DNA from: a virus
Virus record (IMG/VR): IMGVR_UViG_3300023184_000037
Span: 1-64,000 of that record
Length of the DNA stretch: 64,000 nucleotides
Reading direction: 5' to 3' (one strand)
The first letter of the stretch is position 1. Each line of letters opens with the position of its first letter. Below are positions 1-64,000 of the stretch, piece after piece. The notes beneath the pieces were generated by a model, which ran no database searches, was not told the origin of the DNA, and saw nothing but the letters and a program-made list of their open reading frames with translations. Made by a program: the position numbers and the translations under genes.

Positions 1-78
1 AGAAACAATATAAAACTAATAAAACAATTAGAGAGTGAGCTTGGTACAACGATCAAGACACATCTTGCTAAACACTAG
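1..78 (+). CDS. 3' end of an unidentified gene (partial)
   Basis: An open frame runs in from the left edge and stops at TAG (76-78), seven bases before the next ATG. Only the last 25 residues are visible, ending in LGTTIKTHLAKH. This is too short to identify. The tight spacing to the next gene on the same strand suggests the two are co-transcribed. Confidence 0.55.
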   Translation, partial: RNNIKLIKQLESELGTTIKTHLAKH

Positions 79-84
79 AAAATT

Positions 85-1269
85 ATGAGTACAGTAGGAG
101 ATTTTAAAGCCCGTTTTGAAGCGGCGGTCAATCAGACCAATACAGATCAAAGAATAAACGAATCAATTGATTCACTTTTAAATGAAGGTAAGGTTAATGC
201 AGATACTATGCAAGGAGAGGTAGACAATCCAGGTTCTCTTCATGGAAATATGGTCTTAATCAATGCACTTTCCGCAACTAAAACAGGAATCGCAGATTAT
301 AAAGAATTTGCAAAAAACTATCCAAATGGAATTCCAACAACATTTATCTTAAATTATTTTGCGTCACTGAATCCTAAAGAATCAGTAGAACTTGCAGGAT
401 ATTTATATTCAGCAACGACACCAACAGACTTAAAAACAAACATGTACTCCAATAGAAATTCAGTACTTGGTAGATTATTTGACCAAAAACCAACAGGACT
501 TGGAAAAGGAGAAGCACTTATTGCATGGTTAATTAGAGGTGCAGTAATTCAAGGTGGTGGAGAGAGTTATGATGTTATCATTAATGGAAAAGACACATTT
601 GAGGTTAAAGATTATAGTAATGGAAATTCAGCAATCCGGGCTGGAGTAAAATCAAAAGTTAGTAACTTTGAATTTTGGAGAGAGATTAGTGATACACTAT
701 CAAGAATCGATAAACTGACAGGATATTCTGCTGGAAAACCTAAATTTGATATTAGCAAATACTTCTCTACTGAAATGACAGCTGCCTCAAATTACTTAAT
801 GGGTAGAAAGGGAACTATCATGTCAGGTGAATGTAATTTAACAGATTTTAAAAATCTTAATAAATTTTACGAAGAGGCCGCTAAAGTTGAAAATAACCTA
901 CAAGGCTATACCAATGTGATATTAAGAGGACCAAATTCGAAACCAATTGAATTAAGTATCGACCTTCTAGACCCAACTCAAGTAACTGGTGATACAATTA
1001 CTTTTAATGTTGCAAAAGGAGACCAAACAGGTACCTATATCTTGGCAGAATTAAAGAGGTTAAAATATGTCAGAAATCCAAAAGACTTACAAGTAGACAT
1101 GCAAAAGGCAGTTGACCAAATTCACGCAGGTCTTACATATATTGTCTTCCGTAAAAATACAATAAACATTACAACTGATTTTGTACCAGCTGCGGTTTCA
1201 ACATCATCTCTATATTTCGTAGAGAGAAGTATTAAAGAGCCTACAATAGACCATAATTTGGATGACTAA
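85..1269 (+). CDS. Putative PD-(D/E)XK nuclease-fold protein
   Basis: 394 residues. The centre of the protein reads GKGEALIAWLIRG, then ESYDV, then TFEVKDYS. This E - D - ExK arrangement on a helix and beta strands is typical of the PD-(D/E)XK nuclease fold, which is used by restriction enzymes and phage end-processing nucleases. I see no other domain, signal peptide or membrane segment. It is followed by an overlapping small gene (its stop lies inside that gene's start region) and then by genes for capsid-targeted proteins, so a head-related or DNA-processing role is possible. The fold is inferred from a short motif; a structural protein without nuclease activity is the alternative. Confidence 0.5.
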   Translation: MSTVGDFKARFEAAVNQTNTDQRINESIDSLLNEGKVNADTMQGEVDNPGSLHGNMVLINALSATKTGIADYKEFAKNYPNGIPTTFILNYFASLNPKESVELAGYLYSATTPTDLKTNMYSNRNSVLGRLFDQKPTGLGKGEALIAWLIRGAVIQGGGESYDVIINGKDTFEVKDYSNGNSAIRAGVKSKVSNFEFWREISDTLSRIDKLTGYSAGKPKFDISKYFSTEMTAASNYLMGRKGTIMSGECNLTDFKNLNKFYEEAAKVENNLQGYTNVILRGPNSKPIELSIDLLDPTQVTGDTITFNVAKGDQTGTYILAELKRLKYVRNPKDLQVDMQKAVDQIHAGLTYIVFRKNTINITTDFVPAAVSTSSLYFVERSIKEPTIDHNLDD

Positions 1270-1432
1270 GAAAGAATGGAACAATTACGTTGACACTGGT
1301 TATGTACCTCAAAAATATATAAAAGAGATAGTAACTCGAATCAAGCACAATATGATTCTCGATACTCGACATATACAGGTTTACATGACCCATAGTTCAA
1401 TCATAGAGCTCTACCTAAAAATGGATAAATAG
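1262..1432 (+). CDS. Small hypothetical protein (56 aa)
   Basis: The ATG at 1262 lies inside the end of the preceding gene, whose TAA is at 1267-1269, giving a translationally coupled ATGACTAA overlap. The frame stays open to TAG at 1430-1432. The product begins MTKKEWNNYVDTGYVPQKY and is basic, with no membrane segment. I do not recognise it. It fills an otherwise empty gap, and the overlap makes it a credible real gene. Confidence 0.55.
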   Translation: MTKKEWNNYVDTGYVPQKYIKEIVTRIKHNMILDTRHIQVYMTHSSIIELYLKMDK

Positions 1433-1451
1433 AATAAAATAAAACTAAATC

Positions 1452-2081
1452 ATGAAAAAAATAAAACTATTTGAAGAATTCATCAATGAAGCTTCATACG
1501 TCCCAACTGACTTAAACGATGCAGATGAGTCCAGTCAACTAGACTATATTAAAAGAAATAGTAAATACGAGACAGCGCTTGACAAAATTGAAAACCCATC
1601 AGAAAAGGTTCAACTTGCTGCGGTTAAATCAAATCCACAAGAACTACAATTTATTAAAGATCCATCTGAAAAAGTACAGATAGCCGCAGTAAGTGTAGAT
1701 TCTTATAAGTTTAAAAACACAACAACTCCGATAGATGCCAACTTTGATAATGCAATGCAGTATATTAAAGATCCATCCGAAAGGGTAAAGGTTGCCGCAG
1801 TTTCTAAGTTTGGTTATACGATTAAATATATTGAAAAACCTTCAGAGAGACTAAAAATGATGGCTATTGAAACTGATCCTGTATCGATTAAGTATATGAA
1901 AAATCCATCAGAAGAACTACAAATTGCAGCAGTATCACACCCAAGACCAAACGGTAGTATTATCATTAAACACATTGAGAAACCAACCCCAAAAGTACAA
2001 CTAATTGCAATTCAAAAAAACCCTTACATCCTAAGCGATATTAAGAACCCAACAGATGAGGTTAAGGCCTTAGCAAAATAA
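1452..2081 (+). CDS. Capsid-targeted repeat protein (seven HEAT-like repeats)
   Basis: The N-terminus KKIKLFEEFINE followed by A matches the T4 capsid-targeting peptide of the internal proteins (MKTYQEFIAE before A), which the prohead protease removes after E. Residues from about 44 to the end carry seven copies of a roughly 20-30 residue unit with the core [YF]I-x-[ND]P[ST]E-x-[VL]-[QK]-h-x-A[VI], for example FIKDPSEKVQIAAV. Such units probably form a helical solenoid of the kind that binds protein or nucleic acid. It sits in a small operon with two more genes that carry the same leader. By analogy with T4 internal proteins it may be packaged in the head and delivered into the host. Targeting is inferred; the repeats are directly visible. 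Confidence 0.65.
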   Translation: MKKIKLFEEFINEASYVPTDLNDADESSQLDYIKRNSKYETALDKIENPSEKVQLAAVKSNPQELQFIKDPSEKVQIAAVSVDSYKFKNTTTPIDANFDNAMQYIKDPSERVKVAAVSKFGYTIKYIEKPSERLKMMAIETDPVSIKYMKNPSEELQIAAVSHPRPNGSIIIKHIEKPTPKVQLIAIQKNPYILSDIKNPTDEVKALAK

Positions 2082-2093
2082 TAAACAGAAACC

Positions 2094-2327
2094 ATGAAAC
2101 ACATTAAAGTATTTGAAGATTTCAAGGACACCAATCCTGTAAACGAGTCAATGGCATTATCTCAATATTACAGAAACTCTGACAAGGAGGTAAAAGATAT
2201 TGCAAAACAAATAGATGCTATTATCAACACAGCAGATTTTGTAGTACCGTCAAGTAAAGATAAACTATTGGACCTAATCACCGACCTAACAGATGCATAC
2301 CTAGCAGATATGCGTGACGAAGAATAA
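2094..2327 (+). CDS. Small capsid-targeted protein (77 aa)
   Basis: The start MKHIKVFEDF resembles the leader of the previous gene, with NE followed by S at about residues 17-19 (PVNES) as a possible prohead-protease site. The remainder is a short, acidic, probably helical protein ending DMRDEE. No enzyme motif is visible. It lies 12 bases after the previous stop and looks co-transcribed. Its role is unknown; a packaged internal protein is the best guess. Confidence 0.5.
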   Translation: MKHIKVFEDFKDTNPVNESMALSQYYRNSDKEVKDIAKQIDAIINTADFVVPSSKDKLLDLITDLTDAYLADMRDEE

Positions 2328-2339
2328 ACCAAGCAAACT

Positions 2340-2534
2340 ATGTGGGTAATAGTAAAAATGATAACACATCATACAGGAGTCCAGTTACCGGTAATCTTGG
2401 TCGACTCCCATTCTGAAATCATGACATTTCAAATCGAGGACGAGGCTCAAAAGATGAGAGAACTTTTTGCAGCCAATTCAGATTCTGGGCATGAATACAT
2501 AGTAAAGAAATACGATACATTAAAAAGAAACTAA
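2340..2534 (+). CDS. Hypothetical protein (64 aa)
   Basis: A short protein starting MWVIVKM with two probable beta strands and a motif SDSGHEYIVKKY near the end. Similar small proteins with an SDSG-x-x-Y pattern occur in other T4-like phages without an assigned function; this is from memory and was not checked. It is placed 12 bases after its upstream neighbour and 3 bases before the next gene, inside the operon of capsid-targeted proteins, but has no targeting leader itself. Confidence 0.5.
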   Translation: MWVIVKMITHHTGVQLPVILVDSHSEIMTFQIEDEAQKMRELFAANSDSGHEYIVKKYDTLKRN

Positions 2535-2537
2535 ACT

Positions 2538-2945
2538 ATGAAACCGGTAAAACTATTCGAAGAATTCTTAAATGAGTCCCAAAAGGAGAGCGCTGCCATA
2601 CAAAAGGTAGAAGCACTTCCAAAGGGTTCCATATTTGATGATGCAAAACGAATAGACTCTATCTTCCAAATCAGCAACCGTCCCTGGAGCGAAGTAGTTC
2701 AAGCATGGGAAGAGAATCAGAAACAGGCCAAACCTAAAACTGTAAATCCTAAGGATATACAAATAACCCAAAGGAATATACAATCAAGTAAGGTACAAGA
2801 AATGATACTCCGTAAAGGACCCCTTAAAACAATTAATGTTATAGAATACCCAGAAGGAATGGTAATCCCTGATGGACACCATCGCTTAACAACAGCATGG
2901 GCACTAGGAATCACCAAACTCAAAGTCAACCTTTTAAAAGTCTAA
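2538..2945 (+). CDS. Capsid-targeted ParB/sulfiredoxin-fold protein
   Basis: 135 residues. It opens with MKPVKLFEEFLNE followed by S, the same leader as the repeat protein upstream and similar to T4 internal proteins. The C-terminal half contains IQITQRNIQSSKV, then INVIEYPEGMVIPDGHHRL, then a helix and LKVNLLKV. DGHHR with the preceding strand is the signature of the ParB/sulfiredoxin (Srx) superfamily, which includes nucleotidases, kinases and ParB-type CTPases. The combination suggests a small enzyme packaged in the head and injected, in the way T4 injects Alt, though the activity cannot be named. It is the last gene before a strong terminator. Confidence 0.6.
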   Translation: MKPVKLFEEFLNESQKESAAIQKVEALPKGSIFDDAKRIDSIFQISNRPWSEVVQAWEENQKQAKPKTVNPKDIQITQRNIQSSKVQEMILRKGPLKTINVIEYPEGMVIPDGHHRLTTAWALGITKLKVNLLKV

Positions 2946-2964
2946 TCCAACCCAAACCCCCTAC

Positions 2965-2992
2965 AGAGGACCCTAACAGGTCCTCTTTTTTT
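2965..2992 (+). terminator. Rho-independent terminator
   Basis: A perfect 8-bp stem AGAGGACC / GGTCCTCT with loop CTAACA is followed by seven T. It ends the operon 85-2945. Confidence 0.9.
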
Positions 2993-3762
2993 ATGCCCTA
3001 TCCCCAGGTCCGGCACGTCCGACATCCCCGTCCCCCACAATAAAAAACCGATAGAAATAAAACCATAAAACAAAAACATCCCAGACACCTTATACATCTC
3101 TATATAGATATACAGCATAATAAGGATATAAACCCCCTATAAGGAATCCTACTCCCCCTCCCCATCCCCATACCTCTCTAGTTTTTAAGCCCTCAATGGT
3201 CCCTTACACCCGTACCCGTAGGGACCAATCTCCAGTCAACCAGGTACCCAGGTTCTACCTTTCTTATTAAAATGATATATACCCACACCAAAAGCCCAGT
3301 AGGTCCTTCAATGGTCTCTCAATGTCACCTATAGGCCAAGTCAATGTTGATAATTGGGCCTTAAACCTCTCGTCGAGTTGGGTCACCCTCCGAGGCACTC
3401 CGGACCCTCTTTATACTCCCAGGGACCTCCCAGCGCTACCAAAATCAACCGTGACCATGCCCAGCTCCAGAAACCCCTTGCCCCTGAGGGGAAAGCAATT
3501 CTACCTTGCCCGGCCATTGGTACTACCAGCCGCCCCATCTACCGCTGGCTCAAACCGACCCCCGGTTATTGGTTACCATACAACCGACGCTACCGGTGCC
3601 ACCCGTCCCCCTTGCCCCTGCTGCAAAAACAATCCTGATTGGGCCGGCCAACATTTTTTCATTGGAAATCTGAAACTGCCAGACCCGTAACGCACGAAAT
3701 CCGGGAACACCACACTCCCGGAAGTCGCTATCTAATTAAGGCAGTAGGGTGCCAGCCGTATA
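2993..3762. other. GC-rich non-coding block 1
   Basis: About 770 bases between two converging transcription units with no convincing gene. Line 3481-3540 is 60% GC against about 30% in typical coding lines of this window. The plus strand is rich in runs of C. It holds TCAATG motifs at about 3195, 3308, 3316 and 3341, an inverted repeat TGGTCCC / GGGACCA (3198-3228) and another TCCGGGA / TCCCGGA (around 3701-3722). The open frames here have odd composition (Pro, Ser, Arg) and no recognisable domain. Motif content is shared with the block at 8615-10078. Function is unknown; a packaging, replication or recombination site are possibilities. Confidence 0.6.
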
Positions 3763-4866
3763 TTATAGTTCTACTACTGTCTTTAATTCTTCTGGTACGG
3801 CATCCTTGTCGAAACCGAATAATTTGTCGAAGGCATTACTTTCCCCAGTTAGGGCCTTTCTTTCTTCTGCTAGTACCTCGTCGTTAAATAGGTCTCTTGT
3901 ATATCTCCCTTCGTCGAAGCTAACACCGTCCTGTAATTCGAAATATAGTTTTTTACCGACCTGTCCTGTACGGTTTTTAGAGAATTCCATGAATCTTCTA
4001 CCGCTATTTTCAGAACCGTCCCAGTCCAACATCATCATCGCGGTCGTCATGTGTTTCAGTTTATTAGAACCTACGAAGTTACCACCTTTAGATAATTGCA
4101 GGATAGTTACGAACGTTGTATAGGTTTTTGTCGCATTACCACCTTTGTTATGCTGAGTCATTAGGTCTAGGAACCACTTTTCAGTTTTTGAACGGGTCAT
4201 GTTACATTCCTCCTTGATGGTGTCGTTAACCTCTGTATAAGAGTCTGTTAATACAACGTCCCATCCTTGGTGGAGTACACCTTCTATAATCCCTTTAGGA
4301 CAAGACTCTGTATAGTCAGATAGGAATAGGATAGGTAATTGTCCCCAGTGTGGGAAACGTTTAAGGTAACGGGCCATATCTATCTGGTTCATTTCAGCAG
4401 AGATGAATAGAACACGTTTTCCAGTTGCATGTAATTTACTTAGTAGTTCTAATAGCACTGTAGTTTTACCGACACCTGGAGCTCCAGCAGCCATTATATT
4501 TGTTCCAGGTAGGAAACCACCTTCAGTTGAACAAAACTGGTCGAAGATAGTTCCAGTTGGAAGGCTAGTGAATAGGGAGTCATCGATATTTAAGTCGTCC
4601 AATTTGGTTAATGTAACCTCAACTGGAGCACAAGGGTTAGAGGTTGAACCTAATGTTGAGGTCTGATAATCGTTATTATAGTCCTTATTACTTGTCCATC
4701 GCCCAGTTTCGGTAATGTTGATAACACGGTTTGCGTCTTGGTTGTCAATCCAATCGAATTTAGGGTGAGTTGGGTCAATTAGGATAGTGTTTGATTTGTC
4801 CTTAGTGTTAACTAAGATGATTAATTCTGGAGTTTGTGGGACGATGATGTAAGATTGTCTGTTCAT
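3763..4866 (-). CDS. RadA-like RecA-fold ATPase
   Basis: 367 residues. The stretch GGFLPGTNIMAAGAPGVGKTT (Walker A at 128-136) followed by RVLFISAEMNQIDMARYLKR matches the RadA/Sms and KaiC branch of RecA-fold ATPases. WDVVLTDSY (202-210) is the Walker B strand. KNRTG at 297-301 corresponds to the RadA KNRFG motif that is needed for DNA-dependent activity. No N-terminal zinc finger or C-terminal Lon-like domain is seen, so it is shorter than cellular RadA. A role in branch migration or as a helicase loader/helicase is likely. It has its own strong promoter upstream. A DnaB-type helicase core is the main alternative. Confidence 0.65.
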   Translation of the reverse strand: MNRQSYIIVPQTPELIILVNTKDKSNTILIDPTHPKFDWIDNQDANRVINITETGRWTSNKDYNNDYQTSTLGSTSNPCAPVEVTLTKLDDLNIDDSLFTSLPTGTIFDQFCSTEGGFLPGTNIMAAGAPGVGKTTVLLELLSKLHATGKRVLFISAEMNQIDMARYLKRFPHWGQLPILFLSDYTESCPKGIIEGVLHQGWDVVLTDSYTEVNDTIKEECNMTRSKTEKWFLDLMTQHNKGGNATKTYTTFVTILQLSKGGNFVGSNKLKHMTTAMMMLDWDGSENSGRRFMEFSKNRTGQVGKKLYFELQDGVSFDEGRYTRDLFNDEVLAEERKALTGESNAFDKLFGFDKDAVPEELKTVVEL

Positions 4867-4875
4867 AATGTGGTG

Positions 4876-4951
4876 TTTTAATTAGATATGTAAATATAAT
4901 CAATAAGTTTGAAAGGGGAAAACTTTAAGTGTTAAATTTTTGTTAAAGTTT
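4876..4951 (-). promoter_or_regulatory. Bipartite Bacteroidota-type promoter
   Basis: Read on the minus strand, the -7 box TATATTTAC (4890-4898) is followed by ATATCTAATTAAAAC. The -33 element GTTTTCCCC (4915-4923) lies exactly 16 bases upstream of it. Further up lies a copy of the ACTTTAACAAA-type element (4931-4951). It drives the RadA-like gene. Confidence 0.75.
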
Positions 4952-5427
4952 TATGCAAGTTTTTCTAATTGCATAAGTGCTTTACCCCAGATAGGAGCAA
5001 TTTTCTGAGAAATTCTCTTACCATAAGCAGAGTATGCTATACCTTGGTTCCAAAGGAAATGCTCATAGTCATAACCATATTGTTCTACTGCACCTTCAGC
5101 GATCCAACGTAAGGCAGTAACCTCATCACGGGCACCCATTTGAATGGTATTCTCTATAAGAGCTTGGAAGGCTTTATCAGCTTCGAACTCAGCAGCTAAT
5201 TCCTCTTCACGGTTATCAGCACAAACTTGTTCAAAACGGGCGAAATCAGCCTCCAGTTCCTCAGTTGTTAAGGCATATACATTAATAGTACGAGGACGGA
5301 AACCGTAGGCATCCTTATGGAAATCCGAATATAGGAGAATCATATTCTCTCTGTGAGACAACTCATAATTATGAGCCAATTTAGATTCGATTTCGTTTGC
5401 TTCGGTGATTTGTGATTGTGTCATCAT
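4951..5427 (-). CDS. Conserved hypothetical protein (158 aa)
   Basis: A soluble, acidic, mostly helical protein with the stretch LLYSDFHKDAYGFRPR near residue 30-46 and a C-terminal aromatic helix region. SDxHKDxxGxRPR motifs are common in unassigned phage proteins. No catalytic signature is recognised. It has its own copy of the bipartite promoter and is separated from the next minus-strand gene by a second promoter, so it is probably an independently regulated, early, highly expressed gene. Confidence 0.6.
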   Translation of the reverse strand: MMTQSQITEANEIESKLAHNYELSHRENMILLYSDFHKDAYGFRPRTINVYALTTEELEADFARFEQVCADNREEELAAEFEADKAFQALIENTIQMGARDEVTALRWIAEGAVEQYGYDYEHFLWNQGIAYSAYGKRISQKIAPIWGKALMQLEKLA

Positions 5428-5441
5428 GGTGTTTCTTTGTT

Positions 5442-5518
5442 TTAATTAGATATGTAAATATAATACAATTCCATGAATCCGGAAACTTTAAAGTGTTAAA
5501 TTTATGTTAAAATTTCAC
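5442..5518 (-). promoter_or_regulatory. Bipartite Bacteroidota-type promoter
   Basis: On the minus strand: -7 box TATATTTAC (5454-5462), -33 element GTTTCCGG (5479-5486) 16 bases upstream, and an upstream TTTAACA-type repeat (5493-5517). It is placed just before the 158-aa gene. Confidence 0.75.
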
Positions 5519-5545
5519 ATAAAAAAAGGGACCTTTCGGTCCCTT
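5519..5545 (-). terminator. Rho-independent terminator
   Basis: On the minus strand an 8-bp stem AAGGGACC / GGTCCCTT with a GAAA tetraloop is followed by seven T. It lies 20 bases downstream of the stop of the 378-aa gene and directly upstream of the next promoter, so it insulates the two units. Confidence 0.9.
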
Positions 5546-5565
5546 GGATAATATCTGTTTGGCTC

Positions 5566-6702
5566 TTAGTTTAATAATGAGCCATTACGTACTAATTCTC
5601 TACCTCCAAAAAGGTCTGGCATAGTATTTTCGTGGTCAAATGATTTTTTACCGAATAGGTTACCAGATTTAACCATTAAACTAGATGCATCGTAATCTTG
5701 CATATTGGTATCGATAATTCCAGCACCATGGGTTGCAAAGTGAGTAACACCATTGATAACATCCCATACAGAAGTATTAGATTTAGCATGTTTCATTTGG
5801 TTACTATTTAAGGATTCGAAACCTGCTTTATAGAATGCATTCATATTTTCAGATAATGGAATCCAGTTATCAGCACGTTCTCCAGCAAACGGTTCAATAA
5901 GGTTATGTGCAAATTGTAATTCGTTTAAGGAAGCAGGAGTGTTATGAGCAGCTCTTACACGGTCAGCAAATCCAGTAGGTGCAAAGTTATTCTTACGTAA
6001 GTTGTTCATATTTTCAAAGAACTTCTCCATAGAACCTTGGTCCAAAGAATTAAGAGTATAAGACTCTTCTGACATAGGAGCAGTTAAACCATTAGTACAC
6101 CATTGACGATTAATATAAGGAAGTACTTGGAAACCGTCTTTAGGACTGTTTTGGAATGTAACTCCTCCAGTAAATACCTCATTTGATAAACCCTGTATTG
6201 CGAAATTTGCATTTGGGTTAAAAGCATTAATAGTTACAATACCAGTTCCTGGGTCTACTGACCAGTTTGTTACGTCCATTCCGTGGTTATCTATGATGTT
6301 TTCAGCAACTCCCATGAATTGTTGATTAGATATACCAAATTGATCTTTCTTAGTGATAGCCACTACCGATTTACTAATAGGGTTAAGTACCAGTGTTACT
6401 TCAGAAAGTTTACCACTATTAGATGCCATTGCATTTTTCATAGTGTTAATAAACTGAGACTTGGCCTCTTTAGTAAAAAGAGATTCGAATTTGGTTGCAA
6501 ATTGGTTTGACATCCCCAATAGACCTAATAGGTTTTTGAATGCGTTTGGAGTCAAATTGATTTTTTGACCGTTATATTCGATAGATTCTCCATCGATTAA
6601 ATTGATATCGCGGAAAGGTACTACTTTACGAAGGTTTTGAGCCTCCAATGTAGCTACTTTACGTTGTTCGATTAATGAGTTAGAAAGAGTTGCAATTGCC
6701 AT
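5566..6702 (-). CDS. DUF932-like phage protein
   Basis: 378 residues. A N-terminal region with SIEYNGQKINLTPNAFKNL is followed by a mixed alpha/beta core with NPISKSVVAITKKDQFGIS and GGVTFQNSPKDGFQVLPYINRQWCTNGL. The pattern of a substrate-like strand, an NS-x-DG-like turn and RxxCxNG resembles the DUF932 family of phage and plasmid proteins, whose function is unknown. The C-terminal third is helical. It ends in a strong terminator and starts 9 bases after an ATATAAATCTAAAAT element that is shared with another gene. It is probably expressed abundantly. Confidence 0.5.
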   Translation of the reverse strand: MAIATLSNSLIEQRKVATLEAQNLRKVVPFRDINLIDGESIEYNGQKINLTPNAFKNLLGLLGMSNQFATKFESLFTKEAKSQFINTMKNAMASNSGKLSEVTLVLNPISKSVVAITKKDQFGISNQQFMGVAENIIDNHGMDVTNWSVDPGTGIVTINAFNPNANFAIQGLSNEVFTGGVTFQNSPKDGFQVLPYINRQWCTNGLTAPMSEESYTLNSLDQGSMEKFFENMNNLRKNNFAPTGFADRVRAAHNTPASLNELQFAHNLIEPFAGERADNWIPLSENMNAFYKAGFESLNSNQMKHAKSNTSVWDVINGVTHFATHGAGIIDTNMQDYDASSLMVKSGNLFGKKSFDHENTMPDLFGGRELVRNGSLLN

Positions 6703-6711
6703 AGTTATAAG

Positions 6712-6726
6712 ATTTTAGATTTATAT
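6712..6726 (-). promoter_or_regulatory. Second-class leader/promoter element ATATAAATCTAAAAT
   Basis: The identical 15-mer occurs on the other strand at 10055-10069. In both places it ends exactly 9 bases before the ATG. It differs from the TATATTTAC promoters and recalls the T4 late TATAAATA box. Function is inferred from identity and spacing only. Confidence 0.5.
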
Positions 6727-6751
6727 ATTAATTATTGGTTTTGTTTCAAGA

Positions 6752-6946
6752 TTATTTGTTAACTTTTTCGAATGAGCAGAATAGTAAAAGAGCACCCATA
6801 AGGAAGGTAATCATTGTAGTTGCAAATTCATTAAGAGCACCAGAGAATGGTACGAATTTTTGAGCGATTCCAGTTAATAAGGAATACGTAGCCCCGAACG
6901 CGATTACGGACCCGATAGCTGGAAGGATGTTGATGGTGATTTTCAT
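6752..6946 (-). CDS. Small membrane protein (64 aa)
   Basis: Two hydrophobic segments (about residues 5-27 and 41-58) are separated by a polar loop KFVPFSGALNEF, and the C-terminus SFEKVNK is charged. The topology suits an inner-membrane protein such as a holin-like or superinfection-exclusion protein, but nothing identifies which. It has its own bipartite promoter and so is expressed independently. Confidence 0.55.
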   Translation of the reverse strand: MKITINILPAIGSVIAFGATYSLLTGIAQKFVPFSGALNEFATTMITFLMGALLLFCSFEKVNK

Positions 6947-6954
6947 AGTTCTTT

Positions 6955-7033
6955 GTTTTAATTAGATATGTAAATATAATCAATAGTTTCAAAACCGGAA
7001 ACAAAAAAGTGTTAAAGTTTTGTTAAAGTTTCA
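6955..7033 (-). promoter_or_regulatory. Bipartite Bacteroidota-type promoter
   Basis: On the minus strand: -7 box TATATTTAC (6970-6978), -33 element GTTTCCGG (6995-7002) with a 16-base spacer, and two upstream ACTTTAACA copies (7009-7033). It drives the 64-aa membrane protein. Confidence 0.75.
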
Positions 7034-7034
7034 C

Positions 7035-7160
7035 CTAGTGGCGGCTCTTATTTCTATAAAGCAGGTCGGAGTCTACTCTTCCTCCCCTGGTTTAAAGGAC
7101 CGCCCGTGTCGAATCTTCCGATTCTTGGTGCTATACAGCGCGTTATGTCATTTTGTTATT
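7035..7160 (-). ncRNA. Candidate structured small RNA
   Basis: A complete promoter (7160-7226, minus strand) points into about 120 bases without an open frame; the first ATG is followed at once by TAA. The stretch folds well. An outer stem GGCGG (7040-7044) / CCGCC (7100-7104) encloses TAAA-CAGG-GGAG (7057-7071) paired with CTCC-CCTG-TTTA (7082-7094). A second hairpin GAATC / GATTC lies at 7111-7124. I tried to fit a tRNA and could not. The local GC is well above that of the genes. It could be a regulatory RNA or a 5' leader. Confidence 0.4.
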
Positions 7161-7226
7161 TTTCATATGTAAATATAATACAATTTTTTGATTCCGGAAA
7201 CAGCAGGGCCAAAAAGTTATTAACAA
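7160..7226 (-). promoter_or_regulatory. Bipartite promoter without an obvious gene
   Basis: On the minus strand: -7 box TATATTTAC (7169-7177), -33 GTTTCCGG (7194-7201), 16-base spacer, and upstream element TTGTTAATAACTTTTT (7211-7226). It faces the candidate structured RNA, back to back with the promoter of the gene at 7322. Confidence 0.7.
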
Positions 7227-7236
7227 TTTTCGGATG

Positions 7237-7315
7237 TAACTTTAACAAAACTTTAACATACTAGATTTTACCGCGTCGCCAATAATGATTATTTTTACAT
7301 ATCTAATTAAAACAC
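7237..7315 (+). promoter_or_regulatory. Bipartite Bacteroidota-type promoter
   Basis: Two upstream ACTTTAACA copies (7237-7259), -33 element ATTTTACCG (7265-7273), a 16-base spacer and the -7 box TATTTTTAC (7290-7298), then ATATCTAATTAAAAC. It drives the gene at 7322 and is divergent from the promoter at 7160-7226. Confidence 0.75.
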
Positions 7316-7321
7316 ACCATT

Positions 7322-7747
7322 ATGAAAAATCTAGTTAACATTGCCGGAATCAACACAGTAAACATCTTAAGCCGTTACAACATGGGTAAATTTAGAGCCG
7401 TTACCAAATGTAGAGCCGGGTTCATGACTATAGTAGATTGCAGAGACAATGATAATGATTACTACATGACATACCCAGAAGCAATCATTACAGCATATAA
7501 GAAAGGTGCCTTACAAACAGTTGAATTCCAGCCAGAAGGAACTGATATTTGGTTAACAGTATTCGCCCGTAAAGGGAACACTATCGTAGTAATAGATGAA
7601 ACTATCCTTGGTAACCTAACAGTAGGTACTATCAACCAATTATACTCAAATACCAACCTATACAACCAAGCACAATATAGTGCAGTAGGTGCAAAGACTT
7701 GGGCTGATAGAGCATACGTTCCTTACCAAGTCCCAATGGAAGCATAA
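7322..7747 (+). CDS. Hypothetical protein (141 aa)
   Basis: A soluble alpha/beta protein starting MKNLVNIAGINTVNILSRYN, with a basic cysteine-containing stretch (FRAVTKCRAGFMTIVDCRD) and a beta-rich centre. There is no known motif. It is the first gene after a strong divergent promoter, which suggests high early expression. I do not recognise a family. Confidence 0.55.
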   Translation: MKNLVNIAGINTVNILSRYNMGKFRAVTKCRAGFMTIVDCRDNDNDYYMTYPEAIITAYKKGALQTVEFQPEGTDIWLTVFARKGNTIVVIDETILGNLTVGTINQLYSNTNLYNQAQYSAVGAKTWADRAYVPYQVPMEA

Positions 7748-7776
7748 TATATAGACTATAACCAAAACCCTATATT

Positions 7777-7917
7777 ATGGACAGAGAATTCGAGATTGCT
7801 CAACTAAACAAGAGGATATTAGAAACAAAATTAAAGGACCCTAATAATTTCATACTAATCCGTAAACTACAAATACAACTAGAAAAACTCTATGAAGGTA
7901 GGTCTTCCGCAACTTAG
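7777..7917 (+). CDS. Small hypothetical protein (46 aa)
   Basis: ATG at 7777 and TAG at 7915-7917. The product begins MDREFEIAQLNKRILETKL and is a single amphipathic, probably coiled-coil, helix. It overlaps the start of the next gene at 7892 in another frame, which fits translational coupling. It is too short to assign a role. Confidence 0.5.
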   Translation: MDREFEIAQLNKRILETKLKDPNNFILIRKLQIQLEKLYEGRSSAT

Positions 7918-8614
7918 TATAGGACAAAGGGTAGAAGCAGCAAAATCTGATACTCGACCATCCAATACAGATACCTCAACCGTACCAACCGAAATGAACC
8001 CTCAACCAGGGGATTCAACGACAGTACCTATAGATACATCAGGGTTAGATAGTGCCGGCGGTCAAGTACAACAACAATCACAGCAGGGTAATAATGCCAC
8101 ATCCGATAGTGCCAGAAAGACACAAGCTGGGGAGGCATCGGGTATACAATATCCAAAAGAGAGTGTTAATGCATCTGATCAAGCCCCGACAGCACCTTCA
8201 GAAAAGGAACTAGCCCAAACACCTCAACCAAAATCAAAAGGTTTTATGGAATCTTTAATCGATAGCCAAATGAGCAGTATGTTATCTGATAATAGTGGAG
8301 GGGACCATCCAGCACCAGATAGTGATTATGGACATGACAACGGGGACCCTAATGCAAATGTCCATAAACCACCAGTAGCCGAACCTATAAGAAGGGATAA
8401 AATGGACCCTTATAGTAACTCTAATAATAAGGTACCCGAACCTAAGAGATTTCCTATGGACTCTTTTGATAAAGAAAATACAAGGGAACCTTATAAGGCA
8501 CCTGATCAAAACTTAGGACCAGCCTATAAACCAAAAACTGTTAACCAACCTAAGGTAACTAGCCCTAATGTAAAGTTCAACACTCCCAAATTCAACTCTC
8601 CCCGATTCAATTAA
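7892..8614 (+). CDS. Disordered low-complexity protein
   Basis: 240 residues dominated by Pro, Ser, Asn, Asp, Gln and Thr, with little hydrophobic content, and a repetitive tail (KFNTPKFNSPRFN). One short helix KGFMESLIDSQMSSML (about 115-130) may be the only ordered part. No signal peptide or enzyme motif is visible. Such proteins in phages can be scaffolds or adaptors, but nothing here proves it. It is the last gene before the long GC-rich non-coding block. Confidence 0.5.
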   Translation: MKVGLPQLSIGQRVEAAKSDTRPSNTDTSTVPTEMNPQPGDSTTVPIDTSGLDSAGGQVQQQSQQGNNATSDSARKTQAGEASGIQYPKESVNASDQAPTAPSEKELAQTPQPKSKGFMESLIDSQMSSMLSDNSGGDHPAPDSDYGHDNGDPNANVHKPPVAEPIRRDKMDPYSNSNNKVPEPKRFPMDSFDKENTREPYKAPDQNLGPAYKPKTVNQPKVTSPNVKFNTPKFNSPRFN

Positions 8615-8627
8615 CCGGTACAATTGC

Positions 8628-8906
8628 TCCCGGATCAATGCCCGGCAAGTTGTCCCGGATCAATGTCCCGGATCAATGTACCAGGCAATGTCCAGATCAA
8701 TGCCCGGGATCAATATATTCAATGTATTTCAATGCCCGGCTCAATGTATATCAATGCATTTCAATGAAAATCAATGAATTTCAACACGTTTCAATAATTG
8801 CAATATACCTATAGGCTCAATATTGTTGTATAGGCAATATATTGTTGTACCTGTAGTGTGCCAATCAACAGTTGACACAGGCAATGCAGGTCAATGCAGG
8901 TCAATG
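8628..8906 (+). repeat. TCAATG repeat array
   Basis: Twelve TCAATG hexamers occur within 280 bases. Three are part of the 13-mer TCCCGGATCAATG (8628-8640, 8653-8665, 8666-8678). At 8887-8905 the unit becomes a 10-base tandem (GCAGGTCAAT). Several more differ by one base. The iteron-like spacing suggests a protein-binding region, for example at a replication or packaging site, but this is inference. Confidence 0.65.
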
Positions 8907-8936
8907 CCTGCACAATATCTACAGTAATATAACATA

Positions 8937-9042
8937 GGGCACCTGTAGACCCTATAGGACCCTGCAAGCCCTGCACTACCAGTGAGCCCTACAGTCTCAG
9001 CAGTGCCCAGTGACCCTAGGGATCTGCAGCACCAGGAGCCCC
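8937..9042 (-). pseudogene. Decayed collagen-like (Gly-X-Y) coding remnant
   Basis: On the minus strand the sequence shows a 9-base period beginning with GG: units such as GGGTCACTG, GGCACTGCT, GGGCTCACT, GGTAGTGCA, GGGCTTGCA and GGGTCTACA. They read as Gly-X-Y triplets (GSL, GTA, GLT, GSA, GLA, GST). One 8-base and one 10-base unit break the frame, and there is no long open frame. The genome's active fibre genes use similar Gly-rich repeats. It looks like a broken piece of such a gene, though codon use is more GC-rich. Confidence 0.4.
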
Positions 9043-9390
9043 CAGGGCGCAATTGCCCGGAAAATACTGGGCCGGGTCTACGATTTTTCAAAGGGCTCTA
9101 GGGGAACAGACCATGACTTCCTAACTAATATTGACCTATAAGAAAATGTGTTTCAAATAAGTGCACTAATTATCTCGGTCCGGGAATATGAGCCTCCGAG
9201 CATTGAGCCCTCCAATGGCTCTCCGATGGTCCTCAAATGGTGCCCAATGGTCCTATCCCGCTCCTCGAAGCGCTCAATGTTGCCCCTACCCAAAAAATTA
9301 CCCGGTTCCGGAGTGGCCAAAAAATACCAATCAGGACCGACAGAACAATAACCGTTACTAGAAACCCAAGGGGACTATAATTAATCAATA

Positions 9391-9571
9391 AGAGGGTACT
9401 CAATTCCCTATGGTTGGCTCAGATCCACCTGAGGGTACAGTGAAATACTTACAGAACCATGAAACAAGATGGTCCTACGACGGTATAAGAGACGTTCGGG
9501 TCTCAAAGGTGAAAGAGGGGGTGGCTCACCAATCTCTCACCTCTCTGATAGACTCGGAGCCTTAAGGCTCC
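9391..9571 (+). ncRNA. Candidate multi-hairpin RNA
   Basis: A chain of short stem-loops: AGGG / CCCT (around 9392-9409), CTCAG / CTGAG (9418-9433), GAGAC / GTCTC (9489-9504), GGTGA / TCACC (9508-9530) and a perfect GGAGCC-TTAA-GGCTCC (9556-9571). No open frame of interest spans it. The last hairpin lacks a good T tract on either strand. It may be a structured RNA or cruciform-forming DNA; there is no match to a class I know. Confidence 0.3.
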
Positions 9572-9663
9572 TAAAAATTTCCAGTAGAAAAAAATAAATT
9601 GACCTCTATCCCATAGTCCCAAAGGGGGCGGGGTGGGGGCGTGCTGTAGGGTTCTACGGGTCT

Positions 9664-9727
9664 CTGTATATTATAGTATACAGAATGTTGAATTGGTATT
9701 GATATTGTACATTATAGTATACAGAAT
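9664..9727. repeat. Two copies of ATTATAGTATACAGAAT
   Basis: The 17-mer is at 9670-9686 and again at 9711-9727, with start points 41 bases (about four helical turns) apart. The first copy is also part of an inverted repeat CTGTATA / TATACAG (9664-9683). This resembles a pair of operators. Confidence 0.6.
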
Positions 9728-10054
9728 CATATAGAACCGTTATTAATAGAAGGGGACACACCCACTCTGATACCTTATATAGAGCGGTCAGTACTATGTG
9801 ACGTGTATAGGATGGACTGGTATTGGGAGTGCCTGATAGGCCTCTATAGGGCCGCCCAATGCGGGCTCAATGCACCTCAACTAACCTCAACGGGTCAATC
9901 ATTCTGGTGGATTTTTTTCATTTTTTCGTGATTGAAACCCAAATTTTCCCGCGCCAATAGGAGGGTGCACTTGGGTAGCGGATTGCAGAATAAAAAATTT
10001 TCACTTAACCCAAAGAAACTTCAAGTCTACCCTGAAACAAACCCAAAGTTCTCA

Positions 10055-10069
10055 ATATAAATCTAAAAT
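10055..10069 (+). promoter_or_regulatory. Second-class leader/promoter element ATATAAATCTAAAAT
   Basis: Identical to the element before the 378-aa minus-strand gene, with the same 9-base gap to the ATG at 10079. A looser form (ATATAAAATCTAAA) precedes the capsid-targeted gene at 24692. Confidence 0.5.
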
Positions 10070-10078
10070 AAATATACT

Positions 10079-10288
10079 ATGTGGAAAACTAAAGAAACTG
10101 AAGTCAAAGGCCGTAAGGTCGTATCGATGATTTGCCAAAACTCCGAATTGGAAAAGAGTAAATGGGCAGAATACGGGCCTGAAGAGGGACCATGTGAGAA
10201 CTGGACTGTTGTAGGAGCCGAGGCTACCGCATCACTTTGTCCTGAATGTGTTCAACGTTCCGTTAATATTCGTATTCCCAATCAGTAA
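10079..10288 (+). CDS. Hypothetical protein (69 aa)
   Basis: A small soluble protein starting MWKTKETEVKGRKV, with cysteines in ICQN, PCENW and LCPECVQ. The CPEC pair and the earlier cysteines could bind one zinc ion. No family is recognised. It is preceded by the 15-base element described at 10055. Confidence 0.5.
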   Translation: MWKTKETEVKGRKVVSMICQNSELEKSKWAEYGPEEGPCENWTVVGAEATASLCPECVQRSVNIRIPNQ

Positions 10289-10339
10289 CATGGATCCGCG
10301 CATATTATAATATTACCATAATAAATTAATCTACACAAT

Positions 10340-12310
10340 ATGACCAAGAAGACAAATACTCCTTTTATTGACCAATTCGGGGAGGACTTAACTAAACTAG
10401 CAATGGATGGGAAACTTGACCCTATCATCGGAAGAGAAAAGGAAGTATATAGAATATGCCAAATCCTTTCTCGTAGAAAGAAAAACAACCCAATTATTTT
10501 AGGGGATCCTGGTGTCGGTAAAACTGCCCTGGTTGAAGCAATTGCACAACGAATTGTCGAAAAGAAAGTTGCAATGACTCTTCTTAATAAACGTATAATC
10601 GCCCTGAATATTGCAAATGTGGTAGCAGGTACAAAATACCGTGGAGAATTCGAAGAGCGAATGAAAAACATTGTTGATGAACTTAAAGAAAACCCAGACG
10701 TTATTGTGTTTATTGATGAGATTCACACGATTGTAGGTGCTGGTGGTGTAAGTGGTTCATTAGACGCAAGTAATATCTTAAAGCCGGCATTGGCAAGAGG
10801 ACAAGTACAATGTATTGGTGCCACAACAATCGATGAGTATCGTGAAAATATTGAAACAGATGGGGCTCTTACCCGAAGATTCCAAGAAATCTTTATAGAC
10901 CCACCATCACTTGATGATGCAATTGAAATCTTAGATAGAATCAAACCGAACTACGAAGACTTCCATTCAGTATCATATACACCTGAGGCTATTAAAGCCT
11001 GTGTAATGTTATCTGACCGATATATTACTCAACGAGAATTACCGGACAAAGCAATCGATATTATGGACGAGGCTGGGGCAAAAGTTCACCTAAAAGAGGT
11101 TAAAATTCCGGAGATTATTAAAAAACTTGAAATCGAAGCCGATAGTTTAAAATCTCAAAAATTGAAAGCTGCTGACGCTACTGATTATGAAAAAGCCGGT
11201 AAATTTAGAGACCTTGAAATAGCTAAAAGAGAAGATATAACAAAAAGAACCAAACAATGGGAGGAGACGCTTAGACTAAATAAGAAAGCAGTAACTTATG
11301 AAGATATTGCTGAAGTAATTTCGGAATCTACTGGAATTCCTGTAACAAGAATGACCGATGACGAGAGCAGAATTGTTATTGATATGGAAAATGAATTAAA
11401 ATCTATGATTATAGGACAAGATACTGCGGTTGAAGGTCTATGTAGAGTTATTAAAAGAAGCCGAACTGGAGTAAGTTCATCTAAAAAACCTATTGGTTCA
11501 TTTATGTTTATCGGACCTACTGGAGTTGGTAAAACTGAAACTGTTAAAGCCCTTTCTGAATATTACTTTGGAAGCGAGGATTCTCTAATTAGAATCGACA
11601 TGTCAGAATACCAAGAAAAGTTTAATGTAAGTAGACTTATTGGTTCTCCTCCGGGATACGAAGGACATGAGGATGGTGGACAGTTAACTGAACAAGTTAG
11701 ACGTAAACCATATTCTGTAGTTCTATTTGATGAGGTTGAAAAAGCCCACCCAGATATTTTCAATATATTGTTACAAGTTTTAGATGAGGGACGTTTAACT
11801 GATACTCTTGGTAGAACTGTTGACTTTACAAATACTATCATTATTATGACTAGTAATGTTGGAGCAAAACGAGTTGCAGAATTCGGAGCTGGAATTGGAT
11901 TCTCAAGTTCAAGTTCTACTGCTACCCATAAAATGCAAATGGAAACAGTTATCCGAAAAGAACTTAAAAACAAATTCGCACCGGAATTCTTAAATAGACT
12001 TGACGAAATTGTATTGTTTGACGGACTAAAACAAGAAGATGTTGCTAAAATCGCCGAAATCGAAATCGAAAAGGTAATTGAGAGAATGGCCGAGCAGGAT
12101 TATGTTATTAAAGTTGCAAAAACTGCGATAGTATTTTTAGCAGAGCGTGGATATGATGCCCAATATGGAGCTAGACCTCTTAAAAGAGCAATTCAAACAT
12201 ACGTTGAAGACTTATTAGCAGATTGCATATTATCTAAAGAAGTCGTTAAAGGGAGTAAAACATACACAATATCCCATAAAAAAGGAGATGAGAAACTTTC
12301 TGTTAAATAA
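10340..12310 (+). CDS. ClpC/ClpA-like AAA+ unfoldase lacking the N-domain
   Basis: 656 residues with two AAA+ modules. Module 1 has Walker A GDPGVGKT (55-62) and Walker B VIVFIDEIH (121-129). Module 2 has Walker A GPTGVGKT (392-399) and Walker B VVLFDEVEKAHP (460-471). Between them DYEKAGKFRDLE (282-293) is a UVR-like ClpC middle-domain motif. The protein starts at the linker that in ClpC precedes module 1, so the usual N-terminal adaptor and substrate domain (about 140 residues) is missing. The loop MTSN...GAGIGFSS carries IGF at 519-521, where ClpA and ClpC carry their ClpP-docking tripeptide. A ClpP gene lies 1.2 kb downstream on the same strand. It should unfold proteins and feed them to ClpP. 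Confidence 0.93.
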   Translation: MTKKTNTPFIDQFGEDLTKLAMDGKLDPIIGREKEVYRICQILSRRKKNNPIILGDPGVGKTALVEAIAQRIVEKKVAMTLLNKRIIALNIANVVAGTKYRGEFEERMKNIVDELKENPDVIVFIDEIHTIVGAGGVSGSLDASNILKPALARGQVQCIGATTIDEYRENIETDGALTRRFQEIFIDPPSLDDAIEILDRIKPNYEDFHSVSYTPEAIKACVMLSDRYITQRELPDKAIDIMDEAGAKVHLKEVKIPEIIKKLEIEADSLKSQKLKAADATDYEKAGKFRDLEIAKREDITKRTKQWEETLRLNKKAVTYEDIAEVISESTGIPVTRMTDDESRIVIDMENELKSMIIGQDTAVEGLCRVIKRSRTGVSSSKKPIGSFMFIGPTGVGKTETVKALSEYYFGSEDSLIRIDMSEYQEKFNVSRLIGSPPGYEGHEDGGQLTEQVRRKPYSVVLFDEVEKAHPDIFNILLQVLDEGRLTDTLGRTVDFTNTIIIMTSNVGAKRVAEFGAGIGFSSSSSTATHKMQMETVIRKELKNKFAPEFLNRLDEIVLFDGLKQEDVAKIAEIEIEKVIERMAEQDYVIKVAKTAIVFLAERGYDAQYGARPLKRAIQTYVEDLLADCILSKEVVKGSKTYTISHKKGDEKLSVK

Positions 12311-12336
12311 TCATATAATATAATAAAATTATAAAT

Positions 12337-13191
12337 ATGAAAACATTCTCACACCAATTTAAACACATTATTTCGGACATAAAAATTCACGGAGAGGTCT
12401 CTAAACCAAGAGACCTTGAAGTTACTGAATTACTATATGCAGGCTACCAAATTAATCCTAAAGAACCATTTGCTAATTTTACTAGTAGAGAGTTCAATTG
12501 GAAGTATTTTGCTGGTGAATTAGCATGGTACCTAAATAAAGATACTAATATTGATTACATTAATAAGTTTTCTGGATTCTGGAAAAACATAACAAATCCT
12601 GGAACAAACGAAATTAATTCAAATTACGGTTCTCTTCTTTTTGGAGAACAATTACAATGGGTTGTTAACTCTCTTAAAGCAGACAAGAACACTCGACAAG
12701 CAATTGCTTTCTTAAATCAGCCAAAATACCAGTTTGAAGGTAATAAAGATTTTGTATGTACTATGTACTTGAACTTTTCAATCAGGCACAACAAGCTAGA
12801 TATGAAAGTTCAAATGCGTTCTAATGATATATTCTATGGACTTACATTTGATGCTCCATTCTTTGCATTCGTTCACCAACATGTTTATCTTTGGTTAAAA
12901 TCAACCTATCCTGAATTAGAACTTGGAGTATACCATCATTATGCGGATAACATTCATTTTTACGAAAGACATTTTGAACTAGCCGAAAAAATTGTCAATG
13001 AGCCTCTTCATGAAAAACAATACTCAATGGAATTAATCGAACCACTTTTCAATATTGAAAATGGAATGATGCATTTGACTTCTCACGGAATTTCGATGAT
13101 AAATAATATAAATGATACGATAGATAACGTCCTGACTAAAGAAGCATATATTAGCATATTATCAGAATATCTTAATATAAGAGAGCTATGA
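12337..13191 (+). CDS. Thymidylate synthase / dCMP hydroxymethylase-family enzyme
   Basis: 284 residues of the ThyA fold. FAGELAWYL (E61), the catalytic Cys in FVCTMYLNF (C141), RSNDIFYGLTFD (161-172) and IHFYERH (H207, Y209) align with ThyA. ThyA has Asn in GLPFN (N177 in E. coli), which reads the uracil ring. Here the residue is Asp (D172), the change known from T4 dCMP hydroxymethylase. The residue after the Cys is Thr rather than His. So the substrate may be dCMP, giving 5-hydroxymethyl-dCMP, rather than dUMP. The 3' end overlaps the next gene (ATGA). ThyA family membership is secure; the substrate is uncertain. Confidence 0.85.
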   Translation: MKTFSHQFKHIISDIKIHGEVSKPRDLEVTELLYAGYQINPKEPFANFTSREFNWKYFAGELAWYLNKDTNIDYINKFSGFWKNITNPGTNEINSNYGSLLFGEQLQWVVNSLKADKNTRQAIAFLNQPKYQFEGNKDFVCTMYLNFSIRHNKLDMKVQMRSNDIFYGLTFDAPFFAFVHQHVYLWLKSTYPELELGVYHHYADNIHFYERHFELAEKIVNEPLHEKQYSMELIEPLFNIENGMMHLTSHGISMINNINDTIDNVLTKEAYISILSEYLNIREL

Positions 13192-13493
13192 TTGAGTGCA
13201 TGAAAACCAAGCTAAACATACCGGAATTCTATATAAATCAAGGTGGATTTGATTCAATTACTAGTGACTGCGAATTTCACGACAGAATTGTAGATTTTAT
13301 TGAAACAAATATTGACAAAGAAAATGCAGAAACTTTGCTATGCTATTTTGTACATGAAACCGGAGATATACAATCTGCCGAACTTCCAAAGGGTTCGTAC
13401 AAGCAGTCAATATTAAAAAGCCTAGAATTTTACGTTAAAAACGAAAAGTACGAAAAGTGCAAGCAAATTAAAAACCTATTAAAGAAACTATAA
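13188..13493 (+). CDS. Small YEKC-motif protein A (101 aa)
   Basis: It starts at ATG inside the stop of the previous gene. The C-terminus SLEFYVKNEKYEKCKQIK is shared with three other small proteins of this window (18749, 20119, 20467): an aromatic helix, then E-x-YEKC-x-x-[IL]-K. The pattern resembles a UVR helix hairpin, such as occurs in UvrB, McsA and ClpC. It sits between the ThyA-family gene and clpP, overlapping both. Function is unknown; an adaptor for the neighbouring ClpC/ClpP is one idea. Confidence 0.55.
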   Translation: MIECMKTKLNIPEFYINQGGFDSITSDCEFHDRIVDFIETNIDKENAETLLCYFVHETGDIQSAELPKGSYKQSILKSLEFYVKNEKYEKCKQIKNLLKKL

Positions 13494-14179
13494 TGAATCA
13501 CGGGAAAGAATTCGAAAGATACGCAATGTTAGACAAGGGTGTAAGTTCAATGAACATGCACTACTATAAAAAACAAATCGAAAATTCAATGACTCCATAT
13601 ATCTTGGAAGAGAGAGAAATGAGAGCAACTCAATTGGACATTTTTTCGAGATTAATGATGGATAGATTATTATGGGTTGCAGGACCTGTTAATGACAATA
13701 TGTCAACTATAGTCCAAGCTCAATTAATGTTTTTAGATAGCACCGATGACCGAGATATAACAATGCACATTGATAGTCCTGGAGGTTCAGTAAAATCTGG
13801 ACTTTCTATGGTTGACGTTATGGAATGGATTAAATCCGATATTAGAACCGTAAACACTGGTATGGCGGCTTCGATGGGTTCAGTACTATTAGGAGCTGGA
13901 ACTAAAGGTAAAAGAAGTTCACTAAGACATTCAACAACAATGTTGCACCAATCTTCAGGAGGATTCAGTGGAAATATACAAGACGCTGAAATCGACTGGG
14001 CAGAATGGCAAAAAGTTAACAAAGAACTATTTAATTTATTAGGAGCATATTGCGATAAAAAACCAGAACAGGTTATGAAAGACGCGACGAGAGATTTATG
14101 GTTAAACGCAGAAGAGGCGCTTAGTTATGGTATCATCGACGAGATTATTAATCCTGGTAAATTAAAATCTAAAAAATAA
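13493..14179 (+). CDS. clpP: ClpP-type serine protease
   Basis: 228 residues. HIDSPGGSV forms the oxyanion region, GMAASMGS carries the nucleophile S127, MLHQ the catalytic H152, and TRDLWLNAEEALSYGIID the catalytic D201, so the triad is complete. A roughly 40-residue N-terminal extension precedes the ClpP core. The start ATG overlaps the previous stop by one base (TAATG). A partner unfoldase with an IGF loop is encoded just upstream. It should form a tetradecameric chamber that degrades unfolded proteins in the cytoplasm. A prohead-protease role is less likely because an ATPase partner is encoded alongside. Confidence 0.93.
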   Translation: MNHGKEFERYAMLDKGVSSMNMHYYKKQIENSMTPYILEEREMRATQLDIFSRLMMDRLLWVAGPVNDNMSTIVQAQLMFLDSTDDRDITMHIDSPGGSVKSGLSMVDVMEWIKSDIRTVNTGMAASMGSVLLGAGTKGKRSSLRHSTTMLHQSSGGFSGNIQDAEIDWAEWQKVNKELFNLLGAYCDKKPEQVMKDATRDLWLNAEEALSYGIIDEIINPGKLKSKK

Positions 14180-14377
14180 ATGAGAGTCCATATTTATGTA
14201 CACGCCGAAGAACTTGAATACTTAAACAAAATAATCAAAGGAAAGGTAGAAGCAGGAGAATACAAAGTTACGATATCTCCAATATACTTTAAAGATTCAT
14301 ACTTAATTGATATGCCCTATTCCGATTTTGTAAGATTAAACGATCAAAAAACATTTACTTCATTAATTTCATTATGA
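14180..14377 (+). CDS. Hypothetical protein (65 aa)
   Basis: It begins directly after the clpP stop, starting MRVHIYVHAEELEYLNKI. It appears as a short beta-alpha-beta unit with no known motif. It overlaps the next gene by four bases (ATGA), so it is part of the same operon. Confidence 0.5.
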   Translation: MRVHIYVHAEELEYLNKIIKGKVEAGEYKVTISPIYFKDSYLIDMPYSDFVRLNDQKTFTSLISL

Positions 14378-14685
14378 CGAACAGAGAAAAACAAAGAGAA
14401 TTATTTGTTGAATTAATTAACCATCAACTTAAGGACCACGGCGTAACATACGAAGATGTTAAAACAAATCCATCGTGGTACGTGGAATATAAGACTACTC
14501 CAGAGAAGGAAGAGGCATTTATTAAATATGCTGTCGAAAGAATCAGAGAAGTCCTAAAAATTTCAAAAGCTGCCGCTGAAAAGGAGGCAAGTTGGTTTAT
14601 TCTACAATGGGGATTAACTACTATTAACCCTAGAAAAGCTCCAAATAGGGTACAAAGCGAAGTTACTAAAAGAACTAAGTCCTAG
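14374..14685 (+). CDS. Hypothetical protein (103 aa)
   Basis: A basic, mostly helical protein. Helical stretch REKQRELFVELINHQL is followed by VERIREVLKISKAAAEKEASWFILQWG. No enzyme motif is visible. It overlaps the 65-aa gene by four bases and is followed by a 62-base gap that contains an inverted repeat, so it probably ends the clpP operon. Confidence 0.5.
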   Translation: MTNREKQRELFVELINHQLKDHGVTYEDVKTNPSWYVEYKTTPEKEEAFIKYAVERIREVLKISKAAAEKEASWFILQWGLTTINPRKAPNRVQSEVTKRTKS

Positions 14686-14707
14686 ATTATAGTAATATAA
14701 AGCAAAA

Positions 14708-14749
14708 ATGCCTATATAAATTTAATATGTAAAAGATACATATAGGTAT
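14708..14749 (+). repeat. Inverted repeat at a start codon
   Basis: ATGCCTATAT (14708-14717) pairs with ATATAGGTAT (14740-14749): ten pairs including one G-U, with a 22-base loop. Its right arm runs into the ATG at 14748. Similar repeats precede other genes in this window. Confidence 0.55.
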
Positions 14750-15449
14750 GAATGTCTTTGAACCGAATTGGCTAATGGAGCCACCTCATGATTATGAGCT
14801 AAAATATTACAAACTACTTGCAGCAATCGATAAAATTAAAAAAATGATTTCTGCTAATAGTTTGTATTCTGCTATTTTAGAGGTAGAAAATGAGCTTGAA
14901 AAACTCTACAATATCAAGTACGGAAAAGACGAAATTGAAAGTAAAACAAGAATAATTACCGGTATCGATGTTGATACATTGTCCCTAAAATATGAATACC
15001 CGGAAGAGAATGACGGAACTAGTTCTATCTACGATATTTGTGATATCGCAATTGATAAATTAGAAGACTTATACCGAATTATTAGAGATAAATGGAGATT
15101 GGTAGAATCTCAATGCATTATTACCGAAATCCCAGAGAAAAGACATCTTAATACTAAAGGGTACATTTTTTATATTGACCCTGCTAATCAAAAAATCCAC
15201 GTTTATTTTTATGTGGAGCCTTCATCATTTAAAATAAATTGGAGTGAATTTAATTTAAAAAAAGTCGAAGAGTTAGAAAATTCAGTTAAAGAAATTTCTA
15301 CATTTATCGACAAGGCTAAATTAGAAAGTACTTCTTACCGATTTTTTAGATTCGATACTAAATTTAAGACATCAACCCCACCCTACAATGACTGTATGCT
15401 TCCAATTATGAAAAGCATGTTGTTTAACCGGATCAAGCATGGTATCTAA
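14748..15449 (+). CDS. Hypothetical protein (233 aa)
   Basis: A soluble protein with a helical N-terminal half (YYKLLAAIDKIKKMI, then AILEVENELEKLY) and a beta-rich C-terminal half (YIFYIDPANQKIHVYFYVEP). No known motif, membrane segment or repeat is seen. It stands alone between two leaders that contain inverted repeats. Its function is unknown. Confidence 0.55.
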   Translation: MNVFEPNWLMEPPHDYELKYYKLLAAIDKIKKMISANSLYSAILEVENELEKLYNIKYGKDEIESKTRIITGIDVDTLSLKYEYPEENDGTSSIYDICDIAIDKLEDLYRIIRDKWRLVESQCIITEIPEKRHLNTKGYIFYIDPANQKIHVYFYVEPSSFKINWSEFNLKKVEELENSVKEISTFIDKAKLESTSYRFFRFDTKFKTSTPPYNDCMLPIMKSMLFNRIKHGI

Positions 15450-15487
15450 AATATATAAACTAATCCTATTTTTTTAATATAATTAGT

Positions 15488-17338
15488 ATGAAAATTAGCA
15501 TAATTACCAGAGCGACACGTCTGCATAATTTACAGACTGTTAAAGAATCCGTGTTTAATAATGTTCCAGGCGGTTGCGAAATAATGTGGCACATTGTATT
15601 TGATACTGTCAATCTTAAAGATATCGATGCCGAATTACTATTTAATTTAAAAGATGACTCAACTGCATTTCACTTTGAAAAGGGAGAACCTGGAGGATTA
15701 CTATATCCCCAATGTTCTGAATTAATCTCAAAATTAGGAGAGAGTTGGGTTTACTTTTTAGATGATGATAACATTATGCATAAAGGATTTTATGAATATG
15801 TTTTAAAAACTTCAATATTAAATCCAGACAAAAAAGTCCATGTAGTTTCACAAAATGTTGCAGGAAAAGATTTCACTGGTTTAACTTATAGAAATGCTGC
15901 TCCTGAATTTATAAGGGTAGGAGGAGTAGACTTAGCCCAATTTATTATTAGTACCGAAGTATATAATAAATATGGATATAAATTCTTGCCGGATTATTGC
16001 GCAGATGGAATACTTATTAGTGCAATACATAACGAGCACCCAGAATGGTTTACATTTACCGGAAAAATATTTGCGCACTACAATTACTTACAAAAAAAAT
16101 CTACAGCAAAAGTTCCTAAAGTATTGTATATCGGTACCGACAAGCCTGAATTAAAATCACTTAAAATACTTAACTACGAGGACGATAGTCTTAATGTTAA
16201 ATATTTACAAAATGATTCTAATATTAAATCAATACTTGCCGAATTTCGACCTGATGTTATCATAACAAGAGGAGAATCTTGGCAAAACTTTCCAGAACTT
16301 GCAAGTACTTCACTTCAATTCCGTAGAAAATGGCTAAATATTAAAGAAGATGTTTCAGCAGAAGATGTTGGTCAAACAGCGTATCAATGCGCAATGGAAA
16401 GTTTATTGAACCCTGATGGATTAGAAGATAGTTCAATGATTTCATATTTCACTCCAATATATAATACTGGTGAAAAGCTTTTCAATACCTATCAATCACT
16501 GCTAGATCAGACTTACGACAATTGGGAATGGGTATTAGTAAATGATTCTACCGATGGCGGCAAAACATTAAAAATTGCAGAATCTATTGCGGCAAAAGAC
16601 CCTAGAGTACGTCTATACGATTTTAGAGAAAAAAGCGGTGGAAACATCGGTGAAGTTAAATGGAGATGTTGCACAATGGCAAAAGGATTTATTCTTGCTG
16701 AATTAGACCATGACGATTTATTGGTTCCATGGTGTACTGAAGACCTTTACAAAGCGGCTAAAAAACACCCAGAAGCCGGATTCTTTTTTAATGACACTGT
16801 TGAAGTTGACGAAAACTGGAATTCATTAACCTATGGAGAAGGATTTGCGCTAGGATACGGTAAATACCGAAAAGAAGAGTATGCTGGAAAAACAATGGAC
16901 GTTGCAACTCAACATAATATTAATCCTAAAACAATTAGACATATTGTTGGTGTACCGAATCACGTAAGAGCATGGAGACGTTGTACTTATTTTGAAATTG
17001 GAGGACATAATAGAAATCTTGTAATAGCCGACGATTATGAATTGGTTGTAAGAACTTTTTTGAAAACGATAACCTGTAAAATACCAAAACTGGGATATAT
17101 TCAATTCCTATACAACAATGCAATTGGACAGAATACCCACGATATGGCAAGAGCAGATATTCAAAGAAGGGTAAGAACAATAGGTTACTACTACAACGAA
17201 CAAATTAAAAAACGTTTTGAAGAGTTAGGATTAAAAGATTGGGCTTATGATGAAAATCCATGGGCACCTTTAAATACGGCCTCTAGATATGGAGAAGAGG
17301 AAATGGCAGCAAACATAATATATAACGAAAATGAATAA
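15488..17338 (+). CDS. Two-domain glycosyltransferase (GT-A type)
   Basis: 616 residues. The N-terminal part has ISIITRATRL at the start and WVYFLDDDNIMHKGF with an acidic DDD cluster, like a GT-A nucleotide-sugar site. The C-terminal part (from about residue 318) is a clear family-2 transferase: SYFTPIYNTGEKLFNTYQSL, WEWVLVNDSTDGG and the DxD motif ELDHDDLL. The sugar and acceptor are unknown. Possible targets are modified DNA bases (given the possible dCMP hydroxymethylase nearby), virion proteins or the host surface. The next gene overlaps its 3' end by 8 bases. Membership of GT2 is secure for the second half and moderate for the first. Confidence 0.8.
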   Translation: MKISIITRATRLHNLQTVKESVFNNVPGGCEIMWHIVFDTVNLKDIDAELLFNLKDDSTAFHFEKGEPGGLLYPQCSELISKLGESWVYFLDDDNIMHKGFYEYVLKTSILNPDKKVHVVSQNVAGKDFTGLTYRNAAPEFIRVGGVDLAQFIISTEVYNKYGYKFLPDYCADGILISAIHNEHPEWFTFTGKIFAHYNYLQKKSTAKVPKVLYIGTDKPELKSLKILNYEDDSLNVKYLQNDSNIKSILAEFRPDVIITRGESWQNFPELASTSLQFRRKWLNIKEDVSAEDVGQTAYQCAMESLLNPDGLEDSSMISYFTPIYNTGEKLFNTYQSLLDQTYDNWEWVLVNDSTDGGKTLKIAESIAAKDPRVRLYDFREKSGGNIGEVKWRCCTMAKGFILAELDHDDLLVPWCTEDLYKAAKKHPEAGFFFNDTVEVDENWNSLTYGEGFALGYGKYRKEEYAGKTMDVATQHNINPKTIRHIVGVPNHVRAWRRCTYFEIGGHNRNLVIADDYELVVRTFLKTITCKIPKLGYIQFLYNNAIGQNTHDMARADIQRRVRTIGYYYNEQIKKRFEELGLKDWAYDENPWAPLNTASRYGEEEMAANIIYNENE

Positions 17339-17549
17339 CACTTACGTAAAAATCTGGGTACATAATAGAGAATCTGATTTAATGATGGATTTTTTATTAG
17401 AAAGAGTCGATACCCCACCAAACTACATTATTGACCATCATGAAGTGCCAAAATCTATCACCGGTGGATGGATTGAAATGAGTATCTCTTATGATAGGTA
17501 TCTTATGCTTCGACAATCGCATGACCATGTGGACACTACTCACATGTAA
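17331..17549 (+). CDS. Hypothetical protein (72 aa)
   Basis: It overlaps the end of the glycosyltransferase gene. A beta-alpha-beta type protein, MNNTYVKIWVHNRESDLM, with a histidine-rich tail (SHDHVDTTH). No family is recognised. The coupling suggests co-expression with the transferase. Confidence 0.45.
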   Translation: MNNTYVKIWVHNRESDLMMDFLLERVDTPPNYIIDHHEVPKSITGGWIEMSISYDRYLMLRQSHDHVDTTHM

Positions 17550-17580
17550 ACTTTTTTATTTTTTTGTGTATAATTAGTAT

Positions 17581-17829
17581 ATGGCAAAAAGTATAAAAGA
17601 ACCTAAAATATATGTAGTTAAACCGAAAGTCGGTGAGAATTACTATTTTAAATTTGCAGGGAGTATCATGTATGGCGAATTAGTTTCCTTAAATGAAGCG
17701 TTAACTAAATTGCATGGAATTCCACATTATTGGATGAATGAAAAATCCGACAAGAGTGCAAAAAAATGCATATATCCGATATCAATTTATAAGATTTTTA
17801 AAGATTTAAACGACTCAAAGAATGTATAA
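17581..17829 (+). CDS. Hypothetical protein (82 aa)
   Basis: A small basic protein with a beta-rich start (KIYVVKPKVGENYYFKFAG). It overlaps the exonuclease gene by 8 bases, so the two are probably co-translated. The leader TATAATTAGTATATG is close to the one before the glycosyltransferase (TATAATTAGTATG), suggesting shared control. Confidence 0.5.
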   Translation: MAKSIKEPKIYVVKPKVGENYYFKFAGSIMYGELVSLNEALTKLHGIPHYWMNEKSDKSAKKCIYPISIYKIFKDLNDSKNV

Positions 17830-18553
17830 CACTACCGAATTAAAGTCAATGTTATTTATTGACATTGAAACAACTTCAGAATATTCAACGTATGAAGAGT
17901 TTTGTGATAAAAGACCGGGAGCAGTAAAGCACTGGTCAAAAAAGGCAGAACAACACAGAAATACCGAATCACATTTAGAAAAACTTACCGATGCCGAAAT
18001 GTATACTCACATGGCAGCTCTTAGTCCAGAATTTAGCAAGGTTATTGTAATTTCTCTTGGGCAAATTAAATTCCAAGATAACTTTACAACATCAAAAATT
18101 CGTTCATTCTATACCGGAACCGAGAGAGAAATTCTTACAGAGTTTATGGGTACTGCTCAAGCTGTTTTTAATCAAAGCCCTGGCATCCAATTTGCTGGAC
18201 ATAATATTAAGAACTTTGATTTCCCATACTTGATAAAAAGAGCTATTGTAAATGGGGTTTCGATACCTCATCAATTCCATTTACAAAAGAAAAAACCATG
18301 GGAAAACTGTCTTGTAGATACCTATGAAATTTGGAAATTTGCAGGTTGGAATAGTGCATCTCTAGACTTGATTTGCGATACTCTTAATATCCCATCTCCT
18401 AAAACTATAATGGAGGCGAGCAGTACTACTGAAGAGTATTGGAATGGTAATATTGAGAAGATAAAAACATATTGTGAAGGAGACGTTAAAGCAACTATGA
18501 ACGTAATGCTTAAAATAAGTGGAATGGATATGGTTGATGAAGTACCATTTTAA
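17822..18553 (+). CDS. DEDDy 3'-5' exonuclease (PolB-exo2-like)
   Basis: 243 residues of the RNase H-like exonuclease fold. Motif I FIDIETT (D14, E16), motif II GHNIKNFDFPYL (D133) and motif III YCEGD (Y217, D221) give the DEDDy set. The sequence resembles the predicted PolB-like 3'-5' exonuclease family (DNA_pol_B_exo2) rather than a full polymerase; no polymerase domain follows. It likely proofreads or trims DNA or RNA. All metal ligands appear to be present. Confidence 0.85.
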   Translation: MYNTTELKSMLFIDIETTSEYSTYEEFCDKRPGAVKHWSKKAEQHRNTESHLEKLTDAEMYTHMAALSPEFSKVIVISLGQIKFQDNFTTSKIRSFYTGTEREILTEFMGTAQAVFNQSPGIQFAGHNIKNFDFPYLIKRAIVNGVSIPHQFHLQKKKPWENCLVDTYEIWKFAGWNSASLDLICDTLNIPSPKTIMEASSTTEEYWNGNIEKIKTYCEGDVKATMNVMLKISGMDMVDEVPF

Positions 18554-18564
18554 ATTTAAAGTAT

Positions 18565-18684
18565 ATGATATCAGGTACAAGTTACACAGAAAATGAATTA
18601 GGAGACCCTCCTAAAAAAGAGGTTAAAAACTCATTTTTTGAACTATTAGAAAAATTGTTTAAAAAATTGTTAATAACTTTTTAG
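18565..18684 (+). CDS. Putative small protein (39 aa)
   Basis: ATG at 18565 and TAG at 18682-18684. The peptide MISGTSYTENELGDPPKK is followed by a short amphipathic helix FFELLEKLFKKLL. It overlaps the upstream element of the next promoter. It could be a genuine micropeptide, but it is so short that chance is possible. Confidence 0.35.
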   Translation: MISGTSYTENELGDPPKKEVKNSFFELLEKLFKKLLITF

Positions 18685-18738
18685 CAAAAAGTTTTACCGT
18701 GTCAGGAATTTATATTATATTTACATATCAAATTAAAA
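18667..18738 (+). promoter_or_regulatory. Bipartite Bacteroidota-type promoter
   Basis: Upstream element TTGTTAATAACTTTTT (18667-18682), -33 GTTTTACCG (18691-18699), 16-base spacer, -7 TATATTTAC (18716-18724), then ATATCAAATTAAAAC. It drives the YEKC protein B gene. Confidence 0.75.
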
Positions 18739-18748
18739 CCTTATAATC

Positions 18749-19039
18749 ATGGACGAAAACTTTGACCTTTTTGAAGACCAAGAAAACGAAATCGACACTA
18801 TTAAAAAAGAAGCCGAAATGAATAACATAATGTATGATTTGAAAATCAAACTTGCAAATGAGAATTATGATTCGATAATTTCTAAAGGAGTTGATTTTAA
18901 ATTAATGGAAAAACAAAACATCGAGATTGAACCTGTTGTTAAAATTCTCGGAGATATGTTAGAGCTTTTTGAAGAGCTTGAAGAGTACGAAAAGTGCGCA
19001 AAAATAAATAAAATACTTAAGAAAGCGCCGGTCCTATAA
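18749..19039 (+). CDS. Small YEKC-motif protein B (96 aa)
   Basis: A very acidic N-terminus (MDENFDLFEDQENEID) is followed by helices. The C-terminus is LELFEELEEYEKCAKINKIL, the same motif as in the proteins at 13188, 20119 and 20467. It is a one-gene unit with its own strong promoter and its own terminator, and the stop codon lies in the terminator loop. This makes it one of the few genes here with a complete private transcription unit, implying high and timed expression. Confidence 0.6.
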   Translation: MDENFDLFEDQENEIDTIKKEAEMNNIMYDLKIKLANENYDSIISKGVDFKLMEKQNIEIEPVVKILGDMLELFEELEEYEKCAKINKILKKAPVL

Positions 19040-19050
19040 GACCGGTTTTT
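19028..19050 (+). terminator. Rho-independent terminator overlapping a stop codon
   Basis: Stem CCGGTC (19028-19033) / GACCGG (19040-19045) is followed by five T. The loop CTATAA contains the TAA stop of the preceding gene. Confidence 0.85.
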
Positions 19051-19085
19051 CTTTAATATATAACATACTAATAAAGTATATCAAT

Positions 19086-19298
19086 ATGGACGAGGAAATA
19101 TTAAAGAAGATTGCGGACAGTCTAGAAAGAATCGCAATTTGCATGGAAAATAAACAATTAAGAGAAATTGCAACCTATAGAAAAGGTCAGGCTGCCCTAG
19201 TTGCTGAGAAAAAAGCAGATAATAAAAAGCAGGCAAAATCTCAACCAATTATTCCTATAGTGAAACAAACAGTTAGAGTTAGAAATTCCGGTAAATAA
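19086..19298 (+). CDS. Hypothetical protein (70 aa)
   Basis: A short amphipathic N-terminal helix (EEILKKIADSLERIAICMENK) is followed by a lysine-rich, probably disordered tail that ends in RVRNSGK. Such a tail could touch nucleic acid. It lies 7 bases before the dnaJ-like gene. A small hairpin ATACT / AGTAT precedes it (19065-19079). Confidence 0.5.
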   Translation: MDEEILKKIADSLERIAICMENKQLREIATYRKGQAALVAEKKADNKKQAKSQPIIPIVKQTVRVRNSGK

Positions 19299-19304
19299 AC
19301 TCTA

Positions 19305-20126
19305 ATGAATTACTACGAAACTCTTAACGTTTCAAAAGATGCTACTCCAGAAGAAATCAAAAAATCTTATAGGAAGCTTGTAAAAGAGCATCATCCCGAC
19401 AAAACAGGGGGAGACGATTCAAAATTTAAACAAATATCCGAAGCATACGAAACTCTTTCTGACCCTGTCAAAAAAGAGCAATATGATAATAAGTCTAGAG
19501 GATATTCTCCATTTGGTGGCGGATTTCAAGACACCTCAAATCCTTTTGCACATGCTTTTCGAGGATTTGGTGGAGATTTTGCTGACATGTTTAATCAATC
19601 ATTTGGTGGAGAGGCAAGAGGACACGATGTTAGAATTTCGATGAATATTACCCTTGAAGAATCTTACGAAGGTGTCAGAAAATATATCGATGTCGGGACT
19701 GGTGGATTTAATATCAATATACCTCGAGGAATTTATAGTGGAACAAAACTTAAAGTTCCAGGTCGAGGAGCCCCACATCCTGTAAATTCATCTGCACCTC
19801 CTGGTGATATTATTCTGACTATCAATGTTTTACCAGACCCTGAACTTATTGTTAATGGTAGTGACATCTATGTTGAATTAACCCTAAGCTGGATTGACCT
19901 CTTACTTGGTGGAGAATTTGAAGTCCATACCAAACTAAATTCCCTAAAAATTAAAGTTCCTCAAGGTTCTCATGATTCAAAACTCTTGCGTGTTGTTGGA
20001 CAGGGAATGCCAATATATAACGCAGAAGGATTCGGAAATCTTATGGTAAAACTTAGAACACTTCCCGTAAATTTATCCGAATCTGAAATAGAATTACTCA
20101 AAAAAATAAAAAATCAAAATGAGTAG
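19305..20126 (+). CDS. DnaJ/CbpA-like co-chaperone
   Basis: 273 residues. The J-domain has YYETLNVSKDATPEEIKKSYRKL and the HPD motif (H30-D32). A Gly/Phe-rich linker (GGFQDTSNPFAHAFRGFGG) follows, then two C-terminal beta domains (NINIPRGIYSGTKLKVPGRG and LKIKVPQGSHDSKLLRVVGQG). There is no cysteine zinc-finger repeat, so it is of the CbpA (type II) class. It should stimulate a host Hsp70 ATPase. It is coupled to the next gene by an 8-base overlap and lies near ClpC and ClpP homologues, so it may help present substrates. Confidence 0.92.
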   Translation: MNYYETLNVSKDATPEEIKKSYRKLVKEHHPDKTGGDDSKFKQISEAYETLSDPVKKEQYDNKSRGYSPFGGGFQDTSNPFAHAFRGFGGDFADMFNQSFGGEARGHDVRISMNITLEESYEGVRKYIDVGTGGFNINIPRGIYSGTKLKVPGRGAPHPVNSSAPPGDIILTINVLPDPELIVNGSDIYVELTLSWIDLLLGGEFEVHTKLNSLKIKVPQGSHDSKLLRVVGQGMPIYNAEGFGNLMVKLRTLPVNLSESEIELLKKIKNQNE

Positions 20127-20373
20127 CATTGAAGAAAGTCCGGAAGAATCTAGAAAATTTATAAAAAAACTACACGAAGCCTCCAAAGAAGACATGATGG
20201 ATGCGATGTACTCCTCTATTATTAATGGCAGAATGGGTGCCTTAAAGTATGATGGAAGTATTAAAGAGAAAATAGAAGGTGTCCAGACGGTTCTTAATTT
20301 TTTTAAAGAGAAAGAAGATTATGAAAAATGCAAAGAACTTAAGAAAATTATCGACGACCTGTCGGTAATATAA
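20119..20373 (+). CDS. Small YEKC-motif protein C (84 aa)
   Basis: It starts inside the end of the dnaJ-like gene. It is helical; its C-terminus VLNFFKEKEDYEKCKELK carries the shared YEKC motif. The linkage to dnaJ supports a chaperone- or protease-related role, but no direct evidence of function is available. Confidence 0.55.
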   Translation: MSSIEESPEESRKFIKKLHEASKEDMMDAMYSSIINGRMGALKYDGSIKEKIEGVQTVLNFFKEKEDYEKCKELKKIIDDLSVI

Positions 20374-20384
20374 TATAGTAACCT

Positions 20385-20420
20385 TTTTAACCCGGATACC
20401 TTTAATCCTACCGGTTAAAA
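20385..20420 (+). repeat. Inverted repeat between two YEKC genes
   Basis: TTTTAACC-c-GG (20385-20395) pairs with CCGGTTAAAA (20411-20420): ten pairs with one bulged C. There is no proper T tract after it. It could be a weak terminator or an mRNA processing or leader hairpin. Confidence 0.45.
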
Positions 20421-20466
20421 TATATATTATATGCGACTTATGTTGCTTTAAAAACATTGCAATGAG

Positions 20467-20724
20467 ATGGGAGATATTACAGGGGAGGAAAGAGATTCTC
20501 TGATGAGGTCCAGCTACTACATACTTACTAGAAATTTCACAAAAACCATCAATAGATTTGTTGTTTATAATGATGGTAGCCACACAATAGACATTCCGCA
20601 CGGAATCGGACAGCGAAGTAAATTCGTAGATGTCCTAATAGAATATTTTGTTGAGTTAGAGGAATATGAAAAATGTGAATCGCTCAAAAAATTAAAAGAA
20701 CTAGTCATGATGACTGGTGATTAA
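20467..20724 (+). CDS. Small YEKC-motif protein D (85 aa)
   Basis: The C-terminus VLIEYFVELEEYEKCESLKKL carries the motif found in the three relatives. The N-terminal part is unrelated in sequence (MGDITGEERDSLMRSSYY). It ends 16 bases before the PhoH start, and a palindrome covers that start. Confidence 0.5.
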   Translation: MGDITGEERDSLMRSSYYILTRNFTKTINRFVVYNDGSHTIDIPHGIGQRSKFVDVLIEYFVELEEYEKCESLKKLKELVMMTGD

Positions 20725-20728
20725 ATAA

Positions 20729-20742
20729 ATACAAATTTGTAT
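20729..20742 (+). repeat. 14-bp palindrome at the PhoH start
   Basis: ATACAAATTTGTAT is a perfect palindrome whose last two bases are the first two of the ATG at 20741. It may be an operator or a start-codon-masking hairpin. Confidence 0.55.
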
Positions 20743-21505
20743 GCAAAAAAGAACGGTGGAAAGTAAATCAAGATCGACTAAGGCAAAGCCAAAAACTACG
20801 TCTACAGCCGCTAAAAATCCAGTTGGACGTCCTAAAAAAACAGTAGTTAAAGAATTAGATTTAGTCGGAGTTCAATTAAAACCAGGACAATATGATTATT
20901 TTGAAAAAATCAAAAAGAATGAAATAACATTCTGTTCCGGTCCAGCAGGTACTTCAAAAACATTTACTGCATGTTACACTTCACTATGGTTATTAGCGAC
21001 TCAGGCAGTTTCAAAAATTATATTATGTAAACCAATTCAAGAATCCGGAGAGAAACTTGGATTCCTACCTGGAGATATTGCAGACAAGGTCGACCCGTAC
21101 ATGCAATCATATATTTCAAACTTTAAAAAAATAGTAGGTGATGAATTAACAGAAGGACTAATCGCTTCAGGAGCTATCGAATTTAAACCACTAGCGTTTA
21201 TGAGAGGTGATACGTTTGACGATTCGTTCATGATTCTAGATGAAGCCCAAAATGCTTCGTTTAAACAATTAATGTTATTTACGACCCGTATGGGTAAAAA
21301 TTCTAAAGTTCTGGTAACTGGAGACGTTAGTCAATATGATATACCAAAAGCCAGCGCTGGTCTTCCAGGATTCATGCAATTAATGAAGGGAATTAAAGGA
21401 ACTGGAGAACATGTTTTTGAAAATAAAGATATTGTAAGAGCTAAAATACTTCAAGATGTTGTAGACAGATATGACAAATGGAGAGTTGAAAATCCTGAAA
21501 AATAA
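20741..21505 (+). CDS. phoH: PhoH-like P-loop ATPase
   Basis: 254 residues. Walker A GPAGTSKT (67-74), the KPIQESGEKLGFLPG segment and Walker B MILDEAQN (164-171), followed by TGDVSQ, are diagnostic of PhoH. The first 35 residues are lysine-rich and contain NPVGRPKK, an AT-hook-like GRP core that would bind A/T-rich DNA. PhoH proteins are common in phages; RNA helicase or ribonuclease-associated roles are proposed. It is followed closely by RNase HII, which fits a nucleic-acid processing set. Confidence 0.9.
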   Translation: MQKRTVESKSRSTKAKPKTTSTAAKNPVGRPKKTVVKELDLVGVQLKPGQYDYFEKIKKNEITFCSGPAGTSKTFTACYTSLWLLATQAVSKIILCKPIQESGEKLGFLPGDIADKVDPYMQSYISNFKKIVGDELTEGLIASGAIEFKPLAFMRGDTFDDSFMILDEAQNASFKQLMLFTTRMGKNSKVLVTGDVSQYDIPKASAGLPGFMQLMKGIKGTGEHVFENKDIVRAKILQDVVDRYDKWRVENPEK

Positions 21506-21519
21506 GAAACTATCTGGAA

Positions 21520-21555
21520 TCCATCTATATAATACTTATAAAATATATAGATGGA
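21520..21555 (+). repeat. 12-bp inverted repeat enclosing the RNase HII start codon
   Basis: TCCATCTATATA (21520-21531) is perfectly complementary to TATATAGATGGA (21544-21555) across a 12-base loop. The right arm contains the ATG at 21551-21553. In RNA this would bury the start codon in a stem. Confidence 0.7.
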
Positions 21556-22183
21556 AACCAGACAAATACTACTTAAGCACTCCTACTCAGGAGACGAATC
21601 AATTATAGAAATTGGTGTTGATGAGGCTGGCCGAGGTTCACTAAGTGGACCTGTTACGGTTGCCGCATGTATAATGCCATTTGGATTTGAAAATCCTCTA
21701 ATCAAAGATTCAAAACTATTAAACGAACAACAGAGAAAAGATGCTCGTCGAATCATTGAGGAAAACGCAATTGCGTATCACATTGAACATATCTCTCCTG
21801 AAGATATTGAAGCAACTAATATCCTAAAAGCAACCTTAATTGGAATGCAAAGATGTTTAGAAGGGGTACAAAAGACAAATCAATTTAACTTTATTTTAGT
21901 CGATGGCGATCAATTCCATGGATTCGAGGGAATTCCATTTGAAACTGTGGTCGGAGGAGACAACAAATACATATCAATCGCGGCGGCCAGTATTCTAGCC
22001 AAAACCGAACGGGATTCTATAATGAAAGATTTGGATATTGAGATCCCTGGATATGGATGGAATTCAAATAAAGGATATGGGACTAAACAACATATTGATG
22101 CAATTAAATCTTTAGGTCCTAGTAAACAACACCGTATGAGTTTCATTTCTCATCTACTAACCGAAACGGGTTCTTTATTTTGA
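21551..22183 (+). CDS. rnhB: Ribonuclease HII
   Basis: 210 residues. VDEAGRGSLSGP carries the first acidic pair (D24, E25), ILVDGDQFHGF the third (D118), and AKTERDSIM the fourth (D155); together they bind the two metals. The GRGS-like motif is the RNase HII ribonucleotide-recognition signature. It cuts the RNA strand in RNA/DNA hybrids and removes single ribonucleotides or primers. It is normal in length for a short RNase HII. The start codon lies in a perfect inverted repeat, so translation may be controlled by structure. Confidence 0.92.
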   Translation: METRQILLKHSYSGDESIIEIGVDEAGRGSLSGPVTVAACIMPFGFENPLIKDSKLLNEQQRKDARRIIEENAIAYHIEHISPEDIEATNILKATLIGMQRCLEGVQKTNQFNFILVDGDQFHGFEGIPFETVVGGDNKYISIAAASILAKTERDSIMKDLDIEIPGYGWNSNKGYGTKQHIDAIKSLGPSKQHRMSFISHLLTETGSLF

Positions 22184-22524
22184 GGTCGTTAATATATGGA
22201 ATCTTATTGTTCCTATTTGGACAATCATTTATATGGTTCCAAACAAATGGTCAGTTTATGTGGCCATGGTTTAAAAGGAATCCACTTCTAGTTGCAATAA
22301 TTGGAGGTTCTACAATATCATACATTTTTATAGAGGCGACCAGAATGATTGCAGAATATTATGATGGGCAATTATGGCCCGGAAGATTTATTGGATTCAC
22401 AATGGGTATGGTTTCTTTCTCTCTCTTAACCTATTTGATAATGGGAGAATCCTTAAATACCAAAACAATAATTTGTTTAGTGCTTTCATTTGTTATAATT
22501 TGCGTTCAGATATTTTGGAAATAA
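22180..22524 (+). CDS. Small integral membrane protein (114 aa)
   Basis: The frame opens with TTG at 22180, overlapping the TGA of RNase HII; the nearby ATG (22196) is out of frame. Four hydrophobic segments are visible (about 4-20, 37-52, 70-88, 95-112), with a conserved-looking loop YYDGQLWPGRFIGF. The pattern resembles short DMT-type transporter-like proteins in marine phages (from memory). It ends immediately before a terminator-promoter pair. Confidence 0.6.
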   Translation: MRSLIYGILLFLFGQSFIWFQTNGQFMWPWFKRNPLLVAIIGGSTISYIFIEATRMIAEYYDGQLWPGRFIGFTMGMVSFSLLTYLIMGESLNTKTIICLVLSFVIICVQIFWK

Positions 22525-22609
22525 CTTTAACAAAACTTTAACAAAACTTTAACACTCCAGAATTTCGGTTCTGGAGTTTTTTGATTATATTTACATATCT
22601 AATTAAAAC
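22522..22609 (+). promoter_or_regulatory. Bipartite promoter with triple upstream repeat
   Basis: Three tandem copies of an 11-base unit (ACTTTAACAAA) span 22523-22553. -33 TTTCGG lies at 22563-22568, in the loop of a terminator hairpin, 17 bases from the -7 box TATATTTAC (22586-22594). Then follows ATATCTAATTAAAAC. It drives the gene at 22621. Confidence 0.75.
22555..22582 (+). terminator. Rho-independent terminator embedded in a promoter
   Basis: The 8-bp stem CTCCAGAA / TTCTGGAG with loop TTTCGG is followed by six T. The T tract ends four bases before the -7 box of the next promoter. Confidence 0.85.
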
Positions 22610-22620
22610 AAAGAAATATT

Positions 22621-22881
22621 ATGAGTTACACAAATTTTGACAGACACGAATTTATGACCGCAGAAACTAGAACTGAAATCATGGAAATCATTAGAGAACT
22701 TAGAGATAATGACCACTCTAGAAACTTAGAAAACATGATGTACGGTTTATATGATGGATATTTGTATGATAACATTCAAATTGAAGCCCTTCAATTACCT
22801 ACCGAATTAGCATCAAAAGTTATGCGAATCTTCGATATCTGTAACCGTTACCCTAAATACGAACCTCAAACAAATTATTAA
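22621..22881 (+). CDS. Hypothetical protein (86 aa)
   Basis: A helical acidic protein (TRTEIMEIIRELRDN, then MMYGLYDGYLYDN). It is first after a strong promoter, with two-gene spacing of only two bases to the next gene. No family is recognised. Confidence 0.55.
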   Translation: MSYTNFDRHEFMTAETRTEIMEIIRELRDNDHSRNLENMMYGLYDGYLYDNIQIEALQLPTELASKVMRIFDICNRYPKYEPQTNY

Positions 22882-22883
22882 TC

Positions 22884-23411
22884 ATGGAAACTTTCGAAAA
22901 AATAGAAGTAGTAAAAAACCTAGTTGCAAAATATCTTAAAGAAAACGGTGTACATGCTGGATTATCTGAAGCGGATTGCCAAAATGACCATATTGTTCAA
23001 ATTGGAACTTCAATCTTATGTACCAGATGGAATGTTGGATATGCAGGCGGTGGATTTGTTCAAGCGGTTGTAGACAATGATTTGCAAAGAGCAATTTCAA
23101 ATGCAGATAGTACAAATGTTCGTGCTCTTAAATTCTACTGTCAATTAATGTATAACGTTGGCATGCCCTATTTTGAGGAACCACTAGGAGAAATGGAACA
23201 ATTCATTAAAGATATTGCTAATGATTATCAATTTGACAAATCTCATCCTGAATACTGTGGATTTTTAAACATAAATCCGTCTGAGCATAGAATGGGTCTC
23301 AGCTTTGTATATCACTATAAAACCCAATTTGTTACCGAATTATTACGTAAATATGGAATCTGGTATGAATCAGTACCTAACTTAGAGGAAGTGGTATTCA
23401 TAAAATTATAA
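22884..23411 (+). CDS. Hypothetical protein (175 aa)
   Basis: A soluble protein with a Gly-rich turn in the middle (WNVGYAGGGFVQAVVDNDL) and a beta/alpha tail. It has scattered cysteines but no obvious metal site. It is co-transcribed with the 86-aa gene. Function is unknown. Confidence 0.55.
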   Translation: METFEKIEVVKNLVAKYLKENGVHAGLSEADCQNDHIVQIGTSILCTRWNVGYAGGGFVQAVVDNDLQRAISNADSTNVRALKFYCQLMYNVGMPYFEEPLGEMEQFIKDIANDYQFDKSHPEYCGFLNINPSEHRMGLSFVYHYKTQFVTELLRKYGIWYESVPNLEEVVFIKL

Positions 23412-23440
23412 ACTTTTAAAATTAACTTAATATAATATGC

Positions 23441-24358
23441 ATGGGAGCTAACTACGGATATTGTTGCATAAATTTGACTCTGGACAAGAGTGGTATTAAA
23501 ATCGGGCGTTCAATGATTAAAAAAACATTTGCTGCGAAAGGTATCAAATATGCTGGAGAACTTGCAGAGGCAAATCTCCGTGACATGATAGAAATTATTA
23601 AATGGAATCATAAGAACGGAATCAAAGTGTACCGTATGTCTTCTAATATGTTTCCATGGATGTCAGAATACGAACTTACTGATTTGCCAAACTGGCCAAC
23701 AATCCAAAATTTACTAAAAGGTGCCGGTACTCTTGCACTAAAATACGGTCAACGTATTGGTTTCCATCCTGGGCAGTTTTGCGTATTGCCTAGCCCAACT
23801 CAAAAAACGGTCGATGCTACTGTAAAAGAACTTGACCAATCTGCATTTATATTAGATACTATGGGCCTTCCGGTAAATCAACTCTATCCGATGAATATCC
23901 ATGTTGGTGGTTCTTATGGTGACAAAGAAGCTGCAATCCTTCGATTCATCGAAAATTTCAAATTGTTATCACCTTCTGCCCAAGCCCGTTTAATCCTAGA
24001 AAATGACGATAAACCTGCGCAATATTCAGTAAGTGACCTTTACCGAATTTATCAAGCAATCGGTACACCTATAACATTTGATTACCATCACCATAGATGT
24101 TACAATGACCCTATGCCGGAAGAGGAAGCAATTCGTTTAGCAGCATCTACATGGCCCAAAGGAATTCGTCAATTGTGTCACTACTCAAGCGCCAAGAAAT
24201 TACATGAAGACCCTACTGCTATTATCAGGGCCCATGCTGATTACCTATACGAATCAATCAATACTTACGGCCTGGAAATAGATATCGAAATAGAGGCCAA
24301 AGCAAAAGAATTGGCTCTCCAAAAATACCAAAAAGAATATATACTCTGTGAAAAATAA
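23441..24358 (+). CDS. uvsE: UV damage endonuclease (UvdE/UvsE)
   Basis: 305 residues, a TIM barrel typical of UvdE: YGYCCINLTL at the start, VYRMSSNMFPWMSEY, RIGFHPGQFCVL, NIHVGGSYGDK, LILENDD, FDYHHHRC and CHYSS. The His, Glu and Asp residues in HPGQ, HVGG, LENDD and FDYHHHR are the metal ligands of this family. The enzyme nicks 5' of UV photoproducts and starts alternative excision repair. The length is usual for bacterial UvsE. The following gene overlaps its end. Confidence 0.93.
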   Translation: MGANYGYCCINLTLDKSGIKIGRSMIKKTFAAKGIKYAGELAEANLRDMIEIIKWNHKNGIKVYRMSSNMFPWMSEYELTDLPNWPTIQNLLKGAGTLALKYGQRIGFHPGQFCVLPSPTQKTVDATVKELDQSAFILDTMGLPVNQLYPMNIHVGGSYGDKEAAILRFIENFKLLSPSAQARLILENDDKPAQYSVSDLYRIYQAIGTPITFDYHHHRCYNDPMPEEEAIRLAASTWPKGIRQLCHYSSAKKLHEDPTAIIRAHADYLYESINTYGLEIDIEIEAKAKELALQKYQKEYILCEK

Positions 24359-24665
24359 AACGATTGAGTTAGAAAATCTTAAAAAAGAAGCTAACTTATT
24401 TTTAGAGGCTCTTAAAAAGGAAGGCATCGAAACAAAATCAATGTCTAAACTTGTAACTACATGCGTAATAGAACGTAGACCTTTAACAGACGAAGAAGGA
24501 AAGAAGTTTGCTAATCAATTAAAAAATCTGGTTAAAACCTTAGGGCTAGCCACAATAATCCTAATGCCAGGAGGTTCTATAATTTTTATATTGATGCACT
24601 ATTTGAAACTCCGAGACTACTTCCTATCGGAAAGTTTTAGTTATTTAAAAAATAAAGATATATAA
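24348..24665 (+). CDS. Small membrane-anchored protein (105 aa)
   Basis: GTG start at 24348, inside the end of the uvsE gene. A helical charged N-terminal half is followed by one hydrophobic segment (LGLATIILMPGGSIIFILMHYL, about residues 65-86), then KLRDYFLSESF. Function is unknown. The placement suggests translational coupling to uvsE. Confidence 0.5.
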   Translation: MKNKTIELENLKKEANLFLEALKKEGIETKSMSKLVTTCVIERRPLTDEEGKKFANQLKNLVKTLGLATIILMPGGSIIFILMHYLKLRDYFLSESFSYLKNKDI

Positions 24666-24691
24666 AATCTAAACAAAAATACAAATAAATT

Positions 24692-25174
24692 ATGGCAAGT
24701 ATTAAAAAATTCGACGAATTTGTTTCAGAAATGGACAGAGCCGAGGAAATAGAACAAGACATTGTTGCTAAAGGAACACCTGAAGTTAAATCTGAAGAGG
24801 AAGCAGAAGAGGAAGCAGAAGAGGTTCAAGGAGTATCTGAAGCAGGTGAAGCAATAATTGGAGATGATGCTAAAAAAATCAAAGAGGAAACTAAACCTGT
24901 TGCTGACATGTTAAAAGAATGTTACGAAGCAGTTATTGCAGAAGCTAAAGCGTGGGAAGAAGATGCACATGATGAGCATACTGTAGAAACTTATATGGCT
25001 GAAAATGCATCACTTGTTGCGGGTATGGCGGCTAATTGTGTTAAAGAGATGAAAGAAAACATGGAATCTGAAGCCTATGAAGCATGCTTAAATAAAATGA
25101 GCGAAGCTTTCAGTAAGAAAATTAATGAAAGTAAAGAGGCTACGGCTGCTACTGACGCTGACGATATCAACTAA
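24692..25174 (+). CDS. Acidic capsid-targeted protein (160 aa)
   Basis: It starts MASIKKFDEFVSE followed by M, a looser version of the FEEF[IL]NE leader seen in four other genes here and in T4 internal proteins. Next is a Glu-rich run (SEEEAEEEAEEVQ), then an alpha-helical, acidic domain. No enzyme motif. It is preceded by an ATATAAAATCTAAA element. It may be a packaged internal or scaffold-core protein. Confidence 0.5.
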   Translation: MASIKKFDEFVSEMDRAEEIEQDIVAKGTPEVKSEEEAEEEAEEVQGVSEAGEAIIGDDAKKIKEETKPVADMLKECYEAVIAEAKAWEEDAHDEHTVETYMAENASLVAGMAANCVKEMKENMESEAYEACLNKMSEAFSKKINESKEATAATDADDIN

Positions 25175-25179
25175 TAAAT

Positions 25180-25191
25180 CCGGTTAACCGG
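25180..25191. repeat. 12-bp palindrome CCGGTTAACCGG
   Basis: A perfect palindrome between the capsid-targeted gene and a large hairpin. It could be an operator; it shares CCGGTTAA with the inverted repeat at 20411. Confidence 0.4.
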
Positions 25192-25201
25192 TAAACTAAA
25201 T

Positions 25202-25241
25202 AAAAAGTCTATATATAATATAACATATATAGACTTTTTTT
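25202..25241 (+). terminator. 15-bp hairpin with T tract abutting a start codon
   Basis: AAAAAGTCTATATAT (25202-25216) pairs perfectly with ATATATAGACTTTTT (25225-25239), loop AATATAAC. The T run ends at the ATG of the dCMP deaminase at 25242. It could terminate the upstream gene or fold in the leader of the deaminase mRNA. Confidence 0.65.
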
Positions 25242-25754
25242 ATGCCAAAAATTCCGACGGAAATAATTTATATGCAAGTTGCATATCAGTTCGCAAAACT
25301 TAGTTACGCTGAACGTAGAAAGGTAGGATGTGTTATTGTAAAAGACAAACAAGTAATTTCGTTTGGTTATAATGGTACTCCTCATGGGTTCGAAAATGAA
25401 TGTGAATGCGAGGTTAAAATGGACTCAGATGCCGGAGCATGGCTAGACCTTGAAACTATCGAAGAACAATGGCCATTTCAAAATTCAGAAGGTAGATACA
25501 AATTGACTACTAAACGTGAAGTTCTGCATGCAGAATCTAACGCAATTATGAAAGTTGCAAAATCGACTATGAGTTGCGAAGGAGCAGATTTATATACTAC
25601 AACATGTCCATGCTTTGATTGTGCAAAACTAATCATACAGGCCGGAATAAAAAAGGTCTACTACACTGAAGATTATAGAGACATGAGTGGCGTTGAACTA
25701 CTTAAAAGAGCAGAAATTAAAGTTGAACAAGTAATAACCTGGAATGAGCATTAA
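25242..25754 (+). CDS. dCMP deaminase
   Basis: 170 residues of the cytidine-deaminase fold. HAESN (H96, E98) and CPCFDC (C124, C127) supply the zinc site and proton shuttle, with FGYNGTPHGF upstream in the nucleotide pocket. It converts dCMP to dUMP, feeding the thymidylate-synthase branch. A ThyA-family gene is encoded in the same window. A long hairpin abuts its start. The next gene overlaps its 3' end by 11 bases. The insertion with CECEVKMDSD is typical of phage enzymes that carry a second zinc site. Confidence 0.9.
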   Translation: MPKIPTEIIYMQVAYQFAKLSYAERRKVGCVIVKDKQVISFGYNGTPHGFENECECEVKMDSDAGAWLDLETIEEQWPFQNSEGRYKLTTKREVLHAESNAIMKVAKSTMSCEGADLYTTTCPCFDCAKLIIQAGIKKVYYTEDYRDMSGVELLKRAEIKVEQVITWNEH

Positions 25755-25944
25755 TAAAATATTTGTTCCGGAAAAAAAGGAACTCAAGCAATTTCTTAAA
25801 AATAACGGCAGCGAATTATTTTATTTGAGATATGTTAAAAAAGCGGATGCCTTAATTGGAAGTTCAAAGTCTATAGACTACATCGATAAATTTATAAATA
25901 AATACAGTAATGAGAATGATTCAGTCTTTTTTGAATTGGACTAG
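25744..25944 (+). CDS. Hypothetical protein (66 aa)
   Basis: It overlaps the dCMP deaminase gene. A basic start MSINKIFVPEKKELKQF and a helical tail with SKSIDYIDKFINKY. No family is recognised. Confidence 0.45.
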   Translation: MSINKIFVPEKKELKQFLKNNGSELFYLRYVKKADALIGSSKSIDYIDKFINKYSNENDSVFFELD

Positions 25945-25990
25945 GAAACATTTTTTTAAAAATCAATATAATCATAAAAATACACTAAAA

Positions 25991-26503
25991 ATGGAACTAG
26001 TGAAAGAAGATGTAAGAAAATATCAATGGAGGTCTGGTGATGACTTTGGTAAAATAGTCGAGGTTGAATCAGTCGACGGAGAATTTACAAACTTTACTGA
26101 TGGTAGTAGAATATTTAATAATGTTTTACCGGAATTTCTAGAAGAAATTGTAGATGGGGTAATACCATTTCCAGGAGTTCAGGAACTAAGTTCAATGGCT
26201 CCTGTTGTAAATGTAACTCCAAATGTACAGGAAGTAACTCCTGCTAAACCTAAAGAATCTCCATTAGAACAATTAATTAACAAGCTTTCTAAAAAGAATG
26301 TTGAACCATTTGAAGCTAAAATTAACCTAAACATACCAAATAAAAAAGTATTTGATATGTTAATTGATAACGCTGACGAAGACAGAGAAGAACTAATTAA
26401 AACTATCGCAAAGGTGGCAGTGTCGCAAATTGAGATAGATAAACTACAAGAATATTTAACTGAAGAAGTATCAATTTTTATAAACAATTACTATAATGAC
26501 TAA
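25991..26503 (+). CDS. Hypothetical protein (170 aa)
   Basis: The frame opens earlier (25910), but the first 27 residues overlap the previous gene and are unlike the rest. The ATG at 25991 follows an A-rich leader and gives a well-formed start (MELVKEDVRKYQW), so I place the start there. It has an N-terminal beta-type region (IVEVESVDGEFTNFTDG), a Pro-rich linker, and a helical C-terminus. It overlaps the next gene. Function is unknown; a structural or chaperone role is possible from the position before baseplate genes. Confidence 0.55.
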   Translation: MELVKEDVRKYQWRSGDDFGKIVEVESVDGEFTNFTDGSRIFNNVLPEFLEEIVDGVIPFPGVQELSSMAPVVNVTPNVQEVTPAKPKESPLEQLINKLSKKNVEPFEAKINLNIPNKKVFDMLIDNADEDREELIKTIAKVAVSQIEIDKLQEYLTEEVSIFINNYYND

Positions 26504-26888
26504 AACAGCAACAGTCTCTAGAAGACAAAGAAGAGCTCAATTGAGTGCAATGGGTTATTTAAAAATCAAAAACCAATTAAATCCGCTTTCTGCCCAAGGT
26601 ATTGAATTACGAAATAGCTTAAGAGCAAATTCTAAAGCAGCAAGAGAGGCTTTTGAAAAAAGAATAATGGACCAAATCGAAGAACAATTAGCACAAAGAG
26701 CTGAAAGTTTAAAATCAACTTGGAAAGAAATTGGGTATAATGATGCAGAAATCGAAATGCTAAGTGAGGCATTCTTTACATTATCTGTTAAAAATAAACA
26801 AACTCTTAGAGAAGACAAAAAAGCGGCTAGAAAATTAATGAAGGACGCTAAAGATTCACTAATAGGAAGATTAAATGCAAACAGTTAA
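26496..26888 (+). CDS. Coiled-coil protein (130 aa)
   Basis: Basic N-terminus (TVSRRQRRAQLS) and then nearly continuous charged helix (KAAREAFEKRIMDQIEEQLAQRAESL), typical of a coiled coil. No catalytic motif. It overlaps both neighbours by 8-14 bases in a tightly packed run of genes that leads into the baseplate cluster. Confidence 0.5.
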   Translation: MTKTATVSRRQRRAQLSAMGYLKIKNQLNPLSAQGIELRNSLRANSKAAREAFEKRIMDQIEEQLAQRAESLKSTWKEIGYNDAEIEMLSEAFFTLSVKNKQTLREDKKAARKLMKDAKDSLIGRLNANS

Positions 26889-27210
26889 GATAACACTAGC
26901 AGACAACGGTGTTATTAAAACGGTAGTAGATGATAATATTAATGCTGGAGGGGAAAGTTATGAATCAACAGTAGTATATGATTTCTCTGACCAAATTTCC
27001 AAAATTAAATTCATTGAAGACCTTTGCATCGACATAGGTCTTTCTTTTGGTAATTCCAAAAGCAAAAACCAAATCAAAATTATCGAATCGTGGGGAGTTG
27101 ATTACATTCCAAATGAGAAAGATAAAAATGAAAAAATAGAAACTTTAAAATCCGATCTTAAAAGATTATCGGGTGGGAAGTTAACAATTAATGAACAACC
27201 TACAAATTGA
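26875..27210 (+). CDS. Hypothetical protein (111 aa)
   Basis: Beta-rich start (VKITLADNGVIKTVVDDN) followed by an alpha region and a basic tail. It overlaps the genes on both sides (14 and 20 bases). No known family. Confidence 0.45.
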   Translation: MQTVKITLADNGVIKTVVDDNINAGGESYESTVVYDFSDQISKIKFIEDLCIDIGLSFGNSKSKNQIKIIESWGVDYIPNEKDKNEKIETLKSDLKRLSGGKLTINEQPTN

Positions 27211-27598
27211 TTGCATTTGGTGTCCATCGCGCAGAGATTTTAATAGGTTTATAAAAGGTACATTAAAAGAGTCGACTAAAATAATAGACTTTTTTAGTAT
27301 TAAAAATAAACTTATAAAAGCTGACCCATACTGTGGGGACCCGAATGACTCAATAATTGGTTTGACTATAATAAACGAGATTACGCGATGCTTACGCTCC
27401 GACACAAAGGACGTAGATCGCGTAATTTATGTTTTTAGAAGTCTCGATTCTGATATTGTAGGTAACTTTAAAACCTTAATTCAAACTAATACTGAAAGAG
27501 AATTCTCTATCTCTTTAATCGTCATCGATAAAAATAAAAAGATTGATGAGAAAATACTCGAACAATTTGACAGTATTGAAATAATACAAAATGATTAG
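27191..27598 (+). CDS. Hypothetical protein (135 aa)
   Basis: An alpha/beta protein (MNNLQIDCIWCPSRRDFNRF, then DRVIYVFRSLDSDIVG and FSISLIVIDKNKK), perhaps a Rossmann-like or baseplate adaptor fold. No motif identifies it. It overlaps the next gene by 8 bases. Confidence 0.45.
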   Translation: MNNLQIDCIWCPSRRDFNRFIKGTLKESTKIIDFFSIKNKLIKADPYCGDPNDSIIGLTIINEITRCLRSDTKDVDRVIYVFRSLDSDIVGNFKTLIQTNTEREFSISLIVIDKNKKIDEKILEQFDSIEIIQND

Positions 27599-28178
27599 AC
27601 ATAAACTTTTTTCAAAGGGTGAATATATCAATGTTCTAATAACTAATAATAGATACAGTAATATTGTTTTCCCGGTTAAAGCAATAATCCACGATATTGA
27701 GTTTAACGATAAAATGCCGAGGTACCAAATTAGAATTGTTAAGTTTTATGATGACATAGACTTTCTTAAAAGATATATGTTTGATATGAAATTTGACCGA
27801 TCATTCGACGGTGGACATACAATCTTTAGAATTTCTAGAGCAAATGTACCGAACGTAAAAGAACTTCAGAACTATATTGATTCAAAATGGGAAACTTTCT
27901 TAATGGTTGTCGACTCAGTAATGTGTGTTAGAACCTATGATGAACTTAATGAGCTACAGAACAACATCCAAGATTTCTTAGTTGAAAAGTCTATTAGAGA
28001 CCTTTATGAACTTACAACCCGTTCGACCTATTCTAAGGGTAAATATTACTATGAAAGTCGAGGAGTATTTGAGGCTCATATTAAAAAGTTCTTAGATAAA
28101 AGAGCAGGAACTCAAAAGGATTATTTTGATAAATTACTTTATAGACCACTTTCTGTTGACTATGATAATTTAGAATAG
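27591..28178 (+). CDS. Hypothetical protein (195 aa)
   Basis: Mixed alpha/beta with YQIRIVKFYDDIDFLKRYMF and a helical C-terminal half (LYELTTRSTYSKGKYYYESRG). It is the last of a closely packed run before the large baseplate genes, so a tail-assembly role is plausible. I do not recognise the family. Confidence 0.45.
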   Translation: MIRHKLFSKGEYINVLITNNRYSNIVFPVKAIIHDIEFNDKMPRYQIRIVKFYDDIDFLKRYMFDMKFDRSFDGGHTIFRISRANVPNVKELQNYIDSKWETFLMVVDSVMCVRTYDELNELQNNIQDFLVEKSIRDLYELTTRSTYSKGKYYYESRGVFEAHIKKFLDKRAGTQKDYFDKLLYRPLSVDYDNLE

Positions 28179-28221
28179 CCTGTTTCTGTGATATATACTT
28201 AAACAAATATATTTAATAGGA

Positions 28222-30069
28222 ATGGCTGAAGAAAAGGGCTTTTTTGATAAAGTAAAAGAAAAGGCTGGATCGGCATTTAAAACTACTAAAGATTCCGCAA
28301 TAGGAAAAGGTTTTATTAGCGCCGTTAAAAATGTATCTGGATTAGACCTTGAAAATTTAGATGGGTCAAATCCCGATGGTGTGCATTCCGGTTCAAAAGG
28401 AAAAAAGAAACCGGTTGGAAAGAACAAAAAAACAGCAGACCAAACCCAGGCCAGAGCTGCCGCAACCGATACCCCTTTTACAATATTAGGAGCTGAACCT
28501 GGAAAGTCTAAATACTATAGTGATATTGTCGATTCTGAAATTTATAAGTCGACTCAAGCAGGAACTAAAGACAAAAAGATTACAGTCGGTCCAAGACCGT
28601 ATTCTGCTTTTAATAAATATTCTCTAATTAATTATAGAGGGAATCCACTAGATTCTACTAAAGATGGATTTGTATCTGACGTTAAAGGAAATACAGTTTA
28701 TCAAAAAATAAATATTAAAGACCTTCAAAATCCGACAGTTACTCAAATTATAGAAAGAACCTCAGCTCTTACTGATAATTATGCATATAGATACCAATAT
28801 TCAGATTTTGCTTTAGCGAAATACTACGGCAAAATACCAAACAATATGCTTATTACTCTTCGTAGGTTTTCATACCCTGCTGCTGATGATATTGTAACTC
28901 CACAAGCACTTTCTGCAGATGGAAAAACAATGGAAAAAATTCAGCAACCAGATATTGCTAGAGCCGTAACTTGGCTTGGCGAGGCTCCTGGAAACGTATT
29001 GGGAGAAATAGTAAAATTTTCGAATGGATATTCATGGAAAGATGCAGAATCAACAGTACAAACTTTAAATTCTCAGCAAGGAGCTTCATCCGGAAAATTT
29101 GGTAGTATTGTTGAAGGAAATAAAGTACTTTCCGCAATGGCTAACGCTGGTTCTGGTAGAGATGCAGTTGCTGCTAATGCAAATAAACAAAATGCAGGAT
29201 TTGACTCATTTAGTGCTACATATCCGAACCACGTTTTTGGTCCGATGAATGTTATTAAACAAGTATTAGTTAGAGAACAGGGTCTTAATTTTGAGCAAGA
29301 ATTTAAAATTAAGTTTGAATATGAACTTAGAGCATTTGAAGGAGCCAATCCTAAAATCATGATGCTTGACCAACTTGCAAATATATTGGCATTAACTTAT
29401 AACAATGCTCCTTTCTGGGGAGGTTCTGTTAGATATATTGGAGATGGATCAGTTGCTAAACCTCTAGGTAATTTAAGTAAGCTTCGAGAAGGAGATTATC
29501 TTGGATTTGCCGGAAGTATTGTTGATGATATGGGTAAAATGTTTAAAGGTGCTGGTGCTGGATTTAGTGGAGCAGCTGGAGCATTAATGAATGGAGATGT
29601 TGGAGGCGCATTAGGAGCTCTTAAAGATAATAAGTTCTTAAATAATCTTATTGGTGGAATGGCAATGGACATGTTCAATACTCCACAAGGAGGACAAGCA
29701 GCCGCTTCATTACTTACTGGAGATCCGACAGGAAACTGGCATTTAACAGTAGGAAATCCTCTTAATCCAATAATGGTAATTGGTAACCTATGTATGACCA
29801 ATTGCGAAATTACATTTGAAGGTGGTATGGGAATTCAAGATTTTCCTGAACATATGACTGCAGTTATAACGTTAAAACCAGGTCGACCAAGAGATAAAGC
29901 AGAAATTGAATCAATGTTTAACTCGGGAAGAGGACGTTTTTACGTTCAACCAGATGATGTTGCAGATATTAACAAAACTGTTGATGTTAATGAGTATGGA
30001 AATAAAGACAGAGCGGGTGCTGGTAAAAACACCTTTGTAAATAACTTTAGAAAATTAAGTAACGGATAA
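28222..30069 (+). CDS. Large baseplate/tail structural protein (615 aa)
   Basis: An amphipathic N-terminal region (EKGFFDKVKEKAGSAFKTT) and a Lys-rich linker precede a large domain with ALAKYYGKIPNNMLITLRRF. A Gly/Ala-rich stretch (AGAGFSGAAGALMNG, about 440-455) comes next, and a C-terminal domain with WHLTVGNPLNPIMVIGNL and ITFEGGMGIQDFPEHMTAVITLKPG. That ending looks like a virion protein with a repeated beta unit. Its position directly before gp53- and gp27-like genes implies the baseplate. It overlaps the next gene by one base. The precise role is not identified. Confidence 0.55.
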   Translation: MAEEKGFFDKVKEKAGSAFKTTKDSAIGKGFISAVKNVSGLDLENLDGSNPDGVHSGSKGKKKPVGKNKKTADQTQARAAATDTPFTILGAEPGKSKYYSDIVDSEIYKSTQAGTKDKKITVGPRPYSAFNKYSLINYRGNPLDSTKDGFVSDVKGNTVYQKINIKDLQNPTVTQIIERTSALTDNYAYRYQYSDFALAKYYGKIPNNMLITLRRFSYPAADDIVTPQALSADGKTMEKIQQPDIARAVTWLGEAPGNVLGEIVKFSNGYSWKDAESTVQTLNSQQGASSGKFGSIVEGNKVLSAMANAGSGRDAVAANANKQNAGFDSFSATYPNHVFGPMNVIKQVLVREQGLNFEQEFKIKFEYELRAFEGANPKIMMLDQLANILALTYNNAPFWGGSVRYIGDGSVAKPLGNLSKLREGDYLGFAGSIVDDMGKMFKGAGAGFSGAAGALMNGDVGGALGALKDNKFLNNLIGGMAMDMFNTPQGGQAAASLLTGDPTGNWHLTVGNPLNPIMVIGNLCMTNCEITFEGGMGIQDFPEHMTAVITLKPGRPRDKAEIESMFNSGRGRFYVQPDDVADINKTVDVNEYGNKDRAGAGKNTFVNNFRKLSNG

Positions 30070-30560
30070 TGCAGTTTGATACACTAAATAAAAAGAAATT
30101 AGTAGATGGTAGATATAAATTTACCAAACCTACCCTTATATTTATAGAAACTAATGAGACTATAGATGAACATACCGTTACCGAGGATCAGGTTGGTAGA
30201 ATTGATTTAATTTCATTACTATATTATAGAAATGCAAACTACTGCGATTACATATTAAAATGGAATGGTATTTCAAATCCATTTTCTATAAAATTAGGAG
30301 ATGTTTTAAAGATTCCAAACCACAGACAGGCTACCAAGGTTATTAAAGAAATCAAAATCCTAAGTTCAACAAATGAACCTTCGATTAGGGACCAATTTAT
30401 AGATACTAAAAGACTTCCAGTTAAAGACGCGAAAAGAATTGAATATCTACAAAGAAAAGCGGCACAAAAACCAAATGGAGCAAAACAAATACTACCTCCA
30501 AATATCTTAAAAGAGGGAGACACTAATATTAAAATCGGAAACGGACAAATTAGAATTTAA
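30069..30560 (+). CDS. gp53-like baseplate protein with LysM-like domain
   Basis: 163 residues. Residues 54-87 read LLYYRNANYCDYILKWNGISNP followed by IKLGDVLKIP, the layout of a LysM-like unit (Y - D-x-I-x-x-W/N-x-x - G-D-x-L-x-I-P). T4 baseplate wedge gp53 carries such a domain. It sits between a large baseplate protein and the hub, overlapping each by one base. A wedge or hub adaptor role is likely. The T4 assignment is by domain and context, not by full alignment. Confidence 0.65.
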   Translation: MQFDTLNKKKLVDGRYKFTKPTLIFIETNETIDEHTVTEDQVGRIDLISLLYYRNANYCDYILKWNGISNPFSIKLGDVLKIPNHRQATKVIKEIKILSSTNEPSIRDQFIDTKRLPVKDAKRIEYLQRKAAQKPNGAKQILPPNILKEGDTNIKIGNGQIRI

Positions 30561-32677
30561 TGGCATCAATTAACAATCATATTCTTACAATAACAGAACC
30601 CACTATTAAATTAGATGAGGTAGTTTTTGAATCATTCGGTGAGGGAGAGAAAGATGCAACCAAGGCCGAAACTAGTAAGGGTTATTTAATCATGATTTCT
30701 ATTAATGGATATGTTTTTAGCGACAAAGACGTTTTAAATATGACATTGGATTGTAATGGTCCCCTTCCTACTATAGACCTTACGCTTTCTGATAATCAGG
30801 GACTATTTACAATTGATACTTTTCCTAGAGATGGGGATGTTATAAATTTTAGAATGGGTACTCTTGAAAAAACTTCATATAAAGATATTCGAATAGATTT
30901 TGATATTACAAGTGCAGACCAACCTAAACAAAACTCAAATGTTAAAGGAGGAAAGTATAGCTTTTCAGGAAGGATTAAAGTTCCAGGACTATATGCTGAT
31001 GAATGCAAGTCTTATGGTAAAGGTACTTCACTAGAACATCTTGAAGCGATTGCTAATGATTTAAAACTTGGAGTTGCAACCAACATTGATTCGGCTGATG
31101 ATGCATGCACCCTGATTCTACCTTATAATAGTAGATTTGATACATTGGAAGATTTGGTAAAACACTCGTATATTGACGAGGAAAGCTTTCAGGCTTATTG
31201 TATTGACCAATTCTATTATATAAATTATGTAAACTTAAACACTTTATTAGAGTCAGAAGAATCTATCGAAGAGCTTGTTGCTGGATATGACAGAGAATTA
31301 AATGACGTTCCTGGAAACGGGTCTGAGGATGCGGCAAATCAAACTAAAAAACCACTAATACTAACTAATCATAAAAGGGATGCGGGTACTAACCTATTTA
31401 TAGAGGCACAGTCCTTAGCAAATAGCACCGGAGAAAAGGCAAAAAAGAATGGTTATAAAAGAACTCTTCAATTTTTTGAAAATGATTCAGATGAGGGACT
31501 AGTGAGCCATGAAATTGAGCCACTTGCAAGTAAAAAAATGTCAGATATCGAAGAACCTATGAAGGGTCGAAGAGATGAAGATCGATATAAAGGTGAAACC
31601 AAGACTAAATACACTGGTAGAAAAAACGCTGATCCTGAAACATCGCATACCCACTTAAATTACGAATACGCTGCAATAAGTAATGCACAAAACCTGGATG
31701 AGGTTAAAAAAATGTCGCTTGAAGTTTCATTGGCATCTTTTAATCCTGCAATCCATTTGTATCAAAAATTACCGATTGCAATTTATACAAACCAACAAGA
31801 AAAATTAGGTGCAGATAAAGTTATTAAAACTGCTAAAAAAGAAAAGGGATTTGATACTACAGTAGAAGATGATAAATCAACCGTAGATCCTGGAGAATAT
31901 GTACTTGATGAATTCCTATCAGCATACTATGTTGTTGGAGGAATTGAATATACATTTAAAACAGGTTACCCTTCAGTTAAACAAAAATTAAAATTGTTAC
32001 GAAGAGAATGGCCAAGTAGAATTAATAATATTAATCCAGAGACTGTTGCACCTCAACCAACGCCTGCAGCACCTCCTGCAACTCCTCCAGCCCCAGAACC
32101 GGTTCCACCACCACCGGCTCCAGAACCACCAGCAAAACCAGAGTACACTGTTAGCGGTAAAATAGAAAGTAAAATCAAAAATTGGACGGCAAGCGTGGTT
32201 CAAGGAGAATGGAAGGTTACACCAGAAGGTTCTCCAGCCCCTAGCAAAATCAATATTGAATTTAAAGACACAAAAACTAGTGCAATGAATTTACAGCCTG
32301 CTCAAGTTGCAGCAGACGGTAAATGGACTCTAAATATTGCAAAAGAACAAATACCAGTTGGAAAATATAGTGTGACTGCAAAACTAGAAGCCCCTGGTGG
32401 AGAAACAGCAGAAGGTACTTTAGGAAATACTTCAGTTGTTAAATGGACGCCAGATAGCGTTATAAGCGGACCTGATGTTATTAGACTTGGAAATGTATAC
32501 TTTAGAAATGAAGTTAAAAATGGAAAAGAACCGGATACTTTTGTTGGAACATATACTCAAAAAGGAGAAGCAACTGATAATGGAAATACATCTCCAATGT
32601 CTGGAAAAGTAGAAGGAACTAGCTCACAAAAAGTAATTTCAGACACTCAAGCAGCTATGAGGTCAGAAATGTCGTAA
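30560..32677 (+). CDS. gp27/GpD-like baseplate hub with Pro-rich linker and Ig-like C-terminus
   Basis: 705 residues. The N-terminal 480 residues look like the hub family: ILTITEPTIKLDEV, then TLEDLVKHSYIDEESFQAYCIDQFYYINYVNL as in gp27-type hubs. A long proline linker (about 496-527, APPATPPAPEPVPPPPAPEPP) leads to about 170 residues with beta strands like bacterial Ig domains (WTASVVQGEWKVTPEGSPAP, then GKYSVTAKLEAPGGETAEG). The Ig part may bind surfaces or the spike. The hub holds the tail tube and central spike. The fused tail is unusual. Confidence 0.6.
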   Translation: MASINNHILTITEPTIKLDEVVFESFGEGEKDATKAETSKGYLIMISINGYVFSDKDVLNMTLDCNGPLPTIDLTLSDNQGLFTIDTFPRDGDVINFRMGTLEKTSYKDIRIDFDITSADQPKQNSNVKGGKYSFSGRIKVPGLYADECKSYGKGTSLEHLEAIANDLKLGVATNIDSADDACTLILPYNSRFDTLEDLVKHSYIDEESFQAYCIDQFYYINYVNLNTLLESEESIEELVAGYDRELNDVPGNGSEDAANQTKKPLILTNHKRDAGTNLFIEAQSLANSTGEKAKKNGYKRTLQFFENDSDEGLVSHEIEPLASKKMSDIEEPMKGRRDEDRYKGETKTKYTGRKNADPETSHTHLNYEYAAISNAQNLDEVKKMSLEVSLASFNPAIHLYQKLPIAIYTNQQEKLGADKVIKTAKKEKGFDTTVEDDKSTVDPGEYVLDEFLSAYYVVGGIEYTFKTGYPSVKQKLKLLRREWPSRINNINPETVAPQPTPAAPPATPPAPEPVPPPPAPEPPAKPEYTVSGKIESKIKNWTASVVQGEWKVTPEGSPAPSKINIEFKDTKTSAMNLQPAQVAADGKWTLNIAKEQIPVGKYSVTAKLEAPGGETAEGTLGNTSVVKWTPDSVISGPDVIRLGNVYFRNEVKNGKEPDTFVGTYTQKGEATDNGNTSPMSGKVEGTSSQKVISDTQAAMRSEMS

Positions 32678-32700
32678 TAAATAAAAATAATATATAATAC

Positions 32701-33906
32701 ATGTCAGATTTTAAAACAACAATGGATTTTAGAAAGGGTTCCTATAGGAAATATCCTTACCAAGATCCGACGTATCTTTCTTTCGCGATATTATTTGATT
32801 TTTATGATATAGAAAGTTCACCACTTCTTGCTGGAGGGGCAGAAACTTTCCTAAAAGGATTAGCAGATCAAGACGCTTTTTATGCAGATCGACTTAATGA
32901 CTTACAGAATTTTATAAAAACACTAGGTGAAATTAACAAAGAATTGCCGTGGTTTTGGCAAAGTTTTAAAGGACTTGAGAGATTACAGCAGTACAATCCT
33001 GAAAATGCATATATGGGTGGTGATGATGCCAAGTTTGAAATTGAAACCCTAGAATCTTTAAATCTTACAATCTCAGGTTTAATGCACTTATATAGAAGAG
33101 CAATATTTGATGAGAGAAAATGGACTTATATAATTCCCGCTAATTTAAGAAAATTTAGAATGTGGGTATATGTTACCGAAATTCGATCGATTGCAATTAT
33201 AGAAAATATAAAGGTAAATGGTATTCCTAAAAAACTGGATAAAAGTACAATAACTGGATTCCCAGATAATGTTAAACCTAAAATTGACGTAGAAAATAAA
33301 AACGCAGGTATCTCTGGTACCGAAGGACGTCCTTACTTTTTAATAGGAGCAAAATACTGTGAGTTTGACTTAGCGTCAGGAACAACTATTTTTGCGGATC
33401 TTAATAAGAACCCGGAAATGGCAAAAGAGGCTCTTACTATAAAATATGAAAAACTTGAAAAGGTAGAGGCAAGAGTATTGAATGGAATAGTTAAACAAAG
33501 TTATGCAGAGGGACAATTGTCGCCATCTCCTGACCAAGAAATTTTTGCATCACAAAACAAAACACCTCTTGAATTTGCTAAAGATAAAATCAAAGGTAAA
33601 ATTGATAAAATAAAGGATAGCGCAGTTCAAGACCTTAAGGCACTTGCTGATAAAAAGAAAGCAGAACTACTTCAAAGACTAAAAGACGAAACAATTAATA
33701 GAATTCCTAAATTTGAAAATGTATTTTCAAATGTTGTAAGAAAGGCAGATCAAGCCTCTACAGCGGCATTAAATGACGCGTTAGCAGGTAGAAATATAGG
33801 TGCTGCTATCCAAGCAAATGTATATGGGATCCTACCTGGTACTACAATAGGACAGGGACTTAATAGAGCCGCAATTAATAACTTAGGTAACGTTTATAAT
33901 AAATAA
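32701..33906 (+). CDS. Baseplate tail-tube-associated protein (401 aa)
   Basis: It starts SDFKTTMDFRKGSYRKYPYQDPTYLSF, then a helical-rich domain ELPWFWQSFKGLERLQQY and RKFRMWVYVTEIRSIAI. The C-terminal third is a Lys-rich coiled coil (KIKGKIDKIKDSAVQDLKAL). Proteins of this kind precede gp5-like spikes in other jumbo phages and resemble the tube initiators gp48/gp54. That comparison is from pattern and context. It overlaps the spike gene by one base. Confidence 0.5.
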   Translation: MSDFKTTMDFRKGSYRKYPYQDPTYLSFAILFDFYDIESSPLLAGGAETFLKGLADQDAFYADRLNDLQNFIKTLGEINKELPWFWQSFKGLERLQQYNPENAYMGGDDAKFEIETLESLNLTISGLMHLYRRAIFDERKWTYIIPANLRKFRMWVYVTEIRSIAIIENIKVNGIPKKLDKSTITGFPDNVKPKIDVENKNAGISGTEGRPYFLIGAKYCEFDLASGTTIFADLNKNPEMAKEALTIKYEKLEKVEARVLNGIVKQSYAEGQLSPSPDQEIFASQNKTPLEFAKDKIKGKIDKIKDSAVQDLKALADKKKAELLQRLKDETINRIPKFENVFSNVVRKADQASTAALNDALAGRNIGAAIQANVYGILPGTTIGQGLNRAAINNLGNVYNK

Positions 33907-34625
33907 TGGCAACAGATACCGAATTAGAAAAGGATAATATTAGAGAAACTCACTGGATTGGTGAGGTTGTTGACAATGCGGATCCTAAAGACTGGGGAAG
34001 ATGTAGAGTTAAAGTATTTGGGAAGTTTGATAAACTACCCAATGATGCAATTCCATGGGCAACTCCAATGAATAGAGACTTTGCAGGTGCACACCATACT
34101 CCAAATGTTGGAACAATTGTTGCAGTTCGTTTTGACAATGGAAATCTTTATCACCCTGAATATTGGTTTCAAATCAATCAAAGTAAAGCACTTAAAGCTG
34201 ACATTCTTGAAAAATCAGGTGCAGCGCATAATGTAGTTTCATTAGTATATGATGAAGTAAGAAATGTTAGAATCTATCACTCACCTGAAGATGGATTGGT
34301 AATTACCCGAGGAACTGGAGCTAAAGAAAGACCATTAATTCAAATTGATGAGAAGGGATATATTAAAATTTCGACTAGTGAAAAAATATTCCTTGATTCT
34401 GGAAATGTATTCTTAAGTAACACTGGAGAGGGAAGTGAAAATGAAGATGAACCTACAGTACGTGGAGTCTCTCTAGAAAAATGGTTAAATAAATTATTGG
34501 ATGATTATAAAGCCCATATTCACCCAACACCAACTGGACCGTCAGGTCCGCCTTCGCCACCGACTCCTTCGACAGTTTCAAGTCTTAAGAGTTCACATAT
34601 CACATATCAGCAAAGGAATAAATAA
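33906..34625 (+). CDS. gp5-like central spike protein (OB fold)
   Basis: 239 residues. IGEVVDNADPKDWGRCRVKVFG, LPNDAIPWATPMNR, HHTPNVGTIVAVRFDNG and YHPEYWF give the OB-fold pattern of gp5/Phage_base_V proteins. The middle part carries beta-helix-like repeats (IQIDEKGYIKISTSEKIFLDSGN), the shaft of the spike. The tail is Pro/Thr-rich. There is no lysozyme domain. It would cap the tube and puncture the outer membrane. It directly follows the hub cluster. Confidence 0.8.
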   Translation: MATDTELEKDNIRETHWIGEVVDNADPKDWGRCRVKVFGKFDKLPNDAIPWATPMNRDFAGAHHTPNVGTIVAVRFDNGNLYHPEYWFQINQSKALKADILEKSGAAHNVVSLVYDEVRNVRIYHSPEDGLVITRGTGAKERPLIQIDEKGYIKISTSEKIFLDSGNVFLSNTGEGSENEDEPTVRGVSLEKWLNKLLDDYKAHIHPTPTGPSGPPSPPTPSTVSSLKSSHITYQQRNK

Positions 34626-34656
34626 TTGGGATAAATATCCTATAAATTAACTCAAT

Positions 34657-36930
34657 ATGCCTGCACAGTGGCCGATATTTATTAACAACCTTTCTCAAAA
34701 ACTGGCCAGTAGAACTTCTAAAGGGCCGGACGATATTGGTATGTTTGTTGCTAATGAATATTTTAATGCAGTTAAAACTTCACAAACTCCATTTGGAAAT
34801 ATACACAAATCTGGACAGAAAGCAATACTTGAAACTGGATTTAAAAAGGCATTCAATATGCTATTCAAATCTCTTGAACCTCAACTAGAAGATAAATTTG
34901 GAAATCCACCATACGATGATATGTTTGAAAATTTACCTGGTGTAGATTTAAGCGTAAATCCAGACTGTGACTTCCAAGAGTGGACTATTAAAAACAAGGA
35001 AACTATAGACCCATTTGAATTCTATCCCCTGTTTCCTACAACATGTATAATTCCAAAGCCAATAGTCCCACCTACAAATCTATATGGAGATATCGACATA
35101 ACTTCCGAAAATGTTGACTCTCAACCAGAACTACGATATGTTACAATGACGGTTGAAGGTGGTGGTGGAACCTTTCCATACGAATTTACATATTCATTAA
35201 ATGGAGTAATACAACCAACATTGACTTCTGATAGTCAGGGAGTTGTAAAGTTTTTAGCTCCTACTGATGTTGGAAAATGGGATTACACATTTATTAGTGC
35301 AATAGACGCATCTAAAAGAGAAGAGATTAAAAATATAGATAGAAGTGCTTCGATTGAAATTAAAAAAGATCCGAAAGCAATCGATATTAAAGTTGATCCA
35401 CCAAAACCATTTCCTTTAGTAAAGCCGATGACTGAGGCTCAGCAAATTGATGAGCTAGCAAATAGAGTATACTATCAAAATGACGGAACCGAAGAATATC
35501 TTGATTGGGTTGAAAGACTTTCATACCATGGTAAATTTGCGGCTAAAGTAAGCAAAAAAGTTTTAACTCTTTTAGATACTGAAACCAATGAAATAAAAAA
35601 GTCGACTGGAATAGTTGGTATACCGCAGGCAAGTTCTGCCGGGGCTGTTGCTACTAACAACGTTAACTTCTACGATAAGATTAATCTGATTGAAAATACT
35701 ATTAAAAAGGCACAAGACAAACTTGATAAATTAAATAAAGCGGATCCTCCTCCTGTAACTAATAGATTAGGTGATGTAGTTTCAAATAATAATCAATCTA
35801 AACCTAAAGTCGACCCAATTGAAAAGGCATATGCAAAGGTTGAGCTCCTACAAGCAAAAATTTTACTAGAAAAAACGTATATAGCAGCAGCTCAAAGATC
35901 GAATAGTGGTTATATTGATACCTATAGAAATGATAGAATTGAAAGCTTAACTAAGGAACTTTCATTAGAATTACAAATAGTTAATGTTGAAATTCTTAGA
36001 AAAAATCTTAATGAAATTAAAGATGTCAATTCAATTGACTATATAATGGCTAAGATTCGTTTATATCAAAATGAATTAACAATTGCAACATATAAAAAAG
36101 ATGATAGAAAAATAGACTCCTTAAATAGGGAGTTGACGGTGCAAGCTCTTCGAGTTATTAAGCTTAAGAATAAAATTAAAAAAGAGGCGGCTACTAATGA
36201 TCGGCTATTTCAAGAGGAATATGACGACAGACCTGATATTATGCCAACATTTATAACTTCTAATTTTATTTGTATTTTTACGTACGTTAATGGAATTGAT
36301 GACAATCAAAAGAGTGCTCCGGATAAAAATCCTTTAATTGCACTTACAACATCAACATCTAGCTCTGGATATAGTAATAATACATTTGGTAGCACTTGGG
36401 GTAATTCAAAACCAGAAACGTATTCAGAATGGTCCCGAAGAACCGAACCTGGGCGTATAAGAGCAAAGGGGATTAGATATGAACTTGAAAAGGTTAGATA
36501 TAGAGAGTTAAAAATCAGGCATATCAATCAAATTGCCGAAGATAATAAAAAGGCTGGAAACCTATGTGGAGCCGATGATGCTTATTGTGTGATGTCAAAA
36601 TGTATAATTGACTATTGGAAATCTACAGCAGCCCAGCCATTTGCAAAGTCACCGCCAATATTACCTTGTTTAATACCAGATCCTGGAAGTTACATTCCAG
36701 TATATTATGGAGATGAGGCAAAACTAGGTGCAGATTTGAGAAGAGCATGGAATACAGGTAAGCGATTTAAAATGGAGCCAACCTTACAAACTGCAACAAA
36801 AGCAGTTGCGACCGCGGTTGCAGTATCATGCGCAAGGCACTTATTGGACCTTAAGTTTATATATAGTGGAAAGATTCCAGCAGGTACTGGTACCGCCCCG
36901 ATGATAGGATTTTCACCATTGGCCCTATAA
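34657..36930 (+). CDS. Large baseplate-region structural protein (757 aa)
   Basis: An alpha-helical N-terminus (PAQWPIFINNLSQKLASRTS), a beta domain with GGGGTFPYEFTYSLNGV (Ig-like, about 165-235), a long charged helical stretch (340-520) likely to be a coiled coil, and a Cys-containing C-terminal domain. It is placed between the spike and the S1-like gene. The Ig-like domain plus coiled coil suggests a virion protein. The exact role is unknown. Confidence 0.5.
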   Translation: MPAQWPIFINNLSQKLASRTSKGPDDIGMFVANEYFNAVKTSQTPFGNIHKSGQKAILETGFKKAFNMLFKSLEPQLEDKFGNPPYDDMFENLPGVDLSVNPDCDFQEWTIKNKETIDPFEFYPLFPTTCIIPKPIVPPTNLYGDIDITSENVDSQPELRYVTMTVEGGGGTFPYEFTYSLNGVIQPTLTSDSQGVVKFLAPTDVGKWDYTFISAIDASKREEIKNIDRSASIEIKKDPKAIDIKVDPPKPFPLVKPMTEAQQIDELANRVYYQNDGTEEYLDWVERLSYHGKFAAKVSKKVLTLLDTETNEIKKSTGIVGIPQASSAGAVATNNVNFYDKINLIENTIKKAQDKLDKLNKADPPPVTNRLGDVVSNNNQSKPKVDPIEKAYAKVELLQAKILLEKTYIAAAQRSNSGYIDTYRNDRIESLTKELSLELQIVNVEILRKNLNEIKDVNSIDYIMAKIRLYQNELTIATYKKDDRKIDSLNRELTVQALRVIKLKNKIKKEAATNDRLFQEEYDDRPDIMPTFITSNFICIFTYVNGIDDNQKSAPDKNPLIALTTSTSSSGYSNNTFGSTWGNSKPETYSEWSRRTEPGRIRAKGIRYELEKVRYRELKIRHINQIAEDNKKAGNLCGADDAYCVMSKCIIDYWKSTAAQPFAKSPPILPCLIPDPGSYIPVYYGDEAKLGADLRRAWNTGKRFKMEPTLQTATKAVATAVAVSCARHLLDLKFIYSGKIPAGTGTAPMIGFSPLAL

Positions 36931-36970
36931 AACAAATATATAATTTATTAACCTTTTAAAAATAATAACG

Positions 36971-38185
36971 ATGTCACAAGACGTTTTAACAAAACAAACA
37001 GAGAATTCTTTAAACGATATCTCTAACTTCGATTGGGATGCATACGCTGCAGATTGCCCATCTACTCTTAGAAAAATAAACCACCATGTAAAAGCTCCAG
37101 ACGGGGTTAAGGTGTATTCTAGAGAACCTTACGCCCAAGAACTTCTTAATTTAATGGAAAGTCACTGGAGCGAAAACACACAAACGCATACAATAAACGC
37201 CGGAGAAACACATACCGGTAAAGTCTACGCAGTAGACATGGAATGGGCATCTATCGATATTGGATATCGCGAGATGGTATACGTTCAATTGTCAAAAGAA
37301 TCCGCAATTTCAAGAGCGAGATTAGTTCCTGGAACTGAAATATCGGTTGAAATCACGGCAGAAAAAAGTAAAAGTACTCGAGGATTTGTATTGGGTTCTG
37401 TAGAAGCTGGTATTAAAGCCGCTACCCTAAGAGAAATCTTAGCAGCCGCTGAAACTGGAAATACTGCCTATATGGGAACTGTAACAAGTATGATTCCAGG
37501 TGGAGGTTACTTTGTTAACGTACAAGGAGTTGATTGTTTCATGCCGGGATCTCTAGCAGGTATTAATAAACTTGCAGACTTTGGTTCTGTAATTAACACT
37601 CAAATGTACGTAGTACCGATGAGTTACTCTCCTGAAAAAGGAACAGTAATTGTATCTCACCGAAAATATCTTCAAGCGCTTATTCCAAATGCAATTGAAG
37701 ACCTTAGAAATAATCCTGGAGAAACTAAAGAGGGTAACGTTACAGGTTCTACAAAATACGGAGTATTTGTTGAATTTGATGGTTGTTTAACTGGAATGAT
37801 TCATGCAAATGATTTAAACCCAGAAATGGCAAGAAAACATAAGGCTAGAGAAATTAATCCAGGCGATGTTATTGAATTTAAGATTAAAGAGATAATCAAT
37901 AATGATAAAATAACGTTGACTCAATTAGAGCATGTCGAAATTAGCGACCCATGGGCTGATGTTGCGACTAAGTATAAAAGCTTTCCAGTTGAAGTTAAAG
38001 GTACAATAAAATCTGTTAAAGATTATGGAGTATTTGTGGATGTTGGAGATGGTATTGTTGGATTACTTCATGTATCTGAACTTCCTGATAACGTTAAAGT
38101 GGATTCACTTGTTAAGAATGATAATATCACCGTTCAAATTACAAGAATGGACGTTGCAACCCGAAAAGTATTCTTAAAACTATAA
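36971..38185 (+). CDS. Ribosomal protein S1-like protein (Bacteroidota type)
   Basis: 404 residues. The N-terminus contains NFDWDAYAAD, which resembles the NFDWDAYE-like start of Bacteroidota S1. Four S1/OB repeats follow: HTGKVYAVDMEWASIDIGYR, YMGTVTSMIPGGGYFVNVQG, KEGNVTGSTKYGVFVEFDG and VKGTIKSVKDYGVFVDVGDG. Cellular S1 in this group usually has five or six repeats, so this one is shorter. S1 unfolds mRNA at the ribosome; in Bacteroidota, where Shine-Dalgarno pairing is rare, it matters more. The phage version may favour phage mRNA. It stands among baseplate genes, with its own terminator. It is probably of host origin. Confidence 0.9.
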   Translation: MSQDVLTKQTENSLNDISNFDWDAYAADCPSTLRKINHHVKAPDGVKVYSREPYAQELLNLMESHWSENTQTHTINAGETHTGKVYAVDMEWASIDIGYREMVYVQLSKESAISRARLVPGTEISVEITAEKSKSTRGFVLGSVEAGIKAATLREILAAAETGNTAYMGTVTSMIPGGGYFVNVQGVDCFMPGSLAGINKLADFGSVINTQMYVVPMSYSPEKGTVIVSHRKYLQALIPNAIEDLRNNPGETKEGNVTGSTKYGVFVEFDGCLTGMIHANDLNPEMARKHKAREINPGDVIEFKIKEIINNDKITLTQLEHVEISDPWADVATKYKSFPVEVKGTIKSVKDYGVFVDVGDGIVGLLHVSELPDNVKVDSLVKNDNITVQITRMDVATRKVFLKL

Positions 38186-38268
38186 TTGTTAATAACTTTT
38201 TGAAAATATTTAAGCCCAGATTTTTTTATCTGGGTTTTTTTGTTTATATTTACATTATAATTAAAACA
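38186..38268 (+). promoter_or_regulatory. Bipartite Bacteroidota-type promoter
   Basis: Upstream element TTGTTAATAACTTTTT (38186-38201), a T-rich -33 position inside the terminator stem (TTTTTTTA, 38221-38228), then 16 bases to the -7 box TATATTTAC (38245-38253) and ATTATAATTAAAAC. It drives the capsid-targeted gene at 38281. Confidence 0.65.
38215..38241 (+). terminator. Rho-independent terminator of the S1 gene, embedded in a promoter
   Basis: Stem CCCAGAT (38215-38221) / ATCTGGG (38228-38234), loop TTTTTT, then seven T. The T tract ends just before the -7 region of the following promoter. Confidence 0.85.
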
Positions 38269-38280
38269 GATATATAAAGC

Positions 38281-39084
38281 ATGAATAAATTTAAAACATA
38301 CGGACAATTCATTAACGAGTCAAATCAGAATAATATTGTTAATGTTATTTTAGATTCGTTGGAACCTACAATTGTTGAGATGTTAGCTGCAACTGAAAAA
38401 TGGTTTGTTGAGACTTTTAAACAGGAGTTCACCAAGTATGACAGAGAGATGGCTAGAATCAATTTAACCTATGATATGGTTAAATCTATTGAAATGTACA
38501 CATTGCCAACCGATTCACTGTTATCAATGAACGTACGTAAGAGTGTTAAAGGAAATATTCAAATTGATGCTCAAATCCAAAGAGGAGAAGAGACTTACAG
38601 TTTTTCTACCGAGGCTATTTATGCAGGAGGACATAACATCCAAAGACTTCACTATAGATATATTGTTAAGACAAATATTCCAAAAACTGGCGCTAGCGAA
38701 ATCGCTAAAGAATATGCTGAGAAAATTAAGAAAATGTCTAAGCTTGAAAAACTGAATAAAGAAATTGAAAGTTACGAGATTAGAATTAAAAGAACCGAAG
38801 AAAAAATTGAAGTAAATTCAAAATTGAATGACGATGAAATACTGAATGTTTTAAAGTCTGGTAAAGATTGGTACGAATGGCCAACGTGGTCTGAAATTGT
38901 AAAGAGAGATGCTGCTAAGAATTATGACAATGATGAAAACGTATTCAACCAAAAACAAAAAGAAAGCATGGACTTTAAGATAAAATTCTGGAAGGATATG
39001 AATGTTGATTCACAGAGAAAATACCTTGCAGACTATCAAAAAACCGTTAAAAAACTACAAGCAAAACGGGATTCTATTGTATAG
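38281..39084 (+). CDS. Capsid-targeted coiled-coil protein (267 aa)
   Basis: The start MNKFKTYGQFINE followed by S is very close to the T4 internal protein leader MKTYQEFIAE before A. The rest is a mixed domain with a charged coiled coil from residue 160 (LEKLNKEIESYEIRIKRTEEKI) and no catalytic motif. It has its own promoter. It is most likely a prohead core or injected internal protein, processed after the leader by a prohead protease encoded elsewhere. Confidence 0.6.
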   Translation: MNKFKTYGQFINESNQNNIVNVILDSLEPTIVEMLAATEKWFVETFKQEFTKYDREMARINLTYDMVKSIEMYTLPTDSLLSMNVRKSVKGNIQIDAQIQRGEETYSFSTEAIYAGGHNIQRLHYRYIVKTNIPKTGASEIAKEYAEKIKKMSKLEKLNKEIESYEIRIKRTEEKIEVNSKLNDDEILNVLKSGKDWYEWPTWSEIVKRDAAKNYDNDENVFNQKQKESMDFKIKFWKDMNVDSQRKYLADYQKTVKKLQAKRDSIV

Positions 39085-39095
39085 TTATTTTTTAA

Positions 39096-39131
39096 TTGGA
39101 TATATAACCTAACTTAAGTTAATATATCCAA
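39096..39131 (+). repeat. Inverted repeat before a start codon
   Basis: TTGGATATAT (39096-39105) pairs perfectly with ATATATCCAA (39122-39131) over a 16-base loop; the ATG follows at 39137. It belongs to the group of AT-rich inverted repeats that precede genes in this window. Confidence 0.55.
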
Positions 39132-39136
39132 ATTGA

Positions 39137-40429
39137 ATGAATAATCTAAATGAATCTAGTATTTTACAGAATGCCCTAGTTGGCGTTGAATTTGAATTTT
39201 ACTCAAATTTCAGTGCGGAAGATACTGCAAAAAAACTTGCAAAATTACTTGGCAAAAAAATTCACGTTGAGGATAAAGCACATAGTGATTTTGAAGTAAC
39301 CAAAGATGAATTTAAAATAGAACCTGATATGTCGGGTGGCGCTAAACTTCTTGAGTTGGTTACTGGAGCCCTTCCATATACCGCAGCCCGATTAATGATA
39401 ATTAATGTTTGTAAGTGGATTGAAGAGAACGGATATACTAACGACAGGTCTTCGATACATTTGAATCTTTCATTTGATAAATCAAAAATTGAAAACAAGT
39501 ATCGTATCTCTAAGATGAACGTTCTTAAATTCATTTTAGATTTTAATGAAGAGCAAGTATTCAAATTCTTCCCTAAAAGAGAAAACTCAGCCTACGCAAA
39601 ATCGATTAAATTTGTACTTCCAAAAGAGGACACTTACTTCTTTGATGGAAAACACATCAATCAACAGAATTTTATTTACCCTGATACAAAATACTACGGG
39701 ATAAATTTTGACAAGAGACATAAAAATTATCTTGAATTCCGATATATTGGAGGAAAGGATTGGGAAAAGAAAACAACTACAATTCTCTACTTAGTTGATC
39801 GTTTCCTACTTCAATTATGGAAATCAACAGAAAACACCGACTTTACGGAATTAAATGCAATTGAATTAAAAAAGATAGTTGCAAACAATCAAAGAATAAT
39901 CGACGCTAGAAGGGACTGGAAAACAATTAAAGATAATTGGAAAAATGTTAAGTTCACTGTTGATATGAAGGATGACCCTAGAGTAGTTGATATGTACTGG
40001 AGTTCAGTTAAAGAAAGAGTGATGAGATTGTTTACCCATGGAGACCTTAGTAAAGGACATATTAATTATGATTCTGACGCTGGTAAAATTCAAGTAAATG
40101 GAGGTCGTCTAGAATATTGTGTTGACCTTAGAGGATATGAATTTGTAAGTTGTTTTTTACGAGGAGAATTTACAGAATGCGATATGTATGGATGCGATGT
40201 TAGTGGTTCAGATATTCATTATTGTAATTTCTATCAATCAACTCAAATTAATAGTTCTAAATTAGATGGTTCTTATGTTCATGGTACCTGCACAGCAAAC
40301 GATTGTTATGTTTATGGAAAAGGAACTTTTAAAGGAACTATGAACGGTGGAATCTTTAGAGAGGGTACTTATGATAAAAAACTTGCTAAATTTAATGATG
40401 TTGAAATTGTTAAATCTAGAACAATATAA
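39137..40429 (+). CDS. Amidoligase-like protein with pentapeptide-like C-terminus
   Basis: 430 residues. VGVEFEF (15-21) at the start, then DMSGGAKLLELVTG and SSIHLNLSFD, and YYGINFDKRHKNYLEFRYIGG, follow the order of the COOH-NH2 ligase (amidoligase) family: a GxExE strand, an SxHxH-like strand and an ExR strand. The C-terminal 110 residues carry about 20-residue turns like CSCFLRGEFTECDMYGCDVSG that resemble pentapeptide/beta-helix repeats. The enzyme could link an amino group to a peptide or modify the cell wall or a virion protein. It opens MNNLNES, a possible short leader. The family call is moderate. Confidence 0.5.
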   Translation: MNNLNESSILQNALVGVEFEFYSNFSAEDTAKKLAKLLGKKIHVEDKAHSDFEVTKDEFKIEPDMSGGAKLLELVTGALPYTAARLMIINVCKWIEENGYTNDRSSIHLNLSFDKSKIENKYRISKMNVLKFILDFNEEQVFKFFPKRENSAYAKSIKFVLPKEDTYFFDGKHINQQNFIYPDTKYYGINFDKRHKNYLEFRYIGGKDWEKKTTTILYLVDRFLLQLWKSTENTDFTELNAIELKKIVANNQRIIDARRDWKTIKDNWKNVKFTVDMKDDPRVVDMYWSSVKERVMRLFTHGDLSKGHINYDSDAGKIQVNGGRLEYCVDLRGYEFVSCFLRGEFTECDMYGCDVSGSDIHYCNFYQSTQINSSKLDGSYVHGTCTANDCYVYGKGTFKGTMNGGIFREGTYDKKLAKFNDVEIVKSRTI

Positions 40430-40444
40430 AAATAAAATAAAAAA

Positions 40445-41275
40445 ATGGGTAATATATTAATAGGTAACCAAGGATATCAAGAACATCCGGAATGGGACAC
40501 AGAATGCTTTAATAATTTTGTAGATGAACTTGCCGCAGATATAACAGGTTCATGCATGATACCGATGAACCTTCCAAAAAGTGAAGTTCAAAACATAGTT
40601 AAAAGAGCAAAGAAATGGTTCTATAAAAATTATGAGTATTCAGTACAAGAAAACTTTTTAGTAATTCCGGCGGAAATGTTCGCATCGGATCATTTTAAAT
40701 ATTCAAGGTCTTTTACGCTACCCGGAATGGACCCTGTAACTGGAGGTGGTGAAATATTTTCAGTATTTGCAGTACTTGAAAGAGGAAACTCTTGGGGTGG
40801 TAGTATGGATATTAACTTTACGCAAGGGGATTTTGCAATCGAAAGAATGTTAATGGGTGGTATTTATGGAGGTTCTAAAACTGGACAAGCTGCAGAAAAT
40901 TTACAATACTACGTAATCAATGAATCATTTTTTGACCTAGCTCGCCAAATTTTTAAGAATCCTTATAGTTTTCATTATAGCCAACTTACACATGAATTAA
41001 AATTCATGGGAGAAACTCCGAAAAAAGATACAATTTTAAAAGTTTACCAAACTATTCCGGAATGCGCTCTATTTGGAGATGAAGCATTTTTTAGATATTG
41101 TTCAGCTAAAATTAAAATCTCTTTAGGACAAAAACTTGGAATATTTGGATTTGCACTTCCTGGAAATATTCAAGTAAATCCAGACCTGATTAAAGGACTT
41201 GGTGAAGAGGAATTATCTTCATTGATTGAAGAAATTAAGAGTGACGAAGGTACCGACTGGATGTTCCATTCTTAA
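40445..41275 (+). CDS. Putative neck/tail virion protein (276 aa)
   Basis: It contains IPMNLPKSEVQNIVKRAKKWFYKNYEYSVQENFLVIP, a pattern seen in structural proteins of large phages. The middle part is Gly-rich (GGGEIFSVFAVLERGNSWGGSMD) and the C-terminal part mixed. The neighbours are baseplate genes. I cannot assign a T4 counterpart with confidence. It is probably a virion component. Confidence 0.5.
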   Translation: MGNILIGNQGYQEHPEWDTECFNNFVDELAADITGSCMIPMNLPKSEVQNIVKRAKKWFYKNYEYSVQENFLVIPAEMFASDHFKYSRSFTLPGMDPVTGGGEIFSVFAVLERGNSWGGSMDINFTQGDFAIERMLMGGIYGGSKTGQAAENLQYYVINESFFDLARQIFKNPYSFHYSQLTHELKFMGETPKKDTILKVYQTIPECALFGDEAFFRYCSAKIKISLGQKLGIFGFALPGNIQVNPDLIKGLGEEELSSLIEEIKSDEGTDWMFHS

Positions 41276-41291
41276 ACAAATATATATTATT

Positions 41292-41645
41292 ATGGAATTA
41301 TACATAAAAACATTAGGTGACCCTAACTATGACGAGGATCAGTTACAAATCGATGAAGATATTGCACTGATAATATCCCAAATCGAAACATTGATATTTA
41401 CCGAGAAGGGCGATGTTATGGGAGACCCTGAATTTGGGCTTAACCTTGAAGATTATGTATATTCCTTTATGTACAATGATACAATGTTACAAGGGGTAGT
41501 TCAAAGCGCTATTTCGCGATACATTCCATTAGCCGCAAAAATACCAGTCCATGTTACTGTTGAATTTGCCGAGTTAACCGAAAAAAATATGGTTTTTATA
41601 GATATATCTATTGACTATAAGCATGGAATAACTATCGCTATATAA
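41292..41645 (+). CDS. gp25-like baseplate wedge protein
   Basis: The frame opens earlier (41226) within the previous gene; the ATG at 41292 follows an AT-rich leader and gives the expected start MELYIKTLGD. The 117 residues include IALIISQIETLIFTEKGDVMGDPEFGLNLEDYVY, which is the gp25/GpW-lysozyme fold signature of contractile-tail baseplates (TxxGExxxxPxFG). It joins wedge to sheath. It precedes the gp6-like gene, as in T4-type baseplate operons. Confidence 0.85.
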   Translation: MELYIKTLGDPNYDEDQLQIDEDIALIISQIETLIFTEKGDVMGDPEFGLNLEDYVYSFMYNDTMLQGVVQSAISRYIPLAAKIPVHVTVEFAELTEKNMVFIDISIDYKHGITIAI

Positions 41646-41658
41646 AAAAATAAATGAG

Positions 41659-43479
41659 ATGACTGAATTAAAATTTTTATCAAAGGCCAGAATTAAGGCT
41701 ACTGAAATGATCGCCGATACTCGAACATATATTTCAAGAGTATATGGGCGATCAAGCGATTTATTTACAACAGCTTCGCCATATTCTCAGATACTTGAAG
41801 TATTAGCTGAAATTACTAATTTAGTATTCTTTTATATTGAAGATGCTACAGTTGAACAAAATATCCTAACAGCACAGGACCCTGAATCTATATATGGACT
41901 TGCAAGACTTGCAGGCCATGACGCATTTAGAGGTTCATCTGCGATAGGCGAATTAAAAATAAGACTAAATACAAGCGCATTTAATGATATTGAAGGAAGT
42001 ACATTAAATATACCTGCAAATTCAATAATCAAAGCAAGTAAAAACGGTTTAGAATATATCTTAAGAACTAACAATGACCAATTTGTAATTCAAAAAAGTA
42101 ACCCTGATTATATTTATATTCCGGTTATTCAGGGTAAAATTGAAAAACAAACCCTAACCGGGACTGGAGAAAAACTACAATCATTTAACGTAATTGTTAA
42201 AAAGAATACTGATAATGACTCTGTTAGAGTTAGTGTTAATAGTGAATTGTGGAGCAAATATGATTCTCTATACGATATGCAAGTTGGAACCAAAGGATAT
42301 ATGGTTAAAACTGGAATTACCGGAGGTCTAGATATTTATTTTGGTAATGGTTCATTTGGAGAAATTCCACCTATAGGTTCTACAATTGATATTGAATATA
42401 TTGTTTCAGAAGGGAGCAAAGGTAATTTAACAGGTTCTAAAGACCTTAATTTTAAATTTCAAACCGAAGGTTTTGACTCGCTTGGAAATTCATGTAACCT
42501 AAATAAATTATTAGAGGCTTCTTTTACAGTTGCACCTAACATGGGATCAGATCCTGAAAGTATTGAACTTACCAAATTGATTGCACCTCTGCAAAGTCAC
42601 TCATTTGTACTAGCAACTCCTGATAATTACGAGGCATTTCTTTCTAAGTATGGAATGTTTTCATATCTAGATGCGTACAATACTACAAATGATGGGTATA
42701 TTGATGACGATAACGTTATTTACCTATTCATGTTACCGGATACAAAAAGAAAACTGAGCAAAAATAACGACTATTTCAATCTGCACTTGGAGGAATTCTT
42801 TTTCTCAGAAGATGAAAAGAATGCATTCCTTACAACATTGGAAAATTCAGGTCGACAGATGGTAACTACTGAAGTTAAAATAGTAGAACCTAAGGCTCAA
42901 TATTTTAGAATGGACGTTAAGGTAAGATACTTTGAAGGTTATAATAAAGTTAACCTATTTGGGGAAATACGTTCAAAAATATCTGATTACTTAATTAATA
43001 TAACAAGAAGAGACCGTTTACCAAAATCCGATATTATTGCGCTATTAGAAGGTGTTGAAGGTATCGACTCGGTAAATGTACGATTTGTTTCTGAAAAGGA
43101 GGAAACTGCAAGAAGATTAGGTTATTACACTAGTGAAACTGTAACTGTAACTCCATCAACTACAACTCTTGAAGACATCGGAAATGGAAAACAAAAATAC
43201 GTTTTCTTTAAAAGAAACGTTCAAACAACCCTTGTTAATTTTGAACCAAATGCACCACTTCCAGAAAATGTAATTAACTTGGACTCTTTTGGAGATATTC
43301 TATTAGAGAAAGAAGAGGTTGCCCTATTCAGAGGAGGATGGGTAGATCGAGAAGGTGCAATGGTATTAGATGACGCAAAAGTTGGAGAGATGGCAGCACT
43401 ATCTGTTTACTTTGATGAACCTGCCGTACCAAATACTATTTTTAGTAGAGTACAGGCCCAAAATAGAAAAGCAATGTAA
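41659..43479 (+). CDS. gp6/baseplate J-like wedge protein
   Basis: 606 residues. DLFTTASPYSQILEVLAEITNLVFFYIEDATVEQNILTAQ and the later GDPTT-like beta region fit the J/gp6 family: a helical N-terminal domain and a beta core with repeated strands near INIPANSIIKASKNG. The C-terminal part has GVEGIDSVNVRFVS. The gene directly follows gp25 and overlaps the next by one base. It forms the ring of wedges. Confidence 0.8.
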   Translation: MTELKFLSKARIKATEMIADTRTYISRVYGRSSDLFTTASPYSQILEVLAEITNLVFFYIEDATVEQNILTAQDPESIYGLARLAGHDAFRGSSAIGELKIRLNTSAFNDIEGSTLNIPANSIIKASKNGLEYILRTNNDQFVIQKSNPDYIYIPVIQGKIEKQTLTGTGEKLQSFNVIVKKNTDNDSVRVSVNSELWSKYDSLYDMQVGTKGYMVKTGITGGLDIYFGNGSFGEIPPIGSTIDIEYIVSEGSKGNLTGSKDLNFKFQTEGFDSLGNSCNLNKLLEASFTVAPNMGSDPESIELTKLIAPLQSHSFVLATPDNYEAFLSKYGMFSYLDAYNTTNDGYIDDDNVIYLFMLPDTKRKLSKNNDYFNLHLEEFFFSEDEKNAFLTTLENSGRQMVTTEVKIVEPKAQYFRMDVKVRYFEGYNKVNLFGEIRSKISDYLINITRRDRLPKSDIIALLEGVEGIDSVNVRFVSEKEETARRLGYYTSETVTVTPSTTTLEDIGNGKQKYVFFKRNVQTTLVNFEPNAPLPENVINLDSFGDILLEKEEVALFRGGWVDREGAMVLDDAKVGEMAALSVYFDEPAVPNTIFSRVQAQNRKAM

Positions 43480-43748
43480 TGGCTATTTTAAGTAATTTAT
43501 TTAAAGTTCGTAAAGTAAGGAGTTACGATACTCGACTTTCAGTAATGGATAAAAGATTACATGAAGGTAACGATTATCGAACAAACATATTGAGTAATTC
43601 AATATCGAAATATATACAACGAAATGATACAATGTATGATTTTATTGTGATGATGCAACATGTTGTCGCTGATTGGGTTGATTCTGTAACGTATTTAAAG
43701 GCATACAAATCATATACAATTAGAAAAGACGATAAAAAAGTTAAGTAA
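43479..43748 (+). CDS. Small baseplate-region protein (89 aa)
   Basis: It overlaps the gp6-like gene by one base. A basic helical protein (LSNLFKVRKVRSYDTRLSVM). No family is recognised. The position between gp6- and gp7-like genes suggests a wedge accessory. Confidence 0.5.
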   Translation: MAILSNLFKVRKVRSYDTRLSVMDKRLHEGNDYRTNILSNSISKYIQRNDTMYDFIVMMQHVVADWVDSVTYLKAYKSYTIRKDDKKVK

Positions 43749-43750
43749 GA

Positions 43751-46738
43751 ATGGCAAATCAAAATTTAAGATTTTTTGATAGTGAATCAAATGACCTAAA
43801 CCTTCTATATAATTCAGATACGAATATATGGGAGGGAGTTTGTTATTTACCGAAAGTATCGACTGGACTATACGAAACTCTAACAATATACATATTAGAA
43901 CAGGTTGAAGGTGAGCTGGGAGGCGACAAGTTTATTACACCAATTGAAAGTAGCAATTCTGGCGGTTCCGGATCTAAGTTTAAATTCAAGTTTTTTAGTG
44001 GTTATGAATTTAGTGAAGACATATTTATGTACAGTGCTAAAAATAATAATGGAGTTCTTGAAATTCAAAAAGATGAGGTACAAATCCATAAAATATTAAC
44101 TCCAAATCAAGCAAATGTAGTAGGTACAAATGCCAATGGTTTTAAAATAATTGGTAGTAATGTTCCAATGATTCCTGTTAAGTGCAATGTTGCGCTTATG
44201 AGTGAGGAAGATAATTATCATACCAGAATTCTTGACATTTATGAATATACTAGTGGAGAACAAGATGGGCCAGAAGTATTAATTGCAAGCATTAGAATAT
44301 ATGGAGAAACAGAATCTGAAGACGAAAGACTTGGGGTTCTACTATCAAATATGGGAATGTCCCTATCTGAGGAAGAGTATATTATACTTAAAGATTCAAA
44401 CATTTTGGAGATGTCTCCAGACTGGATTTTAATGAATCAAAAGAGAAAGGAACTCTTGCTAGAGGCATCTCAAATACAACCATTTGTCGGTACGTATAAA
44501 GCCCTTCTAAATGCAATTGATTTTTACGGTTACAATAAAATAACAATCAAAGAATATTGGTTGAATATTAATGAACAGGCAGAAAACTTTGGAAAACTGC
44601 AAGCAATTGCACTTCCAAATCAAGACGCTGTTGGATTTCTTGCAAATAAAAATCAAGGAAACCAGTTGCCAAGTTCTAATTTAAAAAAGACTAGCAGATT
44701 TTCTCTTGTATACAGATTAAATGAAGCAGACGGAAATGTTGATGAATGGGATATCCCCACTGTAGTTGAATCGACTGATTACAGTCCAGATGAGGTACTT
44801 ATAAAACTATATGGACTTAAGAATAAATTACAAGAAAAGTACCTACCTCTCCAGGCTAAAATCGTAGATATTACAGGAGAAGGTGATTATTTTGCACAAT
44901 TTAATTTAAACGTTTGGAACAATCAGCACTTTATTAAAGACCAAACTGCTGGACAGAAGGTTGACTTTAGTAGATACCCAAAGGAGAGACAATTATATAT
45001 TGAAGACCTTAGAAAGGTTGATTATAGATTAACTGGAATTAACCAAGACTTTTCTGCTCTTGGTGTTAATACTAGAGAGGCGATAGCTAATTCTATTATA
45101 AATTTCTATGATGAATATTATTTTGATGAGCTGTCAAGCTTCAACACTCTTACTGGAATTCCAGTTGGATGTCCTATTGTTTTAAATGCGGACTCATTTA
45201 TTGGAAGTTGGGATTCTGCAGAATTTACATGGTTAGACGCTGGTAAAGATTATGTAGGTGGTGCAGTTGGATATAACTTTTTTGATGATTTTCCTCCACC
45301 CCCAACTGGATATCCCACAACTGGAGTTAGACCTAATACAATATGCCTTGGACCAACATGCCCGATACCAGTACCTATAGGAACTGTACCAGTAGGAACA
45401 GCGCCAACGGTAAACTTTACATATTGGGATTATTTGCATGCAAATGAACAATACATTTTATGTACATGGGATAATTGGTGGAGACAAGGTATATATGAAT
45501 TAGAATGGACAATACTTGGGCCTAGAGGTTATTCAAAATCTTTTAGAGGACCTGTTGGATTCTACGATATTACTGGAACATTCCGCCCACGATATCAACA
45601 ATTTCCTGTAGTACTTCCATATGCTGGAACATACTCTGTTGAATTGTCTATATTTGACCTTTATAATGTTCGAAGTTCTTATAGAAAGCCTGACTATTTT
45701 GAAGTTAAAAACAAAAATGTTGAAGTTTACGGAATATTCCAAAGAATGTTACCACAATTAAATTGGAACGAGTACAAGTACGATTACGATGTTGCAGGTA
45801 GTGACTGGGATTGGGCTAGAGAGAATACAATCGATGTTGATAGTGTTATCGCAACATATTATTTAACGTTAGACCGGGCCAACTATGTTCACGACGAAGA
45901 GAATGGTGTAGAGTTTTCTACAGTGCGAAGATATGTTGACCCAAATACGGTGACAGGATTTAATGAAACTGCAGGACCATATCAGTGGAGAGCCTTAAGA
46001 ACTCAATTATGGGAAGATGGCGAAGAAGTTAACTGGGACATGATGAGAGTTGGAGCAGATATTAACTCATCGTTTAAGATAGATTTAAGACAATCTGGAG
46101 GTTATAATAATGGTTATGAGTTTTATATAACTCAATATGATGTAAATTCAAACTTATTAATTACCGATTCTTATGAAATACAATCCCCATATCCAATTGA
46201 CGATAATGATTTAGCAGCATGGAGCGCTATTGCAAATGAACTTTCTCAATTAGATCCGGTAGCGCATCCAATCTTGACCAAATTTAATTACAATCCAATC
46301 TTGATCGATACCAATAATAATGGAACTGAAGATACTTGCGAATACATATTGGTAGTTGGTGAAGAACCTTCTAGAACCCATGATTATTTTAGTGTTGGAT
46401 TTAACAATGTAGCGGGTGGAGAAGTAGTTGCAGGATCTGAACTTCATTTTGAAAGTTACAATCCAAATTATCATGACATTTGCGTCATCGATAGTCACAT
46501 GAATGTTAAGCGATTAAATCATGTTACATTTTCATACGATACTACTAATATGCCAGGAATCGTTAAACAAGAGTGGACTCTTAAAAATAATAACGAGAAT
46601 GTAAATGATATATATTATAGTAATACATGGCTGACATACCTATTCAAACACAAAGGTGATTACACTGTTGAATTAGAACTGACCGACGTGAATGGAAATA
46701 AAAACAAAATAAATAAAAATATATTAAAAATCATTTAA
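43751..46738 (+). CDS. gp7-like baseplate wedge protein with Ig/PKD-like repeats (995 aa)
   Basis: The N-terminal half has YNSDTNIWEGVCYLPKV and FVGTYKALLNAIDFYGYNKITIKEYWLN, resembling the tail protein I/gp7 wedge region. The C-terminal half holds several beta domains, with PKD/Ig-like turns such as GDYTVELELTDVNGNKNK at the end. A Pro-rich patch is visible (FPPPPTGYPTTG, about 515). It lies in the wedge operon 2-3 bases from both neighbours. It probably connects wedges to the fibres. Confidence 0.55.
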   Translation: MANQNLRFFDSESNDLNLLYNSDTNIWEGVCYLPKVSTGLYETLTIYILEQVEGELGGDKFITPIESSNSGGSGSKFKFKFFSGYEFSEDIFMYSAKNNNGVLEIQKDEVQIHKILTPNQANVVGTNANGFKIIGSNVPMIPVKCNVALMSEEDNYHTRILDIYEYTSGEQDGPEVLIASIRIYGETESEDERLGVLLSNMGMSLSEEEYIILKDSNILEMSPDWILMNQKRKELLLEASQIQPFVGTYKALLNAIDFYGYNKITIKEYWLNINEQAENFGKLQAIALPNQDAVGFLANKNQGNQLPSSNLKKTSRFSLVYRLNEADGNVDEWDIPTVVESTDYSPDEVLIKLYGLKNKLQEKYLPLQAKIVDITGEGDYFAQFNLNVWNNQHFIKDQTAGQKVDFSRYPKERQLYIEDLRKVDYRLTGINQDFSALGVNTREAIANSIINFYDEYYFDELSSFNTLTGIPVGCPIVLNADSFIGSWDSAEFTWLDAGKDYVGGAVGYNFFDDFPPPPTGYPTTGVRPNTICLGPTCPIPVPIGTVPVGTAPTVNFTYWDYLHANEQYILCTWDNWWRQGIYELEWTILGPRGYSKSFRGPVGFYDITGTFRPRYQQFPVVLPYAGTYSVELSIFDLYNVRSSYRKPDYFEVKNKNVEVYGIFQRMLPQLNWNEYKYDYDVAGSDWDWARENTIDVDSVIATYYLTLDRANYVHDEENGVEFSTVRRYVDPNTVTGFNETAGPYQWRALRTQLWEDGEEVNWDMMRVGADINSSFKIDLRQSGGYNNGYEFYITQYDVNSNLLITDSYEIQSPYPIDDNDLAAWSAIANELSQLDPVAHPILTKFNYNPILIDTNNNGTEDTCEYILVVGEEPSRTHDYFSVGFNNVAGGEVVAGSELHFESYNPNYHDICVIDSHMNVKRLNHVTFSYDTTNMPGIVKQEWTLKNNNENVNDIYYSNTWLTYLFKHKGDYTVELELTDVNGNKNKINKNILKII

Positions 46739-46739
46739 A

Positions 46740-47345
46740 ATGGCAAGTATAACAACAATCCTAGGAACCGACAGTGTTTCTTCATCTAGAATCGTAATTA
46801 ATAATAATTTTGCAGCTCTTAATCAAGATTTAGCAGACATTCAATCATTCTTAAATACGACAAATCAAACACTTACATTAACTGGACAAATTCAAGGTGG
46901 TACACTAAGAGTTAATAATGGTTCTATCGATCTTTTTAAAGTTGATGCGAATGAAGTTAATGTTAATTTACCGATCAAGTTAAATCAAAATACTTATATT
47001 GAGAAAGGATTAATGCATAACGTATACTACAATGCAATTAATTTACCTGCTGCTAATGCGTATGCGTATACTACTTACGTTTTAGATGCAACTAACGTAT
47101 TTTGGGCAAGTACACAATTATTGAATGCTGCTGAAGATGGCCAAGAGGTTACATTTATTGCAAATGGAGGAACTCAACCAATTAAATTTAACCAAAGTAA
47201 TATACTAGGAATTGTACAGCCTGTTCAAATATTAACAGGAGGTTCATTGACACTAAGATATATTGCTAGCATCAGTAAATTTGTTATAGTATCTGCGTTC
47301 AGATGTACAATACAGGGATTTGACTCTATTGTTGATTTAATATAA
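46740..47345 (+). CDS. Tail fibre or baseplate accessory protein (201 aa)
   Basis: It begins ASITTILGTDSVSSSRIVINNNFAALNQDL. This SSSRxxINxNFxxL opening is close to the KINYNFDQL start of the downstream fibre proteins, so it is a likely baseplate-attachment module. The remaining beta-rich sequence carries no enzyme motif. Confidence 0.55.
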   Translation: MASITTILGTDSVSSSRIVINNNFAALNQDLADIQSFLNTTNQTLTLTGQIQGGTLRVNNGSIDLFKVDANEVNVNLPIKLNQNTYIEKGLMHNVYYNAINLPAANAYAYTTYVLDATNVFWASTQLLNAAEDGQEVTFIANGGTQPIKFNQSNILGIVQPVQILTGGSLTLRYIASISKFVIVSAFRCTIQGFDSIVDLI

Positions 47346-47365
47346 ATATAAACCTAATTGCGTAA

Positions 47366-49312
47366 ATGGCAACACCATTAATAAGAATACCCCAAGAACA
47401 GGGAGGTACATTGTATGCATTTTCAAGTGCTGCTCGAGATTTAACAAGGGCTTACTATAATCCCGATATAAATTTTGAGTACTCTAAATTTGCATTGATA
47501 GATATCCCAGTGGTATCAGCACCTTCTCCGGGTAGCGGAGAAAACTTTATACAATTTGACAATTTATATGAAGGTGGATCCCTTCCTCCTGGTGGACAAG
47601 CGCCATCATATACTCCTGATGGAAATGCAAATGTTGATTTTGCACAGACTCTACAGAACTATGCACTTAATTTTGAGAATTTTGTACTAACTGACGACGA
47701 TTTTGATAATGCAATCTATTCTACAGATGCAGAAAAAATATTGTTTAAATGGTTACATCATTTAGGAGCTTTTGAGGTTAAAGCCGCAAATTCTCAACAA
47801 GTTGTTAGTGGATATTCTAGAGCTATTGAAAATGAAGAGACTACCGACACTGGTAATAATTATTCTAGAGTTGTAAAATATGTTGGAAATATCGACGTTT
47901 CAAATGATAAAAATTATCAAGGAAACACTTACAATGAAATATTTGTAAATGTTCCATCTTCAGTAGGTTATACTCCTGAGATATTATTTAAGTCTACTCC
48001 TTATAATACAACTGCAACTGCGTACCAACCTGATAGTGAAATTAATGGAAGAAGCGGACAAACGCATCCTGATGCTTTTTTAGATTTATATTCTTTAGCA
48101 GATCAGGACAACGGTAAGATTAATTTAGACCCAGTAAACTTATATAACTATGGTATTGAATGGAATACTTCAGTATATGCTAAAATTGCAAACGATCCAC
48201 AGGTTCATAACTTTTTAGATTATTCTAAAAGAGGAGGAGACTTTAGATTTAACGCAATACTAGTTTATTATGACCTATATTCAAAATCAAATATTGCCAA
48301 TAAGTCTACTAATCTTTATGGTATATTAATATTAGATAACTTCAAGGACGATCCAATTAATAATGGATGGTATATACCTGAACTGACTAAATATAAACCA
48401 AATGACGTTACTGGACTTAATGGTAATGCATTTGCCCTTAAATTAAATGTAAAATTTAACTCTTCTCTGGATAATGTAGGTGTTGAACTAAATATTAACG
48501 ACTACTCTACATTTTCGATGGATATTTTCTTGGACACGACAACTGCCCTTGAAAATGCTGCTAAACTATTAGTTGATGCTGCAAATTCTTATGGTGCAAT
48601 TGCTGAAAGAGTAGCCTACTTAGAAAATTTAGTTGCATCTAGTACTTCAACTGATTATTCTACTAAGATTACAGCATTAGAAGCTGCTGTTGAAAGTGCA
48701 TCTTTAAATTATGCATCTTCAACTTCAATTCTGGATATGATTACTTCGGTAAATAAGAGGTTAAATCAAATGATTAGCGGGGTTATTCCTACCGAAATTC
48801 AATACAACACAAATGTACTTGGAGCTGGAGATGGAATAAAAATCGACAAGTCAAATCCTAGCATGATTAAAATAGTTAATGACAATAATGGTTATACATT
48901 AAATGCTGTTTTTAATTATGACTACATATCGGGAACTTCAGGTTCTCTAATTGCTCCAAGTAATTTATTTAACTTAAATCTTACTGCATCTACCGGCTTA
49001 ATTACTAGAATTAAACCATTTGAAAATCTAATTAGAATAAACACTAATACGGGTACAATGACCGGAGACTTGAATATATACTTAGATGACAGTATTAATA
49101 CTTGGAAAAATGGGCAAACTGTTAAGTTTTCTTTTAGAAATCAATTGCCAAATTTAGGAAGTTACAAAATAAATATATACACTGACAAAAATAACGGTTA
49201 CGTGTTAAAATCTTCTATACTTAGCGGTGATTTATTAAGCCAAAAACCTTACTTTGAATTAATATGTATAGATGAAATAAACAAGACATTTGAACTTGAA
49301 ATAATAAGATAA
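47366..49312 (+). CDS. Tail fibre-region structural protein (648 aa)
   Basis: Asn/Ser/Thr-rich protein, low in Cys, with a helical coiled coil near 425-475 (AAKLLVDAANSYGAIAERVAYL) and a beta C-terminal tail. Its composition fits tail fibre or structural proteins. No specific domain is identified. It is followed after one base by the next large protein. Confidence 0.5.
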   Translation: MATPLIRIPQEQGGTLYAFSSAARDLTRAYYNPDINFEYSKFALIDIPVVSAPSPGSGENFIQFDNLYEGGSLPPGGQAPSYTPDGNANVDFAQTLQNYALNFENFVLTDDDFDNAIYSTDAEKILFKWLHHLGAFEVKAANSQQVVSGYSRAIENEETTDTGNNYSRVVKYVGNIDVSNDKNYQGNTYNEIFVNVPSSVGYTPEILFKSTPYNTTATAYQPDSEINGRSGQTHPDAFLDLYSLADQDNGKINLDPVNLYNYGIEWNTSVYAKIANDPQVHNFLDYSKRGGDFRFNAILVYYDLYSKSNIANKSTNLYGILILDNFKDDPINNGWYIPELTKYKPNDVTGLNGNAFALKLNVKFNSSLDNVGVELNINDYSTFSMDIFLDTTTALENAAKLLVDAANSYGAIAERVAYLENLVASSTSTDYSTKITALEAAVESASLNYASSTSILDMITSVNKRLNQMISGVIPTEIQYNTNVLGAGDGIKIDKSNPSMIKIVNDNNGYTLNAVFNYDYISGTSGSLIAPSNLFNLNLTASTGLITRIKPFENLIRINTNTGTMTGDLNIYLDDSINTWKNGQTVKFSFRNQLPNLGSYKINIYTDKNNGYVLKSSILSGDLLSQKPYFELICIDEINKTFELEIIR

Positions 49313-49313
49313 T

Positions 49314-52300
49314 ATGAGCGCTAGCAATTCAATATCACATTTACTTGAACAGTTTCTTGAGTTAAACACTAACTCATTAGAAACTTTTAAAAGAATTAAT
49401 GAAGCTATAACTACTGACAAGGAAACTGTCAGTATTGACCTTTTTAATAGTAAGACTAATAAGATGGAAACTATTCAAATACCTGCTTTTGGGTACTTGA
49501 AGAGAGAAATTGATCGTTTGAATGGCAACATAAGTTCTATTAGTGGGCTTGAAGGTTCTAATGCAAATGTAAGATTAAAGGACGGTACTTTTAGAACTAT
49601 CCATACTTCAAGATTAAAAGGACCATCTCCTTCTATTACAACTCTTGCATCTCCTACCCAGTTTTCAACTAAGTTAAATGATTTCTTTGAAAACTTTTTA
49701 AATCCCCTACTTACAATTAATTTAGATGTAAGTGGACAAATTCCTGTAGAAACTGAAAAGGTATATGTTGAACGTTACATATTTAATGAAAATGACCTAG
49801 CGTCAGTTACTGCTTTTGATGAACTTTATAGAGGTGGTAGTGAAATTGTATATGCTGATTTTAAAAATCAATTAACAGTTAATAACTTTGTTCACTATTT
49901 AGATTCTCAAGTTATTGATATGCCAATTAGAAAAATTCAATACACTGGATTTTTTGATGTGGTTAAAATTGACAATGCACAAAAAACTGTTGCTATTGAC
50001 GGAACAACTCAAACTAAAACCGTTAAATTATTTACGCTTAACAAGTTAACTTTTACTGATTCAACTAAAGCCCTAAAAGATACTGAAACCCTAAAAACTG
50101 GAGATTCTCTTATTGTAAACTCTGGTAGTTATAGAACAAGATACCAAATCCTTTCTATAGATGGTTCTACTTCTCAAGTTGAACTACTATTACTTGAAGG
50201 TTCGGAACCTATTAAACTTGGAGTTGACCAACTTGGAATTTACAAATCAGTAGATACTGATTTGAATATTGAAATCAATGTTGCATTTAACGAAAGACAG
50301 GTTATTTTTGTTAAACCAATCGATCCTATTTCTAAAATACCTGCTGAGAATTTTTCACCAGGGGTTGGATTCTATTCTAATAGTTTAGAAATGAACGACG
50401 AGGCTGGTAATAAAATGACCCTAGCCGAATATTATAAAAATGAAGTTGCAGATTTTGGACAATTCCTTAAATCGCTAAAGGTAGATTACATTCCACCTGC
50501 AGCATCTGGAATTAAGCCAACACCTCCAGTTATTAATGTTGAAAACTTTAAAGTTGTTCAAATTAATAAGCACTTAACAGACAATACGACAACCGATAAA
50601 ATTAAACAATTAAAGTCTGATAAATCATCGACAGAGCAATCATTAAAACAACTTGACGAATCGATTAAACAGAAAAAATCTTTAATTAATACTAAGAAGT
50701 TTGCCTCTCAAGCGGAGAGCGATACTCATAAAAATGAATTAAGTTCACTTGTTTCTCAAAGAGAATCTGAGTCAAAACTTTTCTCATCTGTTGTTAGCGA
50801 AATTAAATCTTCAGCGGAATCTGCAGATTTACAAACAGCCGCTCCAAAATATAAAGTTAGAGGATTCTGGTCAGTTCCAGAGCCGAAAACAGTTGGAAAT
50901 CAAGTATCGCAAGAAGTCGTACAATTTAAAATTAGATATCGTTACGTTTCTACTTCAGGGAAAACTTCAAATGTTGACCAATTAAAATTTGTCGATGCAA
51001 CAAACCAAACTGAGAAAACAGCTGCTTTTTCAAATTGGGTAGAAGTTCTTGGACCTGTTAGAAAGAGAGCAATGAATGCCAAAGGAAAATATGGTTGGAT
51101 TCTTGAGAGCGAAGAGGATGCTAATGCAGTAAACTTTAACTCTTTCGATATATCAATTAACCCAGGAGAGGTTGTTGAATTTATGATTAAGTCAATTTCA
51201 GAAGCTGGATTCCCTGCGAATCCTATAGAATCTGACTGGTCTCCAATTCAAAAAATAGAATTTCCACAAGGTCAGATTAATACCGACAGTTTAGGAAATG
51301 TTATTAAAGCAAATGAACTTGACCTATTAAAAGTACAAATCCAACAGGACTTAGAATCTGCAGGTGTATTTAAACACGTTGGAGAATCTTTTACAGTTGG
51401 AAGTCAAACTTTTGCGCATAGTGCTAACACAATATCTTCTGGATTTATTACTGATAACCAGGCTCCGATCACTGTTTATGAAAAGTTATTAGCTCTTCAA
51501 AACGAGATTCTAAGCTTAAGAGCCTTTATTGAAAAAACTTCTGGAGAATTACTTGTAAGAATTATTGATGAAAACGGAAACGTTACACCAGTAACAAACC
51601 ATTCAACTGTACAGTTGTTTGCGGGTTATTATAGTCAAGAAATTCCTGCAGTTAATGGAAAAGGTGCAATTGTAACTAAAAACTTTAAAATTGAACTATC
51701 AAACACTAAAGCGACAGACCTTGAGTTAATATCAAGAATTGTAGGAGATACTACGCAACCTGCTGCAGTTTCTTCAATGAATACGCGATTTGGATTATAC
51801 AAACCGCCAACTGCTTCAGTTCCAAATCCAGTAGATCCGGTTTATGGAAGTGATACATACTACACTATAGAAGGTAAATATGATTTAGTTCCAGTTGTTT
51901 ATCAAAATATTAGTAATGTGAATGAAGACTATATTAATAGCGGACCAGATCAGTCTTCTCAGTTAAAGGGACAATTTATCTACTCTAGATTTAGAAATAT
52001 TGCAAATGACGATAATTTATATGTAATTAATGAAGGTGTTGATGGAGACGGTGATATTAATACTGCACTACCTAGTACCGACGCTGGTATAAATACCGCT
52101 TATGATAAATATGAGTATGGAATTTCGTACAATCTTACTGGTATTCCTCCTGCTGACCCAGTAACTGGATTTAAAAACTTTGCAAGTGCTGTTGAAGTAC
52201 CATTTACAACTACAACAACTAGTCCAAATGATTTTGTTTGGGCTGGAAGTTATACAGGAGGAACGATAACAGCGCCTAGTGGTGCTCCTAAGAAAGTTGC

Positions 52301-53039
52301 AATTGGAATATCTGGAGTAACTTATTCTCAGTATTCTAATGGTATTTATTTACACGTTGACCATCCTCTTCTACAGAGTTTTAATACTCTTAAGAATATT
52401 GTAAGTGATGGAATGGTTGGAATGCCTAAAACTGCCCCTTTAAGAGCAACTGATGCGCATGGTAAAAAACAAACTCCATTTAGAATAATTGAAAGTATAA
52501 GTACTAATACACCTACTCCAAATACTCTAGGTTTAAGAGGAACTGCTAAGGCTGGATTCTCACCAGAAGACCAATACTTATTAGGTGGTCGATCATGCGG
52601 ATCTTTCCTTTATATTTCTCCACTAAATACTAATTCGTTAGTAGTAGATGCTTCTAATAAAAGTGGTAAAAAAATGATTCCTGGAGGAAGTGCTAATGCT
52701 ATAACAGTAGATTTGGTTTTCCAATATCGTATGACTGATTATTATGGACCTAAAGCTTCCGGAACCGGTAGAATTGGAGGAGTATTAGACAACACATTCA
52801 CAAATTTAAGTTATGCTAAAAAAATCGGAATAGATATTATCGATTTTGGAGGTAATGATTTTAAATTTGATGTAGAAGTTACTGCTAAATACGCTGCTGA
52901 AGGTAGAAATATTAACAATGTGACTAGTACAATGTTAACTAGATACAGAACAAACTGGCAACCAGGAAGAGGAAGACGTAGATTTTTATCTGATAATTTC
53001 ATGAATCTTTCATTTCCAGATATTAATCAGTACTACTAA
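49314..53039 (+). CDS. Large tail/fibre structural protein (1241 aa)
   Basis: A coiled-coil segment at about 420-500 (KQLDESIKQKKSLINTKK) splits the protein. The first part has SNANVRLKDGTFRTIHTSRL; the second shows long beta stretches with many Ser/Thr/Asn. No enzymatic signature is visible. Position and composition fit a virion fibre or tail-associated protein. Confidence 0.5.
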   Translation: MSASNSISHLLEQFLELNTNSLETFKRINEAITTDKETVSIDLFNSKTNKMETIQIPAFGYLKREIDRLNGNISSISGLEGSNANVRLKDGTFRTIHTSRLKGPSPSITTLASPTQFSTKLNDFFENFLNPLLTINLDVSGQIPVETEKVYVERYIFNENDLASVTAFDELYRGGSEIVYADFKNQLTVNNFVHYLDSQVIDMPIRKIQYTGFFDVVKIDNAQKTVAIDGTTQTKTVKLFTLNKLTFTDSTKALKDTETLKTGDSLIVNSGSYRTRYQILSIDGSTSQVELLLLEGSEPIKLGVDQLGIYKSVDTDLNIEINVAFNERQVIFVKPIDPISKIPAENFSPGVGFYSNSLEMNDEAGNKMTLAEYYKNEVADFGQFLKSLKVDYIPPAASGIKPTPPVINVENFKVVQINKHLTDNTTTDKIKQLKSDKSSTEQSLKQLDESIKQKKSLINTKKFASQAESDTHKNELSSLVSQRESESKLFSSVVSEIKSSAESADLQTAAPKYKVRGFWSVPEPKTVGNQVSQEVVQFKIRYRYVSTSGKTSNVDQLKFVDATNQTEKTAAFSNWVEVLGPVRKRAMNAKGKYGWILESEEDANAVNFNSFDISINPGEVVEFMIKSISEAGFPANPIESDWSPIQKIEFPQGQINTDSLGNVIKANELDLLKVQIQQDLESAGVFKHVGESFTVGSQTFAHSANTISSGFITDNQAPITVYEKLLALQNEILSLRAFIEKTSGELLVRIIDENGNVTPVTNHSTVQLFAGYYSQEIPAVNGKGAIVTKNFKIELSNTKATDLELISRIVGDTTQPAAVSSMNTRFGLYKPPTASVPNPVDPVYGSDTYYTIEGKYDLVPVVYQNISNVNEDYINSGPDQSSQLKGQFIYSRFRNIANDDNLYVINEGVDGDGDINTALPSTDAGINTAYDKYEYGISYNLTGIPPADPVTGFKNFASAVEVPFTTTTTSPNDFVWAGSYTGGTITAPSGAPKKVAIGISGVTYSQYSNGIYLHVDHPLLQSFNTLKNIVSDGMVGMPKTAPLRATDAHGKKQTPFRIIESISTNTPTPNTLGLRGTAKAGFSPEDQYLLGGRSCGSFLYISPLNTNSLVVDASNKSGKKMIPGGSANAITVDLVFQYRMTDYYGPKASGTGRIGGVLDNTFTNLSYAKKIGIDIIDFGGNDFKFDVEVTAKYAAEGRNINNVTSTMLTRYRTNWQPGRGRRRFLSDNFMNLSFPDINQYY

Positions 53040-53046
53040 GAACTCT

Positions 53047-53098
53047 ACCTCTTATATTGTTCCATAATCTGGGATATATAATATAAATAAAAAGAGGT
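53047..53098 (+). repeat. Long-range inverted repeat in the leader
   Basis: ACCTCTT (53047-53053) pairs with AAGAGGT (53092-53098) around an AT-rich core that contains GATATATAATATAAAT; the ATG of the next gene is at 53106. It is a likely leader structure or promoter region. Confidence 0.45.
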
Positions 53099-53105
53099 GT
53101 CCTAA

Positions 53106-56100
53106 ATGGCTACAATTAATACTAGCGCTGTAAACAATTCAATAGATAATAAATCTTTTGCACTATTAAGAACAAACCCAAAGTTAACAAGTAATTCAAA
53201 GTTACTTGTTAACTCAAATGGTGACTTATTCTTAAGTTCTTTTAGAGCAAATAAAGAACTTTCTAAAGTTGAGTATCAAAAATATGAGATTAAATCTTCA
53301 GGGATTTATTCGATTGACATTGCTAATTTTTATAAAAAGTTACCATTAACTCAAAGATACGAAACACTTAGAGCTTCTTCGGATACTACTCTATATTCTG
53401 ATTATGAATTTCAATATGAGGATCAGTATCAATACGGCGCAATTCAAAACACTACTAAACTATATGACGAGCAGTACAAGATATTTGCTCCAATTTGGCT
53501 TGAAAAACAAGTACCTACTAAATTCGTAATTTATAGAATTGAGGATGCTGATTATAAGAATGACTATACGGAAGATACCGTCGGACAAAATTCTAGAATT
53601 TTAGAGCTTCTTAAAAATGCAACAATTATTAAAACATTTGACTTAGGAAAGTCTTCAAAAATTGGAGAGTACTTAAATACTCACATTAATGATAAACGAT
53701 TTCCAAATGCAATGCTTACCATAAATTTTAAGGAGAGCTCTCAATCTACGTTTAACGGTATTGATATTGTCAATGGTGGTTTTGCTACTAAAACCGAACA
53801 ATTAGACAGAGATTATATTCAAGTCGACTATCCTGAAATTTTTAACAATCAAACTATTACAAATGGTTTTGAAAGAAATGGAATAGTTTCGGCTAATATA
53901 ATTAATTTAGAATTCCTATTTGATGATTATACTGCAGAAAACTATAAAATCTACAGGTACTTTGGTATTTATGCAGATGATATTGATGAAGGAAACTTTG
54001 GAGCGTCTGGATTGGATAAATATGGAAACTTAACCGTTAAGTATGATACTTATAAAACATTTTATGATTTATCTCAATTTCCAATACTTGATATTGATAT
54101 GTTTCCTGGAAGTAATCAATTTCAAATTCCTACTCTACAGTATGTTAAAGATCGATCAGGTACCTTTTATAATATAAAAGATTCATCAACTATATTAATT
54201 CATCCTGAAAATGTCGGGCTTTCTATACCTGCAGTGTGGTCTTATAAACTCTTAATCTCAAAAAATGGTAAGGAAGAGGATTCTTTTATTGGATTTGCTA
54301 AAAATGGTAAAAAAATTACGGCAGATTTAAAGAAACCAAGTCCTAAAGGATTTCTTAAAGTTACGGTAAAAGATGTTCCAAGTCCTAATGATAGAATATT
54401 TATTGGAGATAGAACAGAACTTGAAATTTCACAATACAATCTAGGAGACTATTTAGTTATTGCGGATCCAACTCTTCCTGTTGCTAGAGCCAATGGAAAT
54501 AGGTTCTCAACGCAGGGAAGTCTTCAACAAATAGCAATTGCTCTTGCAGCTGCAATTAACAATGGAGAAATCATAACTTATAAAACAAAGGTTGTTGATA
54601 CTTCTATAATTATAGAAGAGATAGTTGCCGGAAATAAGAGAAGACAAACTGCTTTTGGAATTTATACGCTTAACTTGGTTGATTGGATAGAAGTTAACAA
54701 TGGCGAATATAATGATATTGGATTAAATGCATATATTCCTAATGATTGGAATATATGGACTACAATTGCCGGATCTTCAGAAGGTCAGGCTGTTCTTGTT
54801 AAATCTTCTGAAATTGGAAACGTCCAAGTTGGAGAATATTTAAGACAAAAAGATTCTAATACATTTGTTAGAATTATAGAGATTGACCAAGACCCGTTTG
54901 AAACTGATTACTACAGAGTTATTATAGATAAGTCTACAAAACTTTCAAATGACAGAGTATATGAAGTCTATGATGAATATAAAACAGTGCATGGCCGTTT
55001 TGCTGCATATGATTTTAAAGATTTTGATTTTGATTTTTACTCAACTAGAAACTCAGAGCTAGGAGATTTAATTTATGATAAAATAAGAAATCCTGCGTAT
55101 ACTGGTGAAATTGGTGCTCCCCCTCATGGATTGGACCCATTTAACCCACAGGAGCTTGGGTTAGGACCTACTGTTGGACCACCAGTACCTGAATTTATTG
55201 ATGTGTCGGGACTGTCTACATTCTATGCCGGTCTTAGAGATATTCTTTCGGCTGAAACTTCAAAAACCGTTACAAAAACTGAACTTTTAAACGAATACGA
55301 TCGACTTAAAGAAAATACTCTTAAGGAAACTGCTCTTTTAAGTAGAGTGATTCCTACTATTTGCAAGTATGAACTTAAGAACGCTTCAAATGCTAGAAAC
55401 CTACCATATATTTTAAATGCAAATGAAGCATTTGGTGATGACAATTTATCTCCAAATATAGAATTAGATTCAAATAGAAATGTCGAATACTTAAATATGG
55501 AGCATTTCCATCTTAATACAATTCCAAATTGTGCTTTAGGTAGTAGAAAAGATTTTAATAATTATCTAGATTTTGCGGCAGACGTCGATCCAATTGATGG
55601 AAAAAGAGGATTAACAGTTAACAAATTAATAGATACCAATTTTAACTACTTTGATAAACATTTTAATTGGACTGGATATTTTGACCAATTAGCATTTATT
55701 AATGGTGCTTATGGTGGATGGTTTAATAATAAAACTAAAAAACTTTGGTCTAAATTTGATGCAGGTAATTTTGAGAAGAGTTCATCAACAGTGTTTAGAG
55801 GACTTCGATATGTTTTCCAAAAGCGAAAAGAAAGAGACAGTGAGGTGCCAACTGAATTTTTAAAAGGAATAGACATTAGTGATTATAAGTTTGGAGCATA
55901 TCTTTCTTATAATATTGTTTATGATCTGGACAACGGTGTTATTCCTTCAAATTCAATAGTATTTAACTGTGTTAAAAATGACAAGTTTAAATTCATATGT
56001 GTTAACATAGAATTAAATGTTATTGAAAATGCAGTAGAACCAATTGATATGAATAGGTATTTGTTATATACATTGAAGGACTTATTAAAACCAAACGGAG

Positions 56101-57728
56101 ATATTATAAATACTAGAATTCCGTTTCGTATTGATTTTGCAGCTGCATCTACATTAACTACCGGACAAGACGAGCCTTTTATTATTAATGCGCATGATTT
56201 TGCAATAAATGATGGAACTGCTAAATTTACAGAGTTTATTAAAAGAGATTCTTATGGAGAATATTCGTGGATCTTTTTTGATTTATTAGGAGATACCTGG
56301 GCATTTAAAGTGGTTGATGTTATTGATGACACTTCAATTTTAGTAAGTGGATGGGCATGGCAATTTGACTTAAATCCAGCACCTATTCCACCAGCAGCTT
56401 TTGCTCCACCTGCGCCATTGCCAAGTGGAAATAGATTAGACCCAGTACAACTTTCTTTAGTTATAAATACAGGTCCTTTTTATTATTCACAAGGAGGAGC
56501 CAATGAATTTGCAAATTTATTAGATTCAATCAGCGCTTATAAATATTCTAAAAGATTTAATTCTTTTGGGCAGGTAAACTACATTACAATTAATGAAGAT
56601 GGAACAAGGGTTGATAATGATTTTGTTCTTTCCGTGGAATCTGGTGTTGATGTTGTTAAACCTTCAGTTATTGAACCAAAGTCAGATCCTGATCGACCTA
56701 AAGCGTATAGATTATCTTCAAATCAAATTGGAAATATAATTCAAGATAGAGAAGATGGAGGATATGCGACAATTTTGAGACGAATGAATGGAGATTATAA
56801 CCCTATTTTTAATGATATTGTAACATTTTTTGATACTGATTCAGAGAAAAAAATAGTTCAACCGTCAGATACTGCATTAGTGACATATAATAAATTAAAT
56901 GGTCAGGGAATTGCTTTTGATTCTTTTAAAAATAATAGAACTGATTATGGTTTTATAAAAAACTATTTTTATCATAAAGTTAATGAGCAAGACTCTAAGA
57001 ATATATTAAAACTTTCTCAAACTTCTGATAAATTACCGTTATACCCATTGATCGGAGAGATTGCAATTGATAAAAAAGACATCAATGTTTTTAAATCTAA
57101 GTATTCGAATGATTATTTTACAAGAGCCCTAAGTGCTGGAGAATCTGAAACAACTAATGGAACCTTAAGTCCAGTAGAAAAGAAAACTTTCTTGAACTCA
57201 ACAATCATGAAGGTCAGAGATACGTATGACATAACTAAGTTTGATAGTACCCAGGAGGCTTCAATTGAAGCACTAGATAAAATAAGATTTGCACAGTCTA
57301 ATAAAACGGCTATACATTGGATTGATGAAGATTCTCAAGTTATTGCAGATTTTTATTTACCAACCGCAATCCTAAATGAATTGACTGAAGATGGAATTGA
57401 GCAAGAGTTTGGAAGATATGTTAACCCTTCTACTTCTTATGGGGACAAATCATCGATAAAAGATGACCTTCAAGTATATTCAAATGCAAATATATCTCCT
57501 CGTTTTATTATTGATGCGATTAAGTTATATGGAATTGAAGGTAAAAGTTTAGAAACTGGATTTGTCTCAGTTACTGAAACATCCCAGTTGACCGCTGGTA
57601 ATTACAGAGAGTTAACTAATTTTAACATTCAAAGTTATCAAAATGATGGTTTGAGTTTTAGACTAATATATAATAAACAGGGTAAATACTCATACAACTT
57701 TAAAGTACACGTTAAAATACAAGCATAA
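53106..57728 (+). CDS. Very large tail structural protein (1540 aa)
   Basis: The protein is dominated by repeated beta and Asp/Asn-rich stretches, with no clear coiled coil. There is a Pro-rich patch near 685-705 and another near 1097-1115 (PIPPAAFAPPAPLPSGN). There is no signal peptide or enzymatic site that I can see. The size, the neighbouring fibre genes and the 3-base gap to the next gene suggest a long tail fibre or distal tail protein. Confidence 0.5.
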   Translation: MATINTSAVNNSIDNKSFALLRTNPKLTSNSKLLVNSNGDLFLSSFRANKELSKVEYQKYEIKSSGIYSIDIANFYKKLPLTQRYETLRASSDTTLYSDYEFQYEDQYQYGAIQNTTKLYDEQYKIFAPIWLEKQVPTKFVIYRIEDADYKNDYTEDTVGQNSRILELLKNATIIKTFDLGKSSKIGEYLNTHINDKRFPNAMLTINFKESSQSTFNGIDIVNGGFATKTEQLDRDYIQVDYPEIFNNQTITNGFERNGIVSANIINLEFLFDDYTAENYKIYRYFGIYADDIDEGNFGASGLDKYGNLTVKYDTYKTFYDLSQFPILDIDMFPGSNQFQIPTLQYVKDRSGTFYNIKDSSTILIHPENVGLSIPAVWSYKLLISKNGKEEDSFIGFAKNGKKITADLKKPSPKGFLKVTVKDVPSPNDRIFIGDRTELEISQYNLGDYLVIADPTLPVARANGNRFSTQGSLQQIAIALAAAINNGEIITYKTKVVDTSIIIEEIVAGNKRRQTAFGIYTLNLVDWIEVNNGEYNDIGLNAYIPNDWNIWTTIAGSSEGQAVLVKSSEIGNVQVGEYLRQKDSNTFVRIIEIDQDPFETDYYRVIIDKSTKLSNDRVYEVYDEYKTVHGRFAAYDFKDFDFDFYSTRNSELGDLIYDKIRNPAYTGEIGAPPHGLDPFNPQELGLGPTVGPPVPEFIDVSGLSTFYAGLRDILSAETSKTVTKTELLNEYDRLKENTLKETALLSRVIPTICKYELKNASNARNLPYILNANEAFGDDNLSPNIELDSNRNVEYLNMEHFHLNTIPNCALGSRKDFNNYLDFAADVDPIDGKRGLTVNKLIDTNFNYFDKHFNWTGYFDQLAFINGAYGGWFNNKTKKLWSKFDAGNFEKSSSTVFRGLRYVFQKRKERDSEVPTEFLKGIDISDYKFGAYLSYNIVYDLDNGVIPSNSIVFNCVKNDKFKFICVNIELNVIENAVEPIDMNRYLLYTLKDLLKPNGDIINTRIPFRIDFAAASTLTTGQDEPFIINAHDFAINDGTAKFTEFIKRDSYGEYSWIFFDLLGDTWAFKVVDVIDDTSILVSGWAWQFDLNPAPIPPAAFAPPAPLPSGNRLDPVQLSLVINTGPFYYSQGGANEFANLLDSISAYKYSKRFNSFGQVNYITINEDGTRVDNDFVLSVESGVDVVKPSVIEPKSDPDRPKAYRLSSNQIGNIIQDREDGGYATILRRMNGDYNPIFNDIVTFFDTDSEKKIVQPSDTALVTYNKLNGQGIAFDSFKNNRTDYGFIKNYFYHKVNEQDSKNILKLSQTSDKLPLYPLIGEIAIDKKDINVFKSKYSNDYFTRALSAGESETTNGTLSPVEKKTFLNSTIMKVRDTYDITKFDSTQEASIEALDKIRFAQSNKTAIHWIDEDSQVIADFYLPTAILNELTEDGIEQEFGRYVNPSTSYGDKSSIKDDLQVYSNANISPRFIIDAIKLYGIEGKSLETGFVSVTETSQLTAGNYRELTNFNIQSYQNDGLSFRLIYNKQGKYSYNFKVHVKIQA

Positions 57729-57731
57729 TTA

Positions 57732-60101
57732 ATGGCTATTAATATAAAAGAACTTTTTGTAACCGACCTGAATCCAAACAGTAGCTTCTGGTGGTCTAGA
57801 GACAAGGTCGATAAGATTAATTATAATTTCGACCAGCTTTCAAATGGAGGAACACCAGGACCTCAGGGTACTATTGGGGTAGATGGTGGGTTTGGTCCTG
57901 TCGGTACTCAAGGTTATCAAGGATTTAAAGGTCCTCAAGGTTTTCAAGGGTTTCAAGGAGCAGAGAGTTTAAATGACTGGGTTCTTTTCCCTGAAGCGGA
58001 TGGTTTACCAGGATATTTATACCCTAGAAAAAACCCCGTAACTCTTAGTCAGGTCGTACCGGTTGCGTTAAGAATCGGGTACATAAACAATCCTTCATTA
58101 GACAGTGAATATGGAATTGGAGCTAGTGCTTTAGATTCTCCTTCTCAAGTTGTAAAAGTTCATGTTAATGGGTGGTCTAACTTAAGAGTTGAGGAAAACA
58201 ATAATGTAAATGGTTATAATTTTAGTTTTAGAAAATCTTTAGTGGGCAATAAACCGGTATTTACAATTTTTCCGGGTATTACTGATTCTAGATTTAAAAT
58301 TATTTGGACAGCTAAAACTACAGTTTTTAAGACAGGTATTACCTCATTTGTAGATGCTATTAAAATTACAGATTCTCAAATTACTATTAATACAGGAGGT
58401 TCTACCGGGCCTGAATTCACCCTAAGTAATAACTCTGGAAATATTACAAAATCTGAAAATCAATTTAGATTTACACCAAATGCTGCTATCGATAAAGTTC
58501 TTGTATCGACTGATGGATTTGGAAACGTTGAATGGAAAGATGTTAAAGAAGTTTTTGGTACATTTCCAATTGGTTCAATAATTTCGATTAGACCTTCTGA
58601 TTTTGTTACAGCTAATTTTTGGTTAGATGACTCAATTTCTGCAACTTTAGGTTCTCCATTAAATAATATTTATGGTCGAGGAAAGCTTGGAACTGATTAT
58701 GAAGGATGGTACCTTTGTAATGGAGAGACATGGGAAACGGAGCAAGGGTTTAACCAAACGCTAACCCCAAACCTAAACAATTTTACATATACAATAGATG
58801 CAAATGGGGATGCTCAATATGCAGTTACTTCGTTAGGAGCTGATGCAACACCAATAATTCTTGGAGGATATGACATGAGAATCACTGCGATTCCTAATTC
58901 TGCCGGAGTATATGATGTAGGTTATACAACATCATTCTCCAATAATGACACTTCTCCCGGAAATAATACTATTAATATGGGTATTTCAGGTTCACATTAT
59001 ACAAGTCGAATGATTCATATAGTCTATTTAGGATTAACAAACCTAAAATGGACAAATTCTGGAAGCAATATAATAGTTCCGCCACCTACTACTAATACAA
59101 TAACGTTAACGGCACCTTTACCTTCAAGCACTCTATGTAGTTCTCCGGTAACAACTAATTATAGTTGGACTGGAAATAATGATTGGAACACTTTTGCAAT
59201 TCCTTCAACTTATAAATTATTTAATTTTGGAACAACTACTTATGCGCCTTCTGGATGGTATATTAATGCAGATGGTTATCCAATTAATTGGAATAGTGTG
59301 TCTGGTTCATTTATAAGTAGAGGAATTACTTGTCCACCACAGCCAACGTATACTCCAAATCTTAGATATAGTCTATTAGTAGATGACTTAAATGGACCAT
59401 TGCCTAGTACGGGCGGTGGAGATATTTATCTTGATATGAGCAACCCTACGGGTCTTGTAACATCCCTAGATCAGGCAACAAGTTTATCCTGGTCTGATGA
59501 CCAAACCACATATCCGACAGGTACTCTAGCAGATGCGGGTTGGTATCGAGATATTAATACAGGAGTTAGAAGATACTGGAATGGAATCGGTCAATTTGAA
59601 GGAGCATCATTTACTCAAGATTGGGTTAACAGAGTTTATTTTAATTTTGGAGGTAACGGAGGTGTTATCGACGATCCAGGTTATAACAATGCAAGTTCTA
59701 CAGGTGGTTCACTTGGAACACCAGTATGCAGTGTACCACAGACAAAGCATGTAACCTATGTCGCAGGAGATGCAATTTTAGTTACCCCGGTAGTTGGGCA
59801 ATCACAAAATATTAGAGATTACCAAAATAATCTTGGGGTTTATGTAACCGGTTCGTATCCTGGAACGGCTTTTGGAACTGCTCTATATGTTCCACTTGCA
59901 TGGGAAGTACCTTTGTATGATTTTCTTAATCAAGATATTGCAAACACTCCGCCTCTAATAAATGTGGCAGATCAGTATAAACCTGGTTCAACTACCCTAA
60001 AATATAGTAAAGTATATCTAGATAATGATTATTGGGCTAGTATAACACAAACTGCTGGTTTAACGCATGGTAAAATAGGTACTACTCTAGGAAGTTGCTA
60101 G
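57732..60101 (+). CDS. Collagen-like tail fibre paralogue 1 (789 aa)
   Basis: The N-terminus has DKINYNFDQL, then a Gly-X-Y region (about 37-77: PGPQG, then YQGFKGPQGFQGFQG). Next come a beta domain, a collar-like GWYLCNGETW and a C-terminal beta-rich region with PSSTLCSSPV and GWYxD. It shares this layout with the genes at 60129 and 62267. The collagen-like part likely forms a trimeric stalk and the end recognises the host. Confidence 0.7.
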   Translation: MAINIKELFVTDLNPNSSFWWSRDKVDKINYNFDQLSNGGTPGPQGTIGVDGGFGPVGTQGYQGFKGPQGFQGFQGAESLNDWVLFPEADGLPGYLYPRKNPVTLSQVVPVALRIGYINNPSLDSEYGIGASALDSPSQVVKVHVNGWSNLRVEENNNVNGYNFSFRKSLVGNKPVFTIFPGITDSRFKIIWTAKTTVFKTGITSFVDAIKITDSQITINTGGSTGPEFTLSNNSGNITKSENQFRFTPNAAIDKVLVSTDGFGNVEWKDVKEVFGTFPIGSIISIRPSDFVTANFWLDDSISATLGSPLNNIYGRGKLGTDYEGWYLCNGETWETEQGFNQTLTPNLNNFTYTIDANGDAQYAVTSLGADATPIILGGYDMRITAIPNSAGVYDVGYTTSFSNNDTSPGNNTINMGISGSHYTSRMIHIVYLGLTNLKWTNSGSNIIVPPPTTNTITLTAPLPSSTLCSSPVTTNYSWTGNNDWNTFAIPSTYKLFNFGTTTYAPSGWYINADGYPINWNSVSGSFISRGITCPPQPTYTPNLRYSLLVDDLNGPLPSTGGGDIYLDMSNPTGLVTSLDQATSLSWSDDQTTYPTGTLADAGWYRDINTGVRRYWNGIGQFEGASFTQDWVNRVYFNFGGNGGVIDDPGYNNASSTGGSLGTPVCSVPQTKHVTYVAGDAILVTPVVGQSQNIRDYQNNLGVYVTGSYPGTAFGTALYVPLAWEVPLYDFLNQDIANTPPLINVADQYKPGSTTLKYSKVYLDNDYWASITQTAGLTHGKIGTTLGSC

Positions 60102-60128
60102 TCAGAATTAAAATAATATATAGTCTAT

Positions 60129-61529
60129 ATGACAATTAACCTAAAACAGATAAGAGTATTTGATACTGATAATATCAAACTTGACAAAATTAATTATAAT
60201 TTTGATCAGTTAGTTGTCAATGGTGGAGGTCCTAAAGGTTACAATGGACCTGATGGAAATACAGGACCTCAAGGATTTCAAGGAGTTCAGGGATATCAAG
60301 GACCTCGAGGAGTTCAAGGTGTTCAAGGACCAAGTGCATCTTCGGCTACTACATATTGGGATGCTGTTCCCCAAGATTTAAGCTCAACAGGATTTGCAGC
60401 TACCCTGTTTTCAAAACATCCGGATGCTGCTGATATATTAGCATCATATGCAACTGCAATACCAATCATCCCCGCGGTTGTTGGGTCTGGTTATGTGCTT
60501 GGAGATAATGGGTATCAAGGTCAACAATCAAATACAAGTGGTTTACCAAAATATCAATGGGTTGTTAATCGAAGACGAGATAAAGTTGATAGTAATATAA
60601 GGTTCACTAGCATTGATGTTATAGGTAATGCATTTGATATTACGATGGATAATTATAATCCAGTATCTGCATCTACAACATACAGACTAAACCTAGGTTT
60701 TATTGAAAATAATTTAAAAAATACCCAATTAAACCTAATTTCTAAAGAACATGTAATTACAAGCGCAACTACTGGTCTACCTCTACTAGGAGTATCGACA
60801 TCTGGAGGAGAAATTAATGTAGATTCACTTTTTAAAAGTAAGGTAACTTTTAATCAAAAACTGAAAATATCTGATAATTCACCTGCACTAAATAAAATAG
60901 TAACTGCCGTTGATAATACGGGACTTGTAACCTATAAAACAACGGATGATCTGGGCGGTAGTGTTAAAATTGGTACTACAATTTCTATATTGCCTTCAAT
61001 ATTTAGCAATCCTGCAAATTTTATCGATTATCAATCAATAGACACTTCGACTAATCCTAATGTACCGATACAAATAAAAATAGGAGCAGGTATTGGAGAT
61101 TATGCAGGTTGGTATGTATGTAATGGGCAAGAATGGAAAGACGGTGGTGCGGTTGCATTTACAGTTCCAGACCTTAATTCATATTCTTTTCAAATAGTAA
61201 GAAATACAATTTCAACAGATCCAAATAAACAAGGTAATGTTAATGTGATTAATGATGAAGTTCAAATACTAGGAGGAGCAGGTATTAACGTAAATGCTAA
61301 TCAAGTTGGAACAGTTACTGCGCAATATGATGTCGGTACTCAAGGGTATTCGGTAGATACGGATCTTGTATCAAATCCTGGTGGAAATGTGTTTAAAATT
61401 AAAAAACTACCTCAAATAATTTATTTAGGGGCTAATAATCTGTACTGGTCGCAACCAGGAACTGGTCAATTAATAGCGGGTGATTTTAATGCATCTGACT
61501 TTAACATTGCAGATTTTAACGCATCTTAA
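60129..61529 (+). CDS. Collagen-like tail fibre paralogue 2 (466 aa)
   Basis: It has the same plan as its neighbours: DKINYNFDQL, Gly-X-Y repeats (residues 36-69, for example GPQGFQGVQGYQGPRG), TTISILPSIF and GWYVCNGQEWK. It is shorter, with a repeated end (DFNASDFN). A short palindrome (ATATAG-t-CTATAT) precedes the ATG. It is likely a host-range fibre. Confidence 0.7.
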   Translation: MTINLKQIRVFDTDNIKLDKINYNFDQLVVNGGGPKGYNGPDGNTGPQGFQGVQGYQGPRGVQGVQGPSASSATTYWDAVPQDLSSTGFAATLFSKHPDAADILASYATAIPIIPAVVGSGYVLGDNGYQGQQSNTSGLPKYQWVVNRRRDKVDSNIRFTSIDVIGNAFDITMDNYNPVSASTTYRLNLGFIENNLKNTQLNLISKEHVITSATTGLPLLGVSTSGGEINVDSLFKSKVTFNQKLKISDNSPALNKIVTAVDNTGLVTYKTTDDLGGSVKIGTTISILPSIFSNPANFIDYQSIDTSTNPNVPIQIKIGAGIGDYAGWYVCNGQEWKDGGAVAFTVPDLNSYSFQIVRNTISTDPNKQGNVNVINDEVQILGGAGINVNANQVGTVTAQYDVGTQGYSVDTDLVSNPGGNVFKIKKLPQIIYLGANNLYWSQPGTGQLIAGDFNASDFNIADFNAS

Positions 61530-61554
61530 TAATTAAAAATAAAAATATAAAAAC

Positions 61555-62217
61555 ATGGCAACATACACTTCAGTAAATAACCTAATTCAAACTTTATTGG
61601 GAACTGGAACTGATATTACAGCGGTTGAATTACAAACGGTTCAACAAGAGCTATTAAATTATACAAGGGACCAATGGTTAACCGGAGATATAAAAGAAAT
61701 CGATTGTAATGACGCATATATTGCAGCTAATTTTGAAACATCAGGACCTACAAAAGGACGTGGAATAGTAGGAGGAGAAAGAGAGGGATGGGCAATATGT
61801 AATGGTTTAAATGGAACAAAAAACCGAACAGGTTTAGTTTCTGTAGCTTATGGTACTATAGCTCCTACAATAGGCTCAAACGCATATCCAAGTATGGAAA
61901 GTTCTTTATCACCCGGATCACCTAATTATGGAGGTAATAAAAACGCAGTGTTAATTGCACATAAGCATGATTCTGTTGTATTTGGACCAGGTGCTAGCAA
62001 TAAAACATTATGTAATACTTCTGGAACTGGAACAACTCAACCAGCCGGAACGTATCACATGAACACAACTACTCAAAACAATACAGCTCCAGCAAACCAA
62101 ACATCTACAAAAGGAATAACATCAGTTGGTAATATATTTAATGACGATCCAAACCAGACTGGTCTTAATGCAAATATGCAACCCTACATAGTTACTCTGT
62201 TTATCCAAAAATTATAA
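61555..62217 (+). CDS. Tail-collar-domain fibre protein (220 aa)
   Basis: GREREGWAICNGLNG near residue 80 and the end LNANMQPYIVTLFIQKL match the phage tail-collar domain (GWxxCNG ... QPY). The middle is rich in Asn, Thr and Gly. It sits between two collagen-like fibres and may cap or anchor them. Confidence 0.75.
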   Translation: MATYTSVNNLIQTLLGTGTDITAVELQTVQQELLNYTRDQWLTGDIKEIDCNDAYIAANFETSGPTKGRGIVGGEREGWAICNGLNGTKNRTGLVSVAYGTIAPTIGSNAYPSMESSLSPGSPNYGGNKNAVLIAHKHDSVVFGPGASNKTLCNTSGTGTTQPAGTYHMNTTTQNNTAPANQTSTKGITSVGNIFNDDPNQTGLNANMQPYIVTLFIQKL

Positions 62218-62266
62218 TAGGTATACTCTCTAAAAATTAGAATATATAATCTAAATATAGATAGGT

Positions 62267-64000
62267 ATGCCAATTACTCTTAAACATATAAACCACACGG
62301 ATTCTGCTTCAATTAAACTGGCTAAAGTTAATTATAACTTTGACCAGTTGGTTGCAAATGGAGGTGGACCTATGGGACCTCAAGGTGCCCTTGGACAGAC
62401 AGGACCTCAAGGTACTACTGGACAGATGGGATTCCAAGGACCTATTGGAGATGAAGGATTTCAAGGACCTGATGGTCCTGCTACTGGTAACTTTTGGAAT
62501 AAATTGCCGGCTTCTACAATTGATGTTGAAACACTGAATCCAATCTCTAATGCGGTAGACCAGTTTGCACCCGTTGTAAATATTGGTTATATTGACCAAG
62601 ACCCTGAATATGGAGCAACCGCAAAATTACCACTAGTAGGAGGAAAAACACCCTTTCAATGGAGAATTAATAGAAGATCGAATGCATCTAACAATTTAAC
62701 ATTTTTAAATTCAGAATCGGCAATTTCCGGAAATGCATATAATTTTAGACTAGAAAGCATAGGAAATGCTGCGCACATGTCGATGGGATTTCTTCAATAC
62801 ACAGATTCATATAGTGAATATACTGCAGGTACTACAAGTTTTAGAGGTTCTATTACATCAACTGAAAGTTTTACGATCAACGATACTGTAGCTACATTTT
62901 ATAAAGATACTGTATTTGATTCTCCAGCGGTTATCAAAGAAAATTTAATTATTCAAGATTCAACTGCGGGTACTGATAAAATTGCAATCTCTAGCAATAA
63001 TAATGGATTGGTAAAGTTTAAAAGCGTACAAGAACTTGGAGGTACAGTTCCATTTGGTACTATTGTTTCAATATTACCTTCAATATTTGCAGATAACACT
63101 AAGTTTATTAATACTGAAACAATAAATCAAGGAGATACAAGTCCAATTAATATAACAGCAGGTAAAGGAGTAGGAAATTATGAAGGATGGTATCTTTGTA
63201 ATGGACAACAATGGACGGACGGTGTAATGACCGGACCTGCTCTTGTAAATTACAATGTTCCAATGCTTGGAAATTTTAACTATAATATACAAGATAATAA
63301 TCTATCGACAAATCCATTTAGTCAGGGATCCGCAGTTTCTTCAAATTTTAGAACCCATATTACGGGAGGTTCAGATATAGGAATGGATGTTAATTTAGTG
63401 TCTGGTTTATCTTATACGGTTACTTCAACTGTTAGTACTTCAACTGTTCAAGTAGGTCCTAGTACTACTGGAACAACATATAAACTTAAACAACTGCCTC
63501 AAATAATTTATTTAGGTAGAAACGATTTATATTGGCAACAGCCTGGAACAAATCAAAATCCACCTGTACCATTAACAATATTATTAGACGACGCAAATAA
63601 TGGAGCTAATAAATTAAATCCAGATCCGTATCCGGTTGCTACTATAACTAACCGACCTGCAGGAGCTTCTTATTCTTTTGGAACATCGGTCACTGCTCCT
63701 GCTGGTTATTATTGGTCTACTGCGCCAAGTATTGGATCGATTACTGGATTACCGGGATATATGACAATCACAGGAATAACCTTGGGTTCTGGAACATATC
63801 CAAATATTATAATGATTATGTTTAGTATAAGTTCACATCCATCGTCTATAGCAAATGTAACTTTAGGTATTAATACAAGTACACTAACTACTTTGGCTAC
63901 GGTGCCAATAACACTTATAAGACATGATAATAGTTATGGTACCAGCCCTACTCAATATTATACATGTTCAACTCCAAGCACAACTGTTGTAAATTATAAT
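62267..64000 (+). CDS. Collagen-like tail fibre paralogue 3 (3' end outside the window)
   Basis: ATG at 62267; open for 578 codons to the right edge, so truncated only by the window. It shows AKVNYNFDQL, a Gly-X-Y region (GPMGPQGALGQTGPQGTTG and on), GTIVSILPSIF, and GWYLCNGQQW, all as in the two upstream paralogues. A hairpin TTAGA / TCTAA (62237-62254) lies in its leader. The last visible residues are Ser/Thr-rich. Confidence 0.75.
   Translation, partial: MPITLKHINHTDSASIKLAKVNYNFDQLVANGGGPMGPQGALGQTGPQGTTGQMGFQGPIGDEGFQGPDGPATGNFWNKLPASTIDVETLNPISNAVDQFAPVVNIGYIDQDPEYGATAKLPLVGGKTPFQWRINRRSNASNNLTFLNSESAISGNAYNFRLESIGNAAHMSMGFLQYTDSYSEYTAGTTSFRGSITSTESFTINDTVATFYKDTVFDSPAVIKENLIIQDSTAGTDKIAISSNNNGLVKFKSVQELGGTVPFGTIVSILPSIFADNTKFINTETINQGDTSPINITAGKGVGNYEGWYLCNGQQWTDGVMTGPALVNYNVPMLGNFNYNIQDNNLSTNPFSQGSAVSSNFRTHITGGSDIGMDVNLVSGLSYTVTSTVSTSTVQVGPSTTGTTYKLKQLPQIIYLGRNDLYWQQPGTNQNPPVPLTILLDDANNGANKLNPDPYPVATITNRPAGASYSFGTSVTAPAGYYWSTAPSIGSITGLPGYMTITGITLGSGTYPNIIMIMFSISSHPSSIANVTLGINTSTLTTLATVPITLIRHDNSYGTSPTQYYTCSTPSTTVVNYN

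What the first reader, a model, noticed from the sequence alone, without database searches (positions are those of the whole stretch)
1452..39084. Five proteins with a T4-type capsid-targeting leader
The genes at 1452, 2094, 2538, 24692 and 38281 begin with a similar [FY]-x-x-F-[IVL]-[NS]-E motif (or NES) near residues 7-19, close to the T4 internal protein leader MKTYQEFIAE. They may be cleaved by a prohead protease and injected with the DNA. The group is a set of candidate early host-takeover effectors.
Basis: partly seen in the sequence, partly recalled or inferred. Interest (0 to 1): 0.75.

Follow-up and report, generated by a model that had tools for sequence, protein, structure and literature searches.

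The report
Address label for capsid-packed phage proteins
A large bacterial virus and its giant relatives put the same short N-terminal tag on many otherwise unrelated proteins, most likely so that these proteins are packed inside the virus head, trimmed there and delivered with the DNA; in relatives the tag also sits on likely blockers of bacterial immunity.

Summary
The leader is real and much wider than five genes. Seventeen ORFs of the 145-kb record (four in the window) start with [FY]xx[FY][ILV]xE; shuffled N-termini give about 0.3-0.6. A fifth window gene, 2094, keeps only FxxF. The spacing is that of T4 IPIII, where residues 4 and 7 direct capsid targeting and 8 and 10 processing (PMC9026906). 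The record has a T4-type head module: portal, gp21-like S77 protease, gp23-like capsid protein. In viral contigs the leader tops at least 87 unrelated body clusters; S or A follows the E in 48 of 85. Orthologs found by body alone keep it in 48 of 55 distinct N-termini. In phage PAU a different repeated leader (MKxLxxLYE) marks 19 of 290 ORFs and four of five genes annotated 'internal capsid protein'. In relatives, Thoeris-inhibitor (Tad3) and Acb1-like proteins carry the leader. Best reading: a T4-type capsid-targeting sequence, expanded into a cargo system with lineage dialects. 'Host-takeover effector' is unproven for each of the five; 24692 looks like an acidic prohead core protein. No virion proteomics of this phage exists here.

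The parts
1452..2081 (+). Leader-bearing ORF, 209 aa; leader 1452-1490 (MKKIKLFEEFINE), predicted cut after E13 before A14; body of DUF4116/HEAT-like repeats
   Evidence: Pfam DUF4116 5e-5 and HEAT 8e-4 (both below the curated cut-offs), phrog_5925 1.5e-34 of unknown function
2094..2327 (+). ORF of 77 aa with partial leader: FxxF at residues 7-10, no I/E at the usual places, later VNE|S at 16-19. Looks like a shortened form of a 170-aa ortholog in a relative (MKHIKVFEDFANEA...)
   Evidence: one ortholog, 98% identity over 57 aa
2538..2945 (+). Leader-bearing ORF, 135 aa; leader 2538-2576 (MKPVKLFEEFLNE|S); body with a weak ParB-like stretch (DGHHR)
   Evidence: phrog ParB-like 0.0023 only; leader in 4 of 4 distinct ortholog N-termini found by body alone
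24692..25174 (+). Leader-bearing very acidic ORF, 160 aa; leader 24692-24730 (MASIKKFDEFVSE|M); probable prohead core/scaffold-type protein
   Evidence: orthologs found by body alone: full leader in 27 of 30 distinct N-termini, the other 3 keep FxxF
38281..39084 (+). Leader-bearing ORF, 267 aa; leader 38281-38319 (MNKFKTYGQFINE|S); conserved body of unknown function
   Evidence: leader in 17 of 21 distinct ortholog N-termini found by body alone; AlphaFold model pLDDT 86.6, leader drawn as a short helix, no PDB match better than E 0.12

Best explanation
The leader is a capsid-targeting sequence of the T4 kind. The FxxF residues dock the newly made protein onto the prohead core (scaffold/protease), so it is enclosed when the capsid shell forms. 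The gp21-like S77 protease encoded at 117158-119077 of the same record then cuts after the E of [ILV]xE, usually before S or A, removing 13 residues and freeing the mature protein inside the head. The freed protein leaves with the DNA at infection. Shown here by sequence: the leader, its recurrence on unrelated bodies, its conservation in orthologs, the protease and T4-type head genes, and the sequence signature of the cut site. Inferred: docking, cutting, packaging and injection. The phage and its relatives use this one label for proteins of the head module and for a large, changing cargo; in relatives the cargo includes likely counter-defence proteins (Tad3 family, Acb1-like).
For: (1) 17 full-motif ORFs in a 145-kb record; shuffles about 0.3-0.6. 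(2) Same spacing as T4 IPIII, residues 4/7 targeting and 8/10 processing, gp21 cutting after L/I-x-E (PMC9026906, section 9 and passages). (3) S77 protease E 2e-13, GELDHP and ISSRAAG aligned with T4 gp21 GELNHP and VSSRGLG in all rows from this clade; T4 portal 1e-70 and gp23 5e-41. (4) A leader ORF lies between portal and protease (T4 gp67/68 slot) in 17 of 20 fetched cassettes: 16, plus L147, whose leader is seen. (5) S or A after the E in 48 of 85 body clusters, about 12% expected, p 3e-22; that position was not in the search pattern. (6) Orthologs found by body alone keep the leader: 17/21, 4/4, 27/30. (7) S77 in 30 of 45 leader-bearing records of 60 kb or more and 19 of 19 of 130 kb or more, against 7 of 30 and 5 of 9 in controls (Fisher p 0.0003 and 0.006). 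(8) PAU: own leader dialect on 19 of 290 ORFs with no body similarity among them, 4 of 5 'internal capsid protein' genes carry it, hypergeometric p 6e-5; PAU capsid protein matures from 585 to 520 residues by N-terminal sequencing (PMC5646251 Table 1), one residue from the predicted ALME64|N. (9) Tad3: full leader in 5 of 7 family hits; Acb1: 15 of 20 (partly circular, see Tried and rejected).
Against: No virion proteomics or cleavage data for this phage or any leader-bearing relative with this dialect. PAU uses a different leader, and its record does not say how 'internal capsid protein' was established; one of its five (gp70) and the two 'internal capsid vertex' proteins (gp1, gp10) lack the leader. 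Phages in the control set have S77 without this leader (7 of 30 records with S77, no true leader), so protease and leader are not tightly coupled outside the clade. Three of 20 cassettes (L143, L149, L161) lack a slot leader. 15 of 45 leader-bearing records show no S77, though all 15 are under 130 kb and may be fragments. The presumed cut site of the clade's own capsid protein (LYE|D/N, or LNE|S in L143) aligns near, not on, the T4 gp23 site. Several leader bodies have K after the E (8 of 85).
Confidence: 0.85

Rival explanations
1. Prohead-core role only: the leader recruits proteins to the core, where they help build the head and are digested or retained, with no delivery into the host.
For: Leader on proteins in the head cassette (116756 slot and 119080) and on the acidic 24692 family; T4 gp67 and gp68 are core proteins, and core proteins are cut by gp21 (T4 annotation; PMC9026906).
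Against: Too many unrelated bodies for structural parts (87 clusters), several enzyme-like or counter-defence-like: Tad3 4.8e-22, Acb1-like, cytidylyltransferase-like, GNAT, ATP-grasp.
Confidence: 0.2
2. The leader sends proteins to another phage structure (replication compartment, membrane or a host factor), not to the capsid, and is not cut.
For: A short N-terminal segment could bind many partners; no direct localisation data here. Inference only.
Against: The fixed I/L-x-E and the S/A after it are a protease signature; FxxF-I-x-E has the T4 CTS spacing; the PAU leader tracks with 'internal capsid protein'.
Confidence: 0.07
3. Recent duplication or gene-start exchange: a DNA-level repeat copied in front of genes, without function.
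For: DNA match of 81% over 42 bases between the leaders at 1452 and 76848.
Against: Synonymous codons vary while the residues stay; leaders persist in 38281 orthologs found by body whose identity has fallen to 64% (L474) and 48% (L478).
Confidence: 0.03

Closest known systems
T4 internal-protein capsid-targeting sequence (CTS; IPIII, IPII) with gp21 prohead protease
   Same: N-terminal Y/FxxFIxE spacing, cut after L/I-x-E, S77 protease in a gp20-67-68-21-23 type cassette, unrelated bodies behind one leader.
   Different: Leader is longer by 3 residues (usually MKxIK-L/T before the first F/Y); 17 leaders in a 145-kb fragment and up to 22 pattern matches in a 234-kb contig, against 3 full-motif starts in T4; protease is fused to a long scaffold-like tail (639 aa against 212).
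PhiKZ / SPN3US head and ejection proteins with their own prohead protease
   Same: Giant-phage head proteins matured by a protease that cuts after E, many thought to be ejected into the host (PMC10052503 passages); a 2026 review says phiKZ injects Tad1, which blocks CBASS and Thoeris (PMC13282480 passages).
   Different: SPN3US propeptides are mostly long (111-254 residues) and I saw no report of one short shared leader; relation of these phages to ours was not tested by sequence here.
Phage P1 DarB capsid targeting sequence
   Same: A signal sends an anti-restriction protein into the capsid and can carry a reporter (PMC9024508 passages).
   Different: Signal on a large protein of the Dar system; no leader shared by many genes was described in the passages seen.
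Phage PAU internal capsid proteins
   Same: Capsid maturation protease aligned to S77, gp23-type capsid protein (32% identity to ours), one short leader on many unrelated proteins.
   Different: Leader dialect MK[ST][LI]xxLYE instead of FxxFIxE.

Membership tests
T4-type capsid-targeting sequence (CTS) | Aromatic residues spaced FxxF near the N-terminus (T4 residues 4 and 7) | tested here: met
   17 full-motif ORFs, and also 2094 and 116756
T4-type capsid-targeting sequence (CTS) | I/L-x-E processing site directly after the second aromatic | tested here: met
   Four of five window genes (24692 has V in the I/L place); not met at the usual place in 2094
T4-type capsid-targeting sequence (CTS) | Same leader on unrelated bodies | tested here: met
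   161 proteins, 87 clusters at E 1e-3 without the leader
T4-type capsid-targeting sequence (CTS) | gp21-like S77 prohead protease encoded by the same phage | tested here: met
   PF03420 E 2e-13 at 117218-117562, active-site motifs aligned
T4-type capsid-targeting sequence (CTS) | Leader sufficient for packaging into the head | not testable with these tools
   Needs a fusion experiment
T4-type capsid-targeting sequence (CTS) | Cleavage after the E in virions | not testable with these tools
   Needs mass spectrometry; indirect support from S/A after the E and the PAU capsid protein
T4 head assembly module | Portal gp20, protease gp21, capsid gp23 in order, small core protein between gp20 and gp21 | tested here: met
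   Portal_T4 1e-70, S77, Gp23 5e-41; 116756 in the slot
Acb1 anti-CBASS nuclease (leader proteins of relatives) | 2H fold with two HxT motifs and Acb1 profile match | tested here: inconclusive
   Both HxT invariant in 11 aligned; profile 3.6e-5, below cut-off for L108, above it in 17 of 49 records including T4; PDB Acb1 7t27 E 6e-5 but other 2H enzymes score alike
Tad3 Thoeris inhibitor (leader proteins of relatives) | Match over Pfam cut-off | tested here: met
   7 of 49 records over the cut-off; L060 4.8e-22
Host-takeover effectors (the five window genes) | Known effector or counter-defence domain | tested here: not met
   No convincing family for any of the five (1452, 2538 and 38281 also)

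The most novel reading that the evidence does not exclude
The largest known phages carry a lineage-specific address label that loads dozens of unrelated proteins into each head, including ready-made blockers of cyclic-nucleotide and cADPR immunity (Acb1-like and Tad3), so the cell is disarmed before any phage gene is expressed. Each lineage has its own dialect (FxxFINE, YxxYIKE, LxxLYE), probably matched to its own scaffold, which would make the virion cargo of a metagenomic phage readable from sequence.
Probability: 0.55. Interest if true: 0.85.

Novelty: new variant of a known kind. Interest (0 to 1): 0.74.

Why it matters
Most genes of giant metagenomic phages have no known function. A short, readable label that marks virion-delivered proteins would sort many of them at once and point to counter-defence proteins that act at the moment of entry. 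A 2026 review states that Tad1 is the only anti-defence protein described in jumbo phages (PMC13282480, passages); leader-bearing Tad3 and Acb1-like proteins would add two candidate delivered classes, lying about 1 kb apart in six records.

Tried and rejected
Rejected: chance (shuffles); DNA repeat without function (codon variation); leader as a marker of any S77 phage (control S77 records lack it). The control set from a P-loop pattern had few long contigs; I added a deaminase pattern and used 30 records of 60 kb or more from those displayed; further loci of those scans, not displayed then and some of them also over 60 kb, were not used. Scrambled leader pattern: 0 matches in viral contigs. 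The 38281 fold search gave nothing significant. NCBIfam gave nothing useful. Orthologs of 1452 were not found among fetched loci. An arbitrary P-loop-like pattern on the window was a trial and told nothing. Acb1 and Tad3 counts are partly circular: most of the 49 records were chosen for holding the leader, and some by that very gene. By my reading, leaving those genes out gives 3 of 5 Tad3 with full leader (one more has D in place of E, one has no leader) and 7 of 11 Acb1-like with full leader; three more keep FxxF with a later (L/I)xE, one has neither. My notebook count of 14 Acb1 leaders is wrong; one search shows 15 of 20 (one of the 20 is T4's own Acb1, without it). Prior print: no paper in the held library prints FEEFINE, FEQFINE, LFEEFLNE, LFEQFVNE, FEQFVNE or MKHIKLFE; searches listed no report of this leader, judged from the listings and the passages opened. 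This covers only that library.
Full report
OBSERVATION. The window is bases 1-64000 of a 145,137-base virus record. Four of the five named ORFs start with [FY]xx[FY][ILV][NS]E at residues 7-13; 2094 has only FxxF and a later VNES. Over 619 ORFs of 40 aa or more in the record, a slightly wider pattern finds 17 starts, all leader-like: 1452, 2538, 24692, 38281 in the window and 68151, 76809 (leader Met at 76848), 77123, 77679, 78958, 81334, 83675, 84282, 84796, 100694, 102862, 119080, 139850 beyond it. In 172 non-overlapping ORFs the broad motif occurs 18 times in the first 25 residues (one, 40445, is not leader-like) and 9 times elsewhere; shuffling the first residues gives 0.56 on average and at most 4 in 1000. 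Anchored to the start it is 16 against 0.3. Codons vary at fixed residues.

HEAD MODULE. The record encodes a T4-type portal (1e-70), an S77 prohead protease (Pfam 1.2e-11; phrog head maturation protease 9e-43; 639 aa, so with a long tail) and a gp23-type capsid protein (5e-41). GELDHP and ISSRAAG align with T4 gp21 GELNHP and VSSRGLG in all clade rows. Between portal and protease lies 116756 (MKIIKTFEQFTSSLQED), in the T4 gp67/68 slot (T4 annotation). I fetched 20 such cassettes (24 of 45 records had S77 over the cut-off). A leader ORF sits in the slot in 17 of 20: 16 listed, and L147, whose leader is but was dropped by my ORF filter. L143, L149 and L161 have none. Ten of the 17 have canonical F[IV]xE ends; seven have FxxF followed by a later LxE or IxE (SLQE, SLKE, KIDE), as in the window's own phage. 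Some cassettes are near-duplicates. All 20 capsid proteins compared (own plus 19) have LYE|D/N or LNE|S upstream of the core.

HOW WIDE. With the leader removed, 161 leader proteins (142 from these loci, 19 own, the two partial ones included) fall into 87 clusters, 57 of them single. Taking one member per cluster, 85 could be read at the cut site: S 25, A 23, K 8, N 6, G 6, others fewer. In 46 records a looser pattern matched 356 times and its reversed control never (total); 40 of the 46 were chosen because they hold the leader, so only numbers and strand are informative there. The five megaphages of 462-735 kb came in through another gene; a still looser pattern gives them 37, 41, 58, 42 and 42 matches against 14, 21, 5, 21 and 11 for the reversed control, with starts such as MIKKYIQFINE and MKKFSQYINE in the 735-kb record.

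CONTROLS. Thirty records of 60 kb or more, taken through unrelated patterns, have S77 in 7 and one pattern match, which holds an in-frame stop. Leader records: S77 in 30 of 45, and in 19 of 19 of 130 kb or more, against 5 of 9 controls of that size.

ORTHOLOGS BY BODY. Queries lacking the leader found relatives of 38281, 2538 and 24692. Reading their starts: full leader in 17 of 21, 4 of 4 and 27 of 30 distinct N-termini (loci without a readable start, and ten weak 38281 matches L485-L494, were not read). The three divergent 24692 relatives keep FxxF. One of the four 38281 misses (L484) is a weak, partial match. 2094 has one ortholog among fetched loci, 170 aa, starting MKHIKVFEDFANEA: the window gene looks shortened.

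WHAT T4 TEACHES. In T4 IPIII ten residues suffice for packaging; residues 4 and 7 matter for targeting, 8 and 10 for processing, D at 10 blocks cutting but not targeting; gp21 cuts after L/I-x-E (PMC9026906, passages and section 9). The leader here has the same four positions, shifted by three. My pattern recovers T4 ipII and ipIII, and gene 61.1. T4 gp23 carries FLTE|A at the end of its 65-residue propeptide (sequence; length from PMC9026906).

PAU, AN INDEPENDENT CHECK. Phage PAU has a related capsid protein (32%). Its ORFs show no FxxFIxE leader, but 19 of 290 begin MK.[LIM]..L[FY]E or close to it, with no similarity among the bodies. Over all its annotation five genes are noted 'internal capsid protein': gp70, gp142, gp154, gp199, gp270. 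All but gp70 have the leader. The PAU capsid protein is 585 residues, 520 when mature, by N-terminal sequencing (PMC5646251, Table 1 in section 8); the nearest L/I-x-E is LME64, one residue off.

CARGO. Leader bodies include Tad3 (4.8e-22), Acb1-like 2H enzymes, cytidylyltransferase-like, GNAT and ATP-grasp proteins. Searching 49 records by family: Tad3 in 7, full leader in 5, one with D in place of E (L567), one without (L563); Acb1 20 hits in 19 records, full leader in 15, including three megaphages with their own dialect. The Acb1-like model matches Acb1 7t27 at 6e-5 but other 2H phosphoesterases equally well, so its substrate is open. Neither family was found in the window's own record.

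VERDICT. A T4-type CTS in architecture and spacing, expanded and split into dialects. Packaging, cutting and injection are inferred.

Noticed in passing
record 79438-81309, 86745-87293, 140442-140951 (L003, L004, L007); orthologs in L030, L037, L040, L048, L071, L080, L012, L099: The FExF core also occurs at the C-terminus (MTFEQFINKDI, FKSFEDFIKD, MFEEFKNLD), kept in orthologs of the first two; possibly a C-terminal targeting signal.
   Followed up: partly
T4 AF158101 18966-19130 (minus), gene 61.1: T4 gp61.1 (54 aa, hypothetical) begins MKTFKEFIKE, like ipII and ipIII; candidate unrecognised T4 internal protein.
   Followed up: partly
G004, G014, G016, G022, G040, G071: Tad3 and Acb1-like genes lie about 1 kb apart in six records, a small counter-defence island with leaders on most copies.
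   Followed up: partly
   Followed up: no
window 39137-40429: Amidoligase_2 family protein (1e-7) next to 38281, with relatives in 462-735-kb phages at 31-43% identity.
   Followed up: no
window 10340-12310, 13493-14179, 19305-20126, 20741-21505, 23441-24358, 36971-38185: Clp-type AAA ATPase, ClpP-like protease, DnaJ, PhoH, UvdE endonuclease and an S1-domain protein encoded by the phage.
   Followed up: no

Follow-up and report, generated by a model that had tools for sequence, protein, structure and literature searches.

On the plus strand of the window, the whole stretch of 64,000 nt that was analysed, positions 36971..38185 form a single open reading frame with an ATG start, which encodes a bS1-like phage protein of 404 residues (S1). 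The gene lies in the baseplate gene cluster of a T4-like phage. Its placement between virion genes in the preliminary description is borne out, as a gp5-type OB protein, a head-tail adaptor match and a baseplate wedge gene surround it (Table 1). The direct neighbours at 34657 and 38281 have no family match. No tRNA and no Rfam RNA was found in the window, and bS21 is absent from the phage contig.

Table 1 Features of the S1 locus and its surroundings in the window
Feature	Position	Strand	Remarks
gp5-type baseplate OB protein	33906		virion gene flanking S1
Promoter-like motif ATATATAA	36936..36943	+	about 30 nt before the S1 start codon
Leader element TATTAACCTTTTAA (TATTAAC..TTTAA)	36946..36959	+	-25 to -12 of S1
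FDWDAY motif	37028..37045	+	residues 20-25; Bacteroidia-class bS1 N-terminal signature
Predicted helix	37133..37174	+	residues 55-68, directly before domain 1; AlphaFold2
Domain 1	37202..37399	+	residues 78-143; Asp96 and Arg100 at the sites of E. coli Asp39 and Lys43
Domain 2	37460..37657	+	residues 164-229; highest conservation among viral copies (mean 0.81)
Domain 3	37718..37924	+	residues 250-318; canonical S1 RNA-binding domain (PF00575); YGVFVEF and GMIH motifs kept
Domain 4	37976..38182	+	residues 336-404; canonical S1 RNA-binding domain (PF00575); protein terminates directly after
Intrinsic-terminator-like hairpin with T run	38212..38237	+	downstream of S1
Head-tail adaptor match	40445		virion gene flanking S1
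Baseplate wedge	41659		virion gene flanking S1

Three other genes of the window were noted. The gene directly upstream of S1 (34657-36930, 757 aa) is the fastest-changing of the cluster, with 30-92% identity and higher values for its neighbours, and could encode a host-specific virion part. A putative amidoligase (PF12224) with a pentapeptide-repeat-like tail (39137-40429), also in the baseplate cluster, equals S1 in conservation and synteny. Farther away, a 656-aa gene at 10340-12310 matches a phage ATP-dependent protease family (phrog_4871, E=1e-241).

In a profile search against NCBIfam, the rpsA profiles all align end to end with the phage protein. Each of its 11 top families is a model of 30S ribosomal protein S1, collinear with it from the domain-1 end, and the best of them (NF004952, E=1.6e-42) aligns residues 55-402 with profile positions 30-371 of 580. 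Because the score of 145.6 bits misses the rpsA equivalog cut-off of 524, the protein is not classed as a cellular RpsA equivalog. With an alignment profile, bS1 chains in the PDB match at E values reaching 1e-50. Conversely, for all bacterial bS1 proteins tested, the viral-protein profile matches best at domains 1-4 rather than 3-6. Thus, the tandem S1/OB domains are collinear with bS1 starting at domain 1.

The four repeats reported in the preliminary description were confirmed by the collinear rpsA profiles and by an AlphaFold2 model, which places four OB folds at about the residues given in Table 1. The model, built with 35 viral homologues, has a mean pLDDT of 80.6, mostly 80-90 within the OB folds, and supersedes an earlier one with 14 sequences that had left domain 2 poor (pLDDT 66.7). 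Its low pTM (0.49) is expected for a flexible string of beads, the inter-domain arrangement being outside the model. The solved structure that Foldseek ranks first for the model is bS1 in a 30S mRNA delivery complex, aligned over 369 columns at E=2.8e-25; Q-beta replicase S1 and NusA follow at lower scores. The domain motifs said to be visible in the translation are so in domains 3 and 4, the only two canonical repeats found by Pfam (PF00575, 1.8e-25). Domains 1 and 2 are divergent, not obvious from motifs, and detected only by full-length bS1 profiles and the AlphaFold2 model.

Bacteroidetes bS1 has six S1 domains (PMC6705787). The phage protein has four, and its end is fixed after domain 4, as the C-terminus lies at most 4 residues from FLK, the close of that domain, in 205 of 216 viral copies. 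Among phage copies conservation is lowest in domain 1, and the RNA-binding residues of domains 3 and 4 are conserved; in the Bacteroidia host bS1, domains 2 and 3 are the most conserved, a trend as in the viral copies. Identity between the phage S1 and host bS1 is 25-30%. When 84,980 species genomes were scanned with the phage alignment, four weak matches and no cellular protein of the phage S1 type were found. The window gene is a phage bS1 homologue reduced to domains 1-4.

The N-terminus links the protein to one bacterial class. The FDWDAY-type sequence, correctly pointed out before, sits near the start of the protein, and FxW occurs in 216/216 viral S1 copies. Near the N-terminus of cellular bS1, [FI][DN]W was found in 30/30 Bacteroidia (the 30 that match a Chryseobacterium bS1 best), 0/30 other Bacteroidota (the 30 best-matching bS1), and 0/10 Fraserbacteria, a different phylum. 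Since the element is confined to Bacteroidia among the sets compared, FDW of the phage protein is a class-specific signature; it is also present in Lak-B2 S1. The designation as a Bacteroidota-type S1 holds for the N-terminus, but not for the six-domain architecture of that type. In 106/216 viral copies the N-terminus is extended by a longer stretch of net positive charge (e.g. MSDKKRRRI), which the window copy lacks.

Two further features concern the part of bS1 that binds uS2. First, the predicted helix before domain 1, in which A55 is invariant and Q56 nearly so, as is the preceding Y54, is comparable in position to the N-terminal helix with which E. coli bS1 binds uS2, although its alignment with E. 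coli Phe5/Phe9 (F5/F9) is ambiguous and the residue-level match uncertain. Second, Lys43 of E. coli bS1 contacts uS2, entering the uS2 pocket (PMC10123108), and the equivalent site is basic in all 21 aligned sequences of the window phage's group (R in 19, K in 2). It is K in all aligned Bacteroidia bS1.

Relatives of the phage S1 are encoded in at least 378 IMG/VR stretches (two scans). Synteny was examined with the baseplate wedge gene as an anchor, counting contigs with at least 4.8 kb of upstream sequence. S1 is present in 55/55 related contigs long enough to show the locus, across wedge identities from about 96% down to 55%, and lies within 1.6 kb of gene 39137 in 53 of them. The dN/dS of S1 against close relatives is 0.05-0.07, indicating strong purifying selection. 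S1 is thus a core gene of the phage lineage, not a stray acquisition, and chance or misassembly as its source is excluded by this selection and by the synteny across many contigs.

Judged by the wedge and a 1241-aa protein, the nearest annotated phages comprise huge phages with no host on record, the Lak phages of Prevotella, Tenacibaculum pT24/PTm1/PTm5, Flavobacterium MaF61, and Chryseobacterium MA9V, as well as PAU (host given as Sphingomonas). Together with the start-codon context, these make Bacteroidota very likely the host. In the huge phages LR756500, LR756502, and LR745206, S1 lies within about 6-13 kb of homologues of the baseplate cluster, and in the Lak phages S1 and the baseplate wedge gene are far apart.

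A tree was built on domains 1-4 with LG+C20 PMSF. All phage S1s, namely those of the window group, Lak phages, and huge phages, fall on one side of a 100/100 branch, across which lie the bS1 of Bacteroidota, E. coli, and Fraserbacteria. In the free tree, the old, long-branched phage clade sits outside Bacteroidota bS1. With these long branches, the AU test rejects neither a placement of phage S1 with Bacteroidia (p=0.102) nor one with all Bacteroidota (p=0.181). The phage gene would descend either from an old capture from Bacteroidota or from an older phage S1 that took up the docking element of the host.

The S1 leader contains two short elements. The promoter-like motif belongs to a family, GATATATA/ATATATAA, that is enriched 28-41 fold upstream of genes relative to coding DNA, and a GATATATAA-like motif precedes S1 in the relatives read. 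Contig-wide, the GATATATAA motif is strongly enriched before plus-strand genes (e.g. 36971, 38281, 39137, and 53106), and is likely a phage-specific promoter. Most near relatives have hairpins after S1 similar to that in the window. The ATATATAA motif, the terminator of near relatives, and the place among structural genes suggest that S1 is transcribed separately and late.

The other element, TATTAACCTTTTAA, keeps a nearly constant distance to the ATG in 38 dereplicated leaders, with 12.4 bits as against 5.5-5.9 in shuffled sequences, and its pattern occurs close upstream of no other start in the phage genome. Conservation of the S1 leader is 0.58 bits per position, higher than in most intergenic leaders checked (0.23-0.55), but lower than in two other upstream regions. 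The strict pattern was absent upstream of rpsA in 30 Bacteroidia. The excess in conservation over other leaders is thus modest, and the element could serve either in autoregulation or in enhancing initiation.

The start context of the phage genes was then compared with that of relatives. The 145-kb contig was sampled with 120 genes: 2.5% of their leaders contain an SD-core motif, as against 3.6% of shuffles, and A makes up 77% at -11 and 62% at -3, a pattern like that reported for Flavobacterium johnsoniae (PMC6847099). The earlier remark that the phage leaders lack Shine-Dalgarno (SD) sequences is therefore right. S1 domains were searched for in the complete genomes of five cultured relatives and found in none of these T4-like phages, which have the same wedge protein. 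In a 49-kb stretch of each cultured relative, counted with a simple ORF caller, four of these S1-less Bacteroidota phages (Tenacibaculum pT24 and PTm1, Flavobacterium MaF61, and Chryseobacterium MA9V-1) are equally SD-free, with an A fraction of 0.54-0.73 at -13..-11 and an A(-3) context shared with the window phage. The fifth, PAU, has a slight SD enrichment.

Because the lack of SD is equal in S1-less relatives, it is a trait of the host group that is not tied to phage S1, and because the same A-rich starts occur there, phage S1 is not required for such leaders. SD absence as a mark of S1 carriers is thus ruled out. As evidence, the argument of the preliminary description that, with SD lacking, a phage S1 could reprogram initiation fails on the same comparison. 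In published work on huge phages, rpS1 has been linked with missing SD (PMC7162821), a link that is exposed to the same confounding by host. SD absence, being so confounded, is no evidence that phage S1 redirects initiation.

Ribosomal protein S1 is the mRNA-catching arm of the ribosome, and binding of A-rich leaders by bS1 is the leading guess for how Bacteroidota find start codons without SD. We conceived that late in infection the phage S1 could dock on uS2 of the host 30S subunit, replacing the easily exchanged host bS1. Domains 3 and 4 of the docked protein would grip the A-rich leader at about 11-15 nt upstream of the start codon, and the ribosome would thereby keep initiating on SD-less late phage mRNAs. 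A docking-competent phage bS1 acting on the host 30S late in infection is the best explanation of the data and is probably correct. It is favoured by the full-length best matches to bS1 profiles and structures, by the FDW element, and by the basic equivalent of K43. Counted against it are the low identity to host bS1, the missed bS1-specific curated cut-offs, and the fact that, of the four domains, the ribosome-binding domain 1 is the one least conserved in phages.

Published work on cellular bS1 fits a protein of this size. E. coli can grow without domains 5-6, which also have little effect on 30S initiation complexes, but not without domains 1-3, and domain 4 has a stimulating effect (PMC3858243), so that domains 1-4 suffice as a functional unit. 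In F. johnsoniae, bS1 is the most loosely held ribosomal protein, and its addition doubles initiation on an SD-less mRNA (PMC9976891). Domain 4 of bS1 has been placed to touch mRNA nucleotides -12 to -15 (PMC6847099). The A peak of the phage leaders at -11 falls where domain 4 is placed, and the phage protein ends after that domain. That the phage S1 would actively favour phage over host mRNA, rather than merely keep bS1 supplied, can be put forward only tentatively. Rather unlikely as a whole is the widest version, in which a lineage of T4-like Bacteroidota phages with an essential bS1 would turn host 30S subunits into phage-S1 ribosomes late in infection that choose phage mRNAs by their A-rich leaders, the S1 mRNA being controlled via its leader element. 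If true, a virus would specify an mRNA-selective ribosome in bacteria that dispense with SD pairing.

Other functions can be considered for the same protein. An RNA chaperone derived from bS1, which would coat, protect or repress phage mRNAs including its own without joining the 30S subunit, is improbable, as such a binder would not need the strict bS1 collinearity of domains 1-2, and the ribosome-binding part has preserved its FDW element, its helix, and the basic residue at the anchor. It would nevertheless account for domains 3-4 being canonical RNA binders with domain 1 the least conserved, and many non-ribosomal RNA-binding proteins use S1 domains (PMC6375957). Its own leader holds the conserved 14-nt element, and S1 of E. 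coli represses its own synthesis (PMC6705787).

The location of S1 in the baseplate cluster in 55/55 contigs, and within about 6-13 kb of homologues of that cluster in LR756500, LR756502, and LR745206, could also speak for a component of the virion or of tail assembly, which might be injected, or, with the Foldseek matches to Q-beta replicase S1 and NusA, to a transcription or antitermination subunit that uses S1 domains as those proteins do. However, these matches score lower, the top ones being ribosomal bS1 within ribosome complexes, S1 is far from the baseplate wedge in Lak phages, and it is missing from related T4-like phages with the same wedge protein. We hold such a role to be quite improbable.

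An antagonist that displaces host bS1 from uS2, supports initiation poorly, and shuts down host translation is very improbable. Domains 5-6 are missing and truncated bS1 forms still bind the ribosome (PMC3858243), but E. coli bS1 domains 1-4 are functional rather than inhibitory (PMC3858243), and the RNA-binding residues of the phage domains 3-4 are conserved. Moreover, phage mRNAs resemble those of the host in start context, so a general block would hurt the phage too. Finally, a cellular gene brought in by contamination or misassembly, conceivable for a 145-kb metagenomic contig of an uncultured virus, has a next to negligible probability, given the same gene with the same neighbours in all 55 contigs, relatives in at least 378 IMG/VR stretches, and a sequence too divergent from any cellular bS1 found.

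The docking reading can be compared with known systems. For rpS1-like proteins of huge and Lak phages, a role in redirecting initiation was proposed in 2020 (Al-Shayeb et al. 2020, PMC7162821). These proteins share with the window group one clade (the 100/100 branch), multiple S1 domains, and SD-less genomes. On the other hand, contigs of the window group are about 145-235 kb as against 460-735 kb, and its gene is fixed at the baseplate-cluster locus in every contig checkable. The window group has strict D1-D4 with FDW; FDW is common to Lak-B2, but was not observed in the copies of LR756500-504/LR745206.

Cellular bS1 (RpsA) of Bacteroidia has the same FDW element, D1-D4 order, Lys/Arg at the uS2 anchor, and S1 RNA-binding motifs. 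It differs in having six domains and about 600 aa, whereas the phage copy has four domains and an insert of roughly 20 residues after FDW, and phage relatives often carry the basic N-terminal extension. The Microcystis jumbo phage PhiMa05 also encodes bS1 (PMC13157829), but within a set of six ribosomal proteins that were traced back to a host like Vampirovibrio, in another phage lineage and host (PMC13157829). S1 was considered ambiguous, and so not included, in a survey of ribosomal proteins encoded by viruses (PMC6375957).

Judged against open-licence papers in PMC, phage S1 is already known, and what is new is its breadth and constancy in a lineage of smaller genomes. Also new are the fixed D1-D4, an N-terminal element specific to Bacteroidia, the preserved anchor residue, and the control that separates SD absence from S1. 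The comparison with S1-less relatives bears on the published correlation, as SD absence goes with the host rather than with phage S1. A lineage-wide phage bS1 with only docking and mRNA-holding domains would be a natural minimal reagent for start selection in Bacteroidota, as well as a test case for specialised ribosomes.

The closest parallel in the same host group is bS21 of Bacteroidota phages, likewise an exchangeable, initiation-related 30S protein encoded beside structural genes, and expressed late (PMC9723584; PMC6375957). The window contig differs from the bS21 phages in lacking bS21. A related 150-kb phage (L046/G245) has both bS21 (G245:C1:16488-16637) and S1, two initiation-related ribosomal proteins in one phage.
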